64,000 nucleotides of DNA, taken from positions 2,728,001 to 2,792,000 of the forward strand of contig NZ_JAUSYH010000001.1 of NCBI RefSeq assembly GCF_030816715.1, read 5' to 3'. Source of the stretch: Streptomyces achromogenes (GTDB taxonomy: Bacteria; Actinomycetota; Actinomycetes; Streptomycetales; Streptomycetaceae). The notes below the pieces were generated by a model. It had not been told where the DNA came from and made no database searches. It saw only the letters and a program-made list of their open reading frames with translations. Positions 1 through 64,000 of this stretch are shown here, piece after piece; the stretch's first letter is position 1, and each line of letters starts with the position of its first letter. A program made the position numbers and the translations under genes.

Positions 1-1081
1 CGCCGGTCGTGGCGAGCAGCGGGGTGCCGGTGGCCATGGCCTCGGCGGCCGGCAGAGAGAAGCCCTCGTACAGCGACGGCACGCAGGCGACCTCGGCGGA
101 GCGCACCAGGTCGACGAGTTCGGCGTCGGAGATGCCTTTGACGAACTCGACGGAGCCTTCGAGGCCGTACCGCTCGATCGCCTGGGCGACCGGCCCCTCC
201 TGCGGGCGCTTGCCGACGACGACGAGGTGGGCGTGCGGGTGCTCGGTGCGCACCTTGGCCAGCGCCTCGACGAGGAAGACCAGACCCTTGAGCGGGACGT
301 CGGCGCTGGACGTCGTCACGATCCGGCCCGGCAGGACGGCCACGGACGGGTCCGGCGAGAACAGGTCGGTGTCGGCGCCGATGTGGACGACGTGGATGCG
401 GTCGTCGTGCACGCCGAGGTGGTCGGCGATCTCCTGCCGGGAGGTGCCGGAGACGGTGAGCACGGAGGGCAGCCGGCGCGCCACGCGCTTCTGCATCCGG
501 GTGAACGCGTACCAGCGGCGCACCGAGAGGCGTCGCCGTCGTCCGTCGGCGGCGTCCAGCTCCAACTGCCGGTCGACGGTGATGGGGTGGTGGATGGTGG
601 TGACCAGCGGCGCGCCGACGTCGCCCAGCAGGCCGTAACCCAGGGTCTGGTTGTCGTGCACGACGTCGAACTCCCCGCGGCGGGCGCGCAGATGGCGGCG
701 GGCGCGCAGGGAGAACGTCAGCGGCTCGGGGAACCCGCCGGTCCACATCGTCGCCACTTCCAGGGCGTCGATCCAGTCCCGGTACTCGCCCCGTCCGGGC
801 GTGCGGAAGGGGTCCGGCTGGCGGTAGAGGTCGAGGCTGGGCAGTTCGGTGAGGGTGAGGCGGTCCTCGAGCCCCGGGTCGAGCACGGGGTAGGGCTGGG
901 AGCCGATCACCTCGACGCTGTGCCCGAGGCGGGCGAGCTCCCTCGACAGATGCCGTACGTAGACGCCCTGGCCCCCGCAGAACGGGTTCCCCTTATAGGT
1001 GAGGAGTGCGATCTTGAGCGGTCGCTCGCCGTCGGAAGCACGGTCACGCCGGGACCCCGCCTGACTGGCCTCAGCGGTCAC
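1..1081 (-). CDS. GT4-family glycosyltransferase, 3' end outside window
   Basis: Reading the minus strand from a GTG at 1081 gives an open frame of 360 codons that runs off the window edge. The N-terminal half has the GT-B donor-loop pattern KIALLTYKGNPFCGGQGVYV and the C-terminal half has the nucleotide-sugar-binding signature EGFSLPAAEA, so this is a retaining GT4 enzyme acting in the cytoplasm on an unknown acceptor. Closest in style to PimA/MshA-like actinobacterial enzymes, but the substrate cannot be told. It is divergent from the KstR-like gene, and a KstR box lies 55 bp upstream of its start, so it may share that regulation. Confidence 0.85.
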   Translation of the reverse strand, partial: MTAEASQAGSRRDRASDGERPLKIALLTYKGNPFCGGQGVYVRHLSRELARLGHSVEVIGSQPYPVLDPGLEDRLTLTELPSLDLYRQPDPFRTPGRGEYRDWIDALEVATMWTGGFPEPLTFSLRARRHLRARRGEFDVVHDNQTLGYGLLGDVGAPLVTTIHHPITVDRQLELDAADGRRRRLSVRRWYAFTRMQKRVARRLPSVLTVSGTSRQEIADHLGVHDDRIHVVHIGADTDLFSPDPSVAVLPGRIVTTSSADVPLKGLVFLVEALAKVRTEHPHAHLVVVGKRPQEGPVAQAIERYGLEGSVEFVKGISDAELVDLVRSAEVACVPSLYEGFSLPAAEAMATGTPLLATTG

Positions 1082-1135
1082 TCCGGGCCCCCTTCTGCCT
1101 GCATTGTCCCGCGAGACTACGACGGGACGCTAATC

Positions 1136-1149
1136 TAGAACAAGTTTCA
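1136..1149. promoter_or_regulatory. KstR-type operator
   Basis: TAGAACAAGTTTCA fits the KstR consensus TnnAACnnGTTnnA at every fixed position. It lies between the divergent glycosyltransferase (start 1081) and the kstR-like gene (start 1324), the place expected for autoregulation. The consensus is known from mycobacterial and rhodococcal KstR; binding here is inferred. Confidence 0.65.
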
Positions 1150-1176
1150 AACTTGATCGTTCGGGAGGCTCTGAAT

Positions 1177-1190
1177 CTACCGGCAGGTAG
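1177..1190. promoter_or_regulatory. 14-bp inverted repeat, copy 1
   Basis: CTACCGGCAGGTAG has 5-bp arms CTACC/GGTAG around GGCA. The exact reverse complement recurs at 6691-6704, also between divergent genes. It looks like the site of an unidentified dimeric regulator. Confidence 0.35.
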
Positions 1191-1323
1191 GAGCGCCGAG
1201 AGCAGTGGATCAGGTGATTCACGCCACGGCCGGCCCGGGTCGGCCGCTCCGCCCAGCCGCATGATCACCGCCCCCTCACCGACGGTCACCACGACCGTCA
1301 CGGAACGGACCGGAGCGGGACCC

Positions 1324-1953
1324 ATGTCTGCCGATGCCACCCCACCGCGCCCGGCGCACTCGCCTCTCACCGAGCGTCAGGAGGCGCGCCGTCGCCGCAT
1401 TCTGCACGCGAGCGCGCAGTTGGCCAGCCGGGGCGGCTTCGACGCGGTGCAGATGCGGGAGGTCGCCGAGTCCTCGCAGGTCGCCCTCGGCACGCTCTAC
1501 CGCTACTTCCCCTCCAAGGTGCATCTGCTGGTCGCCACGATGCAGGACCAGCTGGAGCACATGCACGGCACGCTGCGCAAGAAGCCCCCGACCGGCGAGA
1601 GCGCCGCGGATCGCGTCGCGGAAACACTGATGCGCGCCTTCCGCGCCCTGCAGCGCGAGCCGCATCTGGCGGACGCGATGGTCCGCGCGCTGACCTTCGC
1701 CGACCGCAGCGTGTCGCCGGAGGTGGACCAGGTGTCCCGGCAGACGACGGCGATCATCCTGGACTCGATGGGACTGACCGACCCCACACCCGAGCAGCTC
1801 TCCGCGGTCCGCGTCATCGAGCACACCTGGCACTCGGCGCTGATCACCTGGCTGTCCGGTCGCGCGTCCATCGCGCAGGTGCGCATCGACATCGAGACGG
1901 TGTGCCGGCTGATCGACGTGACCGACCCGAAGCCCCCCGGCGCGCACCCGTAG
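1324..1953 (+). CDS. kstR: TetR-family regulator, KstR-like
   Basis: 209 residues. The N-terminal TetR helix-turn-helix (residues about 17-63, with ILHASAQLASRGGFDAVQMR and LYRYFPSK) is followed by a KstR-like ligand domain (TLMRAFRALQREPHLADAMVRAL). KstR proteins repress cholesterol catabolic genes and are released by a steroid-CoA thioester. The ATG at 1324 is chosen because the homologous region begins right after it; the frame is open further upstream but that part is not protein-like. A full KstR box lies at 1136-1149, others precede genes at 4412 and 15778, and cyp125/fadA5 homologues are in the same window, which supports the assignment. Confidence 0.85.
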   Translation: MSADATPPRPAHSPLTERQEARRRRILHASAQLASRGGFDAVQMREVAESSQVALGTLYRYFPSKVHLLVATMQDQLEHMHGTLRKKPPTGESAADRVAETLMRAFRALQREPHLADAMVRALTFADRSVSPEVDQVSRQTTAIILDSMGLTDPTPEQLSAVRVIEHTWHSALITWLSGRASIAQVRIDIETVCRLIDVTDPKPPGAHP

Positions 1954-2231
1954 CCGCCGGCCCCCGTAGCCGTCGGCCCGGGGGAGTCCGCGCGCACGCG
2001 AAGACTTGCGCACGCAGAAGACCTACGAGACGACCGGGGGTCTCCGTCCGGCCCTGGCCTGCGGCCTTCCGGTCCCTCAGTCCGTCCGTCGACGTCGGCC
2101 CCGGCGGATGCCCTGTCATGCGGCGTCGCGCCCGAGTCGGCTACTCCGGTCGAACTCCCTCACTCGCCTCGTAGGCCTTTACCAGCATAGAACACGCCAA
2201 CCCGAATGAAACCCCCCAAATCGAATATTTC

Positions 2232-2465
2232 TCACTCGTCGGGAGGGAAGACCGCCTCGCCGTTCCCGACCAGCGTGATCATGATCGCCTCCACCGGACA
2301 GCTCTCCGCCGCGGCCAGCACCCGCTCGTTGGCGTCCGTGTCCGGATCGGCCGGATGGGACTGCCGTGCGGTGTCCAGCCGGAAGCCGCCGGGTGCGTGG
2401 TGGACGCACTGGGCGGAGCCGATGCACAGGGTGCGGTCCACCTCGACGTGCCAGCGGTCGCCCAT
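2232..2465 (-). CDS. [3Fe-4S] ferredoxin
   Basis: 77 residues. Cysteines C14, C20 (CIGSAQC) and C56 (SCPVEAI) are the three ligands of actinobacterial 3Fe-4S ferredoxins that donate electrons to P450s. The gene follows the aldehyde dehydrogenase by 6 bp on the same strand, so the two form an operon. The likely electron acceptor is the CYP125-like enzyme at 14.3 kb, whose promoter shares an inverted repeat with this operon; that pairing is inference. Confidence 0.9.
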   Translation of the reverse strand: MGDRWHVEVDRTLCIGSAQCVHHAPGGFRLDTARQSHPADPDTDANERVLAAAESCPVEAIMITLVGNGEAVFPPDE

Positions 2466-2471
2466 GGCAGC

Positions 2472-3929
2472 TCAGCCCTCCCAGCCCGCCGGCAGGTGGA
2501 TCATCTTGTGCTCCAGGTACTCGCCGAACCCCTCCGGCCCGAACTCCCGGCCCAGTCCGGAGTTCTTGTAGCCGCCGAACGGGCCGAGCATGTCGAGGCT
2601 GAAGGTGTTCACGGAGTACGTCCCGGTGCGGACCTCGCGCGCGATCTCGATGCCGTGCTCGACGTCGGCCGTCCACACGCTGCCGCTGAGGCCGTAGTCG
2701 GAGTCGTTGGCGATCTTGAGGGCCTCGGACTCGTCGCCGTAGGGCAGCAGGCAGATCACCGGGCCGAAGATCTCCTCGCGGGCGATCCGCATGGAGTTGT
2801 CGACGTCGCCGAAGAGGGTCGGCTCGACGTACCAGCCGCGTTCCAGGCCCGGCGGACGTCCGCCGCCCGTGAGGATCTTCGCGCCCTCCTCCTGGCCGAT
2901 GCGGATGTAGTCCAGGTTTCGGCGCTGCTGGCGCTCGGCCACCAGCGGACCGACCTGGGTCGCCGGGTCCAGCGGGTCGCCGACGACCAGCGCGGCCGCC
3001 GCTGCGGCGAAGGCGTCCGCGAACTCGTCGTAGCGCGAGCGCGGCAGCAGGATGCGGGTCTGGGCGACACAGGCCTGGCCGTTGTTCATCCAGGCGGCCG
3101 AGACGATCCCCGGCACGGCGGTGGCGATGTCCGCGTCCGGCAGGACCACGGCCGCCGACTTCCCGCCCAGTTCGAGGGTGACCCGGGTGAGGTTGCGGGA
3201 CGCCACCTCCATGACCCGCTTGCCGGCCGCGACCGAACCCGTGAAGGAGACCTTGTCGACGCCGGGATGCCCGACCAGGTACTCGCTCACCTCGCGGTCC
3301 GCGGGGAGGATCGACAGCACACCCTCCGGCAGCCCCGCCTCCCGCGCGATGTCCGCGAGGACGTACGCGTCCAGCGGCGTCTCCGGCGACGGCTTGAGAA
3401 TCACGGTGCAGCCGGTGAGCAGCGCGGGCGCGAGTTTGGCGGCGGCCACGAACTGCGGGACGTTCCAGGGGACGACGGCCGCGACCACGCCGACCGGCTC
3501 GCGCCGCACGAGGATCCTGCCGAGCACGCCGTCGCGCCGCTCCTCGTAGGTGAAGTCGCCGGCGACCTTGATCGCCGAGTCCCACACCATCATCGCGCCG
3601 AGGGCCTGCGCGAGGACGCTCCAGGAGTACGGCGAGCCGTTCTCGGCGGAGATCACCCGGGCGAGCTCCTCGTGACGGGCGAGGATGCCGTCCTTGATCC
3701 GGGTGACGACCGCGATCCGTTCATCGAGCGGGAGCCGGGGCCAGGGCCCCTCGTCGAAGGCCTGCCGGGCGACCGCGACGGCACGGTCCACATCGGCCCG
3801 CGAGGCGTGCGGAACCCGCCCGATGACCTCCTCGGTGTGCGGCGAGATCACCTCGATGACGGCATCGCCCAGGGGGTCCGTCAACGCGCCACCGATGAAC
3901 AGCTGTCCGTGTTCCACGAGTTCGGCCAT
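2472..3929 (-). CDS. Aldehyde dehydrogenase family protein
   Basis: 485 residues, normal for the NAD(P)-dependent family. Visible are the cofactor motif FTGSVAAGKRV (about 229-239), the general base in LELGGKS (E253) and the nucleophile in NNGQACVAQ (C287). Start taken at the second in-frame start (ATG 3929), because an AGG lies about 8 nt before it; a GTG at 3935 is the alternative. With the downstream ferredoxin and a nearby CYP125-type enzyme it fits oxidation of a P450-generated aldehyde to the acid, as in steroid side-chain activation, but the substrate is not shown by the sequence. Confidence 0.9.
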   Translation of the reverse strand: MAELVEHGQLFIGGALTDPLGDAVIEVISPHTEEVIGRVPHASRADVDRAVAVARQAFDEGPWPRLPLDERIAVVTRIKDGILARHEELARVISAENGSPYSWSVLAQALGAMMVWDSAIKVAGDFTYEERRDGVLGRILVRREPVGVVAAVVPWNVPQFVAAAKLAPALLTGCTVILKPSPETPLDAYVLADIAREAGLPEGVLSILPADREVSEYLVGHPGVDKVSFTGSVAAGKRVMEVASRNLTRVTLELGGKSAAVVLPDADIATAVPGIVSAAWMNNGQACVAQTRILLPRSRYDEFADAFAAAAAALVVGDPLDPATQVGPLVAERQQRRNLDYIRIGQEEGAKILTGGGRPPGLERGWYVEPTLFGDVDNSMRIAREEIFGPVICLLPYGDESEALKIANDSDYGLSGSVWTADVEHGIEIAREVRTGTYSVNTFSLDMLGPFGGYKNSGLGREFGPEGFGEYLEHKMIHLPAGWEG

Positions 3930-3942
3930 GGCCACTGCCTTC

Positions 3943-3965
3943 GTTTCTGACGGTATTTCAGAAAC
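3943..3965. promoter_or_regulatory. Inverted repeat in ALDH-ferredoxin promoter
   Basis: GTTTCTGA (3943-3950) and TCAGAAAC (3958-3965) are perfect 8-bp arms around a 7-bp spacer, directly upstream of the dehydrogenase start. The core TCTGACG-N5-TCAGAAAC recurs in front of the CYP125-like gene at 15634-15653. A second overlapping repeat, AACTG-atac-CAGTT, lies at 3963-3976. Probably a TetR-type operator. Confidence 0.6.
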
Positions 3966-4038
3966 TGATACCAGTTCCGGTCACACTAAGCCAGGGTCGC
4001 CACCGAACCCGCCCTCACCAGCGGCTTCTCCGCCCGGG

Positions 4039-4281
4039 TCAGCCGCCCGCCGCGCCACCCCGCGCGTCGCCCCGCGCCATCAATTCGTCCAGTCGCACCA
4101 GCAGCCCCTGCAACGCGGCAACCCCCAGCTCCGACGCCCACGCCCCCTCGAGCTCAGCCCGGTCACACCCCTCGACCACGCCGCTGAGCACCCCGAGCGC
4201 CAGCCCCGCCCACTGCCGGTCGGTCAGGTAGTCGGGCCGACCTACCGACTGATGCGCATGCTCGTCCGACGTATGCCGCAT
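4039..4281 (-). CDS. Small hypothetical protein
   Basis: 80 residues, not recognised. It is mostly helical in composition with no cysteines in a cluster, no membrane segment and no DNA-binding motif (DYLTDRQWAGLALGVLSGVV). The ATG at 4281 is preferred over the GTG at 4287 because GGAGGGA stands 7 nt before it. It diverges from the metallo-hydrolase gene, so a KstR box at 4363-4376 could serve both promoters. Confidence 0.6.
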   Translation of the reverse strand: MRHTSDEHAHQSVGRPDYLTDRQWAGLALGVLSGVVEGCDRAELEGAWASELGVAALQGLLVRLDELMARGDARGGAAGG

Positions 4282-4362
4282 GAGCACTCCCTCCCGCCAC
4301 CTATGTCACCGATGTCACCGCACATTCAACCGTCCGCACGAACAGTCGACTTGAGCATCCAT

Positions 4363-4376
4363 TGGAACCAGTTCTA
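4363..4376. promoter_or_regulatory. KstR-type operator
   Basis: TGGAACCAGTTCTA matches TnnAACnnGTTnnA at all fixed positions and lies 35 bp before the start of the metallo-hydrolase gene and 81 bp before the small divergent gene. Confidence 0.65.
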
Positions 4377-4411
4377 GTTATAGTGGGCGGCGGTCGGGTG
4401 ACGGAGGGCAG

Positions 4412-5473
4412 ATGAAGAGCAGTCAGAGCAGTCCCGCCGACGGGCCCGGCACGTTCGACCATGGCGGCGGAGTCCGCTCGTTGCGGGTGCCGATCCCCGA
4501 CAACCCTCTCGGTCACACCCTGGTGTACGTCGTCGACACCGACCGCGGGCCGGTGCTGATCGACACCGGCTGGGACGACCCGTCCGCCTGGGAGGCCCTG
4601 ACCTCCGGGCTGGCCGCCTGCGGCACGTCCGTCGAGGCCCTGCACGGGGTGGTCGTCACCCACCATCACCCCGACCACCACGGCCTGTCCGGGAAGGTGC
4701 GGGAGGCCTCCGGGGCGTGGGTGGCCATGCACGCGGCGGACGCCGCGATCGTCAGGCGGACCAGGGGGACGCGGCCCGAGCGCTGGTACACGTACATGGC
4801 GGACAAGCTCACGGCCGCCGGCGCCCCCGAGGAGCACATCGCACCTCTGCGCACGACTCGGACCCGCCGCCGCACGCTGCCCGGCCTGGCGCCCGCCCTC
4901 CCCGACCGGGAGATCGTCCCCGGCGAGTTCCTCGACCTGCCCGGCCGCCGGCTGCGCGCGATCTGGACCCCGGGCCACACCCCGGGCCATGTCTGCCTGC
5001 ATCTGGAGGAGGAACACCCCGCCCGGCTCGGCGGCCACGGCCGGCTGTTCTCCGGCGACCATCTGCTCCCGGAGATCACCCCTCACATCGGCCTCTACGA
5101 GGACCCGGACGACGACACCGTCACCGACCCCCTCGGCGACTACCTGGACTCCCTCGAACGCGTCGGCCGCCTCGGCCCCGCCGAGATCCTCCCGGCCCAC
5201 CAGCATGCCTTCACCGACGCCCCCTCCCGCGTACGGGAGTTGCTCGCCCACCACGAGGACCGCCTGACCGGCCTCCTGGCCCTCCTCTCCGCCCCGCTCA
5301 CCGCCTGGCAGGTCGCCGAACGCATGGAGTGGAACCGGCCCTGGGACGCCATCCCCTACGGCTCCCGCAACATCGCCGTCTCGGAGGCGGAGGCGCATCT
5401 GCGCCGGCTCGTGAAACAGGGCCGGGCGGAGGCGGTGACGGGGAGCGAGCCGGTGACGTACATGGCGGTGTGA
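4412..5473 (+). CDS. Metallo-beta-lactamase-fold hydrolase
   Basis: 353 residues. The metal-binding motif HxHxDH is H84-H86-D88-H89 (THHHPDHHG), followed by GHTPGHVC, the bridging aspartate in FSGDHLLP and a late PAHQH. After the fold (to about 270) comes an alpha-helical C-terminal extension of the type seen in glyoxalase-II/LACTB2-like enzymes that act on thioesters. With a perfect KstR box upstream it may hydrolyse a CoA thioester in sterol or fatty acid catabolism, but this is inference. A GGAGGG precedes the ATG. Confidence 0.85.
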   Translation: MKSSQSSPADGPGTFDHGGGVRSLRVPIPDNPLGHTLVYVVDTDRGPVLIDTGWDDPSAWEALTSGLAACGTSVEALHGVVVTHHHPDHHGLSGKVREASGAWVAMHAADAAIVRRTRGTRPERWYTYMADKLTAAGAPEEHIAPLRTTRTRRRTLPGLAPALPDREIVPGEFLDLPGRRLRAIWTPGHTPGHVCLHLEEEHPARLGGHGRLFSGDHLLPEITPHIGLYEDPDDDTVTDPLGDYLDSLERVGRLGPAEILPAHQHAFTDAPSRVRELLAHHEDRLTGLLALLSAPLTAWQVAERMEWNRPWDAIPYGSRNIAVSEAEAHLRRLVKQGRAEAVTGSEPVTYMAV

Positions 5474-5522
5474 CCCCGGTAAAGGGTTCGCCGCACCGTG
5501 ATCGCGCCTGTTAGACAGACGT

Positions 5523-5981
5523 ATGGACTCCCACGAACGCCTCGTCGCCGAACGCGCCTGTGAACGCCTCGTCATCGACTTCGTCCACCGTCTCGACCTC
5601 GGCGAACCCGCCGCCGTGGCCGAGCTGTTCACCGAGGACGGCAGCTGGGAGTGGCCGGCCGGCGAGCGGCTGGTCGTGGGGCGGGCGGCCCTGCGGGAGT
5701 ACTTCGGCTCGCGTCCCGCCGACCGGCTGTCGCGCCGCCTGATGGCGAACATCCTCGTCACGGCGACCGGGCCGGACACCGCGCACGCCGTCTCGTACTT
5801 CTCGACGCACCGCGTCGACGGCTACGAGGGCGGCGTCGTCCCCGCCGGCCCGCCCGTCCAGGTCGGACACTACGAGGACGCGTTCCGCCGGGTCGACGGC
5901 GCGTGGCTGCTGGCGCGACGGGTCCTGTTCCTCCCCTTCGGAGGCCCGACACCGCTCGCCGCTACTCCGTCAGCGACCTGA
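5523..5981 (+). CDS. SnoaL/NTF2-like domain protein
   Basis: 152 residues with the cone-shaped NTF2/SnoaL fold pattern: an N-terminal helix (ACERLVIDFVHRLDLG), AVAELFTEDGSWEW, then beta strands ending HYEDAFRRVDGAWLLARRVL. Members are small hydratases, isomerases or binding proteins; steroid delta-isomerase is one relative. It lies 49 bp after the metallo-hydrolase on the same strand and is probably co-transcribed with it. No catalytic assignment is possible. Confidence 0.75.
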   Translation: MDSHERLVAERACERLVIDFVHRLDLGEPAAVAELFTEDGSWEWPAGERLVVGRAALREYFGSRPADRLSRRLMANILVTATGPDTAHAVSYFSTHRVDGYEGGVVPAGPPVQVGHYEDAFRRVDGAWLLARRVLFLPFGGPTPLAATPSAT

Positions 5982-5986
5982 TCAAC

Positions 5987-6643
5987 TCAGCGGCCGGCGC
6001 GCAGGAGTTCCGTCTCCTGCGGGCTCACCGTCGGGTTTGCGGCCCGTCGCCGCAGCGCCTGCGCCAGCCCCTCTTCGGTGAGGTCGGACGGGTCGGCGAG
6101 AAGCGCCGTCAGCGTCGCGCGGGCCAAGGGCGGTAGGGCCGGCGCCGCGACCGGCTCGGCGGATACGGCGACCTGGGCGAGGATCACCGCCGACGTGCCC
6201 CAGTCGAGGCCGGGGTCGCCGTCCTCCGCGTTCGTCCAGTCGATGACCCTCGGGCCGTCGGGGGCGAGGACGACGTTGTCGGGGTGCAGGTCGAGGTGCA
6301 GGACGCGGGCGCCGTCCGAGACCCGCCCCGGCACCGCGTGCAGGGCGCGCAGCAGCCGGGCGAGCATCTCCCCCGCCTCCCCCGCGTCCAGCGCGCCCGC
6401 AGTCAGCGCCTGGAGCATCGTCGGCCCGTCCAGCCGTTCCATGATCAGGTCGACGCGCGAGACGGGGGGCCGGACGGCGGGCGCCGGGTAGCCGTGCGCG
6501 CGCACATGCGCCATCACCGCCGCCTCGGCGACCGCGTCGCCCCAGCCCTCCCGGTCCCGGCGCAGCACCCAGTCCTCGTCGATCTCGTAGACGTCGGCCG
6601 TGCGACCCGAGCCGAGCAGTCTCCCCGCAACTGGCATGGACAT
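5987..6643 (-). CDS. Aminoglycoside-phosphotransferase-like kinase
   Basis: 218 residues, short for the APH family. It has an N-terminal ATP lobe (LLGSGRTADVYEI), the catalytic Brenner loop LHLDLHPDNVVL and the metal-binding VIDWTNAEDGDPGLDWG. These proteins phosphorylate small molecules or act as choline/fructosamine-type kinases; the substrate here is unknown and resistance should not be assumed. Start ATG 6643 has AGG 9 nt upstream; ATG 6637 is an alternative. A 14-bp palindrome at 6691-6704 lies in its promoter region. The 3' end almost meets that of the SnoaL gene. Confidence 0.8.
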   Translation of the reverse strand: MSMPVAGRLLGSGRTADVYEIDEDWVLRRDREGWGDAVAEAAVMAHVRAHGYPAPAVRPPVSRVDLIMERLDGPTMLQALTAGALDAGEAGEMLARLLRALHAVPGRVSDGARVLHLDLHPDNVVLAPDGPRVIDWTNAEDGDPGLDWGTSAVILAQVAVSAEPVAAPALPPLARATLTALLADPSDLTEEGLAQALRRRAANPTVSPQETELLRAGR

Positions 6644-6690
6644 GAATCTACCTGCGTGTCGGCCTCGCACAGCCCCCCTCGGGCCGATTC

Positions 6691-6704
6691 CTACCTGCCG
6701 GTAG
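6691..6704. promoter_or_regulatory. 14-bp inverted repeat, copy 2
   Basis: CTACCTGCCGGTAG, the exact reverse complement of 1177-1190, 48 bp upstream of the kinase start and just before the riboswitch-like leader of the ECF operon. Confidence 0.35.
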
Positions 6705-6714
6705 AGTGGCCGCG

Positions 6715-6890
6715 TCGTCCACGCCCGTACAGGGGGAAGCCGGCGCAATTCCGGCGCCGACCCTGCCCCAAGCTTCGACTTCGCTCGCCCCGGGGAGGCC
6801 CCTTTCCGTAGAGCCGGATCGCCCGGTACGGGACGTGACCGGCTCGCGTGCGTCGGCAGGCCCGCCGTCGCACGGCACCGTCGAGGCATA
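6715..6890 (+). ncRNA. Probable cobalamin (B12) riboswitch
   Basis: The leader of the ECF transporter operon contains GGGGGAAGCCGGCGCAATTC at 6732-6751 continuing into CCGGCGCCGACCCTG, which follows the B12-box order seen in actinobacterial cobalamin riboswitches (GGGAAGCCGGTG, AATCCGG, CGGaCCCG). GC-rich pairing segments and a GTCGAGGCATACGG stretch follow before the start codon. Ends are approximate. The call rests on pattern recall; the downstream intrinsic-factor-like and ECF genes agree with it. Confidence 0.65.
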
Positions 6891-6956
6891 CGGAGCCGAG
6901 CCGCCGGGGTGCCCCGTGCTGCCCGGCTCCCCGACCGGGAGAGGCACCCGCCGATC

Positions 6957-8201
6957 ATGAACGTCCGCCGTAGCGCCACGGCTCTCGCCGCCGCCACCGT
7001 CGTGCTGGGCGCTGCCGTCCCCGCCGTGGCCGCCACACCGTCCCCCGCCCCGTCGACGGCGAGGCCCGCCGGGCTGTACGGGACCTCCGACCCGACCTAC
7101 GACGGCGTCTGGCGTCAGTCGCTGGCCCTGCTCGCACAGCACACCGTGGGCGTCACCCCCGCCGACGGGGCCGTGACGTGGCTGGCCGGGCAGCAGTGCG
7201 CGAACGGCGCCTTCGCCGCCTTCCGCGCCGACCCCGCCAAGCCCTGCGACGCGAAGGTGATGACCGACACCAACAGCACGGCCGCGGCCGTCCAGGCGCT
7301 GGCCGCCCTCGGCGGTCACCGGGCCGCGGCGGAGAAGGCGGTCGGCTGGCTGAAGTCCGTCCAGAACGCCGACGGCGGCTGGGGCTACTCCGCGGGCGGG
7401 GCGAGCGACGCGAACTCGACGTCCGTCGTGGCGGGGGCGCTGGCGGCGGCCGGGGAGCAGCCCGCGCGGGTGCGCAAGGCCGGGAAATCGCCGCTCGACG
7501 CGCTCGGGAAGCTCTCCCTCCCGTGCGGCGGCGACGGCGGCGGCGCGTTCGCCTACCAGCCGGACAAGAAGGGCGCCCTCGCGGCCAACGCGGACGCGAC
7601 GGCGGCGGGCGTGCTCGGCGCGCTCGGCGAGGGCTTCGCGGCGACGGCCGGAAAGACCTCGGCGGCCCCCGTGTGCGGCGGCACGCCCGGCGCGCTCACC
7701 GCGGCCGACCTCGCCCGCAACGGCGCCGCCCATCTCGCCCGGGCGGTCGCCGCGACCGGCCACCTCACGTCGGCCCTGCCCGGCGCCGAGGACCAGCCCG
7801 ACTACGGCAACACCGCCGACGCGGTCGTCGCGCTCGCCGCCCAGGGCGCGGCCGAGCAGGCGAAGAAACCCCTCGCCTGGCTTCAAAAAAACGCGTCGGC
7901 CTGGGCGAAGCAGAGCGGCCCGGCCGCCTACGCCCAGCTGGTCTTCGCCGCCCACGCCACGGGCGCCGACATGCGCGCCTTCGGCGGCACGGACCTGGTC
8001 GCACAGCTCAACGCGACGGGCCCGGCCCCGCAGGCCACCGCGCCGGCCGGCGACGCCGGCAAGAACACCGACACCGACACCGACAAGAAGAGCAACTCGG
8101 ATTCCGGCTACAGCGTCTGGGTGATCGTCGGCGTCTTCCTCGTCGCCGGCATCGGCATCGGGTTCCTGATCAGCGCCCGCGGCCGGAAGCGGCAGCCGTG
8201 A
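6957..8201 (+). CDS. Secreted prenyltransferase/intrinsic-factor-fold protein
   Basis: 414 residues. A signal peptide (to about residue 23, ending AVPAVAA) leads into an alpha/alpha-barrel with squalene-cyclase/terpenoid-cyclase repeats (VTWLAGQQCANGAF, VQNADGGWGYSAGGASDANSTS), the fold also used by eukaryotic intrinsic factor and transcobalamin. A hydrophilic linker leads to one C-terminal membrane helix (VWVIVGVFLVAGIGIGFLI) and a basic tail, so it is surface-anchored. The ATG 6957 follows a GGGAGAGG. As first gene of a riboswitch-led ECF operon it is a candidate extracellular corrinoid-binding protein; no catalytic DxDD motif is seen. It overlaps the next gene by GTGA. Confidence 0.85.
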   Translation: MNVRRSATALAAATVVLGAAVPAVAATPSPAPSTARPAGLYGTSDPTYDGVWRQSLALLAQHTVGVTPADGAVTWLAGQQCANGAFAAFRADPAKPCDAKVMTDTNSTAAAVQALAALGGHRAAAEKAVGWLKSVQNADGGWGYSAGGASDANSTSVVAGALAAAGEQPARVRKAGKSPLDALGKLSLPCGGDGGGAFAYQPDKKGALAANADATAAGVLGALGEGFAATAGKTSAAPVCGGTPGALTAADLARNGAAHLARAVAATGHLTSALPGAEDQPDYGNTADAVVALAAQGAAEQAKKPLAWLQKNASAWAKQSGPAAYAQLVFAAHATGADMRAFGGTDLVAQLNATGPAPQATAPAGDAGKNTDTDTDKKSNSDSGYSVWVIVGVFLVAGIGIGFLISARGRKRQP

Positions 8202-8959
8202 CACGCCGTCGCGTCGCCGTCGTCCTCGCCGCGCTGTCGCTCGTCCTCACGGGCGCGGCCGGCGTGGTCGGCTCGGCCGGTTCGGCCCAGGCGGCGGGCT
8301 ACCGCTACTGGTCCTTCTGGGACCGCGCCGGCGACCACTGGACGTACGCGACCCAGGGGCCGTCCCTCGCCCGCCCGGCCGACGGCGACGTGCAGGGCTT
8401 CCGGTTCGCCGTCAGCGCGGACTCCCAGGACGCGTCGCAGCCGCGCGGCGCGGCCTCGTTCACGGTGATCTGCGCCGGGACGCCCGCGCGGGCCGGCACC
8501 AAGCGCGTGGCCCTGGTCCTCGACTTCGGCACGGCGGCGGACGCCCCGGGCGGCGAGAGCCCGCCCTCGCCCTCGCCGCGCACGGCGTGCGCCCGGGTCT
8601 CCCCCGCCGCGACGACGGCCGAGGCACTCGCCGCCGTCGCCAAGCCCCTGCGCTACGACGCGAACGCCCTGCTGTGCGCGATCGCCGGCTACCCGGAGAA
8701 GGGCTGCGGGGAGCAGGTGGCGACGGCCGGGTCGGCGGACGCCTCGGCCGGCGGGACGACGGAGCCGCCGCAGCCGACGGATGGGACAAAGCAGCCCATG
8801 GGGCAGCCCACGACCCAGCCCGAGGCCGGCGACGGCGACAGCGGTGACAGCGGCGGCGGCCCGTCGCTCGGCGTCTACGGCGGCGCGGCGGCCGTGGCCG
8901 TGCTCGCCGCGGCAGCGGTGTGGCAGGCACGGCGGCGGGGTTCGCGCCGGAATGGCTGA
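8198..8959 (+). CDS. SCO2322-type exported protein
   Basis: 253 residues. Signal peptide to about residue 30 (GSAQAAGYRYWSFW), an extracellular domain with two cysteine pairs (VICAG, RTACARV, LLCAIAGYPEKGCG), a proline/glycine-rich stretch and a C-terminal membrane helix (VYGGAAAVAVLAAAAVW) with a basic end. It resembles a family named after S. coelicolor SCO2322 (from memory). It starts inside the preceding stop (GTGA) and its end overlaps the EcfT start, so it is translationally coupled in the operon. It is probably a surface accessory of the transporter; its biochemical role is unknown. Confidence 0.8.
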   Translation: MTRRRVAVVLAALSLVLTGAAGVVGSAGSAQAAGYRYWSFWDRAGDHWTYATQGPSLARPADGDVQGFRFAVSADSQDASQPRGAASFTVICAGTPARAGTKRVALVLDFGTAADAPGGESPPSPSPRTACARVSPAATTAEALAAVAKPLRYDANALLCAIAGYPEKGCGEQVATAGSADASAGGTTEPPQPTDGTKQPMGQPTTQPEAGDGDSGDSGGGPSLGVYGGAAAVAVLAAAAVWQARRRGSRRNG

Positions 8960-10025
8960 CCGCCGCTCCCGCCGGCGACTCCACCCCGCCGCCTGGTGGC
9001 TCTGGGCCCTCGGTCTGGGCACCGCCGCCACCCGCACCTCCAACCCTCTCCTCCTCGGCCTGCTCCTCGCGGTGTCCGCCTACGTCGTCGCCGTGTGCCG
9101 TCCGGACACGCCCTGGGCCCGCTCCTACGCGGCGTTCCTCAAACTCGCCCTCGCCGTGCTGGTCGTCCGGATCGTCTTCGTCGTCGTGCTGGGCTCCCCG
9201 ATCCCGGGCACGCACGTCCTCGTCACGCTCCCCGAAGTCCCGCTTCCGCACTGGGCGCAGGGCATCCGGCTGGGCGGCGCGGTCACGGCCGAGGGCCTGC
9301 TCTTCGCGTTCTACGACGCCCTGCGCCTGGCCACCCTGCTGGTGTGCGTGGGTGCGGCGAACGCCCTGGCCAGCCCCTCCCGTCTGCTGAAGACCCTGCC
9401 CGGCGCCCTCTACGAGACGGGTGTGGCGGTCGTGGTGGCCATGACGTTCGCCCCGAACCTCGTCGCGGACGTCCACCGGCTACGGGCCGCCCGCCGTCTG
9501 CGGGGCCGCCCGGACCGGGGTCTGCGCGGCCTGCTCCAGGTGGGCCTGCCGGTCCTGGAGGGCGCGCTGGAACGCTCGGTGGCGCTGGCCGCCGCGATGG
9601 ACGCCCGCGGCTACGGCCGCACCGCCGACGTCGCCGCCCCCGTCCGCCGGACGACCGCCGCCCTCACCCTGGGCGGCCTGCTCGGCGTCTGCGCGGGAAC
9701 GTACGGCCTGCTCACCGCGGCCGGCGGCACCTACGGGCTGCCGGTGCTGCTCGCCGGGGTCGTCGCCGCCCTCGCCGGGCTGCGCCTGGGGGGCCGCCGT
9801 TCCCCGCGCACCCGGTACCGTCCGGACCGCTGGACACCTCGCGCCTGTCTGGTCGCCGCCTCCGGGGTCGCCGTCGCGGCTCTCCTCGTCGTCGCCGCGT
9901 CCGCCGATCCGGCGGTCCTGCATCCCGGGGTGGTGCCGCTGACCGCGCCCGCCCTCCCGCTCTGGCCGGCGGCGGCCGTCCTGATCGGCCTGCTGCCCGC
10001 GTTCGTGTCCGAGGAGCCGTCGTGA
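8952..10025 (+). CDS. ECF transporter EcfT (CbiQ-type) membrane subunit
   Basis: 357 residues with several membrane helices. The cytoplasmic coupling helices carrying Ala-Arg-Gly-type signatures are visible in RAARRLRGRP and AAAMDARGYGR, the standard EcfT contact points with the ATPases. The subunit couples ATP hydrolysis to S-component toppling. It is longer than most EcfT proteins because of extra helices at the C-terminus. It overlaps the gene before (ATGGCTGA) and after (GTGA). Confidence 0.88.
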   Translation: MADRRSRRRLHPAAWWLWALGLGTAATRTSNPLLLGLLLAVSAYVVAVCRPDTPWARSYAAFLKLALAVLVVRIVFVVVLGSPIPGTHVLVTLPEVPLPHWAQGIRLGGAVTAEGLLFAFYDALRLATLLVCVGAANALASPSRLLKTLPGALYETGVAVVVAMTFAPNLVADVHRLRAARRLRGRPDRGLRGLLQVGLPVLEGALERSVALAAAMDARGYGRTADVAAPVRRTTAALTLGGLLGVCAGTYGLLTAAGGTYGLPVLLAGVVAALAGLRLGGRRSPRTRYRPDRWTPRACLVAASGVAVAALLVVAASADPAVLHPGVVPLTAPALPLWPAAAVLIGLLPAFVSEEPS

Positions 10026-11830
10026 TCCGTTTCGAGAACGTCTCCGTGACGTACGAGGGCGTCGCCGAACCCACAGTCACCGGCGTCGACTTCGAGATCC
10101 CCGAGGGCGAACTCGTGCTGCTGGCGGGCCCGTCGGGGGTGGGCAAGTCGACGCTCCTGGGCACGGTCGGCGGCCTCGTCCCGCACTTCACCGGCGGGAC
10201 CCTGCGGGGACGGGTCACGGTCGCCGGCCGTGATACCCGCACCCACAAACCACGTGAACTCGCCGATGTCGTCGGCACGGTGGGCCAGGACCCGCTCTCG
10301 CACTTCGTGACGGACACGGTCGAGGAGGAACTCGCCTACGGCATGGAGTCGCTGGGCCTCCCGCCGGAGGTGATGCGCCGCCGCGTCGAGGAGACCCTGG
10401 ACCTGCTCGGCCTGGCCGGCCTGCGCGACCGCCCCATCGCCACCCTCTCCGGCGGCCAGCAGCAGCGCGTCGCGATCGGCTCGGTGCTCACCCCGCACCC
10501 CCGGGTGCTCGTCCTGGACGAGCCGACGTCCGCGCTCGACCCGGCCGCCGCAGAGGAGGTCCTCGCCGTCCTGCTCCGGCTGGTCCACGACCTGGGGACG
10601 ACGGTGCTGCTGGCGGAGCACCGGCTGGAGCGCGTCCTGCAGTACGCCGACCAGGTCGCCCTGCTGCCCGCCCCCGGCGCGGCCCCCGTGCTCGGCGCAC
10701 CGGCGGACGTCATGGCCGTTTCCCCGGTGTTCCCGCCGGTCGTGGCCCTGGGCCGGCTGGCGGACTGGTCGCCGCTGCCGCTGACGGTCCGCGACGCCCG
10801 CCGAAGGGCCGCCGAGCTGCGGGAACGCCTCGCCACCCTGGAAATATCCCGAGACACCGGCAACGCGCCCGGCGACGCTCACGCCGGGTCGGCGGCACCG
10901 GCACCGAAACCTGCGGCTGCGCCTGCACCTGCGCCTGCACCTGTGCCTGCACCGGTCGTCGGGTCCCCGGCGCAGACGCCGTCCGCGAGGCTCTGGGCCC
11001 GCCGCCCCGTCCCCCGCCCCGCCCGCCGCCTCCTGCGCCGCGCCCCTTCCCCTTCCCCCGAGGTGCCCACCACCCTCGCGCCCCCCGCCGAGGCCCGTTC
11101 GCTGGGCGTCCGCCGGGCCGGCGTCCAGGCGTTGCGCGGCGTCGACCTCACCGTCGCGCCCGGCGAGACCATCGCCCTCATGGGCCGCAACGGGGCCGGC
11201 AAGTCGACGCTGCTCAACACGTTCGTGGGCCTGGTCGAGCCGTCCGCGGGAGCGGTCCTCGTGTCGGGCGCCGTCCCGCACCGCGCCTCGCCCCGCGACC
11301 TGGTCCGCCGCGTCGGACTGGTCCCGCAGGAGCCGCGCGACCTGCTGTACGCCGACACGGTCGCCGCCGAGTGCGCGGCCGCCGACCGGGACGCGCGGGC
11401 CGAGCCCGGCTCCTGCCGCGCCCTGGTCTCGGAGCTGCTGCCCGGCATCGCGGACGGCGTCCACCCCCGCGACCTCTCCGAGGGCCAGCGCCTCACCCTC
11501 GCGCTGGCCGTCGTCCTCACCGCGCGCCCGCCGCTCCTCCTCCTCGACGAGCCGACCCGTGGTCTGGACTACGCGGCGAAGGCCCGGCTGGTCGCCGTCC
11601 TGCGCGGGCTGGCGGCCGCCGGACACGCGATCGTGCTGGCCACGCACGACGTGGAGCTGGCCGCGGAACTGGCCCACCGGGTGGTGCTGCTCGCCGAGGG
11701 CGAGATCATCGCGGACGGCCCGACGGCCGAGGTCGTGGTCTCCTCGCCGTCCTTCGCCCCGCAGGTGACGAAGATCCTGGCCCCGCAGCGGTGGCTCACG
11801 GTCGCGCAGGTGAGGGAGGCGCTGCGATGA
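10022..11830 (+). CDS. Fused double ABC ATPase (EcfA-EcfA') of ECF transporter
   Basis: 602 residues with two complete nucleotide-binding domains. Domain 1 has Walker A GPSGVGKST, signature LSGGQQQR and Walker B VLVLDEPTSALD. Domain 2 (from about residue 360) has GRNGAGKST, signature LSEGQRLT and LLLLDEPTRGLD. A low-complexity Ala/Pro-rich linker (about 280-350) joins them. In most group II ECF systems the two ATPases are separate, so this is a fusion of EcfA1 and EcfA2. GTG start at 10022 overlaps the EcfT stop. Confidence 0.93.
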   Translation: MIRFENVSVTYEGVAEPTVTGVDFEIPEGELVLLAGPSGVGKSTLLGTVGGLVPHFTGGTLRGRVTVAGRDTRTHKPRELADVVGTVGQDPLSHFVTDTVEEELAYGMESLGLPPEVMRRRVEETLDLLGLAGLRDRPIATLSGGQQQRVAIGSVLTPHPRVLVLDEPTSALDPAAAEEVLAVLLRLVHDLGTTVLLAEHRLERVLQYADQVALLPAPGAAPVLGAPADVMAVSPVFPPVVALGRLADWSPLPLTVRDARRRAAELRERLATLEISRDTGNAPGDAHAGSAAPAPKPAAAPAPAPAPVPAPVVGSPAQTPSARLWARRPVPRPARRLLRRAPSPSPEVPTTLAPPAEARSLGVRRAGVQALRGVDLTVAPGETIALMGRNGAGKSTLLNTFVGLVEPSAGAVLVSGAVPHRASPRDLVRRVGLVPQEPRDLLYADTVAAECAAADRDARAEPGSCRALVSELLPGIADGVHPRDLSEGQRLTLALAVVLTARPPLLLLDEPTRGLDYAAKARLVAVLRGLAAAGHAIVLATHDVELAAELAHRVVLLAEGEIIADGPTAEVVVSSPSFAPQVTKILAPQRWLTVAQVREALR

Positions 11831-12690
11831 CGGACCGCCCCGGGCGGCGGCCACGTCCCGGGCGGCGGCCCCGTCCCGTCCGGCTGGGCCCGCGTTCCCT
11901 CGCCGCCCTGGCGCTGGTCGGCGCGGTGGGCGTGGTCGCCTTCGGCTGGCCCTTCCTGGCCCCGCCCGCCTCCGCGCTGAACGCCCACGCCCAGGACGCT
12001 CCCTGGCTCTTCGCGGGCCTGCTGGTGCTGCTGGTGGCGGTGGTGGCGGCGACGATCTCGGAGTCCGGGCTGGGCGCGAAGGCGGTGGCGATGCTCGGCG
12101 TGCTGGCGGCGACGGGCGCGGCGCTGCGTCCGCTCGGCGCGGGGACGGCGGGCATCGAGCCGATGTTCTTCCTGATGGTGCTGAGCGGGCGGGTCCTCGG
12201 TCCGGGCTTCGGTTTCGTCCTCGGGTCGGTGACCATGTTCGCGTCCGCGCTGCTCACGGGCGGGGTGGGCCCGTGGATGCCGTTCCAGATGCTGGCGATG
12301 GGCTGGTTCACGATGGGCGCGGGCCTGCTGCCGGGCGGCGACCGGCTGCGCGGCCGTGGCGAACTGCTCCTGCTGTCGGTGTACGGCTTCCTGGCCGCCT
12401 TCGCCTACGGCACGGCGATGAACCTGGCCGGCTGGCCCTTCATGGGCACGCTGGCCTCGGGGGTCGCCTTCGATCCCGACGGGACGGTCCCGGCGAACCT
12501 GGCCCGCTTCGTGGCGTACTGCGTGGCGACGTCGCTGGGCTGGGACCTGGGGCGGGCGCTGGTCACGGTGCTGCTGACCTGCACGCTCGGTCCGGCGGTG
12601 CTGAAGGCGCTGCGCAGAGCCACCCGGCGGGCCGCCTTCGAGACCGCGGTCACATTCGAGGCCCCTCGGACGGCCCCCGAGCGCCGTTGA
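11827..12690 (+). CDS. ECF transporter substrate-binding (S) component
   Basis: 287 residues: a basic N-terminal tail (RRPRPGRRPRP) followed by about six hydrophobic helices (ALALVGAVGVVAFGWPFLAP; LFAGLLVLLVAVVAATIS; MFFLMVLSGRVLGPGFGFVLG; LLLSVYGFLAAFAYGTAMN). It follows the ATPase with a 4-bp overlap. Substrate specificity is not visible in the sequence; the riboswitch and the intrinsic-factor-fold protein in the same operon point to a corrinoid or precursor. Confidence 0.85.
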   Translation: MTDRPGRRPRPGRRPRPVRLGPRSLAALALVGAVGVVAFGWPFLAPPASALNAHAQDAPWLFAGLLVLLVAVVAATISESGLGAKAVAMLGVLAATGAALRPLGAGTAGIEPMFFLMVLSGRVLGPGFGFVLGSVTMFASALLTGGVGPWMPFQMLAMGWFTMGAGLLPGGDRLRGRGELLLLSVYGFLAAFAYGTAMNLAGWPFMGTLASGVAFDPDGTVPANLARFVAYCVATSLGWDLGRALVTVLLTCTLGPAVLKALRRATRRAAFETAVTFEAPRTAPERR

Positions 12691-13026
12691 CCGGTGAACC
12701 ACCCCACATGACCCACATCACCTACTAATCGAACTAGTCGGGCAAATTGGATGCCATGCGCATGCCATTAGGCCCTCCGACCTGCACGTTGAGAGCCAGG
12801 TCACACCGGCGCCCCGCTCCCGACATACGACGTCCACTAGCAAAAGGGGTCTTTGCGGGCAGCGGCCGATCCTGTTTCTCTGGATGACGTCGCACGGCGC
12901 CGACGAGCCCACGGGCCTCGGCGCCGCGGCATGCAGCCACTCACCGCACACCACGCGGTGCGGCCACGCACCGCGTGGCTCCGGCATGCAGGCGACCGCC
13001 ACCGTCCCCGAAAGAAAAGGTTCTTC
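12691..13026. other. Leader/intergenic region before transglycosylase-like gene
   Basis: 336 bp without a supported gene. It contains the strong hairpin at 12951-12978 and the promoter/leader of the secreted protein at 13027. The c-di-AMP (ydaO) riboswitch often found before such Streptomyces genes was looked for and its conserved motifs were not seen. Confidence 0.5.
12951..12978 (+). promoter_or_regulatory. Perfect 12-bp hairpin in leader
   Basis: CCACGCGGTGCG (12951-12962) and CGCACCGCGTGG (12967-12978) pair perfectly over a GCCA tetraloop, 48 nt before the GTG start. Without a U-tract it could be an attenuator, an mRNA-stability stem or a protein-binding palindrome. Confidence 0.5.
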
Positions 13027-13449
13027 GTGTCCGTCTCCGTCATCCGTCGCATCGCTTCCCCGAAGAAGGCCCTCACCGGCATCGCCGTGGCCGCCGCCAC
13101 CGCGGGTCTGGCGCTGTCCGCCGCCCCGGCCCACGCCGCGACGACGTCCGCGTCCTCCACCTCCAAGGCCCAGGCGATCGCGCACAAGATGATCCCGGAC
13201 GCCGCGCAGTACAAGGCCTTCTCCAACATCGTCAAGCACGAGAGCGGCTGGGACGTCGACGCCACCAACGCCTCCTCCGGCGCCTACGGCCTCGTCCAGG
13301 CCCTGCCCGGCTCCAAGATGGCCTCGGCCGGCTCCGACTGGAAGACCAACGCCAAGACCCAGATCAAGTGGGGTCTGGACTACATGAACTCCCGCTACGG
13401 CAGCCCGGTCGGCGCTTGGACCTTCTGGCAGGCCAACGGCTGGTACTGA
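13027..13449 (+). CDS. Secreted transglycosylase-SLT-like protein
   Basis: 140 residues. Signal peptide to AHAA (about residue 38), then a short lysozyme-like domain: FSNIVKHESGWDVDATNASSGAYGLVQALPGSKMASAGSDW has the catalytic glutamate in HESGW and the AYGLVQALPGSKM pattern of goose-type lytic transglycosylases, ending WTFWQANGWY. It probably cleaves peptidoglycan outside the cell. The GTG at 13027 is chosen over the upstream ATG frame (12853) because GAAAAGG stands just before it and the signal peptide begins there. Confidence 0.85.
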   Translation: MSVSVIRRIASPKKALTGIAVAAATAGLALSAAPAHAATTSASSTSKAQAIAHKMIPDAAQYKAFSNIVKHESGWDVDATNASSGAYGLVQALPGSKMASAGSDWKTNAKTQIKWGLDYMNSRYGSPVGAWTFWQANGWY

Positions 13450-13551
13450 GCCACGCCGACCGCACCGCTCGCGCCGCCTGCACCACCCGCTCCACCCGCT
13501 CCACCCGCTTGAGCCCCACCGCGTGACCCGCGCTTCGCGCGCCCCGATACG

Positions 13552-13597
13552 CGCCGAAGGCGGCGGCCCCCGATCCCCCGGGCCGTCGCCTTCGGCG
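13552..13597 (+). terminator. Terminator after transglycosylase-like gene
   Basis: CGCCGAAGGCG (13552-13562) pairs with CGCCTTCGGCG (13587-13597), with an inner CGGCCC/GGGCCG pairing. No U-run, as is usual in Streptomyces. Confidence 0.65.
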
Positions 13598-13636
13598 TTC
13601 GCGCATGCCCATGCGCCTGCGTCCGGTCCGACCGTC

Positions 13637-14023
13637 TCAGCGGGTGAGATCCAGGGTGGGCACGCCGCACCCCTCGTACGCCTTCGCATGCACGGTGGCG
13701 ACAACAGCGGCCGCACCCCACTCGGGCAGGTGACGGGCAGCGTGGATCGCCGCCCCGACCCCCGGGGGAATACCGTTGCGATGCAGTCTGGCCACCGCGA
13801 GCGCCGCCGCGTAATCCAGGTCGACGGTGTGAAGGACCTCCAGCTGGCCGACGTGCTCGGCGATCCCGAGGTGCTCGCGGTCGGCCTCCAGAACCGACAG
13901 GGTCGGAACCCACAAGCGGGTCTCCGTCTCGAAGTGAGCCCGGTGGATCAGCGCGGACACCTGCCGGTTGCCGGACAACGCCAGCAGCGTCGGCGTGTCC
14001 AGGACCAGGTGGTGAAGGATCAC
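13637..14023 (-). CDS. PIN-like toxin
   Basis: 128 residues. The N-terminus VLDTPTLLAL (D9) and LSVLEADREH (E46) fit the first two acidic residues of PIN ribonucleases, but the third helix region (GVGAAIHAARHLPEWGAAAVV) lacks the usual aspartate, so it may be a divergent member. It overlaps the preceding RHH gene by ATGA, the normal antitoxin-toxin arrangement. Confidence 0.7.
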   Translation of the reverse strand: MILHHLVLDTPTLLALSGNRQVSALIHRAHFETETRLWVPTLSVLEADREHLGIAEHVGQLEVLHTVDLDYAAALAVARLHRNGIPPGVGAAIHAARHLPEWGAAAVVATVHAKAYEGCGVPTLDLTR

Positions 14024-14283
14024 GCGGCGTCATCCTGCTGCCGGGCGAAGGCCTCCCGCAGCCTGCGCCCCATGGCCGCGCTCTCGCCGTCGCTCACCTC
14101 GACACCGAAGTGCTCCGCGAGGTAGGCACGGGTCCGCTCGGCACGCTCCCGGCGCTCCTCCTCGGTCAGCGTCGACTCCGCGAACTCCTGGACCAGGGAC
14201 CGAATCGACGTGCCTCTCGACTCGGCGATCACCGCCAGCCGGTCCCGCACCTCGGCAGGGACTCGAATCATCGCATCGCTCAT
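14020..14283 (-). CDS. Ribbon-helix-helix antitoxin
   Basis: 87 residues. MIRVPAEVRDRLAVIAESRGTSIRSLVQEF is a ribbon-helix-helix DNA-binding domain; the C-terminal acidic/basic helix (LREAFARQQDD) would bind the toxin. Start ATG 14283 lies 1 bp from a 30-bp inverted repeat (14285-14314) that must overlap its promoter, so the pair is almost certainly autoregulated. Confidence 0.82.
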   Translation of the reverse strand: MSDAMIRVPAEVRDRLAVIAESRGTSIRSLVQEFAESTLTEEERRERAERTRAYLAEHFGVEVSDGESAAMGRRLREAFARQQDDAA

Positions 14284-14284
14284 G

Positions 14285-14314
14285 CCGGAAGTATACGTCC
14301 ACGTATACTCCCGG
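14285..14314. promoter_or_regulatory. Autoregulatory operator of RHH/PIN pair
   Basis: Two 14-bp arms with one mismatch surround CC; the inner perfect arms are AGTATACGT (14290-14298) and ACGTATACT (14301-14309). It is very AT-rich for this DNA and touches the antitoxin start. Confidence 0.7.
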
Positions 14315-14345
14315 CGTCGCCAGCCTGCGGAACGTCCCGGCGCCC

Positions 14346-17125
<2,780 letters not shown>

Positions 17126-17141
17126 AGCGGTCCTCCATCAC

Positions 17142-17437
17142 TCACCGGATCAGAGCCGCCGAGTCCCTCAAGGAGAGCGCAGCAGCTTGAAGATGATCGT
17201 AACGGAGTGAGCAGTCCTGAACCGTGTCCGGGTTGGCCGTCGGATGCCCACTGTTGTAGCCCTCGGTATAGACGACGGGGGCATCACCCGCGAAGCGACA
17301 GATGTCAAACGCGCCTTGCAGCCCCGCGTGCACACCCGCCGAGAAGGGCAGCACCTGAACGTTGATCCGCGGATTGCTCTCGAAGGACAACAGGTGGGCC
17401 AGTTGCTCCTGCATGACTGCTCGACCACCGATCTCCT
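17142..17437 (-). pseudogene. XRE/DUF5753 regulator, 5' part lost to an IS
   Basis: Only the C-terminal part remains (EIGGRAVMQEQLAHLL, FSAGVHAG, VVYTEGY, DHLQAAALSLRDSAALI), which is the end of the DUF5753 ligand-like domain. The reading frame is open up to the terminal repeat of the ISL3 element at 17438. The helix-turn-helix half is not found on the far side of the IS, so the 5' part was deleted. It was the usual partner of the neighbouring DUF397 gene. Confidence 0.82.
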
Positions 17438-19062
17438 GGCCCTGTCTCGCATTCGGTGGTGACGGAGTGTGCTGTTATCCGAGGAGGATGCGGTGCCGGA
17501 GCAGGGTGAAGTTTGCTCGTCCGTGCATCTGGCGCGCGATCCGTTTGGTCTTGGTGTTGACGCCCTCGGTGGGGCCGTTGCTGTGCGGAAGTGTGAGGGC
17601 GGCGTTTACGGCGTCGATGTCCCGGTCCAGGCCCCGGGTGAAGGCGTGTAGGTGGGGCAGGTCGGCTGTTCGGACTTGGGCGATCCAGTGCGTGAGCGCA
17701 TCGGCGTTGTCGGTGTGTGGCGTAAGGAGCGGGGCGAAGTCTCTGACACCTGCGGTCAGTTGGGTCATCTCGGGGCAGGCGGCGGTGAGCTTGGCCAGGA
17801 GTTCGTGCTGCTCGGGCTTGAGTTGTCGGGTCTGGTCAGCAGCATTCGGGCGAGCCGGCGTGGGAAGATGTGGCTGCGGTCGGCGTCCGCGCGGCCTTGG
17901 TTGATGTACTTGTGCAGAAGGTTCAGGCAGCCCGTGAAGCCGAGGGTCTTGATCTCATCGAAGAGGTGCTGGACGGGGACGCCGGGGTCTTCACTTCGGC
18001 GTTTGCGCAGGTGCTCGCGGTAGGGATCGACCAGGCTGGCACGGTACTTGGGGACGCGGAGCATGCGCTCGGGCCGGTCGGCTCGGGCGTAGCGTTTGAC
18101 GGTGTTCAGGGCCACTTGCAGGCGGCGGGCGCATTCGAGCAGGCCCACGCCCTTCTCGAGCAGGCAATGAACCTGATGCCAGCGTTCGAGGGTGTTCTGA
18201 GCGCGGGGCCCGTCGTAGATCGGCGCGTCCAGTACGGTGGCCCAGCAGGTGCTGTGTGCCTTCACCTCGCTCAGGGCGGCTTCGCACAGGTTCTTCCATA
18301 AATGCCACCTGTCCGCGACCTGCACCGCGTCCGGCAGAGCGCGGCGGATGGCCTCGGCGTAGGTCGCGGAACCGTCACGGCACACGACCTCGACGCCCGG
18401 ATGATCGCGCAGCCAGGCTTCCAGCGTGTCGGCGGTGCGGTCGGGCAGCACGTCGATCCGCTCATGGGTCTCGGCGTCGATCACCACGGTGGCATAGCGG
18501 TGCCGCCGACGCAGAGCAAAGTCGTCGACGCCGATCACGCGGGGCGTTCGCCCGGTGGGCGACGGGATGCGCAGCAGGGTGCGCCGGGCTGTGTGACGGG
18601 ACAGGCCCACCGCGAGTATCGCCAGCAGACGTGATCCCGCCCGGCCCGCTAACTCTTTCACCACGGCCTTGACCTGCCTGGTCAGACGGGCCGTGCGTCG
18701 CTGGTATCGCTCCAGCACCCCGGGCACCTGTTCGCGGAAGGTGTGGCGGCAGCCTCGCGTGGGACACACCAGACGCGCACCCGCACACGGACCACCACCC
18801 GTCGCCCGTCGACCGGAACGTCGGCCACCGTCCGCCAGTGATAGCCGCGCACCCGTCCCGACGAGGCCCCGCACACCGGGCAGACCGCGGTGTCCAGCGG
18901 CGTTCGGGCCCGCACCACGATCCGCACCCTCGTCGGCCACATCCTCCATGACCAGCGGAGACAGACCCGAAAACACCGTCTGCACAAGCTCGTTGACATC
19001 CATCGACATGAAGGTCAACGACCCTGACAACTCTCCGTCACCACCGAATGCGAGACAGGGCC
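17438..19062 (-). mobile_element. ISL3-family insertion sequence
   Basis: 1625 bp bounded by perfect 30-bp terminal inverted repeats (17438-17467 and 19033-19062, starting GGCCCTGTCTCG). The flanking octamers GATCTCCT and GTTAAGTT differ, so no target duplication remains, implying a later deletion or recombination at one side. Confidence 0.85.
17475..19009 (-). pseudogene. ISL3-family transposase, frameshifted
   Basis: The N-terminal zinc ribbon (CPVCGASSGRVRGYHWR) lies in a different frame from the start (MDVNELVQTVFSGL) and from the following VCPTRGCRHTF, HTH and DDE domain (IGVDDFALRR, VQVADRWHLWKNL). The C-terminal end (SNGPTEGVNTKTKRIARQ, 17475-17768) is again in another frame. Three frameshifts, near 18935, 18775 and 17770, can be placed where the two frames carry homologous sequence. 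The transposase is therefore probably inactive although both ends are intact. Confidence 0.8.
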
Positions 19063-19294
19063 GTTAAGTTGACACACCCTCTGCCCTACCCCGTCACAGT
19101 CATGCCCCGCACACGAAGAAGCTCTGCTCATCGAACAGGGATTCCCTTTGCCGCAACGCACTCACTCGATCACGAGATCCCCGGCTCAAGAATCGATGTT
19201 GACGTGCCACTCCTTCCACACCACCGCAGTCAAGAACCGGAGCTGCCTCGCCGAAATAAATCCGGCGAGGCAGCCGTGACAGACGGATTTCGTC

Positions 19295-19573
19295 TCAGCG
19301 CACGTAGGGGAGGTCAAATCCGGCCTCGTTCGAAGCCGTTTCATACGTCGACAACATGGACGACACCGTCGACCGGATCTCCGCCAGAGAGAAACCAGCC
19401 TCTTCCAGGTCCCCCGAACCCAGATAACTTGCCAACTCCTCGACGGTCTCCTGAAGCACCTTCAGGGAGTCTCCCTGTACGGCCAGTGCCGGATACCGGC
19501 GGTCCGGCAGACGGACTACAGCAAAGTTTCCCGAAGCTGCGAGGACTGTGGCTGAGCTTTCCTGTTCGTTCAT
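19295..19573 (-). CDS. Candidate immunity protein of orphan RHS tip
   Basis: 92 residues, family not recognised. Acidic and helical (VLQETVEELASYLGSGDLEEAG, FSLAEIRSTVSSMLSTY), small and cytoplasmic, as many polymorphic-toxin immunity proteins are. It starts 2 bp after the end of the decayed toxin tip on the same strand, the expected place for an immunity gene. The reading frame is intact although the toxin is broken, as would be expected if immunity to related strains were still useful. Confidence 0.6.
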   Translation of the reverse strand: MNEQESSATVLAASGNFAVVRLPDRRYPALAVQGDSLKVLQETVEELASYLGSGDLEEAGFSLAEIRSTVSSMLSTYETASNEAGFDLPYVR

Positions 19574-19575
19574 CC

Positions 19576-19990
19576 CTAACCCTGTGGATAGAAGGTGACG
19601 TGGGGCCTGGTGGTGTCAAGCGGCCCGGTGAAGATGTCCTGCCGCCGCCCGACGCCTACACTGACGTCGGCCTTCGGCAGCGAACTGGACACAGAGTGCT
19701 TGGTGCGGCTGTTGATTCCCGTGATCACGTAGTCCCAGTCGGACTCGCCGTGCCATCCATCCGGATTCGACGACGATCGCGGCCCCAGTGTCCGGCTACC
19801 GATATCGGCTTCCCGATCCGGTTCGCGGCGTTCTGGATCCGAGCCCTCTCCCCGAGAGATTCGCCAGGTTCGCGCCTGCTCCGGCGGATGGGGCACAGGG
19901 AGTCGAGTTGTGCACAAGTACCGGTGTCCGCCCCGCCAGCACATAGTACGTGTGCGGGCGGGGTCGCCGTCAGCTGCAACTTCGCTGGTC
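19576..19990 (-). pseudogene. Orphan RHS C-terminal toxin tip, frameshifted
   Basis: Reading across frames gives the Hint-domain end HTYYVLAGRTPVLVHNS, then ERARIQNAANRIGKPISV, a GSR motif and SDWDYVITGINSRTKHSVSS, ending LDTTRPHVTFYPQG. GS(R)...DxD-like spacing suggests a nucleotidyltransferase-fold toxin. At least three frameshifts within about 150 bp and the lack of any upstream RHS body make it a decayed, displaced tip. The Hint end nearly equals that of the intact RHS protein at 32 kb. Confidence 0.7.
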
Positions 19991-20046
19991 AGGCTCCGAT
20001 TTGACAGCCGTTCCACGTCCGTGCGTGTGCACTGAAGTCCACCGGT

Positions 20047-20072
20047 GTTGCCGTCACTACTGCCGTCAACGG
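20047..20072. repeat. Left copy of element-end repeat (attL or arm-site)
   Basis: A 26-bp stretch starting GTTGCCGTCACTACTGCC; the same 26-mer with two single-base indels occurs right after the integrase at 30617-30642, same orientation. Each contains two TGCCGTCA units. These are either the attachment-site direct repeats or integrase arm-binding sites. Confidence 0.5.
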
Positions 20073-20112
20073 TCTAGACCACTCAGGGAGTTCTCGGGAT
20101 TTGAGATCCACG

Positions 20113-20349
20113 TCAAGCGGCCTCGTCGTGCGGAGTGAGACTGATGCTCAAGTCGGCTCCAAGGGCACGGGCCAGGCGGCGCAGCATCGGAAGGGTGGGC
20201 ACCGTTCCGCCGGCTTCGAAGCGGGAGATCTGTGGCTGTTTCATCCCGCACCGCTCAGCCAGCTCGGCCTGGGACAGCCCGAGCTCGGTGCGCCGGTCGT
20301 GGACGAGTCTGCCCAGCTCGCGGGCGAGTGCTGTGGAGGCGTCATGCAT
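20113..20349 (-). CDS. XRE-family DNA-binding protein
   Basis: 78 residues, nearly all helix-turn-helix: LGLSQAELAERCGMKQPQISRFEAGGTVPTLPMLRRLARAL. It resembles HigA-type antitoxins. It lies 14 bp after another XRE gene that follows a RelE-like toxin, so it is the third gene of a toxin-antitoxin operon. Confidence 0.82.
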   Translation of the reverse strand: MHDASTALARELGRLVHDRRTELGLSQAELAERCGMKQPQISRFEAGGTVPTLPMLRRLARALGADLSISLTPHDEAA

Positions 20350-20363
20350 GGCTCCTCCCGGGT

Positions 20364-20702
20364 TCAGGCGGCCGGGGCAACGATAGTGACAGTGGGCTCA
20401 TCCCCAGGGGCGAGGTGCATGTCGACGGTGAGGTCCAAGGCCCGGGCCAGGCGCATGATGACAGCGATGGGCGGCAGTTCGGTGGCGGTCTCGATGCCTT
20501 CGATCTCGTCGGTGGTGGTGTGCAGGCGCTCGGCCAGATCGGCCTCGCTCAGACCGAGTTGCTTGCGCCGGTCGTAGACGGCTTTGCCCAGCGTCATGGC
20601 CAGGCTGGCTTCTTCGTAGACGCGGTCATACTCGGGGTCGGCGTCGAGGTGTTCACCGATCAGCTGGCGGTGGCGGCGGGTCCTCCATTCGCTGTGGTTC
20701 AT
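20364..20702 (-). CDS. XRE-family antitoxin
   Basis: 112 residues. A helical N-terminus (YDRVYEEASLAMTLGKAVYD) precedes an XRE domain (LGLSEADLAERLHTTTDEIEGIETATELPPIAVIMRLARAL). Its ATG overlaps the stop of the RelE-like gene by 4 bp (ATGA), which makes it the cognate antitoxin in HigBA-like toxin-first order. Confidence 0.85.
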   Translation of the reverse strand: MNHSEWRTRRHRQLIGEHLDADPEYDRVYEEASLAMTLGKAVYDRRKQLGLSEADLAERLHTTTDEIEGIETATELPPIAVIMRLARALDLTVDMHLAPGDEPTVTIVAPAA

Positions 20703-21082
20703 CGGTTCTCCTTGAGGTCGCGGCTGTAGAGGTCGTGTTCGGCGGCTGCCTGGTGCTCGGCTTCGCACAGCCGTTGAGCGGCGTGCGCGCGGTCCACTTC
20801 GGCCTGCTCGCGCATCTTGGTCTTGCGGAACACGGTGAGCAGCACGACGCGACGGTCGGGTGCGAGCCAGTAGGTAATGCGCTGGTGAGCATCGCCGAGG
20901 CGGAAGCGCAGCTCGCGGAGCTTGCCGCCCAGGTGGCGGGAGTGCGGTTCGTCGAGCGTGGTGGGCTGCTCGGCGAGCAGGTCGGCGACGCGTTCGGCCT
21001 GCTTGTAATGATGGGCGGGAATGTTCTCCAGCCACAGCCGCACCTCCGGCTCGATCTCGATCGAGTACCGCCCGCTGTCCAT
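20699..21082 (-). CDS. RelE/HigB-like toxin
   Basis: 127 residues. IEIEPEVRLWLENIPAHHYKQAERVADLL, RHLGGKLRELRFRLGDAHQRITYWLAPDRRVVLLTVFRKTKM is the phage-Gp49/HigB pattern of the RelE superfamily, with conserved arginines in the strand region. These enzymes cleave ribosome-bound mRNA. Start ATG 21082 chosen; a GTG seven codons upstream is possible. Maintenance of the integrated element is the likely role. Confidence 0.85.
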   Translation of the reverse strand: MDSGRYSIEIEPEVRLWLENIPAHHYKQAERVADLLAEQPTTLDEPHSRHLGGKLRELRFRLGDAHQRITYWLAPDRRVVLLTVFRKTKMREQAEVDRAHAAQRLCEAEHQAAAEHDLYSRDLKENR

Positions 21083-21728
21083 AGCACCGATGATATATGG
21101 CACGGGGTGCGAGAGCGCGACTTCGTAGCTCAGGTCGTGTGCCGTCGCCACAACCGCGGCCACTCCAGCGTCGCTCACCCCCCATACTCCCCCCTTCGTC
21201 CTGATGCCACGGCGCCGCCGCGAACCAGCGGCAACCGGCCGAGGCGGCGCAGGGCCGGCTTCTTTCGACAGGATCGGGCCCGAGCGGAGAGGCAGCGTGC
21301 GGCCGGGCCGGCGCGTCGCCCAGTCTCGCGGCGCGGGGACCGGGGCGGGAGGGGGCGGCCTGCGACGGGCGGCCGGGAGCTTCGCTCCCCGCCGGAGGCG
21401 ACGCCAGCCACCGCCCTCGGTGGGTCCGGCTACGGGCGTGAGGGTCGGCCCCTTGGTCGGCCCTTGCCTGCGATCCGGCCGTAGGACGGTCGTAGGCGAC
21501 AACTTGCTGTGCGACACGCAAGGCCTCACGCCCACAACTCGCTCCCGGCGGCACCAGGTTGAGCCCCGCTCACGCCCGGGACCGGCCGCCCGCCGACACT
21601 CGGCACGAGCGTCGACTGCTCGCCCGACGGTGGGCCGGTCGGCGACGTTCGGCCAGCTCAGACGGACGGGGCCCGCCTTGAACCTCGTAGAGAAAATCTG
21701 AACGCACACTCCCGGACCGCCCTTGTCC
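21083..21728. other. Non-coding or decayed stretch of the conjugative element
   Basis: About 650 bp with no supported gene: open frames exist on both strands but have no recognisable domain and are rich in Arg/Pro/Gly as random high-GC frames are. A small stem with arms GGGAGC/GCTCCC at 21388-21400 is present. The right edge is the IS481 terminus. Confidence 0.45.
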
Positions 21729-23707
21729 GGTCCCGGGAGATGCTTGACACTTCGGTCCCAGCTGATGGTTGACAGTGGCCGTGATCGGCTTTTCTGTGCA
21801 CGTCGTTGCGGCGTGTGGCAGGAGGCCGGGATTGGCGCTGGTGGAGTTGTCGGTTGTCGAGCAGAGATACCGGGCGGTCCTGGCCGTGCTGGCGGGTGCG
21901 ACCGTGACCGAGGTGGCCGCTCAGCTGGGGGTCTCGCGGCAGACGGTGAGCGGGTGGAAGTCGAGGTATGCGGCCGCGGGCCTGGCAGGTCTGGCAGACC
22001 GGTCACGTAGGCCGGCGTCGTGTCCGCATCAGGCGTCCGCCGAGGTGGAAGCGGCCGTGTGTGAGCTGCGGCGCAAGCACCCTCGGTGGGGTCCGCGGCG
22101 GATCGCTCATGTGCTGGAGCGGTCCGGGACGGTGGCGCCGGTGCCGTCGCGGATGACCGTGTATCGGATCCTGGTCCGTCATGGGCTGGTCGAGCCGGGG
22201 GTCCGGCGGCGGAAGCGGTCGGATTACAAGCGCTGGCAGCGCGACCGTGCGATGCAGCTGTGGCAGATGGACATCGTCGGCGGGGTGATGCTGGTCAACA
22301 CGGTCACTGGCGAGCTGACCGAGGCGAAGATCGTGACCGGCGTGGACGATCATTCCCGGTACTGCGTGATCGCGTCGGTGGTCGAGCGGGCGACCGGACG
22401 GGCGGTCTGCGCGGCCTTTGCCCGGGCCCTGCAGGCGTTCGGGGTGCCGGAAGAGGTGCTCACGGACAACGGCAAGCAGTTCACGGACCGGTTCGGTCAC
22501 GGTGGTGAGGTGTTGTTCGACCGGATCTGCCGGGAGAACGGGATCGCGCACCGGCTGACCCAGCCGGCGTCGCCGACCACGACGGGCAAGGTCGAGCGGT
22601 TCCACCAGACCCTGCGGCGTGAACTCCTCGACGACTGCGGTCCGTTCGAGAGCATCGAGCAGGCTCAGGCGGCACTGGACGAGTGGGTGCAGGAGTACAA
22701 CTCGGTGCGGCCGCATCAGGCGCTGGACATGCAGTCGCCGGGCGACCGGTTCATGCCGGTCCCCGAGCAGGAACGGGATGTGCTGGGCCTGAAGATCCCC
22801 GGGGTGCTCTCCCTGGTGCCGCAGCAGCGGACGGCTCGCGCTGCGGTGCCGGATCCGGTCGGGGCGGTGCCTGCCCCTGCCCCTCCGCCTGAGCCGGTCC
22901 CGGCCGTGGTGCAGGTGGACGAGGGCGGCCCGGTGGAGTTCGAGCGGGTGGTGCCTGCGAGTGGGAATCTGCAGGTCGCGGGCAAGCAGTTCTGGCTCGG
23001 TCCGGCCCGTTCGGGGTTGACGGTGACGTTCTGGGCGGACACTTCGGTGATCCATCTGCTGATCGCCGGGACGCGGATCAAGAGCGTGCGTTCGCACCTG
23101 TCGGTGGCGGATCTCGCGCAGCTGGCCGCCCGGTGTGGACGTGCGGCCGGTCCGCCGCCGCTGCCTGCCGGGGACGGGGCCGCGTTCGAGGTGGACCGGG
23201 TGGTGAACAACAGCGGCCTGGTGGGCCTGGCCGGGCATCAGGTGCTGGCGGCGGAGATCCTGGGCGGCCGTGCGGTGGGTATCCGGATCGACGATGAGAC
23301 GCTGTCGTTCTTCGATCCGGCCTCGCGGGAGCTGCTGCGGGTGCGGCCCAACCCGCTGACCAGCGAGGAAGTCAGACGGCTGCGGGGTCTGCGTCCGGCC
23401 GGTCCGCCGCCGCGGCCGCGCGTGGAGCCGGTCAGCGTGCAGCGGCGGATCAGCGCGGTAGGCACCGTCATGGTCTGCCGGCAGACCATCCCGCTCGGCC
23501 GCCCCTATGCCGGTCAGACCGTGACCGTGCACGTGTCGGACACGACGATCACGGTCGAGCTGGACGGCCAGATCCGCGTGATCCGCCGCACGACCGATGT
23601 CCCGGTCCGTAACGTGAAAGCGAACAAGCCCCACGGGGCTTCCCACGTTTCCTAGGCCTACCGTCAAGCCTCAGGTGGGACCAGAACGTCGTGCATCAGC
23701 TGGGACC
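21729..23707 (+). mobile_element. IS481-type insertion sequence with two-module ends
   Basis: Each end carries two tandem copies of a module of the form GGTCCC-N8-TTGAC. Left modules begin at 21729 and 21754, right modules (inverted) at 23707 and 23682, each pair spaced by 25 bp. GGTCCCAGCTGATG is identical in the left inner and right outer module. The outer limits may extend a few bases further; no target duplication was identified. Confidence 0.7.
21832..23655 (+). CDS. IS481-family transposase with long C-terminal extension
   Basis: 607 residues. N-terminal HTH (VTEVAAQLGVSRQTVSGWKSRYAAAG), HTH-like 21 region, then rve/DDE integrase core with D147 (WQMDIVGG), D212 (VLTDNGKQF) and E255 (GKVERFHQTLR). 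After residue 330 a 270-residue extension follows with beta-rich repeats (FWLGPARSGLTVTFWADT, TIPLGRPYAGQTVTVHVSDT). TTG at 21832 is chosen since AGGAGG stands exactly 6 nt upstream; an earlier TTG/GTG in frame lies inside the terminal repeats. It appears intact. Confidence 0.88.
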   Translation: MALVELSVVEQRYRAVLAVLAGATVTEVAAQLGVSRQTVSGWKSRYAAAGLAGLADRSRRPASCPHQASAEVEAAVCELRRKHPRWGPRRIAHVLERSGTVAPVPSRMTVYRILVRHGLVEPGVRRRKRSDYKRWQRDRAMQLWQMDIVGGVMLVNTVTGELTEAKIVTGVDDHSRYCVIASVVERATGRAVCAAFARALQAFGVPEEVLTDNGKQFTDRFGHGGEVLFDRICRENGIAHRLTQPASPTTTGKVERFHQTLRRELLDDCGPFESIEQAQAALDEWVQEYNSVRPHQALDMQSPGDRFMPVPEQERDVLGLKIPGVLSLVPQQRTARAAVPDPVGAVPAPAPPPEPVPAVVQVDEGGPVEFERVVPASGNLQVAGKQFWLGPARSGLTVTFWADTSVIHLLIAGTRIKSVRSHLSVADLAQLAARCGRAAGPPPLPAGDGAAFEVDRVVNNSGLVGLAGHQVLAAEILGGRAVGIRIDDETLSFFDPASRELLRVRPNPLTSEEVRRLRGLRPAGPPPRPRVEPVSVQRRISAVGTVMVCRQTIPLGRPYAGQTVTVHVSDTTITVELDGQIRVIRRTTDVPVRNVKANKPHGASHVS

Positions 23708-23755
23708 CGACAACCCTGCGCTGCGTCTTCTGCTGCTCCGTCTGGTGCGGCTGGT

Positions 23756-24634
23756 TCAGCGCCGGCGTCTGCCTTCGTTCAGCCGGTCGTGCAGGCGCTG
23801 GACGCTGGCGGCCTGTTCTTCAGGCGTGTAGTTGCCACTGAGGCGCTTGCGTTGCTCCATGACGGCGCGCATGGCGTCACGGTGGGCGGTAGCGGCTTCG
23901 AACTCGGTGCTGGCCTTGGTGAACCGCTCCTCGGCGGCGGCGAGTTCGGCGGCCACCTCGTCATCGCTCTTTCCGCTGAGCCGTACCGCTTCCTCGTCCG
24001 CTCGACGCTGCGCCGCCATTTCCTCCAGCCCCTCGTTGTAGCGCTTGAGGAACTGATCGCGCGGGCTGAGCTGTCGGACGAAGACCCCCCGGCCCTGCAC
24101 GGAGTAGATCAGCCCCTCCTCCTTGAGGACCCGCAGGGCGTTCTGCGCGGTGGAGTTGGCGATGCCGTAATGGGCTTGCAGGTCGCGGGCGGAGGGGAGC
24201 TTGGCCCCAGGTGCGAGCCGGCCGTCCTGGATCTGCTTGCGGAGCGCGTCCGCGGTCCGCACGTACGGGGGTCGGGGATCGTCAGCGGGGCTGTCGGCGG
24301 TCTGCCAACCGCGCCGGAGGTCACCGAGACCGGTGTACTCAGGATCGGACTCGCCCAGATCGACTTCGTCTTCCTCTGCTTCGGTGGTCACCATCGGCTT
24401 CGGCGCGCGTACGTAGCTGCCCCGGCCGAGGACGGAGTAGATCAGCCCCTCCTCCTTGAGGACCCGCAGGGCGTTTTGGACCGTGGAGCTGGCGATGCCG
24501 AAGCGTCGTTGCAGCTCGCGCGCGGCGGGGAGCCGTTCACCTGGGCGCAGCTCGCCGTCGTGGATGGCGGTGCGCAGGACGTCGGCGGCCTGGACGTACG
24601 GCGGCCGGGGGTCCTCTCCCAGGGGCAGCTTCAT
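23756..24634 (-). CDS. GntR-family regulator with two winged-helix domains
   Basis: 292 residues. Two GntR DNA-binding domains occur in tandem: residues about 9-75 (PPYVQAADVLRTAIHDGEL, LKEEGLIYSVLGRGSYV) and about 125-190 (PPYVRTADALRKQIQDGRL, LKEEGLIYSVQGRGVFV). A coiled-coil-rich tail follows (EEVAAELAAAEERF type). More than 40 bp of DNA in the two halves is identical (near 24102-24143 and 24434-24475), so the duplication is recent. Position suits the KorSA-like repressor of pSAM2-type elements. A 20-bp palindrome lies 60 bp upstream. Confidence 0.85.
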   Translation of the reverse strand: MKLPLGEDPRPPYVQAADVLRTAIHDGELRPGERLPAARELQRRFGIASSTVQNALRVLKEEGLIYSVLGRGSYVRAPKPMVTTEAEEDEVDLGESDPEYTGLGDLRRGWQTADSPADDPRPPYVRTADALRKQIQDGRLAPGAKLPSARDLQAHYGIANSTAQNALRVLKEEGLIYSVQGRGVFVRQLSPRDQFLKRYNEGLEEMAAQRRADEEAVRLSGKSDDEVAAELAAAEERFTKASTEFEAATAHRDAMRAVMEQRKRLSGNYTPEEQAASVQRLHDRLNEGRRRR

Positions 24635-24693
24635 GGCACGAGGGTAGCGGCGTCGGCACTCGCGGCACACCCGGGCGTCCTCGGCGTTCCAGA

Positions 24694-24713
24694 CGTATCG
24701 CTGTAGCGATACG
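24694..24713. promoter_or_regulatory. 20-bp perfect palindrome, candidate GntR operator
   Basis: CGTATCGCT-GT-AGCGATACG, between the divergent GntR gene and the transfer operon. A second repeat GAGTCG-N6-CGACTC lies at about 24760-24777. Well placed to repress both directions. Confidence 0.65.
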
Positions 24714-24798
24714 AATCGAGTGTTGCGGGTGTAGCGAGTGTGCCGCTATGGTCATGGCGAGTCGATCAAGCGACTCCATCGAACGAGGATGTGATGGC

Positions 24799-25152
24799 AT
24801 GGCCATGACTCGAATCCGTGTTGCCCTGCTGCCGTCGGCGGTGTGCATCGCGGGCACCGAGCCGGTGCTGAAGATCAAGGACCAGCAGACCGGGGAGGTC
24901 GCCACCGACCGGGAGACCGGCGCGTCGCTGTACACGGTGACCGTGATGCTCATGGAGGACGGCCGCGCCGAAGTCCTGAAGATCACCGTTCCGGAGACGG
25001 GCCTGGCGGCCGGGCTCAAGCCGGGGGCGATGGTGCGGCCTGTGGAGCTGTTCGCCACCCCGTGGGCGCGGATCTTCAATGGTCAGCTCTCCGACGGTGT
25101 CGCCTACCGTGCTGCTCGCCTGGAGCTGGTGACGGTGGAGGCGAACCAGTGA
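24799..25152 (+). CDS. SCO3933-type regulatory protein
   Basis: 117 residues. The pattern DQQTGEVATDRETGASLYTVTVMLMEDGRAEVLKITVPETG and LFATPWARIF matches a family found at this spot in many Streptomyces conjugative elements (family name recalled from SCO3933); its role is thought to be regulatory, but no mechanism is known to me. GAGG lies 10 nt before the ATG 24799; ATG 24805 is an alternative. First gene of the rightward transfer operon. Confidence 0.75.
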   Translation: MAMTRIRVALLPSAVCIAGTEPVLKIKDQQTGEVATDRETGASLYTVTVMLMEDGRAEVLKITVPETGLAAGLKPGAMVRPVELFATPWARIFNGQLSDGVAYRAARLELVTVEANQ

Positions 25153-25337
25153 CCCGCTTCGAACGCCACCTGTCGGAGCGGGAGTTGTACCCGCTCCGGC
25201 CCCTGCCGGGGACCGAGGGCAAGGCCACCTTCGCCGTCTCGGCTGCCGTGCTCGATCTGCTCGGCCTGGACCCGGAACAGGCGGCCCACCTCGACCTGGC
25301 CCACGCCCTGCGCCTGATACGCGAAGAGGGGGCCTGA
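25149..25337 (+). CDS. Small conserved element protein
   Basis: 62 residues, acidic and helical (FAVSAAVLDLLGLDPEQAAHLDLAHALRL). GTG start overlaps the preceding stop (GTGA), and its stop is 1 bp before the TraB-like start, so it is co-translated. Small proteins of this type accompany the transfer gene in related elements; function unknown. Confidence 0.7.
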   Translation: MTRFERHLSERELYPLRPLPGTEGKATFAVSAAVLDLLGLDPEQAAHLDLAHALRLIREEGA

Positions 25338-25338
25338 C

Positions 25339-26730
25339 GTGGAAGCCGTCACGGGATACGCGTCGTACGTGCTGCCGATCGCTACGGCGCTCATCGGTGT
25401 GTGGCTGGTGTGGACGGTGGTGCGCTACGTACGGGCCGACCGGCGCACGCGGGTCAGCATGCGGCAGGCCGTCCGGGTCCGCTGGGGCTGGGTACGGCTC
25501 GCGCGGATGGCGGGACTGACGGTCACCGACAAGACACCGAGCCTGCTCTCGCAGATCACCGCCCAGAAGGACAGTCCCCCGCCCGCTCCCCGGGTGCTGA
25601 CTCCGAAGATCAAGGTCAAGCCCGACCAGTTCGGGGTGATCGTGCGGGCCCGGACGCTGCCGCAGGTCGGGCTGGAGGAGTACCAGAAGTCGGCGCGGTT
25701 CCTGGCCGATGCCTGGCGGTGCACGCGGGTGTCCGTGCTGCCGGACGGCCCCGGCAAGGTGGTGATCCGGGGCGTGCGCTCCGACCCGCTGACCACGCCG
25801 ACCACCCACCGGCCCACCGGCCGACCACTCACGGACCTGACGCGCTGGGAGCTGGGCGTGGACGAGTACGCCGCCCGGGTGTGCGTGTCCCTGGCGAACG
25901 TGCCCGGTGTGACGGTGGCCGGCGTCCCGGGTGCGGGCAAGACCTCGGGGGTCAACAAGTTCGTCTGCGACTTCGCACCGTCGGCCGCCGTGCAGATCGC
26001 AGCTGCGGACGGGAAGGTGTCGCGGGCATCGGAGGGCGACTACGCCGACCTGGTCAAGCGGATGTTCGCGTTCTGCGGCGACGACCTCGACGAAGCGAAC
26101 GCACTGTTCAAGCGCCTGGTGGAGCTGCGCAAGCGGCGCTCGGCGACCATCCGCGACGTGCTGGGCGTCAAGAACATGTGGCACGTCGGACCCTCCCCTG
26201 AGTGGCCGCTCACGGTCCTGATCATCGATGAGGCGCACACGTACTTCCGCGAGTACAAGGGCAGCGACGCCGAGACGAAACGTTTGGCCGCGTTGACGGC
26301 GGAGAACGCCCGACTGGTGGAGGACCTGGTCAAGAAGGGCCGCAGCGTCGGCATCCTGGTGATCCTGATCAGCCAGAAGACCACCGGTGTTGCCATCCCC
26401 ACCTTCATCCGCGACGTGTGCCCCATCGGACTCTCCTTCGCACAGAAGACCGTCGAAGCCGCGGTCGCCGCACTCGGCGAGGACATCCGCAACTGGCCCG
26501 ATTCCAGCCCGGTGACCTTGCAGGACCCCGCCTACGTCGGCGTCGCGGTGATGGCGATGCAGGGCCGCCCGGGCTACACCCGCATCCGCACCCCCTACGT
26601 CTCCGACGCCGACGCCGCCCGCGTCGCGGACGCCACTTCGCACCTGACCGCCGACCCGGACCTGTGCCTGGACGCTCTCCTCCGTACGACCGGCCGGACG
26701 GCACCGCCCACACCCTCGCTCACCAAGTGA
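25339..26730 (+). CDS. FtsK/SpoIIIE (TraB-like) DNA transfer ATPase
   Basis: 463 residues. An N-terminal membrane helix (YVLPIATALIGVWLVWTVV), then a RecA-like motor with Walker A AGVPGAGKTSG (about 194-204) and Walker B VLIIDEAHTYF. In pSAM2-type elements this hexameric pump moves double-stranded DNA between hyphal compartments. GTG start at 25339, 1 bp after the previous stop. The gamma DNA-recognition domain of larger TraB proteins is not evident at the C-terminus. Confidence 0.9.
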   Translation: MEAVTGYASYVLPIATALIGVWLVWTVVRYVRADRRTRVSMRQAVRVRWGWVRLARMAGLTVTDKTPSLLSQITAQKDSPPPAPRVLTPKIKVKPDQFGVIVRARTLPQVGLEEYQKSARFLADAWRCTRVSVLPDGPGKVVIRGVRSDPLTTPTTHRPTGRPLTDLTRWELGVDEYAARVCVSLANVPGVTVAGVPGAGKTSGVNKFVCDFAPSAAVQIAAADGKVSRASEGDYADLVKRMFAFCGDDLDEANALFKRLVELRKRRSATIRDVLGVKNMWHVGPSPEWPLTVLIIDEAHTYFREYKGSDAETKRLAALTAENARLVEDLVKKGRSVGILVILISQKTTGVAIPTFIRDVCPIGLSFAQKTVEAAVAALGEDIRNWPDSSPVTLQDPAYVGVAVMAMQGRPGYTRIRTPYVSDADAARVADATSHLTADPDLCLDALLRTTGRTAPPTPSLTK

Positions 26731-26766
26731 TCCCGAAACGCCCACGCCAGAAAGGAGGTTGAGATC

Positions 26767-27501
26767 ATGGCGGAGGAACGGTTCACCCGGCGCACCGTGA
26801 CCGTGGTCATGGCAGTCATCGCGGCCCTGGCCTTCGTCTTCTCCTTCGGCAACGTCTGGGCGCTCGCCCTACGCCTCGGCGTCCCGCGTCCGATCGCGCC
26901 GCTCATCGCCCCCATGGTGGATCTGTCCGTCGTCGGACTCCTGGTCGCACTGCGCTTCCTGGCCCTGCGCGGCGCACCCAAGGCGGAGCTGCGGGCCGGC
27001 ACCCGGCTGCTGCACCTGTGCGGACTGCTCACCCTCGCCCTGAACACCGCCGAACCCCTGCTGACCGGACGCTACGGCCGCGCCTGCCTGGACACCGTCG
27101 CCCCGCTCCTGCTCCTCGGCTGGGGCCACGTCGGCCCCGCCTTTCTCGCCCAGTTCCACACACCCATCGTCCCCGCCCCGCACCCGGAGGAAATTGCCGC
27201 TCCTCTCTCCGAGCCGGTGCCCGACGAGGCATCCGCACCCGAATCAGCACCCACGGTCCCCGTCCCGGTCACCGCGGCCTCGCCGGTCGAAGATCCGAAG
27301 CCCATCCCAGCTCCGACCGCCATCTCCAAGACAGCCCACTCCGCCTCCGGCCCGGCGCTGCCGGCGGCCCTGCTGAACGCGGCCCGGCGCATCGCGGACA
27401 CCCACCGTGCCGAGCACGAAGCGCCGATCACAGCGGCCCAGTTGGGGATTCGCATGGGCATCGCCCTGCCGGTGGCCACCGCCGCACTCGCTCAGCTCTG
27501 A
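26767..27501 (+). CDS. DUF2637/Spd-like membrane protein
   Basis: 244 residues. About four membrane helices in the first half (VTVVMAVIAALAFVFSFGNVW, PLIAPMVDLSVVGLLVALRFLAL, LLHLCGLLTLALNTAEPLL, APLLLLGWGHVGPAFL) and a Pro/Ala-rich cytoplasmic half ending in a helical DNA-binding-like segment. Such proteins follow tra genes in Streptomyces plasmids and help intramycelial spread. AGGAGG precedes the start (about 26752). Confidence 0.85.
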   Translation: MAEERFTRRTVTVVMAVIAALAFVFSFGNVWALALRLGVPRPIAPLIAPMVDLSVVGLLVALRFLALRGAPKAELRAGTRLLHLCGLLTLALNTAEPLLTGRYGRACLDTVAPLLLLGWGHVGPAFLAQFHTPIVPAPHPEEIAAPLSEPVPDEASAPESAPTVPVPVTAASPVEDPKPIPAPTAISKTAHSASGPALPAALLNAARRIADTHRAEHEAPITAAQLGIRMGIALPVATAALAQL

Positions 27502-27571
27502 GCCCCGGCCCTCATCGGCCGCATCCCCCTCGCTCAACCCCACGCCCACCCGCTGGGCCTGGTTCGTCATG

Positions 27572-27621
27572 CCCCGAGCAGCACCAACATGCCTTGCCGA
27601 CTGGCCGGTTGCTGCTCGGGG
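27572..27621 (+). promoter_or_regulatory. 12-bp stem-loop between spd and rep
   Basis: CCCCGAGCAGCA (27572-27583) pairs perfectly with TGCTGCTCGGGG (27610-27621), loop 26 nt. It ends 32 nt before the rep start and could terminate or attenuate rep transcription. Confidence 0.5.
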
Positions 27622-27653
27622 GCTACCCACCCGACAGAAGGGACACGCCTCAA

Positions 27654-29084
27654 ATGATCACCCTGGACCTGCGCCACGTGGCAAGCCCCGCCGTGCGGGA
27701 CCTGCTCCACCTGGTCAACCACCCCGACTTCGACCGCGCACAGCAGCAGATCGAACGCCTCGGCGGCTGCACCTAACCCGTCCGCCTCACGGGCCACACC
27801 ACCACCGTCGACACCACTACCGGTGAAGTCCTGCATCGCTACTCCACCGACACCGAGCCCACCGGCAGCCTGCTCACCACCTGCGGCAACCGCCGCGCCT
27901 CCCGCTGCCCGGCCTGCTCCCGCCTCTACGCCACCGACACCTACCACCTCATCCGCGCCGGCCTGACCGGCGGCAAGACCGTCCCCGACACCGTCCGCAC
28001 CCACCCCCGCGTCTTCGCCACCCTCACCGCACCCTCCTTCGGCCCCGTCCACAACCGCCCCGACACCCGGCCCTGCCGCTGCGGCACCCGCCACGACCCC
28101 ACGGACCCGCTGCTCGGTACGCCGCTCAACCCGGCAACGTACGACTACGTCGGCGCGGTCCTGTTCAACGCCCACGCCGGAGTCTTGTGGGCCCGCTTCA
28201 CCACCTACCTGCGCCGGGAGATCGCCACCCGGCTCGGTATGACGCAGAAGGCTGCACGCGCGGCGTTGCGGGTGTCCTTCGCGAAGGTCGCCGAGTACCA
28301 GAAGCGCGGCCTGGTCCACTTCCACGCCGTGATCCGACTCGACGGCCCCGACGGCAGCACACAGCCCCCGCCCCCGTACGCCACAGTCGCCGTGCTCACC
28401 GACGCCATCAGGGCCGCCGCACCACGCGCCCGCATCTCAGTCACCTCGGACGCGATCGGGGAACGCGAACTCACCTGGGGCCAGCAACTCGACGTACGCG
28501 AGATCGCCGCCTTCGGCACCGACAGCGAACTCACCGACCAGGCCGTCGCCGCCTACGTGGCGAAGTACGCCACCAAGTCCGCCGACGCCTCCGGCGCCCT
28601 CGACCGCTCCCTGTTCTGCCGCCCCTGCCAGGGCCGCGGCGCCACCGTGCTGCCCCACGGGACTCCACTCCCGTGCACCGCATGCGACGGAACCGGACAG
28701 GCCCGGCCGCTGCCCCAGCTCGCCGTCGCCCGGCACGTGCGGCAGATAATCCGTACCTGCTGGGAGCTGGGCAGGCTGCCTGAGTTCGACCACCTGAAGC
28801 TCTGGAAGTGGGCGCACATGCTCGGCTTCCGGGGCCACTTCTCCACCAAGTCCCGCCGCTACTCCGTCACGCTCGGCGCGCTGCGCGATGCCCGCCTCGC
28901 CTGGCGCACCGAACAGGCCCGCGCCCACACCGGCCTGCCCGAGCCGGACCCGACGACCACGCTCGTCGTCGGTCGGTGGGACTACCTGGGCGCGGGCTAC
29001 AGCCCCGGCGCCGCACTCCTCGCCGCCGGCGTGTGGCATCGCAAGGAACTGGAACGACGGTTCATCGCGGAAGGCGGCAGTTGA
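27654..29084 (+). pseudogene. RepSA-type replication initiator with in-frame TAA
   Basis: The ATG at 27654 opens 40 codons (MITLDLRHVASPAVRDLL ... ERLGGCT) that end at TAA 27774-27776. The same frame continues without shift as PVRLTGHTTTVDTTTGEVL, TCGNRRASRCPACS, RVFATLTAPSFGPVHNR, VGAVLFNAHAGVLWARF and on to TGA 29084. Together this is the normal layout of Streptomyces element Rep proteins (about 476 codons). A single nonsense codon therefore interrupts the gene. Restart from the internal TTG at 28185 or read-through are possible but not supported. It also contains a CxxC pair (CRPCQGRG, CTACDGTG). Confidence 0.8.
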
Positions 29085-29308
29085 TGACCTCGCCACCGCC
29101 GACCGTCCTCGGCACGGAAGCGGTCCCGGTGCTGGATCTGCTGACGGTGCCCCAGGTGATGGCCCGCCTCCAGCTCGGCCGCTCCGCCGTCTACGACCTG
29201 CTGCGCTCCGGTCAGCTCGCCTCGATCACTCTCGGCCGCGCCCGCCGCATCCCCACCCACGCGCTCACCGACTTCATCCACGCCCGACTCGAACAGGAAG
29301 CCGCCTGA
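29084..29308 (+). CDS. xis: Excisionase (MerR/Xis-like HTH)
   Basis: 74 residues with a winged-helix excisionase domain LLTVPQVMARLQLGRSAVYDLLRSGQLASITLGRARRIP. It directs integrase towards excision. It overlaps rep by 1 nt (TGATG) and int by 1 nt, so the three are translated together. Confidence 0.9.
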   Translation: MTSPPPTVLGTEAVPVLDLLTVPQVMARLQLGRSAVYDLLRSGQLASITLGRARRIPTHALTDFIHARLEQEAA

Positions 29309-30615
29309 TGACCACGCCCCGCGACACCCCCGCCTCCCGCCGTGTCCGCGCCAACGGCGATGGGACTGTCTACCAGCGCAAGGACAGCCGCTGGGAAGCC
29401 GCTGGATACGTCCTCGCTCCCGGCAACACCCGCAAGCGCGTCCGCGTCTACGGCACCACCAGGAGGGAGGCCCTGGCGAATCTCACGGAGAAGATCGCCG
29501 CCAGCAACCGTGGTGTCCCCGTCCCGTCTGCGCAGGGCAGCGTGGCTGCGTATCTGACGTACTGGCTCGACGCTGTCGCCGTCCATCAGCTCCGTGAGAA
29601 CACGCACACCCGCTACACCGCCGTCGCCCGGCTCTACCTCGTCCCCGGACTGGGCAAAAGGAAGCTTGCCAAGCTCACCGCCAAGGACGTCCGTACCTGG
29701 CTCAACCAGCTCCGCATCACCTGCCAGTGCTGCACCCGCGGCCTCGACACCGCTCGCGATGAGCCCCTCTGCTGTGCCGCCGGAAAGTGCTGTTCCAAGC
29801 GGCTCTCGCCCCTGACCCTGGCCTACGTGCACTCTGTCCTCAAGTCCGCCCTGGAGCACGCCGTGCGTGAGGAGGAGATCCCGCGCAACGTCGCCCGCAA
29901 CGTCCGCACCGGTACACCCCGCCCCCGCCGCTTCGAACCCCTCACCGCCGTCGAAGCGCGCACGTTCCTGACCACGACCAGTGGGCACCGGTTGCAGGCA
30001 CTGTTCGAACTCGCTCTGCACACCGGACTCCGCAAGGGCGAGCTCCTCGGCCTACGCTGGGAAGACCTCGACCTGGCCGGCGGAACCGCCAGCATCCGAC
30101 GCACCCTCCAACGCACCAACTCCAGCGGCCTGACCGCCCTCCCGACCAAGACCAAGAGCTCCGAACGGCGCATCGCTCTGCCGACGCGGTGCCTGCGCTC
30201 CCTCGAACAGCACCGCGACCGCCAACTCCAGGAACGCGAAGTGGCGGGGACGGGCTGGAAGGACAGCGGCTACGTCTTCACCCGCCCCGACGGCGAACCG
30301 GTCGAAGGGTCCACCCTCACCCGCCACTTCAACGCCCTGCTCCGCCGGGCAAGGCTCCGCCGCATCCGGTTCCATGACCTCCGACACTCGGCGACCACCC
30401 TCCTCCTGGAGCAAGGAGTGGAACTCGTCGTGATCAAGGAACTGTTGGGCCACGCCCACATCGGCGTCACCGCTACCGTCTACGCCCACGTCCGGCTCCG
30501 TCTCCAGCGCGACGCCATCGACCTCCTCGGCCACGCCCTCCGCAACCCCGCCGAGATCACCGGCAAGCCCGACGATGGCGACGAACCACCGCTCTGCGCG
30601 GCCCCCGTCCGCTGA
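29308..30615 (+). CDS. int: Tyrosine site-specific integrase
   Basis: 435 residues. Catalytic residues R242 (TGLRKGELLGLRW), H356 and R359 (HDLRHSATT), H382 (LLGHAHIG) and Y392 (TVYAHV) are all present. An N-terminal arm-binding domain and a core-binding domain precede it, and a cysteine cluster (CQCC ... CC ... CC, residues 139-162) is inserted as in related actinobacterial integrases. It appears functional. The attachment site should lie just downstream, where a 26-bp repeat starts 2 bp after the stop. Confidence 0.93.
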   Translation: MTTPRDTPASRRVRANGDGTVYQRKDSRWEAAGYVLAPGNTRKRVRVYGTTRREALANLTEKIAASNRGVPVPSAQGSVAAYLTYWLDAVAVHQLRENTHTRYTAVARLYLVPGLGKRKLAKLTAKDVRTWLNQLRITCQCCTRGLDTARDEPLCCAAGKCCSKRLSPLTLAYVHSVLKSALEHAVREEEIPRNVARNVRTGTPRPRRFEPLTAVEARTFLTTTSGHRLQALFELALHTGLRKGELLGLRWEDLDLAGGTASIRRTLQRTNSSGLTALPTKTKSSERRIALPTRCLRSLEQHRDRQLQEREVAGTGWKDSGYVFTRPDGEPVEGSTLTRHFNALLRRARLRRIRFHDLRHSATTLLLEQGVELVVIKELLGHAHIGVTATVYAHVRLRLQRDAIDLLGHALRNPAEITGKPDDGDEPPLCAAPVR

Positions 30616-30616
30616 C

Positions 30617-30642
30617 GTTGCCGTCAACTACTGCCGTCACGG
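30617..30642. repeat. Right copy of element-end repeat (attR or arm-site)
   Basis: Begins GTTGCCGTCAACTACTGCC, 2 bp after the integrase stop; pairs with 20047-20072. Confidence 0.5.
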
Positions 30643-30646
30643 CACG

Positions 30647-30683
30647 CTGAAGCCCCGCCGGGCACTGCCTGGCGGGGCTTCAG
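30647..30683 (+). terminator. Terminator after int
   Basis: Perfect 13-bp arms CTGAAGCCCCGCC (30647-30659) and GGCGGGGCTTCAG (30671-30683), loop 11 nt. Being symmetric it can also stop leftward transcription from the RHS-immunity genes. Confidence 0.8.
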
Positions 30684-30702
30684 ATTTGCGTGTGTACGTG
30701 AG

Positions 30703-31029
30703 CTACTGGCCCCCGATGGACTCGCGGAACCGCCGCACCTCAGAAACGGTCGTCGACCACTCAGAAATTTGGTTCCCGTCCTCGTCAACCAAACTCCGAC
30801 CCTCCACATATCGCCAAGGCTCTTGCGGATTGAACTCTTCTTCGAGGCCATCCAGGAAGATGATCGAATTTTGCACGTGGACAGATTCCCCTTCCCGGTA
30901 AATGGGCCAGCAGAAGATGAAGTTAGCGGTCTCCGGGTCTGTGATCGAAGAGATGAGGCACGAGGTCGAATTGTCGCTCGCCTCAAGCTCCCTCAGGGAT
31001 CTCTCCCAACTTCGAGAGTAGTCAGCCAC
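30703..31029 (-). CDS. Hypothetical, possible second immunity protein
   Basis: 108 residues, acidic, family not recognised. LISSITDPETANFIFCWPIY, WRYVEGRSLVDEDGNQISEWSTTVSEVRRF resembles small immunity proteins in style (a strand-rich core and a WRYVEG segment). It is the last gene in line after the RHS toxin and its overlapping immunity gene, 160 bp downstream. Its codon usage is less GC-extreme than neighbours, as is common for toxin tips and immunity genes. Confidence 0.6.
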   Translation of the reverse strand: MADYSRSWERSLRELEASDNSTSCLISSITDPETANFIFCWPIYREGESVHVQNSIIFLDGLEEEFNPQEPWRYVEGRSLVDEDGNQISEWSTTVSEVRRFRESIGGQ

Positions 31030-31189
31030 CGTTTCAGAAGCTCAGGTCCATCGGGAATGATTCTGAGAAATCCCCGACCGTGACCTTACCGGCAGCCTCG
31101 GAAGGCGACGAGACGCCACCCTCCGAGGCGGGATCACCGATCACTTCGATCGCGAATCGGCTATTCCTTGAAAGAGCTGCTACTCCGCC

Positions 31190-32053
31190 TCACCCCTCAC
31201 CAGGGCTCTCCCATGCTGCTCTGACTACGCCATCTGAATCTGGCACCACGGCGCACCACCCAGCCAAGACCGCATCCGCCAGCATGAACGAAAATCCGCT
31301 GCCAGCTACTTCGGCGAGACTATCGGCCCCTCCTGGGTGGGCGCGGTAAATGAGTTGGCCAGGCGTGAGCGGGGCTTCGAACGCAGTGAAATCTTCGTCC
31401 AATAGCCCTGCATCGAGCCGCAGGTCCGGGTTTGCGACGACGCAGAGGAGCGAGCGAGACCGTACAACCTGTGCCACCTCCGTCACATTTCCCACAGTCA
31501 CCCGGAACCATCGGCAGCCGTAAGCGCCGTGCGCCCAGCGCTCACACAAGAGCACTAGCCCATCAGCCGCCGCGCGAACCGAGTCCCAAAACTCGTCATC
31601 CACGACGCCATCGACAAGTCTTGGTTCCTCCTCCGGGTCCGGTTCCGATGTGCGCCACTCAAGAGACAGGTTGTCGCCAGTGAGCCCGGTAAGCGAATTG
31701 GATACCGCTGGATCCATTGAGAGATGGATGGCCCCATCCCATCCCGACTCGACGCGAAGCCGCCCCGGCGTGATCAGTCGGCAGTACGGCCCGAACCCAG
31801 CCGCCATCCGCTCAGCGAGATCTATCGCCTCCGCCGGGCTGGCCTGCATCCCGTTGCGGAGCCTCCAGTACCGGTCAGGGAGCGGTTCGCTGACCAGCAG
31901 CTCACCGACCTCAAGATGGTCAGCTCCGCATTCCTCGATCACCACGTTGAGCAACCTCCGCAAATCCGCCGCGTAGGCACTCCAGGCCGGCGCCTCTGCC
32001 AGGGAGGCGCGCACATGCTGGTCGCTCGGGCTGACGACTAGCTCGGCTGTCAT
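31190..32053 (-). CDS. Candidate immunity protein for RHS toxin
   Basis: 287 residues, cytoplasmic, no family recognised with certainty. Segments SPAEAIDLAERMAAGFGPYCRL, VESGWDGAIHLSMDP and CERWAHGAYGCRWFRVTVGN can be noted; there is no signal or membrane helix. The ATG at 32053 overlaps the RHS stop by 4 bp (ATGA), giving tight coupling with the toxin; a GTG at 32065 would lie inside the toxin gene. Position alone supports immunity function. Confidence 0.65.
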   Translation of the reverse strand: MTAELVVSPSDQHVRASLAEAPAWSAYAADLRRLLNVVIEECGADHLEVGELLVSEPLPDRYWRLRNGMQASPAEAIDLAERMAAGFGPYCRLITPGRLRVESGWDGAIHLSMDPAVSNSLTGLTGDNLSLEWRTSEPDPEEEPRLVDGVVDDEFWDSVRAAADGLVLLCERWAHGAYGCRWFRVTVGNVTEVAQVVRSRSLLCVVANPDLRLDAGLLDEDFTAFEAPLTPGQLIYRAHPGGADSLAEVAGSGFSFMLADAVLAGWCAVVPDSDGVVRAAWESPGEG

Positions 32054-35000
32054 TTGGCTAGCCACTTGAGACCCAACACCTCTCCTGTCGGGGATACATC
32101 CAGCCCATACGTTCCGTCCCGAGCCGAATCCTTCGTCGACTGGAAAGGATTACGGAAGCTGGCACCCTTGAATACCGCCTGCTTGTTATGCCCGGTCCGA
32201 TCGTAGGTGATATATCGAGGTTGACCACCTCCAGCCTTCTTGTTCTCCCAAATTGGGGCCCCGCCTGCAGACTTCATTTTGGTCTTCGTGTACCCCAAGA
32301 AATTCGCAACATCGTCGGACTGTGCACGCGTGAGCGAGTTGCAGTTGCTGTTGTGAACGAGGACCGGCGTCTGCCCAGCGAGTACATAGTACGTGTGCAG
32401 TTCCTCGACGGTGAGGTTGTACATGTCGGCGTCACCGGGTCGGTCCACAACCGCGATGACCCGCACGTGTTCATCGGTAGCGGTATTGAGGACGTGGCCA
32501 GGCCGGAGGCTGCGAGCCTGCACCCAGGAGTGGGTGGTGTCGTCCCAGAAGGGGTGGCGGGATGTGGTCCGGAGCGTCAGATCCTTGCCCTTGAGATCTC
32601 GGATCACCACGTCGGTCAAGTCGTCGTCATGGTGTACGAAAACGGCAGTGACCTCGTGCGGGCCTTGATGCTTTCCAGTTTCGGGATCGGCACTCTCGAC
32701 GCGATCCCCCTGCTTGACCTTGTCAATGGGCTTGGTTTCACCGTCCGCCATAAGGACTTGCGTCTCCGGGTCGAAACTGCACGGCCCACCCGCTGCCGAG
32801 CTTTTCCCGGATCCCCGTCCGCGCAGACCGCCTAGCCTCCCATTGCCGGCGACCAAGCCGGACTCGGCTCCGGCAGTTACCAAGTCGACGGGATTGAACC
32901 AGTCATCACCGCAATCCCACCCTGAGGGGCACGCATACATTTTCCCCTTGACTCTTTGATAGCCATTCGGATCAGATCCGTCCGCCCCCGGGGCCATGCA
33001 GTCATAGCTGTAGCCCAGATTTGGGTCACAAACGTACTCGACCCACTCCTGGAATGACTCAGCAACCGCATCAACATGTGGATTATTGACGGGAATATAA
33101 ACGCCCGGGTAAACCTTGACGTTCCATTCTCCATTGCTCTTGACGACATTGTTCGAGTCACCATGAGCAGCTGCTGGGAGATCGCCAACGTATCCAGCCC
33201 CGCTGTATGAGGGAGCTCCCACTCCGCCAGCACCGGAAGGCGCGTGGGTAACGTATTCTTTCTTGCCCCCGTTGGAACCTGTTCCGCCAATGGGGTAGCC
33301 GATGCCGCACTGGTCGGCCATGCAAAGACCGGTGGGGTCACTATGGGTGACGGGGTTGTTGTCGCTGTAGCTGTAGCCGTTGAGACTCTGCGGGTCGGCA
33401 GGGATGAGGACGGGGTCGACGCTGATGAACTGGCCGATGGACGGGTCGTATTCGCGGGCGCCGACGTGCGTCAGGCCGGTCGTGGCGTCCCGTGTTTTGC
33501 CGAGGAAGCCCTTGTCGTCGGGCCAGGGGCCGTACAGCGGTGCGCCGCGGTCGTTCCCGAACGGCGTCGTGTAGCGCTTGGTGAAGGTCTGGTTGGCGTC
33601 CGGGTTGAGGGAGAGCGACGAGGTGTTGTGTCGGTCGCCCGTCAGGTAGCTGAGCTTGTTGGTGCCCGACTGGTTCGTGCGGACGGCCGCCGTGACGTCG
33701 CCTGCCGCGTAGTAACGCTGGGCCCACATCGTGCCGTTGGCGCGGAGGTGGAGTTCCGTGGCGCCGGCGTACAGAACTCGCTCGCCGTTCTGCGTGTTGC
33801 GGATCAGCAGGGAGCCGTCGGCGGAGTACACGTAGTCCGTCGACGCCCCGTTCTCGGTGAGCTTGCTCAGCTGACCCTCGGTAGACCACGCCAGGGTCTG
33901 GGTTCCCTTTGCGCCGGGGCGCAGCGACGTGTTGCCCGACTTGTCGTACGTATAGGTCCGCTCAGGAGCCGTGCACGCGGGCTTGGTCGTGGTGCCGGTC
34001 AGGGTGTGCGGCTGTGCTGCGTTGGTGTAGCAGTAGGTCGTCTTCGTGTCGCCGGTGCTCTTGTGGACCGTCTCGCTGGTCCGCTGACCCGCTTGGTTGT
34101 AGGTGTAGGACGACCAGTACGGGGCCGGGCCCGACAAGCTGGACGCGCTTCGGGCGTCGGAGCACTTCTGCGAAGCGGGGGTCCACGCCTCCGTCAGGCG
34201 CTGGTGGCCGTCGTACGCGAAGCACTGCGTGTCGGCGGAACTCGCGCCGCCCAGAAGAGTCGGATCGCTGATCGCCGTGACGTTGCCGGTCTCGTCGTAG
34301 GAGTAGTTGAGGTCCTGCAGCATGTAGCCGTGGGTCTTGTCCGTGACGTGGCTGTTACGGAGGCGGCCGGTGCCTTCCTCGAAGGTGTTGGCGACGAAGA
34401 AGCTCTTGGCGTCCGTGCCGCCTGTTCCCAACTCCAGTTGCATGGGCTGCGCGAGAGCCGAGTAGTCGACGTTCAGCAGATAGCCGGTCGCGCCGCCGAT
34501 CGACTTCACATGCCCCAGGGAGTCGTAGTCGTAATCGACATACTCGGACGGCAGCCCTCCGAGAGCCGGCTCCTTCGTCATCTTCAACGTGCCGTCGATG
34601 TTGTAGTACGTCTCGAACGCCAAGGTGGTCGGCGCTCCGGCCTTCACGAAGGGGTCGCTCGCCGGCACTTGCAGCTGGGTGGTGGTGGCGCGGTTGAGAT
34701 TGTCGTACGCGGTGACGGTCTGCGTGTACGCCGCTCCGGACTTGCCGCCCAGGTACCTGGTGGACGAGGTGGGCTCACCCTTGAGGGGGGCGTCATAGGC
34801 GAAGGCGGTGAGCTGGGTGGCGTCCGTCTGGGAGTTCTCCCAGGTACCGGTGGGGCGGCCCAGTTCGTCGTAGGCGGTCAGGACCGACTTGCCTCGTGAA
34901 TCCGTGGTCTTCACCGGGCGGTCGAGGACGTCGTACTCGGTGGTGGTGGATCCCTTGTCGGGGTCGACTGCGGTCACCTGGCGACCGAACAGGTCGTAGC

Positions 35001-38000
35001 CGTATGACCATGTGGCGTCGTCCGGTCCGGTGATCGTCTCCTGCTGTCCGTCCAGGCCGTAGCTCAGCTTCGTGCGGGTGTACGAGGCTCCGACAGTGCT
35101 GCCGAAGGAGGCGTCGGCCGGGCTTGTGCTCGCGTACTCACGTGTTTCGGTCGTCTGGCCGCGCACGTCGGTGATCGTGCGGTGCGCCGAGCCACCCTCG
35201 AGCGCCGTGGTCGCGACGGAGTCACCGGTGTAGCTGGTGGCGGTTGTCCACTTCTTGACCCCGAAGATGTACAGGCTGGTGCTGGTGGCGCGGCCCGCGC
35301 CGTCGAACACCGTCTCTGCCTGCGTGGGGGCTTCACCGTTCTCGGCCCTGGTGTACGTGCCGTCGGGCGTGCTGGTGTTGTCGAAGATGTCGGCGTGCGT
35401 CTCGTACGCCAGACCACGCGTGTCGTATCGGGTGTCGGTCAGCAGCCGACCGCCGTTGGGAGTCGGTGACTGTGACTGGAGGGGACGCAGGAGTGCGTCG
35501 TAGAGCGTGTAGGTGGTGTTGTAGGTTTCGCCGTCCTTCTTCAGGGACGAGGACGAGACCCACGACGCCTTGGTGTTGTCCAGGTGGTAGGCGAACTTCT
35601 GGTTCGGCGCCTGGCTCCCGCTCGTCCGGTTCGGCAGCCAGACCTGTGTCGTGCGGCCGAGCGCGTCGTAGCTCAGCTCGGTCTTCCTGCTGTTGACGTC
35701 GTAGACGCGCAGTGGCTGGCCTCGGCGCGGGTCGAGGTAGCTGACCGTCTTGTAGGTCTTGGGGTCGGTGGTGATGGTCCGGGTCAGCGGTCCCGCGTCG
35801 ACGGGGGTGTACGCGAGCAGGGTGGGAGAGTTGGTGGTCGCGTCGCTGACGCTCAGGGGCCGACCCAGAGTGTCGTATGTCGTGGCGGAGGTCTTCTGCC
35901 ATGCGCTCGGCAACCGGTCGCCGTTGGCGTCCGCGGCGGCCGCGTAGCCGGTGGCGCGGCCGGTCCAGGTCGCCAGACCCTTGGTGGGCTTCTGGGACGC
36001 CGACCAGGCCGTGACGGTGGCGGTGTCGTACACGGTGCTGACGTCGGCGATCACATCGCCGCGCTTGGGCTTCGCCGGGTCCATGGACGCGGGCAGAACC
36101 AACGAACTGTCCGCCGTCGCACAGGTGCGGGCGACCGCACGGGTGCGTGACACCGCACTGGTGAGGCCGAGGTCGGTGTTGCGGGCGTACCAGGTGCGCG
36201 TGCAGGTCTCGTCCGATGCCTTGCCCACGTCCCCGGCGTCCTCCACCGTCACCGGCATGCCGTAGCTGTCGAAAGACGTGCTGGTGAGGCGCTCACGCCA
36301 GGTCTTGGAGGCGGTCAGGTAGGTGTAGCCGTGCACTTTCTCCGTGCGGACGTAGCGTGCGATGTGGACGCCGGCGCCGGGCGGGGTCTGCCGGGCCGTC
36401 TCCTGTGACCAGGGATCGTTCAGCGTCGCCGCGATCGCCGTGGAGCCGTCGTAGGTGACCTGTTCGCGCAGTTGCCCCGCGTACTCGGCCTTGTCGGTGA
36501 CCGAGGCCGCTCCGAGGGCCGGTGCCGGCAGCGGTGCGACGGAGACGGACTTCGTGGTGCCGTCGCTCTTCTCGTCGCCGTGCATACCCTGCAGATAGAG
36601 GGAGACCGTCTTCGAGCGGGTTCTGTCTGTCGCGCCCGTCCATGCCGTGACCTGGGCGTATCCGCGCCATTCGGACCAGGTGCGCTCGGCCTTCTTCGTC
36701 ATCGGATCGTCGTTGTGGTGCCAGGCGGCGCCGCTGTAGGCGTACGCGTGCTCGACCGTTTCGTTGGCGGCGGTCGGGTCGGAGACGGTGACGGCCAGTA
36801 CCCGGTACTTGTGGAACCAGTCGATGGAGGCGTTCTCGGCGCCGTTGATGTGCCAGAACTGCGGGTAGCAGGACCGGGTATTGGTGTCGGGCGCCGCGTT
36901 CAGCACCTGGCTGCGTACGCACTCCTCGCCCGAGAGGGTCACCGTGGTGATCGCACCGGTCTCGGAAGTGACGGTGTTGATGCGCGGGCGGGTCAGGGGC
37001 AGGATGTCGTCCGTGGCGTCGACCCGGTTGGGGCGCATGTGGTAGGTGAACGTCACCGGCGCGAGCGTGATGGCCGTGTCGCCCGCCTTCGCGGTGCGCC
37101 TGAGGGACTTCAGGGTCAGTACCTGGTCGGAGCTGTCACCGATGTCCCCACCGTCCAGGTACTCCTCCGTCAGGTCCCAGGAGTCCACGGCGTCGTACGC
37201 GGTCGTGGTGGCGTTGTAGGAGAAGGTGTCGATCCCGGTCAGGCGCTTGCGGGAGAAGAAGGACGGGCCGGCCGCGTCGCAATCGTCGTCGTCCTTGGAG
37301 CAAATCGCATCGAAGGGGACGTCGGGCCAGTTCTCGGAGGTGTCCTTGGTCAGGCTGGAGCAGTCCGCGGCGGTGCAGCGCTCGGCGTAGCCGAAGGTGA
37401 CCTTCGCGTCGGGCTTGTCGGTGAAGAGAGCCCCCTTGCGCAGCCCGTATTCGATCCGGCTCAGGTAACCGCCGCGTGTATAGGCCGCGTTGGCCGTCTC
37501 GGACTTGTTCTTCTTGTAGTAGTTGGTTTCCTTCGCGTACCAGTAGGTGGCCGCGTTGCCTCGGGTGTCCTCGACGTAGTCGAGGTTCCACCGCCAGGCC
37601 TGGTCGAGGGCGCGGTCGGCGAAGGCGTCGCCGCCGGAGTAGCCGGGCTCGCCGGAGTCGTCGCCGAACACCGGCACCGTCGAGACGGAGTTGGTGCGCT
37701 GGGCGTCCGCCCCGTCGAGCTTGTTCTGGCCGAACACGTACTTGGTTCCGTCGCCGGTGACGACGGTCCAGTACTCACCGTTGTCGTCGCCGTTGTCCGC
37801 GCCGGTGGAGCGCGTCACCTTCGAGGCGTCGTCGTTCTCCAGCCGCCACAGGCCGTCATCGTCGTCCTTGACCAGTCTTGAGGACTTGCCGTTCAACACG
37901 ATGCGCGCGTTGTCGTACTTCCAGCAGGAGTCGAAGACGTCGTCGTGACCGTCGTCGTCGCAGGATCCGTAGGAGCGCTCGATGTAGGACTCGGTGATGC

Positions 38001-39027
38001 CGAAGCCCTCGCCGACCGAGGTGCCCTGGTTGTTGGAGGTGGCGGTACGGCCGTCCACGCTGCCCGAGTCGTACGAGAGGGACAGCGGCGGCTGCGGGCC
38101 TGCGGCCGCCGGAGGCAGCGTGAAGTCGTACGACCAGGTGAAGGAGCCCGAACTGCCGCCGGACTCCCAGGACGAGGACGCCGACAGCGGCGTCGCCGCG
38201 TAGTTTCCGGAACCTTTCGGGGACGCTCCGGAACCGGGTGCGGCGGCCGTCACGGCCAGCACGGTGGCGGCGGGAGCAGCAGCACTGCCCGACGCCTTCA
38301 TGAGTTGCGTGGCAGTTCCGCTGCCGGCCTCGGCAAGGCTCACGTTGGCTGACACAGACTGACGCTCGAGGTCGTTGTCCGACACCAGCGGACGCTGCTT
38401 GCGGCACTCCGGCTTCTCGGGCGTCGTCAACGCGCAGGCGGGGAGCTGCACGAGACGCAGCCGCTGGGACCAGCCGCCGCCGACGGCGGAAGCGAAGCCG
38501 CTGTAGTCGATGCTGACCTTCGCGTCCCCGGCGCTGTCCGTGTCGGCGGTCAGCAGCACTCCGGTGATGCCTGCCGCACGGGCTGCCTTCTGGTCCAGCA
38601 TCGTGAGGCGCGTCTCGCCGCCCGCGGCGGCTTTCCCGGCGGTGAGCGGCGCGATGGTGACCGGGACGCCGGCCGGTTTGGCGCCGACTGCCTTGCCCTG
38701 CGAGAGACCGAGTGTCGCCTCGCCCCTTCCGGGCCAGATCGCCTTCTGTTGTGTGCGGGCCTGGTCGGCCTGTGCCTTGTTGGCCTTCTTGTCCCGCCCG
38801 ACCTGCCGTCGGGCCTTCTCCGCGCCGAGGCCCTCGAACTCCTTGACCTTGCTCACCCGGGACGCGGGCACGTCGGAGCGCCCGAGACCTGGGGATTCCG
38901 CGGCTTGTGCCAGTTGCGCCACGCCCAAGGGCACGACAAGCGCCAGTGCCAGCGACTGCACCAGGATCCGGCCGGTGCGGCGCTTCACATCCCGGGCAAT
39001 CCCTGAGGTGCCCCTGCCAAGGTTCAT
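32050..39027 (-). CDS. RHS-repeat polymorphic toxin with Hint domain and toxin tip
   Basis: 2325 residues. An N-terminal membrane/signal segment (VQSLALALVVPLGVAQLAQAA) is followed by a long beta-rich body with many YD/RHS repeats (YDTRGLAYETHADIF, YDLFGRQVTAVDPDKGSTT), the RHS core (VGAREYDPSIGQFISVDP, YSYSDNNPVTHSDPTGL), a Hint autoprocessing domain (CSFDPETQVLMADGE ... LHTYYVLAGQTPVLVHN, about 2085-2226) and a 99-residue tip with TYDRTGHNKQAVFKGASF. The tip looks like a BECR/Ntox21-type nuclease, tentatively. ATG 39027 is chosen over an upstream in-frame start because the signal segment follows it. It probably delivers the tip to competitors. Confidence 0.9.
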   Translation of the reverse strand: MNLGRGTSGIARDVKRRTGRILVQSLALALVVPLGVAQLAQAAESPGLGRSDVPASRVSKVKEFEGLGAEKARRQVGRDKKANKAQADQARTQQKAIWPGRGEATLGLSQGKAVGAKPAGVPVTIAPLTAGKAAAGGETRLTMLDQKAARAAGITGVLLTADTDSAGDAKVSIDYSGFASAVGGGWSQRLRLVQLPACALTTPEKPECRKQRPLVSDNDLERQSVSANVSLAEAGSGTATQLMKASGSAAAPAATVLAVTAAAPGSGASPKGSGNYAATPLSASSSWESGGSSGSFTWSYDFTLPPAAAGPQPPLSLSYDSGSVDGRTATSNNQGTSVGEGFGITESYIERSYGSCDDDGHDDVFDSCWKYDNARIVLNGKSSRLVKDDDDGLWRLENDDASKVTRSTGADNGDDNGEYWTVVTGDGTKYVFGQNKLDGADAQRTNSVSTVPVFGDDSGEPGYSGGDAFADRALDQAWRWNLDYVEDTRGNAATYWYAKETNYYKKNKSETANAAYTRGGYLSRIEYGLRKGALFTDKPDAKVTFGYAERCTAADCSSLTKDTSENWPDVPFDAICSKDDDDCDAAGPSFFSRKRLTGIDTFSYNATTTAYDAVDSWDLTEEYLDGGDIGDSSDQVLTLKSLRRTAKAGDTAITLAPVTFTYHMRPNRVDATDDILPLTRPRINTVTSETGAITTVTLSGEECVRSQVLNAAPDTNTRSCYPQFWHINGAENASIDWFHKYRVLAVTVSDPTAANETVEHAYAYSGAAWHHNDDPMTKKAERTWSEWRGYAQVTAWTGATDRTRSKTVSLYLQGMHGDEKSDGTTKSVSVAPLPAPALGAASVTDKAEYAGQLREQVTYDGSTAIAATLNDPWSQETARQTPPGAGVHIARYVRTEKVHGYTYLTASKTWRERLTSTSFDSYGMPVTVEDAGDVGKASDETCTRTWYARNTDLGLTSAVSRTRAVARTCATADSSLVLPASMDPAKPKRGDVIADVSTVYDTATVTAWSASQKPTKGLATWTGRATGYAAAADANGDRLPSAWQKTSATTYDTLGRPLSVSDATTNSPTLLAYTPVDAGPLTRTITTDPKTYKTVSYLDPRRGQPLRVYDVNSRKTELSYDALGRTTQVWLPNRTSGSQAPNQKFAYHLDNTKASWVSSSSLKKDGETYNTTYTLYDALLRPLQSQSPTPNGGRLLTDTRYDTRGLAYETHADIFDNTSTPDGTYTRAENGEAPTQAETVFDGAGRATSTSLYIFGVKKWTTATSYTGDSVATTALEGGSAHRTITDVRGQTTETREYASTSPADASFGSTVGASYTRTKLSYGLDGQQETITGPDDATWSYGYDLFGRQVTAVDPDKGSTTTEYDVLDRPVKTTDSRGKSVLTAYDELGRPTGTWENSQTDATQLTAFAYDAPLKGEPTSSTRYLGGKSGAAYTQTVTAYDNLNRATTTQLQVPASDPFVKAGAPTTLAFETYYNIDGTLKMTKEPALGGLPSEYVDYDYDSLGHVKSIGGATGYLLNVDYSALAQPMQLELGTGGTDAKSFFVANTFEEGTGRLRNSHVTDKTHGYMLQDLNYSYDETGNVTAISDPTLLGGASSADTQCFAYDGHQRLTEAWTPASQKCSDARSASSLSGPAPYWSSYTYNQAGQRTSETVHKSTGDTKTTYCYTNAAQPHTLTGTTTKPACTAPERTYTYDKSGNTSLRPGAKGTQTLAWSTEGQLSKLTENGASTDYVYSADGSLLIRNTQNGERVLYAGATELHLRANGTMWAQRYYAAGDVTAAVRTNQSGTNKLSYLTGDRHNTSSLSLNPDANQTFTKRYTTPFGNDRGAPLYGPWPDDKGFLGKTRDATTGLTHVGAREYDPSIGQFISVDPVLIPADPQSLNGYSYSDNNPVTHSDPTGLCMADQCGIGYPIGGTGSNGGKKEYVTHAPSGAGGVGAPSYSGAGYVGDLPAAAHGDSNNVVKSNGEWNVKVYPGVYIPVNNPHVDAVAESFQEWVEYVCDPNLGYSYDCMAPGADGSDPNGYQRVKGKMYACPSGWDCGDDWFNPVDLVTAGAESGLVAGNGRLGGLRGRGSGKSSAAGGPCSFDPETQVLMADGETKPIDKVKQGDRVESADPETGKHQGPHEVTAVFVHHDDDLTDVVIRDLKGKDLTLRTTSRHPFWDDTTHSWVQARSLRPGHVLNTATDEHVRVIAVVDRPGDADMYNLTVEELHTYYVLAGQTPVLVHNSNCNSLTRAQSDDVANFLGYTKTKMKSAGGAPIWENKKAGGGQPRYITYDRTGHNKQAVFKGASFRNPFQSTKDSARDGTYGLDVSPTGEVLGLKWLAK

Positions 39028-39139
39028 TTCTTCCGCCCCACCGGTCCCGTTGAGAGAAGTTTCAGTCCGCGCGTCCACGGCCCGCTGTGCCTGCTGTGGT
39101 GGTGGCAGCCGTCGAGGCCGCCCCCACCACCTCTGCCTG

Positions 39140-42100
39140 TCAGTCACCGACCGTCTCTGCGACCTGATCGGGTCCTGCCATCGCGCCCGCCCACAGACGG
39201 ACCTCGGCAATCCGTCCGGGCAGGTAGTGCTTCCACGCGTTACCGCTAAACCCCTTGCCGACGGCGAAGTCCCCGGTGCCGATCTTGGCGGTGAAGGCCT
39301 GTTGGTCACCGTTGGGAACGGCTCCCAGATAAAGGCCGATCGTGCCGTCCTGGGCGTTGACGACACCGGTCATCCTGACCATGCCGTCCAACAGCGCGTT
39401 GTCCTCGGAGGCCACCGCGTTGAAAGTGCCGTCGGCGTTGAGCCGGCCGAAGCGCCAGAAACCCTGCGGGACGGTTTTCTCATCCCCGGCTTCCTCATCG
39501 AAGACAGCCACCTTGTCCGTCAGCTCGTACCAGAATCCCCAGGCCGAGCCGTCGACCGTCCGCTGGCCGACCACTTGACCTGTGTAACCCACCTGTTTGT
39601 CGAGCAACTTGGCACCGTCCAAGGCCGCCAGGGCCGTGACGGTGAACGAACCGGTGTCGTCCACGACGGGACCGGCCGTGGCTGCCGCGTCGTCCACTCC
39701 GTCCAGCACGATCGACTCACCGTCCAGCGAGGCTCCACCGCTGAGGGCCAGCGACCGGCCGTAGCCGGACGTGGTGTCGGCAACGGCGGTACCGACACCC
39801 CTGTCGGCCGACCAGTCGGCGACCAGTTCCACTCCGGCGTAGTTCTTCGACGTCAATGCCCGTGCCGTCGTCGCGATCTCCTTCTGCGACAAAGCCCGCT
39901 GCCACGTCGTCGGCTCGTCGATGCTGCCTTTGAAGTAATCGGTGTAGGCATCGGCCCAAACGGCTCTGCCGATCTGCAGCGGACCCGAGCCCTTCCATGC
40001 CGTTCCTGCCTCGACAGCGCTCTGCAGTGTCCCGTTCACGTAGAGGCTGGCCTTCTTCGCCTCCGCGTCGTAGACGCCGGCTACGTGGGTCCACACACCA
40101 CGCGGCGACGCCTGCGAGGCACTGGCCTTTCGTAGGACACCGTCCGTGCCCATCACGCTCAGGCTCCAGGTGTCGGTGCCTCCACCCGCGTACGACAACC
40201 CGAACGGGGTGAACTTCTGGGTGAACGGGCTTGCGCTGTTGGGCGCCTGGCTCAGTACCGTCAAGGTTCGCGAGGCAGCGCTGTCGACGCGCACCCAGGC
40301 GGAGACGGTATAGGAGTCGGAGGTGTCAAGGACCGTCCCGGCCGTGGCCGCATAGCCCGTGGTGCCGTCAAGGGTCAGGCCCTTGTCCGTCACCGGCGTT
40401 TCCAAGGCCGCACCGGACGTGTCGTGCGTGATCAGCCCACGACGGCCGCGGTCGTCGCGAACCGCGCTGCCGGCCAGGGTCGCGTCATCCGCGCCGTCCC
40501 ACGTCGCCGAGTCCAATGCCGCGCCGTCGCCCTCGGTGAAGTTCCATTGCCCGACGGGCTTTTGGCCATCTGCGACCAGGAAGTCCACGACGGACTCCGC
40601 GCCGTAACGGCCGACCTTGTCCTTTGCCCGGACGATCAGGCGATACGTGCCTTCCGCCGGCGGTGTCACGCCTACCGAGACAGACGGGCCGGTCTGGTCC
40701 GACGACCACCCGGCAACCGTGGAGAGCCGGTACTGGTAGGCAACGATGTTGGTGTCACCTGTCGCCGGGTTGAAGGAGAACTTGGCCTGCACCCCGGGCC
40801 CACCGTGCGCCGTGCAGTCGTTGGGCAGGCACTGCGTGTACGGCGCGCCGACGGTGACCTGCGGCAGCTTCGGCGCGGTGGGGTCGACCTTGAAATAGCA
40901 GGGCGTGGTGTAGCCCGTGTTCTGGCGACTGGTGCCGTCCTGGTAGTAGGACAGGGTCAGCGCCTTCAGCCGGTACAGCACGCCCTCCTGGAGAGCGGGC
41001 AGGCTGCGAGCCTGCTTGACGAGGTTCCCGACGTAACCGGAGGTCGGACCATCGACGTCCGTGTGCGCGACCGTCCACGACGTGCCCGCGGACTTCTCCG
41101 TCCGCCACCGGATACGCAGACTTGCGCCCACCGAGCCACCGGACGCGGTGCGCGGTCTGCCCTGCACCAGCGGGGTCGGATCGGACACGACGGCCGGGTC
41201 AGCCGCGTTGGTGGTGCAAACGAAGCCAGTTCCGGTGACGAGCCCGACCTCCGTCGGAAGGGCGGGGACCGCCACGTACTTGACCGCGAGCACCGCGTCG
41301 TTCTTGAAACGCTTCCACGCCGACGGATCCGACTCGTCGTGAGCCTTGATCTCCAGGGTCAGCCGGGCGAACTTGCCCGCCGCGAAGTTCGCCACCGTCG
41401 ACGTCAGGTTCTCGTTCGTCTCGTCCGCACTGTCGTTGAACTCGATCGGAGCGTCGGGCGCATCCGGGTCACACAGTGAACCGCGTCCCGCCGACACGTT
41501 GCGGTCCACCATCAGGTCCAGCTCGGCCGGCCGTGACGACCAGGTAGTCGCCGAGGAGATGTTGTTCGTGCGGACGAGGTCCACCCAGCGCGGGTCGCAC
41601 TGGAACGCCCAGGGCTCGGTCACCCGGAAGGTGGCGTCGAGGACCTTCTTGCCCTTCAGGCTGGCCGGTGAGAACTCGTAGTACAGCTTCTGCACGTACC
41701 CCGGACCGCAGTAATAGCCCTTCCAGGTGCCGCACTTGCCGGCGCCCTTGCCCTGACCGTCGTCGCCGTTGCTCCAGCCGTAGGACTCGTATCCGTCACT
41801 GCGCAGGAGCGTTCGCTCAGAGCCTCCCCAGCCCACGGTCGGGTCGATGAAGAGGGGGAAGGCCGACGCCTCGGTCTTGGAGAGCATGGTCGCGTCCGGG
41901 ACGACGGAAAGCGAGTCCTTGGTGACGGCCACGTCCATCTTGGCGACCTTGTCGCCCTGGCCCGGCTCCAGACCCGAACCGGATGGCGCCAGTTCGGACG
42001 GGTCGGACGGCACCGCCGTCTCCTCGGCGAGGGTCTGCGCCCGCATCAGTTGCGTCGTCTTCGCGGACGCTCCGGTCTGTCCGGACGCTTCTCCTGCCGA

Positions 42101-42832
42101 GTTCCACATCCGTGCGGGCGGCGCCCTGAACACGGTGCGACCGCTGCCGTCCACGGCTGCCAGGTTGCCGGCGGCGCCCTTACGGACGTCCAGACCGTGG
42201 GCCTTGAGCCCGAACGTGAGCTTCTTCAGCTCCTCACTGCCCGCCGCCTCCGGCGTCTTGACGACGAAGACCGGCTGGAAGCTTTCCGGGGTCGCGGTCA
42301 CCTGCAGATCGACATCCGGCAGGACATCGTCGTAGACGGCCTTGGTCCCGTCCAGCCGCGGCGCGGGAAGCTTGCCCGGCCACTGCAGTTCCAGTGAGGT
42401 GCCCTCGCCCGCGATCCGCGCCAGGGGATCCTTCTCGCCGCCTGCCGAGAAGGCGATCGACACTGCGGCCGCCTTCGGCCCCACCGAGCCGTCGGAACGT
42501 TTTTCCAGTGTCGCGTCCGGCGCCTGCCAGCCACCGCCCGGCTTGCCGACCCGCACAGGGACGACCGACTGCTCGAGCGTCAAGGTGAACCCGTCGGGGT
42601 TGGCGAAGGTCGTCGTACGGTCCGTACGCTCGCCTGTCACCTCCACACGCTGCCCGGACTTCTCGGCATCGGCCAACGCCTGCTGCGCTTCGGTCAGGGG
42701 TGCGGAGTCCGCCTCGGCGGGAGCGGCAGCGGCCAGTTGGCCTGGCAGCACTAGCACACCCGACAGCACGACCAACACGGCCGTGGCGGCTGACACACGC
42801 CTGCCCCACTCCGGGCCTGGGCTTCTGGGCAT
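39140..42832 (-). CDS. Secreted LamG/concanavalin-fold protein, RHS partner
   Basis: 1230 residues. Signal peptide (AATAVLVVLSGVLVLPGQLAAAAP), a long N-terminal region with a DNRLRE-like segment (about 330-480), a fibronectin-like middle and two LamG-type jelly-roll domains at about 790-970 (GTVLDTSDSYTVSAWVRVDS) and 1010-1215 (GPVVDDTGSFTVTALAAL). It probably binds glycans on the cell surface. Genes of this sort commonly precede RHS genes in Streptomyces; here the RHS gene begins 112 bp downstream on the same strand. ATG 42832 follows GGGGGAAG; GTG 42859 is possible. An 18-bp palindrome lies 97 bp upstream. Confidence 0.85.
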   Translation of the reverse strand: MPRSPGPEWGRRVSAATAVLVVLSGVLVLPGQLAAAAPAEADSAPLTEAQQALADAEKSGQRVEVTGERTDRTTTFANPDGFTLTLEQSVVPVRVGKPGGGWQAPDATLEKRSDGSVGPKAAAVSIAFSAGGEKDPLARIAGEGTSLELQWPGKLPAPRLDGTKAVYDDVLPDVDLQVTATPESFQPVFVVKTPEAAGSEELKKLTFGLKAHGLDVRKGAAGNLAAVDGSGRTVFRAPPARMWNSAGEASGQTGASAKTTQLMRAQTLAEETAVPSDPSELAPSGSGLEPGQGDKVAKMDVAVTKDSLSVVPDATMLSKTEASAFPLFIDPTVGWGGSERTLLRSDGYESYGWSNGDDGQGKGAGKCGTWKGYYCGPGYVQKLYYEFSPASLKGKKVLDATFRVTEPWAFQCDPRWVDLVRTNNISSATTWSSRPAELDLMVDRNVSAGRGSLCDPDAPDAPIEFNDSADETNENLTSTVANFAAGKFARLTLEIKAHDESDPSAWKRFKNDAVLAVKYVAVPALPTEVGLVTGTGFVCTTNAADPAVVSDPTPLVQGRPRTASGGSVGASLRIRWRTEKSAGTSWTVAHTDVDGPTSGYVGNLVKQARSLPALQEGVLYRLKALTLSYYQDGTSRQNTGYTTPCYFKVDPTAPKLPQVTVGAPYTQCLPNDCTAHGGPGVQAKFSFNPATGDTNIVAYQYRLSTVAGWSSDQTGPSVSVGVTPPAEGTYRLIVRAKDKVGRYGAESVVDFLVADGQKPVGQWNFTEGDGAALDSATWDGADDATLAGSAVRDDRGRRGLITHDTSGAALETPVTDKGLTLDGTTGYAATAGTVLDTSDSYTVSAWVRVDSAASRTLTVLSQAPNSASPFTQKFTPFGLSYAGGGTDTWSLSVMGTDGVLRKASASQASPRGVWTHVAGVYDAEAKKASLYVNGTLQSAVEAGTAWKGSGPLQIGRAVWADAYTDYFKGSIDEPTTWQRALSQKEIATTARALTSKNYAGVELVADWSADRGVGTAVADTTSGYGRSLALSGGASLDGESIVLDGVDDAAATAGPVVDDTGSFTVTALAALDGAKLLDKQVGYTGQVVGQRTVDGSAWGFWYELTDKVAVFDEEAGDEKTVPQGFWRFGRLNADGTFNAVASEDNALLDGMVRMTGVVNAQDGTIGLYLGAVPNGDQQAFTAKIGTGDFAVGKGFSGNAWKHYLPGRIAEVRLWAGAMAGPDQVAETVGD

Positions 42833-43180
42833 GCCTGACTTCCCCCGCACGAACCGCACAGAACCCCGCCCCCAGAGTCACAAGATCTTCAAAATCAAGC
42901 GAATTCAAACCTCCCTCTCACCTTGCGTCAAGGTCATATGACCTTGCGCAATCGCCTCCGGAGCTCCACTTGGCTTGAATACGCACAACAAAAGCGAACA
43001 AGGTCCAGCACAGGCAACGCCGGACGGAGACCCGTTGGCCGAAACCGAACCGGCCCTGTCTGCCAAGATTCCTGTACGAGGCCGGTGTTAGCCTCTGCCC
43101 TTTGTGCATGGACGCGGCCGTGTTCGGTCCGATTCCCGTCCCGCGCAGGTGATGCCGCCTCCGTCGACGAAGGGCCGCCG
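42833..43180. other. Divergent promoter region, LamG gene and acyltransferase
   Basis: 348 bp, clearly more AT-rich than its surroundings, holding the palindrome at 42929-42946. No gene is supported in it. Confidence 0.5.
42929..42946. promoter_or_regulatory. 18-bp perfect palindrome upstream of LamG-RHS genes
   Basis: CAAGGTCATATGACCTTG, with flanking TTGCG/CGCAA continuing the symmetry after a 1-nt offset. Likely operator of the toxin locus. Confidence 0.55.
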
Positions 43181-44308
43181 TTGATCTCCAGACCGGGAGC
43201 CGGACGTGATCGGCTGCCCTCGCTCACGGGGCTGCGCTTCTGGGCGGCTCTGCTCGTCGTGCTGTATCACCTGTCCCGGCAGGCGGGGAAGGTGCCGGGG
43301 GTGAGCGACGCCGTCTGGTACGGGCGCAGCGGTGTCACGTTCTTCTTCGTGCTGTCGGGTGTCGTCCTCGCCTGGACGTACGACGGCGCGAACGTGCCCG
43401 CCCGGGTCTTCTTCTGGCGGCGCTTCGCCCGGATCTGGCCGCTGCTCGCGGTCGGCGTCGCGGCGTCCGTGGCCGCCTACATGTACATGGACCGTGCCGT
43501 GTCGGCCAAGGGCGTCGTCGCGAACCTGCTGCTGGTGCACGCGTGGTTCCCGCAGCGGGTCATCAACGCGGGAGGCAACCCGGCGGCCTGGTCGCTCAGT
43601 GACGAGGCCTTCTTCTATCTGGCCTTCCCCGTTCTGCTGGCGCTCCTCGCGGGCCGGCGTGCCCGGGTGTGGGTCTGGACCGCGGTCGGCGTCACCTGCG
43701 CGGCCCTCGTGCTGTGGCCCGCCCTGTCCGGTCTGCCGCCCGCCACCCGGAGCTGGGCGCTCGACTACCTCCCGCTGACCCGCTTCCTGCAGTTCGTGCT
43801 GGGCGTGGTGGCCGGGCTGGCGCTCAAGCGGGGCTGGCGGCCGCCCGTGTCGCTGCCGGTGGCCGCCGGACTCGTCGTCGCCTGGCACCTGGCACTGCTC
43901 CCCTGGTCGAAGGCGGTGCCGGACGCCCTCTGGTACAGCCCCTACTCCGCCTCCCAGTTGCTCTCCGCGCCCGTGTTCGCGGCCCTGATCTGCGCCGCCG
44001 CCCGTGCCGACCTGGACGGCCGGCGCACCGGGCTCGGCGGGACCTGGATGATCAGGCTCGGGCACTGGTCGTTCGCCTGGTACCTCCTCCACGAGATCGT
44101 GCTCCGCCTGGCCGTCTTCCGCTGGGGCAAGCCCGCTCCGGGCGGCGACACGCTCGTGTTCTGGGCCGGTGTCCTGGTCACCAGCCTGGCCCTGGCCGCC
44201 GTGGCCTACCACTGCGTCGAGCACCCCGCGGAACGCCGGCTGCGACGTCTCGTGGGCCGGCCCTCCTCAGCCGTCCGCCCGTCCTCGGACGTGACCGCCG
44301 CCCGCTGA
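43181..44308 (+). CDS. Acyltransferase-3 family membrane protein
   Basis: 375 residues with about ten membrane helices. The catalytic-type histidine lies in TGLRFWAALLVVLYHLSRQAG, followed by GVTFFFVLSGVVLAW, FARIWPLLAVG and late YLLHEIVLRL, the standard layout of acyltransferases (OafA-like) that O-acylate surface glycans, lipids or antibiotics. Substrate unknown. The start is uncertain; TTG 43181 has GAAGGG 6 nt upstream and leads directly into the domain. Confidence 0.85.
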   Translation: MISRPGAGRDRLPSLTGLRFWAALLVVLYHLSRQAGKVPGVSDAVWYGRSGVTFFFVLSGVVLAWTYDGANVPARVFFWRRFARIWPLLAVGVAASVAAYMYMDRAVSAKGVVANLLLVHAWFPQRVINAGGNPAAWSLSDEAFFYLAFPVLLALLAGRRARVWVWTAVGVTCAALVLWPALSGLPPATRSWALDYLPLTRFLQFVLGVVAGLALKRGWRPPVSLPVAAGLVVAWHLALLPWSKAVPDALWYSPYSASQLLSAPVFAALICAAARADLDGRRTGLGGTWMIRLGHWSFAWYLLHEIVLRLAVFRWGKPAPGGDTLVFWAGVLVTSLALAAVAYHCVEHPAERRLRRLVGRPSSAVRPSSDVTAAR

Positions 44309-44314
44309 TCGACG

Positions 44315-44761
44315 TCAGCGGACGGCCCGCCGCCTCCGCCAGAACCGCCGGACCCGGACGAACGTGGTCCAGCAGGACGCGAGGAGGCTGCCCACGGCGA
44401 CGAGGGAGAGAAGGACGAGCGCCGGATTGACCCAGACCGGGACCAGGTCGTAGGACTCGTTGCACTTGTCGTGCAGGGGGAAGATCTGATCCAACTCGCG
44501 CAAGTGCTCGCCGCGGTAGGCGCCGTCATAGGGCTGTCCGCGCAGGGCGCACGCCTCTCCCACGTCCAGGCCGCCGGACAAGGCTCCCCAGACCCAGACG
44601 AAGAACGTGACGACGCAGGACAGTACGCAGAGCAGCAGCCAGCGGACGGGGTGATGCCGCTGCCCGCGACTCTCTCCGCCGGCAGCGGCAGGGACGGGGC
44701 CGGAGACCGGGACACCTGCGGCACGGGCGGCGGTCTTGTCGTCGCTCGCGCCGCCGCTCAT
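44315..44761 (-). CDS. Two-helix membrane protein, unknown
   Basis: 148 residues. A disordered N-terminus, a membrane helix (WLLLCVLSCVVTFFVWVWGAL), an extracytoplasmic loop with two cysteines (EACALRG, HDKCNES) and a second helix (PALVLLSLVAVGSLLASCW) with a basic tail. Not recognised. It follows the DUF2752 gene after 195 bp on the same strand and may be separately transcribed. Confidence 0.6.
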   Translation of the reverse strand: MSGGASDDKTAARAAGVPVSGPVPAAAGGESRGQRHHPVRWLLLCVLSCVVTFFVWVWGALSGGLDVGEACALRGQPYDGAYRGEHLRELDQIFPLHDKCNESYDLVPVWVNPALVLLSLVAVGSLLASCWTTFVRVRRFWRRRRAVR

Positions 44762-44956
44762 GCTGTCGCCCCTCGAACGCACCCTGCCAGACCCGCCGTC
44801 ACCCGGGCGAGGGTATCGCGGTGGGCGGCGGTTCCGGTGGCGTCCGGCCGCCCGCCGATTGCCGCCCGCCGCTCCGACCCGACTCCGAAAACGGCCGGCC
44901 GTGCTGGGCCACCGACTCCGGTCGGTCCGAGGCTCCTCGATGCGGTCGGCCACCGT

Positions 44957-45352
44957 TCAAGAGGCCAGCACGCCGCCGAAGAGGGGCAGGTTGCGGATCA
45001 CCGCCCACAGAACGACCCCGACCGCCAAAGCGCGCGCGGCCCACGCGGGGAGCACTCGCGGTCGGGATCGGCGGGTGACGGCACGGAGCCAGATCACGGC
45101 GCCGAACGGCAGGAAGGCGACGAGGAGCGCGTTGTAGTCCATCGCCGCCGCCACCTGGCCGTGGGTGAGTTCGTGCAGTGCACGCAGACTTCCACAGCCC
45201 GGGCAGTCCCACCCCGTGACCGCCCGGAACGGGCAGGCGGGGAACCGCCCGGGGCGCGTGGGATCGAACAGCGCTGTGGCGAGGGCGAGCGCCGCCAGGA
45301 CCGCGCCACCGAGCCATGCTTCACGGACGCCGTGCAGGCGTGGTGGCGTCAT
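44957..45352 (-). CDS. DUF2752 membrane protein
   Basis: 131 residues. The DUF2752 signature CPFRAVTGWDCPGCGSLRAL is complete, between membrane helices (AVLAALALATALF; ALLVAFLPFGAVIWL; ALAVGVVLWAVI). Function of the family is unknown; it is often encoded beside dispanins in actinobacteria. ATG overlaps the dispanin stop (ATGA). Confidence 0.85.
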   Translation of the reverse strand: MTPPRLHGVREAWLGGAVLAALALATALFDPTRPGRFPACPFRAVTGWDCPGCGSLRALHELTHGQVAAAMDYNALLVAFLPFGAVIWLRAVTRRSRPRVLPAWAARALAVGVVLWAVIRNLPLFGGVLAS

Positions 45353-45741
45353 GGCCCAGGCATGATGGCCGCGGAGCTGTCCGAGGCGCTCACCGCTATG
45401 ATCATGAACAGCCAGAACACGACTCCGACCCCCACACTCACGAGGACCAGGATCCGAGCCTTCCGTGAGGACTGCACGGCTCCCTCGTAGTCGCCTGAGG
45501 TGTTCTTGGCCGAGACCTGTGAGGCGAAGACGATGGCTGCTATCCCGGTCGGCAGGAAGCACAGGAGTGTGACGAGGATGGCCGGCGTCATGTAGGACTC
45601 GGGCGGCGGCCTTTGCAGGGTGGGGCGTTGGCTGAAGTCGGGGGGCCTGTTCGGCTCTTGAGGGGGTTCCTGGCCTTCCTGGTTCAGAGGGTCCGGCCCC
45701 CAGTTCTCCCCGCTCGACGGTTCACGCTTCTTGCCTGCCAT
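45349..45741 (-). CDS. CD225/dispanin family membrane protein
   Basis: 130 residues. A Pro-rich cytoplasmic N-terminus (PPQEPNRPPDFSQRP) and the CD225 domain: helix AILVTLLCFLPTGIAAIVFASQV, GDYEGAVQSSRKARI loop, helix LVLVSVGVGVVFWLFMIIAVS. This is the bacterial relative of IFITM/dispanin proteins that alter membrane curvature. It sits between a CHAT-protease module and DUF2752. Confidence 0.88.
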   Translation of the reverse strand: MAGKKREPSSGENWGPDPLNQEGQEPPQEPNRPPDFSQRPTLQRPPPESYMTPAILVTLLCFLPTGIAAIVFASQVSAKNTSGDYEGAVQSSRKARILVLVSVGVGVVFWLFMIIAVSASDSSAAIMPGP

Positions 45742-45772
45742 GGCTGACCGACCTCCTCCACTGTCCCCGACC

Positions 45773-46204
45773 TCAGCTGGGAACCCACATCGCGTGCCGG
45801 GAGTCCCAGGTCCAGTTCTCGTTGCGGGCGTCCAGACCGACGGCCTGCTCGTACCCCTGATCCGGAACGTCGCCGGTGAACGTGACCCGACCACCGGTCG
45901 GCAACTCGTAGACCACGCACTGGGGTGCCGGTGTCGCGTCCGATGTCGGTTTCAGCAGACGATCCGTGAACGCTTTCAGCCCCTGATGAGCATCCTCGGC
46001 GAGTTTCTGGAAGACGGTTCGCAGAAACGGCTCCATGACGGCCGTCGTGAGGAGCACCAGCACGATGTCGGCCGCCCCCCGCCGGGTCGGCAGCAGCATG
46101 CAGTCGGCGTCGATCCCGGCCGCACGCAGAACGTCCTGCCCTTCTTCGGCCGGGCTGGACGGCAGGGACGAGGGCCAGAGGATCTCGACCTCGGGGTCTG
46201 TCAT
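45773..46204 (-). CDS. Unknown partner of CHAT-WD40 protein
   Basis: 143 residues, not recognised. An N-terminal variable part (EEGQDVLRAAGIDADCMLLP), then GAADIVLVLLTTAVMEPFLRTVFQKLAEDAHQGLKAF, which could be an amphipathic or weak membrane helix, and a C-terminal strand-rich part (VVYELPTGGRVTFTG, WTWDSRHAMWVPS). Its layout recalls small constant partners found beside effectors in actinobacterial conflict systems, but this is only a resemblance. It starts 11 bp after the CHAT gene and is co-transcribed. Confidence 0.65.
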   Translation of the reverse strand: MTDPEVEILWPSSLPSSPAEEGQDVLRAAGIDADCMLLPTRRGAADIVLVLLTTAVMEPFLRTVFQKLAEDAHQGLKAFTDRLLKPTSDATPAPQCVVYELPTGGRVTFTGDVPDQGYEQAVGLDARNENWTWDSRHAMWVPS

Positions 46205-46215
46205 GGAGCGACTCC

Positions 46216-48255
46216 TTATTCGGCCATCCAGTCAGGCAGTTCCCATCGCTGGACCACGCCCGTGCGGGTGGCGGTGACGAGTCCCTCGCCGTCGTCGAGG
46301 AACGCGAGGCCTACGGGCCGGCTTGCCAGTCTCGTCACGGACGTGCCCCTTCCGGTGTGCACGTTCCGGATGGACACCTTCCCTCGCTGATGTGCCGTCG
46401 CGACCGCGGAACGACCGGTGGCGAACGCGAGTTGCTGCGCGGGGCGCTTGGGTTGGGTGCGCCAGAGCAGGTCGCCGTCCCAGGTCCACAGGCGCACCCG
46501 GCCGTCCAGGCAGCCTGTGGCGAGAAGGCCGTTCGTGGCGGCGAGGCTGACGATGGGCTGGGGATGCGGCCATTCCATGACGGGCAGCCCCCGCACGTTC
46601 AGCTGTCTCAGCCGGCCGTCTCCGCAGGCAGCGACTATGTGCCGGTCGCCTGGTGCGAAGCAGACGGGCCCGAGCGGGGCGTTCTGCCCCGCCGCCCAGA
46701 GTGCTGCCTGTTTCGGCGAACACACCGTCAGGTCCCGCACCCGTGCGCCGTGCGCGTCGTAGACGTGGAGGTGATTTCCCGCGGTCACCGCGAGCCAGTG
46801 GCCGTCCGAGCTGAAGGCGACGCCTTCGCCCTGCCCCTCTGCCGTCATGACGCGCACGGGCATCTCGGTCTTGAGGTCCCACAGGACGACGGTGCCGTCC
46901 TGGTACCGGCTTGCGAGGTGCCGTCGCCAGGGACTCCAGGCGATACGCACCGGCTTCTCGCGCTGCACCGCGAGGCACTGGGCGACCAGTTTCCCCTTCG
47001 CGGTTTCGACGACCCTGATGACTCCGTCGTCGCAGGCCGCGGCCGCCAGGTTCCCCGGCCCGAGTGCCACATGCCCGCAGGGGCCGACCTCGGCGACCAC
47101 GGCGCTGGCTTCGGGTGTCGGTTCGGTCGACTGTCGTGGCTTCTTGTCCAGCGGCACTTTGGGCGGAGCGAAGATCTGTACCGTGTCGGAGGCGAGGAAC
47201 AGCACCGGGGTGGCCCACTCCAGGGTGCCCAGACGCACTTTGACGTCATCTCGGGCGAGCGTCACCGCCCGGTCGACCGGAAGTCCTTCGGCGACCCGCT
47301 CGTAGAACGAGGACGCGAACGTGAACGCCGCCCGGTCGGTGATCTCGTACTGCATCGCGACCACGGCCGGCACTCCCGAGGCCACGAGGGCGGCGGCCGT
47401 GCTCGTGAAGACGTCGTCCGATCCGCTCACCGCGGACTCACAGGCGTTCAGCACGACCAGACGCAGTTGGGGACTGTGCGGCAATCGTCTGAGGGCACTC
47501 GCGTGGACGCGCATCGCCGACCCGTCGTCCCCGGTGAGTTGGATGTATCCCTCGGCGCATCCGTCGTCGAATCCGCCGTGGCAGACGCAGTGGAGAACAT
47601 GCCAGGTATCGGTGAGCAACGCGCTCTTGAGATCTTGGTACCGGTCGCCGGGAAGCCAGTTCACGTCGACGTTCTCGGAACTCTCCTGCCGGAGGACCTC
47701 CGCGATACGCTCTCTCTCCCGTCGCGCATCCAGCGGGGGAAGATCGGCCGGGAGTGCCGAGATGCCGAGCACACGAAGCGGGAGCGAAAGGTCCATCGGC
47801 TTGACGGGATCCATGAGCCGCAGGTTCCGCACGACCGGCACGTGAAGGGCCAGATAGTCATCACGGGACGGATCGACCATGTACTCCCACGGAATACTTC
47901 CCACCCGGGGGCCGTCCGAGCGCAGCAATACCCGAAGAGACTTCCCTTGCTCTTTCGCCCGTATTCGGCACCGGTCGAACTGGGTGAGTATTCTATCTCG
48001 CAGGACCGTCCTGGTGAGGACACTTCCGAATTCTCGGACGGACCTCTCCGGCGCCGATGCCGACGCACCACGCACGATGTTCATCGTGTATGACCTCTCC
48101 AGGGACTTCTCCACCCTGCGCAAGGCCGATTCCAGTTCGCCTCCCGAATACGGCGGCGGGACCCGCAGACTCGCTTCACCCAGCTCGGAGGAGCAGCCGA
48201 TAATCCACTCGGTATCGGTTTCAATAATTTCGAGCCGAAACGGTAGGCTCTCCAT
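46216..48255 (-). CDS. CHAT caspase-like protease fused to WD40-type repeats
   Basis: 679 residues. The N-terminal half is a CHAT domain: IPWEYM motif, catalytic His H226 in LHCVCHGG and Cys C272 in LVVLNACESA, then VVAMQYEITDRAAFTFASSFY. The C-terminal half (about 395-675) carries WD40/beta-propeller repeats (VALGPGNLAAAACDDGVIRVV, HLASRYQDGTVVLWDLK, GLLATGCLDGRVRLWTWDG). CHAT proteases cleave partner proteins when triggered; the propeller would sense the trigger. ATG 48255 follows GGAGG by 8 nt. It heads an operon with an unknown protein, a dispanin and DUF2752. Confidence 0.9.
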   Translation of the reverse strand: MESLPFRLEIIETDTEWIIGCSSELGEASLRVPPPYSGGELESALRRVEKSLERSYTMNIVRGASASAPERSVREFGSVLTRTVLRDRILTQFDRCRIRAKEQGKSLRVLLRSDGPRVGSIPWEYMVDPSRDDYLALHVPVVRNLRLMDPVKPMDLSLPLRVLGISALPADLPPLDARRERERIAEVLRQESSENVDVNWLPGDRYQDLKSALLTDTWHVLHCVCHGGFDDGCAEGYIQLTGDDGSAMRVHASALRRLPHSPQLRLVVLNACESAVSGSDDVFTSTAAALVASGVPAVVAMQYEITDRAAFTFASSFYERVAEGLPVDRAVTLARDDVKVRLGTLEWATPVLFLASDTVQIFAPPKVPLDKKPRQSTEPTPEASAVVAEVGPCGHVALGPGNLAAAACDDGVIRVVETAKGKLVAQCLAVQREKPVRIAWSPWRRHLASRYQDGTVVLWDLKTEMPVRVMTAEGQGEGVAFSSDGHWLAVTAGNHLHVYDAHGARVRDLTVCSPKQAALWAAGQNAPLGPVCFAPGDRHIVAACGDGRLRQLNVRGLPVMEWPHPQPIVSLAATNGLLATGCLDGRVRLWTWDGDLLWRTQPKRPAQQLAFATGRSAVATAHQRGKVSIRNVHTGRGTSVTRLASRPVGLAFLDDGEGLVTATRTGVVQRWELPDWMAE

Positions 48256-48335
48256 TCTCGCCACCTCCGAACCCCACAATGACAATTGCACACCCGATAC
48301 TCAGGGGCGTCCACTTGGTGGGCGGGGGCATGGAA

Positions 48336-50450
48336 CTACCTCCGGGCAGGATCCTTCCGCGGGGCCGACGCCGACTCGGCCGTCTCCTCCCTCACCCCCG
48401 ACCCGGCCGCCGCCGACCCTGCCGCCGCTGCCGCCCCCGTCGTCCTGGCCGCCGTCACCGTCTGCGCCCGGGGGCCCGTGAGCAGGTAGGAAAGGCCGAA
48501 GCCGGCCAGTACCACCGCCGCGCCGCCGGCCGCGTCCAGTACCCAGTGGTTGCCGGTGGTCACGATGGACGAGGCGGTGAGGAGCGGGTGCAGCAGGCCG
48601 AGGGCCTTCACCCACCGTCTCCGGGCGACGATCGCGATGACCATGCCGCACCACAGAGACCAGCCGAAGTGCAGGGACGGCATCGCCGCGTACTGGTTGG
48701 TGAGCGCGGTGAGGGTGCCGTAGTCCGGCTTGGAGAAGTCCTGGACGCCGTGGACGGTGTCGATGACGCCCAGGCCCGGCATCAGGCGGGGCGGCGCCAG
48801 CGGATAGAGCCAGAAGCCGACCAGGGCCAGCAGGGTCGCGAAGCCGAGGGACGCGCGGGCCCAGCGGTAGTCGGCCGGGCGGCGCACGTACAGCGCCGCG
48901 AGGACGGTCAGCGGGACGGCGAAGTGGAAGGACGTGTAGTAGAAGTCGAAGAAGTCCCGCAGCCGGCCGACGCCGGCCGCCCAGTGGTTGACCGCGCGCT
49001 CCACGTCGAGGTGCAGGAACCGCTCGATGTCGAGGATCTGCTGTCCGTGCGTCTCCGCGCGCGCCCGTCCGCCGGAGTTCGTGCCGCCGGTCGCCGCCAG
49101 CCGGACCTGCTGGTAGGCCGCGTACGTGACGCGGATCAGCAGCAGTTCCAGGAGCAGGTTGGGGCGGGTCAGGACGCGCTTGAGGAACGGCAGCAGCTGC
49201 ACGCGCCTGAAGCGGGCGGGGACCGGCGGGGCGTGCTCGGCCGGAATCGGCGTCCGGTAGCAGGGGGACGTCCGCGGCAGGAAGGGGACGACCGTGGCGG
49301 CGGCGACCGCTGTCAGCAGCACCGCGTTGTCGCGCAGCGGGTACAGGGCCGCCATGTGGGGCAGCGCCATGGCACCGGGGAGCGTCATCACCACGATGAC
49401 CGCCACCGGCCAGACATGGCGGTCGCAGGCACGCCTACCGACTCGGCCGACCACCGCCGGCAGCACCCACAGCAGCTGGTGCTGCCAGGTGGCGGGCGAG
49501 ACGGCGATCGCCGCGCAGCCGGTCACGGCGACCGCGAGGAGCAGCTGGCCGTCGCGTGCGTAGCGGACCGCCCGCCGCACGCCGAGGACCGCGACGGCCG
49601 CGCCGAGCGACAGGAACAGGCCGATCTCGAGCGGCCCGGAGAGGCCGAAACGCAGCAGGGCGCCGTGCAGGGACTGGTTGGCGAGGGCGTCCGCCTCGCC
49701 GCCGAGGCCGGCGCCCGCCAGGTGGTGCACCCAGTAGATGTACGAGTCGCGTGGCATGGACGCCCAGGTGAGCAGCGTGACGCCGGCGAAGGCGGCCCCC
49801 GAGGCGGCCGCGGCACGGCGGCGGCCGGTGAACCAGAGCAGGGCGGCGAAGAGCAGGACCGCGGGCTGGAGGGCGGCGGCCACGCCGATGAGGACGCCGG
49901 CGGACCGCCAGTCCCGGGCGACGAAACAGCCGAGAACGACGAGGAGGACCGGGATGATGCTGGTCTGGCCGAGCCAGAACGCGTTGCGCACGGGCAGCGA
50001 CAGCATGAGCAGGCTGGTCGCGACCGGTGCGGCGAGCAGCGAGGTCCGTCTGCCGAGCGGCCGGGGCAGGTTGCGGGCGGCGATCACGCCGAGGGCGACG
50101 ACCAGCAGCAGCGTGCCGAAGGTCCAGCCCCAGCCGAGGGCCTGTTCGGCCGCCCGGGTGAGGGGCTTGAGGACCAGCCCGCCGAAGGGGGTGCCGGTGA
50201 AGCGCGTGGAGTCGTAGAGCGAGCCGTTGACGTGCAGCACGCCGTCGGGTCCGGCCCAGGTCTCCAGGTCCGTCAGCCGTTCTCCGCGCGGGGTGCCGAG
50301 GACGACGGCCACCTGGCGTACGGCGAGGAAGGCCGCCACCAGCCAGAGGCCGAGGCGGGCGGCGCGCAGACGCGCCCCGGCCGGGTCGGTTCTGCCGGCC
50401 GCCGGTGCGAGGGGTTCCGTCGTCCGCCCGCCGTGTTCCGCATTCGCCAC
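48336..50450 (-). CDS. Bifunctional GT87 glycosyltransferase / PAP2 phosphatase
   Basis: 704 residues. The first ~400 residues are a GT87-type polyprenyl-sugar mannosyltransferase-like membrane domain (LETWAGPDGVLHVNGSLYD, FTGTPFGGLVLKP). The C-terminal ~260 residues are a PAP2-superfamily domain with MPSLHFGWSLWCG and TGNHWVLDAAGG, the catalytic histidines of the inositol-phosphorylceramide-synthase-like subfamily. Such fusions are common in Streptomyces and presumably act on cell-envelope lipids or lipoglycans. Confidence 0.88.
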   Translation of the reverse strand: MANAEHGGRTTEPLAPAAGRTDPAGARLRAARLGLWLVAAFLAVRQVAVVLGTPRGERLTDLETWAGPDGVLHVNGSLYDSTRFTGTPFGGLVLKPLTRAAEQALGWGWTFGTLLLVVALGVIAARNLPRPLGRRTSLLAAPVATSLLMLSLPVRNAFWLGQTSIIPVLLVVLGCFVARDWRSAGVLIGVAAALQPAVLLFAALLWFTGRRRAAAASGAAFAGVTLLTWASMPRDSYIYWVHHLAGAGLGGEADALANQSLHGALLRFGLSGPLEIGLFLSLGAAVAVLGVRRAVRYARDGQLLLAVAVTGCAAIAVSPATWQHQLLWVLPAVVGRVGRRACDRHVWPVAVIVVMTLPGAMALPHMAALYPLRDNAVLLTAVAAATVVPFLPRTSPCYRTPIPAEHAPPVPARFRRVQLLPFLKRVLTRPNLLLELLLIRVTYAAYQQVRLAATGGTNSGGRARAETHGQQILDIERFLHLDVERAVNHWAAGVGRLRDFFDFYYTSFHFAVPLTVLAALYVRRPADYRWARASLGFATLLALVGFWLYPLAPPRLMPGLGVIDTVHGVQDFSKPDYGTLTALTNQYAAMPSLHFGWSLWCGMVIAIVARRRWVKALGLLHPLLTASSIVTTGNHWVLDAAGGAAVVLAGFGLSYLLTGPRAQTVTAARTTGAAAAAGSAAAGSGVREETAESASAPRKDPARR

Positions 50451-51122
50451 GCTCTGTGGCCTCCGCCCGTTCGTCCACGCGCGCCGCGCGGGATCGTCCG
50501 GCGCCTCTCATGAGGCGCACGTCTCCCCCCGCACACGAAGACGCCGGCCCCCAATCCACCCGACGATTTCTCTCCTTTTGCCCGGTAGAGGATAGTGCGT
50601 CCATCGGACGGATCGCCTCCGCAGGCGGCGGAATCCGGATCGCCGTGCGACCCGAAATGGCCTCTCACGTCGTACCTTCATGGCACCCCACGCGTCGGGG
50701 CGTACGGAGAGTGCCGGGGTGATGCGGGGTGCGGTGTGTTTACGGCGGCACGCCCGCCGCCTCGCCCCCGCGACGTCAGGCGGGAACCACATCGGGCGAC
50801 CCCCTGGGCGGACACCCCTCCGGCGGTCCCCGGGCGGTCCCTCCGGCGGTCCCCGGGCGGTCCCCGGGCGGTCCCTCCGGCGGTCCCTCAGGCGGTCCCC
50901 GGGCGGTCCCTCCGGCGGTCCCTCCGGCGGTCCCCGGGCGGCCCCTCGGACAGTCGGCCGCCTCCCCTGCTCCGAACGGGTGAATTCAGCCGCTCGGAGC
51001 CGTGCGGCGCGGGCGGACTGGCGTCGTCCGTGACGGGTGCCATTGACACGGCTTGTTAGCGTGTCTAACCATTTGTCACCGACATGCCGCCCGACATGTC
51101 AGGCACACGAGAGGCTGAGCGC
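50451..51122. other. Intergenic region with minisatellite
   Basis: 672 bp without a supported gene. It holds the variable tandem repeat at 50822-50951 and the promoter of the methyltransferase gene. Open frames through the repeat are low-complexity and differ in all frames, so they are not called. Confidence 0.6.
50822..50951. repeat. GC-rich minisatellite, 11-12 bp unit
   Basis: Eleven units of GGCGGTCCCCG (11 bp) or GGCGGTCCCTCC (12 bp) in irregular order; the last unit is degenerate. Units of two lengths would alter spacing or frame upon slippage. Confidence 0.8.
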
Positions 51123-51794
51123 ATGAGCGAGTCGCAGGTCTGGGACGCCGTCGACGCCTACTTCACCGGCCGTCTCGCCCCGGACGACGAGGTGATGGCG
51201 GCCGCGCTGCGGAACAGCGAGGCCGCCGGGCTGCCGCACATCAACGTGACGGCGAACCAGGGCAAACTGCTGCAGATCCTCGCCGAGGTGCAGGGGGCGC
51301 GGCAGATCCTGGAGATCGGCACGCTCGGCGGTTACAGCACCATCTGGCTGGCCCGCGCGCTGCCCGCCGACGGCCGGCTGATCTCCCTGGAGTACGACCC
51401 CGGGCACGCGGAGGTCGCCGTCCGCAACATCGCCCGCGCGGGCCTCGACAAGGTGGTCGAGGTGCGGGTCGGCGCGGCGCTGGAGTCGCTGCCGCGGCTG
51501 GCGGACGAGAACCCGCCCCCGTTCGACCTGGTCTTCATCGACGCCGACAAGGGAAACAACGTCCACTATCTGGAGTGGGCGCTGAGGCTCACGAGCGCCG
51601 GCAGTCTGATCGTCGTCGACAACGTCGTCCGCGGCGGCCGGGTCGCCGAGGCGCACAGTGACGCAGAGGACGTGCGCGGCAGTCGCGGCGCGATCGAGCT
51701 GATCGGATCGCATCCGAGGCTGAGCGGCACGGCGATCCAGACGGTGGGGGCGAAGGGCTACGACGGTTTCGCACTGGCGCGCGTCCTGGCGTAG
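51123..51794 (+). CDS. O-methyltransferase (COMT-like, family 3)
   Basis: 223 residues. SAM motif I LEIGTLGGYSTIWLA (about 61-75), metal-binding FDLVFIDADKGNN and VVDNVVRGG. This is the cation-dependent catechol-type O-methyltransferase family; the substrate cannot be told. ATG 51123 follows GAGAGG. Confidence 0.92.
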   Translation: MSESQVWDAVDAYFTGRLAPDDEVMAAALRNSEAAGLPHINVTANQGKLLQILAEVQGARQILEIGTLGGYSTIWLARALPADGRLISLEYDPGHAEVAVRNIARAGLDKVVEVRVGAALESLPRLADENPPPFDLVFIDADKGNNVHYLEWALRLTSAGSLIVVDNVVRGGRVAEAHSDAEDVRGSRGAIELIGSHPRLSGTAIQTVGAKGYDGFALARVLA

Positions 51795-51856
51795 CCCTTC
51801 CTTGCGCAGCTGCTCCGCGGCCCCTGCCGGGTTGTGCGACGGCGGGGGCGGAGGGC

Positions 51857-52243
51857 TCAGCCCTCGTGGTAGAAGCCCACGTTGACGCTGCGCGGCCCGG
51901 TGCGGTCGTACACGATGATCTCGCCGGAGCCCGCCAGCGGCAGTGTCCCGCCGTACACGAGCGACTGGGTGTACTGCCCGATCACCAGCCGCACCTCGGA
52001 CGAGGGCTCGTCCTGCGAGCCGCGCAGCCACGACACCTGCCAGGTGCCGTCGGCGCCGCACAGGAACTCCAGGTGCACACGGGAGACGAACAGCCAGTCG
52101 TCGGGCGTCGCGAGACGGCACACGGACCTGTCCCGGCCCACCCGCAGCAGGGCGCCCGGGTCGCTCGGCGAGTCGGCCATCAGCATGCCGGCCGTGGCGC
52201 CCTCTTCCGTCCCGGAGACGGTGGCCATGGTCAGTTCGAGCAC
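51857..52243 (-). CDS. FHA-domain-like protein
   Basis: 128 residues. LLRVGRDRSVCRLATPDDWLFVSRVHLEFLC is the GR...SR-H-E core of a forkhead-associated phosphothreonine-binding domain, followed by strands to GFYHEG. A stand-alone FHA protein probably reads Ser/Thr-kinase signals. GTG 52243 has AGGGGAG 4-5 nt upstream; the ATG 15 nt downstream is an alternative. Divergent from the DUF1992 gene. Confidence 0.75.
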   Translation of the reverse strand: MLELTMATVSGTEEGATAGMLMADSPSDPGALLRVGRDRSVCRLATPDDWLFVSRVHLEFLCGADGTWQVSWLRGSQDEPSSEVRLVIGQYTQSLVYGGTLPLAGSGEIIVYDRTGPRSVNVGFYHEG

Positions 52244-52360
52244 GTGCGCTCCCCTTGAGGTGTCTTCGGCATGCCTGTCGGCGTCCTGTGTCCTAAGTGT
52301 GCGTGTACAGCCGACGCATGGTAAATCGCCCGGGCCCATGGCGTCCGGCACAATGGACGC

Positions 52361-52786
52361 ATGACCGAGCGAAAGCCACCGGGTGTCCCGTTCGAGTCCT
52401 GGGTCGACAAGCAGATCCGCGACGCCGAGCGGCGCGGCGAGTTCGACCGACTGCCGGGCGCGGGAAAGCCGTTGCCTGCCGTTACCGACACCTCCTACGA
52501 CGAACTCTGGTGGATCAAGCGGAAGTTGGCCCGGGAGGGCCTCTCCGTGCTGCCGCCGACCCTCGCCCTGCGCAAGGAGGCGGAGGACGCGCTCGCGGCC
52601 GCCTACGCGGCGCCGTCGGAGCGCCTCGTCCGGAAGATCATCACGGACGTCAACGTGAAGCTGCGCGACATGATGTTCAAGCCGCCGCCCGGCCCCCCGC
52701 TGGGCATGAAGCCGTACGACGTCGAAACGGTCGTACAGCAGTGGCGGGAGCGCCGGGCGGCGGCCGAGGACGTGCCGCGGGACTGA
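52361..52786 (+). CDS. DUF1992 (DnaJ-C28-like) protein
   Basis: 141 residues. FESWVDKQIRDAERRGEFDRLPGAGKPLP is the DUF1992 signature, followed by WWIKRKLAREGLSVLPPTLALRKE. Members occur in bacteria as small cytoplasmic proteins and in eukaryotes as DNAJC28; function unknown. Confidence 0.9.
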   Translation: MTERKPPGVPFESWVDKQIRDAERRGEFDRLPGAGKPLPAVTDTSYDELWWIKRKLAREGLSVLPPTLALRKEAEDALAAAYAAPSERLVRKIITDVNVKLRDMMFKPPPGPPLGMKPYDVETVVQQWRERRAAAEDVPRD

Positions 52787-52826
52787 GCAGCGGTGCCGGG
52801 ACTGAACCGGCAGTGCAGAGGAGCGG

Positions 52827-53663
52827 TCAGAGGTGCAGCAGCCGCTCCGTGAGCTCGCGGTAGTCCCGCAGGGCCAGCCGCAGTTGTTCGGTGTCGACGG
52901 CCGTGGCGGCCGTCGGCCCGCGGTCCTTGCCGCCGTGCGTCTTTCCGCCGCCCTCCTGCTGCCAGGAGCCGCGCAGGGTGCTGCGGCGGCGGTCCACGGC
53001 CTCGGTGAGGCGTCCGGCGAGCTCCTCCAGCACCTCGTCGGCCTCCACCACGGCGTCCCGGGGACCGTCGACGAACCCGACGACGGCATGCCGCAGACGG
53101 GTGGCTATCCGGTCGCACTCCTCGTCCGGGAGCAGGGACGACGCGCCGCGGGTGTCGTGGTGCCCGGCGGTGGCCGCCCGCTCACCGGCCTCCACCGCCT
53201 TACCGCCCGTGCCCGTACGGCCTGTGCCCGTACCGCCCGTGCCCGTACGGCCTGTGCCCGTGCCGTCGGCGACTCCCGTGCCGCCCGCCTCGTTCGCGGT
53301 CGCACCGGGTTCGGGGCGGAGCGACTTCGGCTCCACGGCCGCCGTACCCGCTGCCGCGCGGGACGAGCCGCCGATGCCGACCGCGCCCGGTGCGTCGGTC
53401 GAGCCGGTGCTGCCGGGGCTGCCCGGCGCTGCAGTGCTGCGGGTGGTGCCGGTGGCGCCGGGTGCTGTCGTGAGGGGTGCGCCGGAGGCCGTCGCCGCCC
53501 GGGCGCGCTCCTCCGTCGCCTCCCTCGGCGCCCGGTCCGTCTCGCCCGGCAGGGCCGTCTCGGGGGCCGGCGGGGTTTCGCCGACCGGGGTGGCGGACCG
53601 GCGGTCGTCGGGCCGTTCGCGGTTCTCCGGGGCGGAGCCCGTGCTCGGTGTCATGTCCGGCAT
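52827..53663 (-). CDS. Hypothetical with Thr-Gly repeats and conserved helical C-terminus
   Basis: 278 residues. A disordered Ala/Thr/Pro/Gly-rich first half includes a (R/G)TGTG repeat encoded by a ~30-bp tandem DNA repeat around 53204-53262. The C-terminal helical region (RLRHAVVGFVDGPRDAVVEADEVLEELAGRL) is homologous to one in the preceding gene (FVDSPREAVAEADRLIAEVAG). GGAGG precedes ATG 53663. It follows the membrane protein gene by 5 bp. Function unknown. Confidence 0.72.
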   Translation of the reverse strand: MPDMTPSTGSAPENRERPDDRRSATPVGETPPAPETALPGETDRAPREATEERARAATASGAPLTTAPGATGTTRSTAAPGSPGSTGSTDAPGAVGIGGSSRAAAGTAAVEPKSLRPEPGATANEAGGTGVADGTGTGRTGTGGTGTGRTGTGGKAVEAGERAATAGHHDTRGASSLLPDEECDRIATRLRHAVVGFVDGPRDAVVEADEVLEELAGRLTEAVDRRRSTLRGSWQQEGGGKTHGGKDRGPTAATAVDTEQLRLALRDYRELTERLLHL

Positions 53664-53668
53664 GACGG

Positions 53669-54379
53669 TCAGCCCTCCTTCGTCTGGTGGCGGTGGAAGC
53701 CCCACGGCAGGTGGTGGCCGGAGCCGGAGCGCTCCCGGGTCGCGGGCTGCGCCGCGCGGTGATGGCCGGGATCGCGGCCGGCCGGGCCGACCAGGTCGTC
53801 GAAGAGGGCGCGGGCCTCGACCATGGCGGCCCGCATGTCCTCGGTACCGGGCGCCTGCCCGCCGCCGGTCCCCGGGGCGTCGGCCGAGCCCGGGTGGCTC
53901 GTGCCGTCCCCGCCCGCGGAGAAGCGGGCGACGCGGTGGACGCGGCGGTAGCCGTCGACGCGGTGCGCGTGGTGGACGGAGAGCGCGGCGAGCTGCTCCT
54001 CGTACTGGCCGCTGTCCGGGAAGCCCCGGGCGCCGGCGACTTCCGCGATCAGCCGGTCCGCTTCGGCCACCGCTTCGCGGGGGGAGTCGACGAACCGCTC
54101 CTGGGCGGCCGTCCAACGAGCCTCGAACCGCTCGCGTTCGGCGGCTTCCAGCGGACGTTCGCGCAGTCCGCCGTGCCGCTCCACGCGAGCGTCGAGCTCC
54201 CGCTCCGCGGCCTTGACGTCTCCGTCGTGCCGGGCTACCGCCCGGTCGTACTCGGGCCCGAAGCGCTGCTTCAGGCTGCGTCCGCCGTGCGAGCCGCGGG
54301 CCCGCACGGCCAGGACGGCCGCGACGGCGACTACGGCCGCCACGACCACGATCAGAGCGATGATCACTCCTGTGGACAT
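53669..54379 (-). CDS. Membrane-anchored hypothetical, related to next gene
   Basis: 236 residues. One N-terminal membrane helix (GVIIALIVVVAAVVAVAAVLAV), then a charged helical domain (RFGPEYDRAVARHDGDVKAAERELDARVERHG, ERERFEARWTAAQERFVDSPREAVAEADRLI) that would face the cytoplasm. Similar domains are widespread in Streptomyces without known function. It shares the FVDxPRxAVxEAD motif with the protein encoded just downstream, so the operon probably arose by duplication. Confidence 0.78.
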   Translation of the reverse strand: MSTGVIIALIVVVAAVVAVAAVLAVRARGSHGGRSLKQRFGPEYDRAVARHDGDVKAAERELDARVERHGGLRERPLEAAERERFEARWTAAQERFVDSPREAVAEADRLIAEVAGARGFPDSGQYEEQLAALSVHHAHRVDGYRRVHRVARFSAGGDGTSHPGSADAPGTGGGQAPGTEDMRAAMVEARALFDDLVGPAGRDPGHHRAAQPATRERSGSGHHLPWGFHRHQTKEG

Positions 54380-54659
54380 GCCTTGCCTTCCGGTGTGTCG
54401 GCCCCACGGGCCGGTTCCTGACCCGGGTTGCCCGGACGGCCCCTCCCAAACGACGCGGACCGGGGAGCGCGGCCCCGGAACGAGCTCGGCGCGGGCTCGA
54501 ACGGGCTCGGCGCGAGCCCGACGCGGGCGCCCACGTCCTTCGGAACGGACCCCCACGGCCGGGCCGAGCCGGGGAGCCGGACCGGGCCGGGCCGAGCCGA
54601 GCCGGCGGTCGGGCAAATTCGATTGCGGGGCGGCCGGGCCCCCTCCCGACAATGTCCGC

Positions 54660-57324
<2,665 letters not shown>

Positions 57325-57443
57325 TTATGGCCTCTTGAGTCCTCCCGCCTCCAGACGGAATTTGACGTTCCGGGGGCCGTGGACGACCGGTTGTGTGGAG
57401 GATCTGCATAATCTCTGGAGTTTGGAAGGGGAGGGCCGAACAC

Positions 57444-58550
57444 GTGATCGATCCGACGGGGCGGCAGAGGCGGACGGAACGGCAGGGACTGCCGTGCCCG
57501 GAGTGCGGAGCGCTCCGGGCACCCGACAACACCCCGTCCTGCGCCTGCGCCCGGCGGGTCTCCGACGCCCTGCGCGACACGCGCACGGCGGAGGCGGCCG
57601 CCGCGGAGGACTTCGATCCGTTGCGCATACGGCCATACGTGGAACTCGACGAAGCGGAACCCGACGGGACGAACGGGCGGGGCGCGAACGGGCCGGGCAC
57701 GACCGGCGCGAGCGGCGTTCCCCGGGGTACCGACGTGACGATGCCGATGGCGGCGGTTCCGGCCGACGCGACGATGCCCCTGCGCCGCGTGGACCCCGCC
57801 GGCCCGCCACGGGACGTCACGGCGGCCCTGCCCACTGCGCTCCCCCCTGCGGGCTCCGAGCCCGGTACGACCGATCTACGGCTGTTCGAGACGGCTTACG
57901 CCGGTGCGACACGCGCCCACGAGGAACCCCCCCGTCCGCGCCGCCGCCGGCTCCTGCTGGTCGCGACGACCGGCGCCGTCGTCGCCGTGGTGACGGCGGC
58001 CGGGTTCGCCGCCGGGCTGTTCTCCTACGAGAAGCCGACCCGCGAGAGCGCGACCCCCGAGGACGTGCGGGCCGCTGTGCCCGCCCCGAGCGTCGGCGCG
58101 TCCTCCGCGTCGCCGTCGGCGAGCCGCTCCGCGTCCCCGTCCGCCTCCGAGGCCCCGCCGCCGGCCCCCGAGACCGAGCGCCCGTCGCCGTCCGCGACAC
58201 CGGAGAGCGCCTCGCCGTCCGCGTCGCCGTCGACCGAGACGAGCCCGGCGACCCCGACCGCCGACGCCTCCCGCGCCTCGGGCCCCGACAAGGCGGCCGA
58301 CGCCGTCCAGAACGGCGCCGTGGGCGCCGTCCCGCTGCGGCGCGGCGACCAGGGGACCGAGGTGACCGAACTGCAACTGCGGCTGAAGGCGGTGTCCTTC
58401 TACGACGGCGAGGCCGACGGCTCCTTCAGCGGAGAGGTCGAGGACGCCCTGCGCAACTACCAGCGGTCCCGGGGCGCGACGGAGGACGGCCTGGGCGTGT
58501 ACGGCCCGGTGACCCGGGCCTGCCTGGAATCAGAGACGAAGGAGCCGTAG
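57444..58550 (+). CDS. Membrane protein with peptidoglycan-binding domain
   Basis: 368 residues. N-terminal zinc-ribbon-like CPECGALRAPDNTPSCAC, a charged cytoplasmic region, one membrane helix (LLLVATTGAVVAVVTAAGFAAGLF), a Ser/Pro-rich extracellular stalk and a C-terminal PG-binding-1 domain (PLRRGDQGTEVTELQLRL, YGPVTRACLE). It links a cytoplasmic sensor-like module to the wall. GTG 57444 is preferred over the ATG frame opening at 57393 because the zinc ribbon follows closely and GGGGAGGG is upstream. Confidence 0.85.
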   Translation: MIDPTGRQRRTERQGLPCPECGALRAPDNTPSCACARRVSDALRDTRTAEAAAAEDFDPLRIRPYVELDEAEPDGTNGRGANGPGTTGASGVPRGTDVTMPMAAVPADATMPLRRVDPAGPPRDVTAALPTALPPAGSEPGTTDLRLFETAYAGATRAHEEPPRPRRRRLLLVATTGAVVAVVTAAGFAAGLFSYEKPTRESATPEDVRAAVPAPSVGASSASPSASRSASPSASEAPPPAPETERPSPSATPESASPSASPSTETSPATPTADASRASGPDKAADAVQNGAVGAVPLRRGDQGTEVTELQLRLKAVSFYDGEADGSFSGEVEDALRNYQRSRGATEDGLGVYGPVTRACLESETKEP

Positions 58551-58636
58551 GCGCCACCCGGAACCGGTGGACACCCGGAAGCCCGGAGGACAACCGGAAC
58601 CGGTGGACACCCGGAGCCGGACGAGGCCGTACGGGC

Positions 58637-59293
58637 TCAGCCGATCCGGATCCGTACCCCCGCCTCCCCCGCACCCGTGGCCTCCACGCGCACCTCGCGG
58701 AGATCGCGCACGACCGCGTCCGGCCCGTGGGCCGCCGCTCGCGGTCCCACACCGACGACCCGCATCCCGGCGGCCCGCCCCGCCTCGATGCCCGCGCCGG
58801 AGTCCTCGAAGACGACGCACCGCGCCGGGTCGACCCCCAACTCCGCCGCGCCCTTCAGAAAGCCCTCGGGGTCCGGCTTGCTCGCGCCCACCGACTCCGC
58901 GGTCACGCACACCTCGGGGAGTTCCAGCCCCGCCGCGGCCATCCGGGCCGTCGACAGCGGGACGTCCGCCGAGGTGACCAGCGCGTGCGGGACGCCGCGC
59001 AGGGAGGCGAGGAACCCGGGCGCGCCGGGCACCGGGACGACGCCGTCCAGGTCGGCGGTCTCCGCCGCCAGCATCCGCGCGTTGTCCTCGAGGTTCAGCC
59101 GCATGGGCCGGCCGGGCAGCAGCACGGCCATCGAGGCATGCCCCTGCCGGCCGTGGACGACCTTCATGACCTCGTCGCCGTCGAGTCCGTGCGCGTCGGC
59201 CCAGCGCCGCCAGATCCGCTCCACGACGGCGTCGGAGTTCACGAGGGTGCCGTCCATGTCGAGAAGGAGGGCGTGGGCGGTGAGGACCGGCAT
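58637..59293 (-). CDS. HAD-family sugar-phosphatase-like hydrolase
   Basis: 218 residues. Motif I LLLDMDGTLVNS (D-x-D), motif II LVTSAD, motif III K in SKPDPEGF and motif IV VFEDSGAGIEAG. This is the beta-phosphoglucomutase/sugar-phosphatase branch of HAD enzymes. ATG 59293 has GGGAG 6 nt upstream. Cytoplasmic; substrate unknown. Confidence 0.9.
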   Translation of the reverse strand: MPVLTAHALLLDMDGTLVNSDAVVERIWRRWADAHGLDGDEVMKVVHGRQGHASMAVLLPGRPMRLNLEDNARMLAAETADLDGVVPVPGAPGFLASLRGVPHALVTSADVPLSTARMAAAGLELPEVCVTAESVGASKPDPEGFLKGAAELGVDPARCVVFEDSGAGIEAGRAAGMRVVGVGPRAAAHGPDAVVRDLREVRVEATGAGEAGVRIRIG

Positions 59294-59561
59294 CAGTGGC
59301 TCCCGTACGTCATCGGTGGCTCTCGTACGCAAGGACAAGGCGGCCCCGCCCGCCGGTCAGGGAAAACGAGCGGGAGCCACTTTGTTCCCCCACGGTACAA
59401 AACAAGGATCCCCCGGCGCCACCCGGCCCACCTCGCCCAGCGGGCCCGGGTCCGCCGAGTGCCCCCGGTCCGCCGGGTGCCCCGGGTACCCCGGTCCGCC
59501 CGGCGCCCCACGCCCGGCACCCCGCCTCCCGCAGCCCGCAGCCCGCGTCCCGCCGCCCGCC

Positions 59562-60143
59562 TCAGCCGGTGATCGCCTCCCAGAGGCTCCACACGCCCAG
59601 CAGCAGCATCAACAGGGCCGCGATCCGGGTGATCAGCGTCAGCGGCACCCGCTTCATCAGGGCTTTGCCGCCGACGATGCCGAGGCCGGCCACCGCCCAC
59701 AGCGCCAGCACCGCGCCCAGGCCGACGGAGAGCGGGTCGTCGTAGCGGGCGGCCAGGTTGGCCGTCATGATCTGGGTGAGGTCGCCGAACTCGGCGACGA
59801 GGATCAGCATGAAGCCCGCGCCGGCGACCTTCCAGAAGGACTGGTCCTCCGGCCGCCGGACCTCCTCGTCGTCCTCGTCCTTCTTCAGCAGCAGCACGGC
59901 CGCGCCGCCGAGGAAGAGGACGCCGGTCAGCGCGTGCACGATCTGCTGCGGCAGCAGGGTGAGCACGCTGCCCGCCGCGACGGCGAGCGTGACGTGCAGG
60001 GCGAAGGCGGCGGCGATGCCGGCGAAGACGTACGAGGCGCGGTAGCGGGTGCCGAGGACGAGTCCGGCCAGGGCGGTCTTGTCCGGCAGTTCTGCCAGGA
60101 AGACGACGCCGAAGACGAGCGCCGTCACGGTGATGCTGATCAA
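59562..60143 (-). CDS. GDT1/TMEM165-family Mn2+ exporter
   Basis: 193 residues, six to seven helices. The two signature motifs AELPDKTALAGL and AEFGDLTQIMT (E-x-G-D-[KR]-like) are present. The family exports manganese (or Ca2+). TTG at 60143 chosen with GAGG 4 nt upstream. A yybP-ykoY riboswitch lies upstream, giving Mn2+-dependent expression. Confidence 0.88.
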   Translation of the reverse strand: MISITVTALVFGVVFLAELPDKTALAGLVLGTRYRASYVFAGIAAAFALHVTLAVAAGSVLTLLPQQIVHALTGVLFLGGAAVLLLKKDEDDEEVRRPEDQSFWKVAGAGFMLILVAEFGDLTQIMTANLAARYDDPLSVGLGAVLALWAVAGLGIVGGKALMKRVPLTLITRIAALLMLLLGVWSLWEAITG

Positions 60144-60233
60144 GGTTCCTCTATCGGTCGGGGCCGCCCCGCCGAGAGTGCTGCAGTCCTTGCGAAGATC
60201 CTCACGAAGACGCCTCGGCACGGCAGCACACGT

Positions 60234-60257
60234 CATCCGTGCCGTGCGGCACGGATG
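60234..60257 (-). terminator. Stem-loop downstream of riboswitch
   Basis: CATCCGTGCCG (60234-60244) and CGGCACGGATG (60247-60257) are perfect 11-bp arms just after the aptamer on the transcribed strand; a likely expression-platform terminator. Confidence 0.55.
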
Positions 60258-60382
60258 GGCACTGCTTGCCGAAGGTCTCGCCGGCGGGCCCCGTCATCAC
60301 GGACTCGCCTCCGGGCGCCGGCTCAGACGAGCTGAGCAGTATGTCGACGGTCCGGCGAAGAGCTACTCCCCTTCTGCGCCGT
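60255..60382 (-). ncRNA. yybP-ykoY manganese riboswitch
   Basis: On the minus strand the leader reads AAGGGGAGTAGCTC near its 5' end (60361-60375) and GCGAGACCTTCGGCAAGC near its 3' end (60264-60282). These two conserved parts of the yybP-ykoY family flank GC-rich stems. The downstream GDT1-type exporter is a standard target. Confidence 0.82.
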
Positions 60383-60529
60383 CCAGTGTACGAGATCGTT
60401 CCGCCGTAGACCTTGTCGTGTCATGCACTCGTCACTAACTTCTCATCGGACGCACATCTCCCCGCAACGCGGCGGCGCGAGCATTCCCACGCCCGTGCTG
60501 CAACACCCCGCCTCCCCAACGGAGTTCGC

Positions 60530-61174
60530 ATGTCGAAGTTCTACGCGCGTGGACGGCTGAGCGCAACAGCCGCCCTCACCGCCCTCATAGCCTCGGTCGG
60601 GCTGTTCCAGGCCCCGACCGCCTCCGCCGCCCTGCCCACCCCGGTCTCCGCCGCCACCGCCCGCACCTACCTCGCCTCGCTCACCGTGAAGGCCGAGAGC
60701 CGCACCGGCTACGACCGCGACCTGTTCCCCACCTGGATCACCATCAGCGGCACGTGCAACACGCGTGAGTACATCCTCAAGCGGGACGGTACGAACGTCG
60801 TCACCAACTCCGCCTGCACCGCCACCAGCGGCAGCTGGTTCTCCCCCTACGACGGCGCCACCTGGACCGCCGCCTCCGACCTCGACATCGACCACCTGGT
60901 CCCGCTCGCCGAGGCCTGGGACTCCGGGGCGAGCGCCTGGACCACCGCCCGGCGCCAGTCCTTCGCCAACGACGTGACCCGCCCGCAGCTCATCGCCGTC
61001 ACGGACAACGTGAACCAGTCCAAGAGCGACCAGGACCCGGCCGAGTGGATGCCGTCGGTCACCTCGTACCGCTGCACCTACGTGCGCGCCTGGGTGCAGG
61101 TGAAGTACTACTACGGCCTCTCGGTGGACTCCGCCGAGAAGAGCGCGCTGACGAGCTATCTCGCCGGCTGCTGA
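60530..61174 (+). CDS. Secreted HNH (GmrSD-C/DUF1524-like) nuclease
   Basis: 214 residues. Signal peptide to ASAA (about residue 35), then a domain with DIDHLVPLAEAWDSGASAWTTARRQSFANDVTRPQLIAV and NQSKSDQDPAEWMP, the His-Me-finger arrangement of the DUF1524 family. Extracellular nucleases of this type are common in Streptomyces. ATG 60530 has GGAG 6 nt upstream. Two cysteine pairs may form disulfides. Confidence 0.9.
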   Translation: MSKFYARGRLSATAALTALIASVGLFQAPTASAALPTPVSAATARTYLASLTVKAESRTGYDRDLFPTWITISGTCNTREYILKRDGTNVVTNSACTATSGSWFSPYDGATWTAASDLDIDHLVPLAEAWDSGASAWTTARRQSFANDVTRPQLIAVTDNVNQSKSDQDPAEWMPSVTSYRCTYVRAWVQVKYYYGLSVDSAEKSALTSYLAGC

Positions 61175-61252
61175 CCGGTCCGCGGCCGCCCGGCACTCCC
61201 CGCGGGCCCTCGTCGTTCCGTACCGTACGGTGCGACGGAGGAGGGCGATCAC

Positions 61253-62935
61253 GTGGCCGGACTGCGGCTGGGACCACTGCTGAGATACGCCGACGGCTCG
61301 TCCGCGACCGTATGGGTCGAGGCGAGCCGTCCGTGCGCCGCCGAGGTGCGCTGTGCCGACGGTGCGGCCGGCGCCGCCCGCACCTTCCAGGTGGCGGGCC
61401 ACCACTACGCGCTGGTCGAGGTGACCGGCCTGACGGCGGGCACCTCGACGGCCTACGAGGTCTTCCTCGACGGGTCACACGTGTGGCCGCCGCCCGACTC
61501 CCCCTTCCCGCCCTCCGAGATCCACTCCCCCGCCGCCGAACGCGACGGGAGCGGGGGCGGGAACCGGGACGGGGACGGCGGCGCGCACGGCGGCGACGCC
61601 GTCCGGGTGGCGTTCGGCTCCTGCCGCTGGGCGGCGCCCCCGGCCGGCGGGAACGACCCGGTCGGCCCCGACGCCCTGGACGGCCTGGCGGCGCGCCTCG
61701 CCGCCGACCCGGCCGCCGAACGCCCGGACGTCCTGCTGCTGCTGGGCGACCAGGTGTACGCCGACGAGGTCTCCGACGCGACCCGGGAGCGGATCGACGC
61801 CCGCCGCGGCCTGACCGATCCGCCGGGCGCCGAGGTCGCGGACTACGAGGAGTACACCTGGCTCTACTACGAGTCCTGGCGCGACCCCGGGGTGCGCTGG
61901 CTGCTGTCCACCGTACCGACCTGCATGGTCTTCGACGACCACGACGTGATCGACGACTGGAACACCTCCGCGGCCTGGCTGGCCGACATGCGGGGCACCG
62001 CCTGGTGGCGCGAGCGGGTGCTGAGCGGCCTGATGTCGTACTGGGTGCACCAGCACCTCGGGAACCTCTCACCGGCCGAACTGGCCACCGACCCGCTCTA
62101 CGCGGCCGTACGCGACGCGCCCGACGGCACCGACGTGCTGCGCGCCTTCGCCGACCGGGCGGACACCGACCCGGAGTCCGTGCGGTGGAGCTACCGGCGC
62201 GACTTCGGGCGGGTCCGGCTGCTGATCGTGGACAGCCGGGCGGCGCGGGTCCTCGAGGAGGACCGGCGCGCGATGCTCGACGAGGGCGAGCGGGCGTGGC
62301 TGCGCGCCCAGGTCCTCGACCGTCCCGGCTCCTACGACCACCTTCTCCTCGGCTCCTCGCTGCCCTGGCTGCTGCCGCACCTGGTGCACGACGCCGAGGA
62401 GTGGGACGCGGCGCTGTGCCGGGGTGAGCGCGGCGCGCGCTGGGCCCGCTTCGGGGAGAAGCTGCGGCGCGGCGCGGACCTGGAGCACTGGGCGGCCTTC
62501 CCCGAGTCCTTCGCCGAGCTGGCGGAGCTGATCGCCGACACGGGGGCCGGGGCGGACGCGCCGGCGAGCGTGCTGGTGCTCTCCGGGGACGTGCACCACG
62601 CCTACGTGGCCGAGGCGCGCTGGCGCGACACGCCCGGGCCGGACGCCCGGGTGCTGCAGCTCACCTGCTCGCCCGTCCACAACTCCGTCCCCCTGACGAT
62701 CCGGGTGGGCTTCCGCTTCGGCTGGAGCGCCCTGGCCCGCGCGCTCGGCCGGCGGCTGCGCCGGCACGGCCGCTGCCCGCGCCTTCCCGTCACCTGGCGC
62801 AAGAAGGGCGGTCCGTGGTTCGGCAACCAGCTCATGTCGCTGACCCTGCGCGGCCGTTCCGCCCGCTTGCGGCTGGAGCAGGCGCAGCAGGACGGGTCGC
62901 TCGCCACGGTGGAGGAATCCGACCTCACCTCCTGA
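61253..62935 (+). CDS. PhoD-like metallophosphatase
   Basis: 560 residues. Metallophosphatase motifs LLLLGDQVYADEV, VFDDHDVIDDWNTS, SSLPWLLP and LSGDVHHAYVAE. No signal peptide is seen, so it is a cytoplasmic alkaline-phosphatase-D-type enzyme unlike secreted Tat-dependent PhoD. GTG start 61253. Confidence 0.9.
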   Translation: MAGLRLGPLLRYADGSSATVWVEASRPCAAEVRCADGAAGAARTFQVAGHHYALVEVTGLTAGTSTAYEVFLDGSHVWPPPDSPFPPSEIHSPAAERDGSGGGNRDGDGGAHGGDAVRVAFGSCRWAAPPAGGNDPVGPDALDGLAARLAADPAAERPDVLLLLGDQVYADEVSDATRERIDARRGLTDPPGAEVADYEEYTWLYYESWRDPGVRWLLSTVPTCMVFDDHDVIDDWNTSAAWLADMRGTAWWRERVLSGLMSYWVHQHLGNLSPAELATDPLYAAVRDAPDGTDVLRAFADRADTDPESVRWSYRRDFGRVRLLIVDSRAARVLEEDRRAMLDEGERAWLRAQVLDRPGSYDHLLLGSSLPWLLPHLVHDAEEWDAALCRGERGARWARFGEKLRRGADLEHWAAFPESFAELAELIADTGAGADAPASVLVLSGDVHHAYVAEARWRDTPGPDARVLQLTCSPVHNSVPLTIRVGFRFGWSALARALGRRLRRHGRCPRLPVTWRKKGGPWFGNQLMSLTLRGRSARLRLEQAQQDGSLATVEESDLTS

Positions 62936-63165
62936 CGGGTTCGCCCCGCCGAGTTGCCGAGCAGCCAGCTGATTACCCGTCAAAAAGGGTAATCCGCAAG
63001 GTGGTTGCTCTCTTATGCGTCAGTGATGGCTCAAGTTGAACTAGCAAGCATCAGTCGGCTCCCTCTAGCGTGACGGCTCGTTCGGTACCGCCGCCCCCGA
63101 CGACCGGGCCGGTCCACTCCCCTTTCAGGATCGGCCCGCCCGACACCGAAGGAGCACCCCCCACC

Positions 63166-63615
63166 ATGTCCGCTCGTCTCGACACCGCACAGCCGTACGC
63201 GGTCGGCCTCTACCGCATCGTCGTCGGCCTGCTCTTCACCTGCCACGGCGCGGCCTCGCTCTTCGGCGTCCTCGGCGCCGAGGCCGCCGGCCGCACCGTC
63301 GACGCCGGCGCCTGGCCCGGCTGGTACGCGGCCGTGATCCAACTCGTCTGCGGCAGCCTGGTGCTGGTCGGCCTCGGCACCCGGCCCGCCGCCTTACTCG
63401 CCTCGGGCTCCATGGCGTACGCGTACTTCAAGGTGCACCAGCCCCACGCCCTGTGGCCGATGGAGAACGGCGGCGAGGCGTCGGCGATGTTCTGCTGGGC
63501 CTTCCTGCTGCTGGTGTTCACCGGTTCCGGCGCCCTCGGCCTGGACCGCCTGGTCGCGAGCCGCACGGCCACGAAGCGGGAGCCCGCGACGCAGCAGGCC
63601 ACGGTCTCCGTCTGA
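63166..63615 (+). CDS. DoxX family membrane protein
   Basis: 149 residues with four membrane helices (GLYRIVVGLLFTCHGAASLFG; WYAAVIQLVCGSLVLVGLG; PAALLASGSMAYAYF; MFCWAFLLLVFTGSGALGL) and the DoxX KVHQPHALWPMENGGEAS loop. Members are linked to redox or sulfur metabolism; role here unknown. GAAGGAG lies 11 nt before ATG. Confidence 0.9.
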   Translation: MSARLDTAQPYAVGLYRIVVGLLFTCHGAASLFGVLGAEAAGRTVDAGAWPGWYAAVIQLVCGSLVLVGLGTRPAALLASGSMAYAYFKVHQPHALWPMENGGEASAMFCWAFLLLVFTGSGALGLDRLVASRTATKREPATQQATVSV

Positions 63616-63656
63616 CCCGGCCGCCCCGCCACGCTCCAGGGCACACACCGCCCCCC

Positions 63657-63697
63657 CCCATGACCGCCCGGCCGCGCGTCCGCCGGGCGGTCATGGG
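63657..63697 (+). terminator. Terminator after doxX-like gene
   Basis: 15-bp perfect arms CCCATGACCGCCCGG (63657-63671) and CCGGGCGGTCATGGG (63683-63697) with an 11-nt loop. Confidence 0.8.
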
Positions 63698-63858
63698 CAT
63701 CCCGCGGGTGAACGTGCTGTGCCGAACACACGAGCCCCCCGTGAATCCGCTGTCACACCCCGGGCGTACGCTGTATGGCTGTCATTGGCCGCACCTGCCG
63801 CTCCCCCGCGACACAGCGGCACGGTCGGTCGTCACGGGGGAGACACGGGGAGTTCGCG

Positions 63859-64000
63859 GTGTTCGACAGTGTGGGGGCGTTGCTCGGCAGCCCCTGGATC
63901 TACGCGGTGGTGGGCCTGTCGGTCCTCCTCGACGTGTTCCTGCCGGTGCTGCCCAGCGGGGTGCTCGTCATCACGGCGGCCACGGCCGCCGCGGCGGGCT
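63859..64000 (+). CDS. DedA/VTT-family membrane protein, 5' part only
   Basis: 47 codons before the window ends. GSPWIYAVVGLSVLLDVFLPVLPSGVLVITAA is the re-entrant start of SNARE-associated (DedA) proteins involved in lipid transport. GTG 63859 with GGGGAG upstream. Identity rests on the N-terminus alone. Confidence 0.7.
   Translation, partial: MFDSVGALLGSPWIYAVVGLSVLLDVFLPVLPSGVLVITAATAAAAG

Follow-up and report, generated by a model that had tools for sequence, protein, structure and literature searches.

Why should a conjugative element lie between an RHS toxin gene and the remains of a second RHS toxin tip, and where does this element end? We addressed this question in a window of 64,000 nt of Streptomyces achromogenes DNA (NZ_JAUSYH010000001.1 of assembly GCF_030816715.1, positions 2,728,001-2,792,000). 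Its RHS gene runs on the minus strand from 39027 down to 32050 and codes for 2325 aa with RHS core, PT-HINT and Ntox21. The gene shows the architecture of an RHS polymorphic toxin with core, processing domain, C-terminal toxin and downstream immunity (TIGR03696, PF07591, PF15526, PF18228). RHS body and Hint domain occupy 32350-39027, the Ntox21 tip, a predicted toxin, 32050-32349. The adjoining minus-strand gene (31190-32053) is by co-occurrence the likely cognate immunity gene, a homologue being located directly behind the Ntox21 tip in L007 and L177. A putative second immunity gene with a CdiI_N domain follows at 30703-31029 (minus); in L053 and L054 its relatives are located behind a sister Ntox21 tip. 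CdiI as immunity for the present tip alone was considered and rejected, since it is the 31190-32053 gene that directly follows Ntox21 in L007 and L177.

On the far side of the element lies a further minus-strand Hint end, HTYYVLAGRTPVLVHN, at 19907-19954, which is 84% identical at the DNA level to the right Hint end (32350-32397, minus). Behind VLAGRTPVLVHN we find a displaced, frameshifted old RHS tip (19576-19940, minus), part of which shows homology to the tip that is active in L079. It is followed by the intact DUF6959 gene (19295-19573, minus, 92 aa, PF22281), whose product is likely the immunity protein to the displaced tip; in L079 a relative of this gene comes immediately after the homologous tip. 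A previous sequence-only reading had recognized a decayed tip with Hint end and intact candidate immunity gene on the left, an intact RHS gene with similar Hint end and immunity genes on the right, all on the minus strand, and an integrative conjugative element in between. This general arrangement is confirmed, including the element with its FtsK-like, DUF2637, RepSA and tyrosine-integrase genes.

The ends of the element have to be placed differently. The DNA alignment of the Hint ends, as suggested by that reading, located the breakpoint at a shared core. This 15-bp block, ACATAGTACGTGTGC, is identical at 19941-19955 (attL) and at 32384-32398 (attR), in both cases within the minus-strand Hint codons H-T-Y-Y-V, and the sequence differs on either side of each. 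The integrated element is probably bounded by these two cores, covering 19956-32383 (~12.4 kb), and would be larger than first thought. Since the cores lie in Hint codons, the Ntox21 tip, the immunity genes and the integrase appear as element cargo, and the portion of the RHS gene below 32384 as element-supplied. Only the old frameshifted tip and the DUF6959 gene would then lie outside. The element seems to have landed within the RHS gene, replacing its 3' end in frame, and not to have split an array.

In the earlier interpretation the element was inserted at about 20.05 and 30.65 kb, with a complete RHS-immunity unit on one side and an older orphan cassette on the other, the active tip being native. 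The orphan tip is indeed real, and the imperfect repeat TGCCGTCA is present close to each proposed end, at 20049-20074 and directly after the integrase stop at 30617-30642. However, element-specific sequence to the right of the attL core recurs in relatives, and element homology runs past 20.05 kb up to the Hint core in L025, L027, L036, L042 and L043. Moreover the TGCCGTCA repeats recur inside the unit: 72/77 loci have one or more copies in the ~110 bp following the integrase, and 34/36 have them no more than 200 bp from attL. They do not mark the ends of the element; the left ones are candidate arm sites that the integrase may bind. The position of the Hint core beyond the integrase, with tip and immunity in between, in 60 of 66 loci (see below) also argues against a native tip, and we regard this interpretation as highly improbable. 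The right repeats of the window are ~1.7 kb away from the core, which is distant for a classic arm site. A terminator-like inverted repeat is located at 30645-30690; similar stretches exist in other genomes, several of them close to Hint ends.

The left part of the element carries on the minus strand an XRE-type regulator (20113-20349, named by eye from the sequence, no Pfam scan), a HTH_31/HTH_3 regulator (20364-20702) and a Gp49/HigB-like gene (20699-21094); matches of the markers HIGB, XRE1 and XRE2 were taken as conserved DNA, not as protein evidence. A passenger rve/HTH transposase ORF (21769-23655, plus) precedes a GntR-type regulator (23756-24670, minus) and a regulator of the SCO3933 family (24748-25152, plus). 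On the plus strand follow a FtsK/SpoIIIE-like transfer protein (25339-26730), for which PF01580 stays below the Pfam cut-off while NCBI uses this name for the same gene position in L215, a DUF2637 protein (26767-27501), a RepSA-type replication initiator (27777-29084, open frame; PF20199, E 1.7e-85) and the tyrosine integrase (29290-30615, ORF open from 28888; PF00589, E 6.3e-28), whose HDLRHS is invariant in 12/12. RepSA, an FtsK-like gene, GntR and a tyrosine integrase beside one end make up the feature set of pSAM2-type AICEs. Integration of AICEs into a tRNA gene is usual, not universal; no tRNA gene was found at either end of the window's element. Among seven loci with sister integrases, four of them from one genome, tRNA genes occur in 5/7 and the Hint motif in 0/7.

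How regular the arrangement is can be seen from 66 related integrases whose right flank measures 1.5 kb or more. In 60 loci a Hint motif lies on the opposite strand within 1.5 kb (0.6-1.5 kb) past the integrase, tip and immunity being located between integrase and Hint core. These comprise 53 strict-motif loci and 7 with PILVHN in place of PVLVHN; the strict motif was found on the plus strand within 1.5 kb past the integrase in none of the 66. The RHS frame is open over at least 1000 codons in 41 of the 45 strict matches whose right flank extends over 8 kb or more. In four of the 53 strict loci (L069, L072, L073, L108), and in L089 of the PILVHN set, the right Hint end is stopped no more than 12 codons upstream and not fused to RHS; this fits a unit inside a stack, and these ends themselves represent no RHS fusion. 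As for the six exceptions, L095 and L111 have a Hint motif only at 3.2 and 5.7 kb, L078 and L081 on the left only, and in L084 and L116 the motif is absent altogether.

RHS loci do collect insertions, an ISL3-type copy and the transposase ORF being present here, and unrelated elements might simply have gathered downstream of RHS genes by chance. Given the fixed orientation and distance of the Hint motif in 60/66 loci, and just three PT-HINT matches in the 9.17 Mb of the own genome, the probability of such a hot spot is close to negligible. We furthermore picked RHS 3' ends by their RHS body and asked for integrases nearby: 5/14 ends with Hint end have one in contrast to 0/31 without (Fisher p 0.0016). 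The sequence CGTACTATGT is found in 12/14 Hint ends as opposed to ~3% expected from the codon usage of the window's RHS gene, whereby the sites share ancestry. The core persists in 7/9 Hint ends that have no integrase close by, so that it may even be retained as attB in the DNA of host RHS genes.

The left side was inspected in 53 related loci that extend 9 kb or more to the left of the integrase. A further Hint end is present in 34 of them, on the minus strand in 34/34 and with a stop no more than 12 codons upstream of the nearest one in 33/34; none was seen in the other 19. Chance does not account for the left Hint end. In 32 two-ended loci the block shared by both ends measures 10-47 bp, contains CGTACTATGT in 32/32 and does not exceed 24 bp in 30/32. 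In most of these loci the block is too short for ordinary homologous recombination. Another integrase or its remnant lies behind 15/22 displaced tips.

Homologous recombination of the RecA type between conserved Hint ends could nevertheless swap tips, with the integrase as a bystander. Both the protein and the DNA sequences of Hint ends are conserved, and in Salmonella an orphan-to-main RHS fusion is ascribed to recombination over a 522-bp near-identical region (PMC3967940). Some tips must also swap other than by arrival of an element: window and G230 have integrase end and CdiI in common at 91%, but not the tip. On the other hand, the short shared blocks, the element sequence retained up to the core at left ends and the restriction of nearby integrases to Hint-bearing RHS genes point away from a bystander role, and we consider it very unlikely.

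The tips turn over as cargo. The 56 element-borne right tips fall into 42 clusters, and homologous tips are found in only 4/159 integrase pairs at 85-90% identity and in 1/3 pairs at or above 90%. Most tips match none of 15 Pfam families, as at most 19/56 are matched.

In two relatives (L163/G245 and L165/G135) an RHS locus with a single tip and no element lies next to left-flank genes of the window; the adjoining genes are those at 13.5-14.3 kb, and the thiolase (15.4-16.9 kb) is not among them. The empty-site expectation of the sequence-only reading hence holds insofar as element-free one-tip loci exist beside these genes, whereas the predicted junction joins 19941-19955 with 32384-32398 and not 20.05 with 30.65 kb. 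Among 392 genomes, 69 of them unscored, no relative has an element-free RHS gene highly identical to that of the window; the best reaches 77% in DNA, so the exact pre-insertion gene is not seen. The left flank is 96% identical in G225 and G109, but neither can serve as a clean empty site. In G225 decayed remnants persist and most of the RHS gene is gone; in G109 a single short remnant is left and the stretch shows no RHS gene. G215 and G124 show no RHS gene between the flanks.

In all likelihood we are dealing with an AICE-type element that uses as attB a short core located where RHS Hint domains encode HTYYV, and that thereby swaps toxin tips. The circle would carry the Hint tail VLAGxTPVLVHN, toxin tip and immunity genes on one side of the attP core and an arm with an in-frame stop on the other. 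On integration the incoming tip would become the in-frame C terminus of the RHS body; toxin specificity would thus change in one step, with the immunity arriving alongside. The old tip would end up headless at the far end, preceded by a stop codon, and successive integrations would pile up tip-immunity-integrase units. Shared cores, in-frame fusion, fixed orientation, a tip within the att-bounded unit, stacks and element-free RHS loci are all legible in the DNA. We infer that this integrase performs the recombination, that the element excises, that the tip is silent in the circle and that the toxin acts on competitors. A contig of 6424 bp (L054/L122) was evaluated as a closed circle and discarded; with an estimated ~77 bp of integrase missing between its ends, it may equally derive from a tandem stack. 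Plasmid records with a match amount to 160, of which two (H1 and H4) were examined. By NCBI annotation the plasmid NZ_CP108236.1 shows the same gene order as the element; Hint ends are located at both ends of its unit. The phage collection contained no integrase above 60% identity.

So far, homologous or illegitimate recombination has been given as the way in which RHS and similar toxins gain tips with matching immunity, and the literature searched contained no report of an integrase driving RHS tip exchange. If true, this would be an integrase-driven route to toxin diversity, every landing re-arming the toxin and moving its old tip aside. Such an element, itself conjugative, may profit from arming its host. 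We think it probable that such elements form a separate class, so far in Streptomycetaceae, with a life cycle built on re-arming polymorphic toxins: attP would lie in a headless toxin cassette and attB in a toxin gene, and the RHS locus would be a repeatedly re-armed docking platform storing earlier tips and immunity genes. The question of tip acquisition becomes directly testable, since there is now a candidate integrase along with a short core and a product to expect. Element-borne tips offer an easy way to new toxin and immunity families, and the integrase might serve to attach a domain of choice to the end of a secreted protein.

Compared to known systems, the element resembles AICEs in RepSA, GntR and a tyrosine integrase by one end, and probably in the FtsK-like gene. 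In contrast to them, its attB lies in RHS Hint codons instead of a tRNA gene, and it provides a host gene with a new toxin domain. Decay and accretion at a single site, as known for Streptomyces from PMC9513070, are a further shared trait. Constant body, Hint, variable tip with immunity and downstream strings of immunity genes are shared with RHS/WapA polymorphic toxins, for which cassette recombination has been inferred (PMC3482391, whose first 300,000 characters do not contain the word 'integrase'); in our case the integrase travels with the tip. The effector-immunity arrays of the Vibrio cholerae T6SS similarly receive new modules in front and shift old immunity genes back, and the authors of PMC5361080 state that there is no evidence for an integrase facilitating insertion. 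The same paper likens these arrays to integrons, where cassettes also enter at one site and older ones shift back. Here, however, the integrase is located inside each unit, with copies or remnants behind displaced tips, and insertion takes place within coding sequence. The integrase of integrons is stationary and lies outside the cassettes, whose lack of a promoter is another similarity. Shufflons are similar in that a tyrosine recombinase alters the C terminus of a protein in frame, but here the domains come from outside on a mobile element and not by inversion of a local segment. Finally, prophages of M. abscessus carry polymorphic toxin genes as toxin-immunity cargo beside attachment junctions; according to the portion of PMC8092301 used here, those genes bring their own N-terminal export domain and attB is not in a toxin gene.

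The window (bases 2728001-2792000 of a 9.17-Mb genome) contains an RHS gene of 2325 aa on the minus strand (39027 to 32050) with RHS core (TIGR03696), PT-HINT domain and Ntox21 tip, adjoined by a Laminin_G_3 gene (39140-42859). Directly behind the RHS gene, on the minus strand as well, lie a 287-aa gene without Pfam match (31190-32053) and a CdiI_N gene (30703-31029). A terminator-like inverted repeat (30645-30690) separates these from an integrase gene on the plus strand (stop at 30615); comparable stretches exist in other genomes, in several cases close to Hint ends, i.e. the conserved end of the PT-HINT domain before the variable tip. RepSA (27777-29084, plus strand) is preceded on its left by a DUF2637 gene, an FtsK-like gene and a SCO3933-family regulator, all on the plus strand, and further left by a GntR regulator, a transposase ORF and a Gp49/HTH block. 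Left of this block a second Hint end is found, whose tip is frameshifted, together with a DUF6959 gene that is intact.

Alignment of the two Hint ends at the DNA level, as proposed in the sequence-only reading, places the breakpoint in a block of exactly 15 bp, ACATAGTACGTGTGC, at 19941-19955 and 32384-32398. The sequence on either side of this block differs between the two copies. Five loci from other genomes (L025, L027, L036, L042, L043) align with the window from ~21.3-21.6 kb to 19905-19908, which is into the Hint motif, and carry other tips beyond it. DNA right of the left core thus belongs to the element, which spans ~12.4 kb from core to core. Hint tail, Ntox21 tip, both immunity genes, terminator and integrase all lie inside it. 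The sequence-only reading had set the ends at 20.05 and 30.65 kb; these positions hold TGCCGTCA repeats instead, and the element extends to the Hint cores. Of 77 loci from the best 80 of 165 stretches, 72 carry such a repeat no more than ~110 bp past the integrase (two or more copies in 66), and 34 of 36 left ends have one in their inner 200 bp. The left end also holds a Gp49/HigB-like gene and two HTH regulators (20113-21094), kept in several elements, which possibly serve as toxin-antitoxin system or in excision control.

The arrangement is recurrent. A scan with 12 integrases (A1), limited to the best 80 of 165 confirmed stretches, gave 79 named loci; they belong to Streptomyces, Kitasatospora, Streptacidiphilus, Actinacidiphila, Streptantibioticus and a single record that bears the name Saccharothrix. 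Among the 66 of these loci with at least 1.5 kb right of the integrase, a strict Hint end was located on the opposite strand, no farther than 1.5 kb away, in 53 and on the same strand in none. Seven of the 13 remaining loci show the variant PILVHN at 0.8-1.2 kb, adding up to 60/66; otherwise the Hint motif is farther off (L095 and L111, 3.2 and 5.7 kb), on the left only (L078, L081) or absent on recheck (L084, L116). Where a strict hit has 8 kb or more of right flank (45 loci), the RHS frame stays open for at least 1000 codons in 41, the exceptions being L064 (290 codons), L094 (765) and L072 and L073 with a stop close upstream. Since such a stop precedes the right-hand Hint end in L069, L072, L073, L108 and L089, the unit is not fused to an RHS frame there, and we read these units as members of stacks. 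Where 9 kb or more lie left of the integrase (53 loci), 34 show a further Hint end on that side; the nearest one is on the minus strand in 34/34, with a stop within 12 codons upstream in 33/34. In one locus (L061) the left-end motif (9616-9663) reads HTYYVLAEATPVLVHN, with E replacing the usual G.

Independent annotation exists for plasmids, of which two out of 160 records with a match were considered. On NZ_CP108236.1 (Streptomyces sp. NBC_00080) the NCBI order is GntR, FtsK/SpoIIIE, DUF2637, integrase, barstar-family protein, polymorphic toxin-type HINT protein and LamG protein, with core-bearing Hint ends at both unit ends, the left one right after a stop. The right end of NZ_CP109267.1 follows the same order (integrase, hypothetical protein, HINT protein, LamG protein); the Laminin_G_3 gene of the window holds the corresponding place beside the RHS gene. 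Architecture and recurrence of the units are shown at the level of sequence.

The common block around the YYV codons measures 10-47 bp in 32 loci with both ends (at most 24 bp in 30) and includes CGTACTATGT in all 32. In CACACGTACTATGT every base is at least 90% conserved over 40 left and 66 right ends. To test the core against protein conservation, RHS 3’ ends were picked on RHS-body similarity alone, using 45 of 113 matching genomes (40 newly fetched plus loci L161-L165). A Hint end was recognized by motif in 14 of the 45. An integrase of this kind (at least 45% identity, within 2.5 kb) accompanies 5/14 ends with Hint end versus 0/31 without (Fisher p 0.0016). The exact core is found in 12 of the 14 (5/5 with integrase, 7/9 without) versus ~3% expected from the codon usage of the window’s RHS gene; given the common descent of these sites, the binomial value exaggerates this excess. 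In the window’s genome, one of the two further PT-HINT places has a Hint end with the sequence ACGTACTACGTG, and no integrase was found within its fetched 1.5-kb flanks.

We propose that the integrase would act on the core inside an RHS gene, recombining it with an attP composed of left arm, core, Hint tail, tip and immunity. After integration the RHS body would read through into the incoming tip, while the old tip, stripped of its body, would end up behind a stop; immunity would come in together with the toxin. This scheme presumes catalysis by the integrase, excision, a silent tip in the circle and toxicity.

Among 22 displaced tips that have 2.5 kb or more of sequence beyond them, 15 are followed by another integrase or integrase remnant; therefore earlier tips arrived as element cargo, too. 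In other genomes of the genus the locus takes several forms. RHS loci lacking the element, which the sequence-only reading had suggested looking for, do exist: genomes G245 and G135 carry the RHS gene and one tip, followed by the window’s left-flank genes (13.5-14.3 kb and further left). The fetched stretch of G260 and of G214 includes an RHS gene and lacks an integrase, and the RHS gene of G007 has no Hint end by the motif used. Element remnants remain in G225 (left flank 96% identical), where most of the RHS gene is gone, in G106, where a left-end remnant adjoins the RHS gene, and in G109 (short remnant). No RHS gene lies between the flanks of G215 and G124, which are directly joined.

Positions 17438-19062 hold an ISL3-type insertion sequence bounded by 33-bp inverted repeats, its transposase broken into two ORFs; the left-flank matches of G225 (96%) and G106 (87%) stop at the edge of this insertion sequence, 17438. 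An ~80-bp block beside it (19084-19165) is 85-91% identical in ten other fetched loci and likewise adjoins an ISL3-like copy in one of them, L032. In genome G448 (C1, 4.55-4.93 Mb) the same integrase pair is repeated in opposite orientation with equal scores, which suggests a large inverted duplication.

The cargo is diverse. The 56 right-hand tips (55 loci plus window) form 42 clusters and all 92 tips 61, ten of which mix active and displaced tips. Fifteen Pfam families, including nuclease, deaminase, ADP-ribosyltransferase-like and Fic, match at most 19 of the 56; 12 families were matched by the 36 displaced tips. Homologous tips were found in 4/159 integrase pairs at 85-90% identity and 1/3 at 90% or more. 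In L079 (Kitasatospora aureofaciens) the active tip contains a 66% relative of a piece of the window’s displaced tip. Since a DUF6959 relative follows immediately behind it, DUF6959 is very likely the immunity gene of the displaced tip. L055 holds an orphan remnant with DUF6959. The window’s single Ntox21 tip is followed by two immunity genes of different families (30703-32053), and relatives of the second (CdiI_N) occur behind a sister Ntox21 tip.

Seven sister integrases, four from one genome, are 38-48% identical to that of the window. None has a Hint motif within 1.5-kb flanks (0/7), and tRNA genes are present in 5/7 loci, including L212 (tRNA-Ala) from the window’s own genome. As the simplest history we infer that the integrase moved from a tRNA site to the RHS site. 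Of 200 genomes in the family, 52 have an integrase match of E ≤ 1e-120, spread over 6 of 17 genera. Among 246 genomes drawn across the phylum, two reach this value, the window’s own and another from its genus, and outside the family the best match there has 42% identity.

No paper on integrase-driven RHS tip exchange was found by title or abstract start, subscription papers being mostly outside the search, and the accessible part of PMC3414803 contains nothing relevant to it. According to the available text, cassette recombination was inferred in PMC3482391, whose first 300,000 characters lack the word “integrase”, and main and orphan rhs are described as undergoing homologous recombination (PMC3967940, in part). 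For effector-immunity arrays of V. cholerae, the accessible text of PMC5361080 states that there was no evidence for an integrase facilitating insertion, whereas here a candidate integrase lies in the unit. Toxin genes near prophage attachment junctions have their own export domain (PMC8092301, available portion). AICE/ICE sites are mostly tRNA genes (36, compared to 14 in protein genes and one intergenic) in the searchable portion of PMC9513070, where the word Rhs was not found; in contrast, the core described here lies inside the Hint codons of RHS genes.
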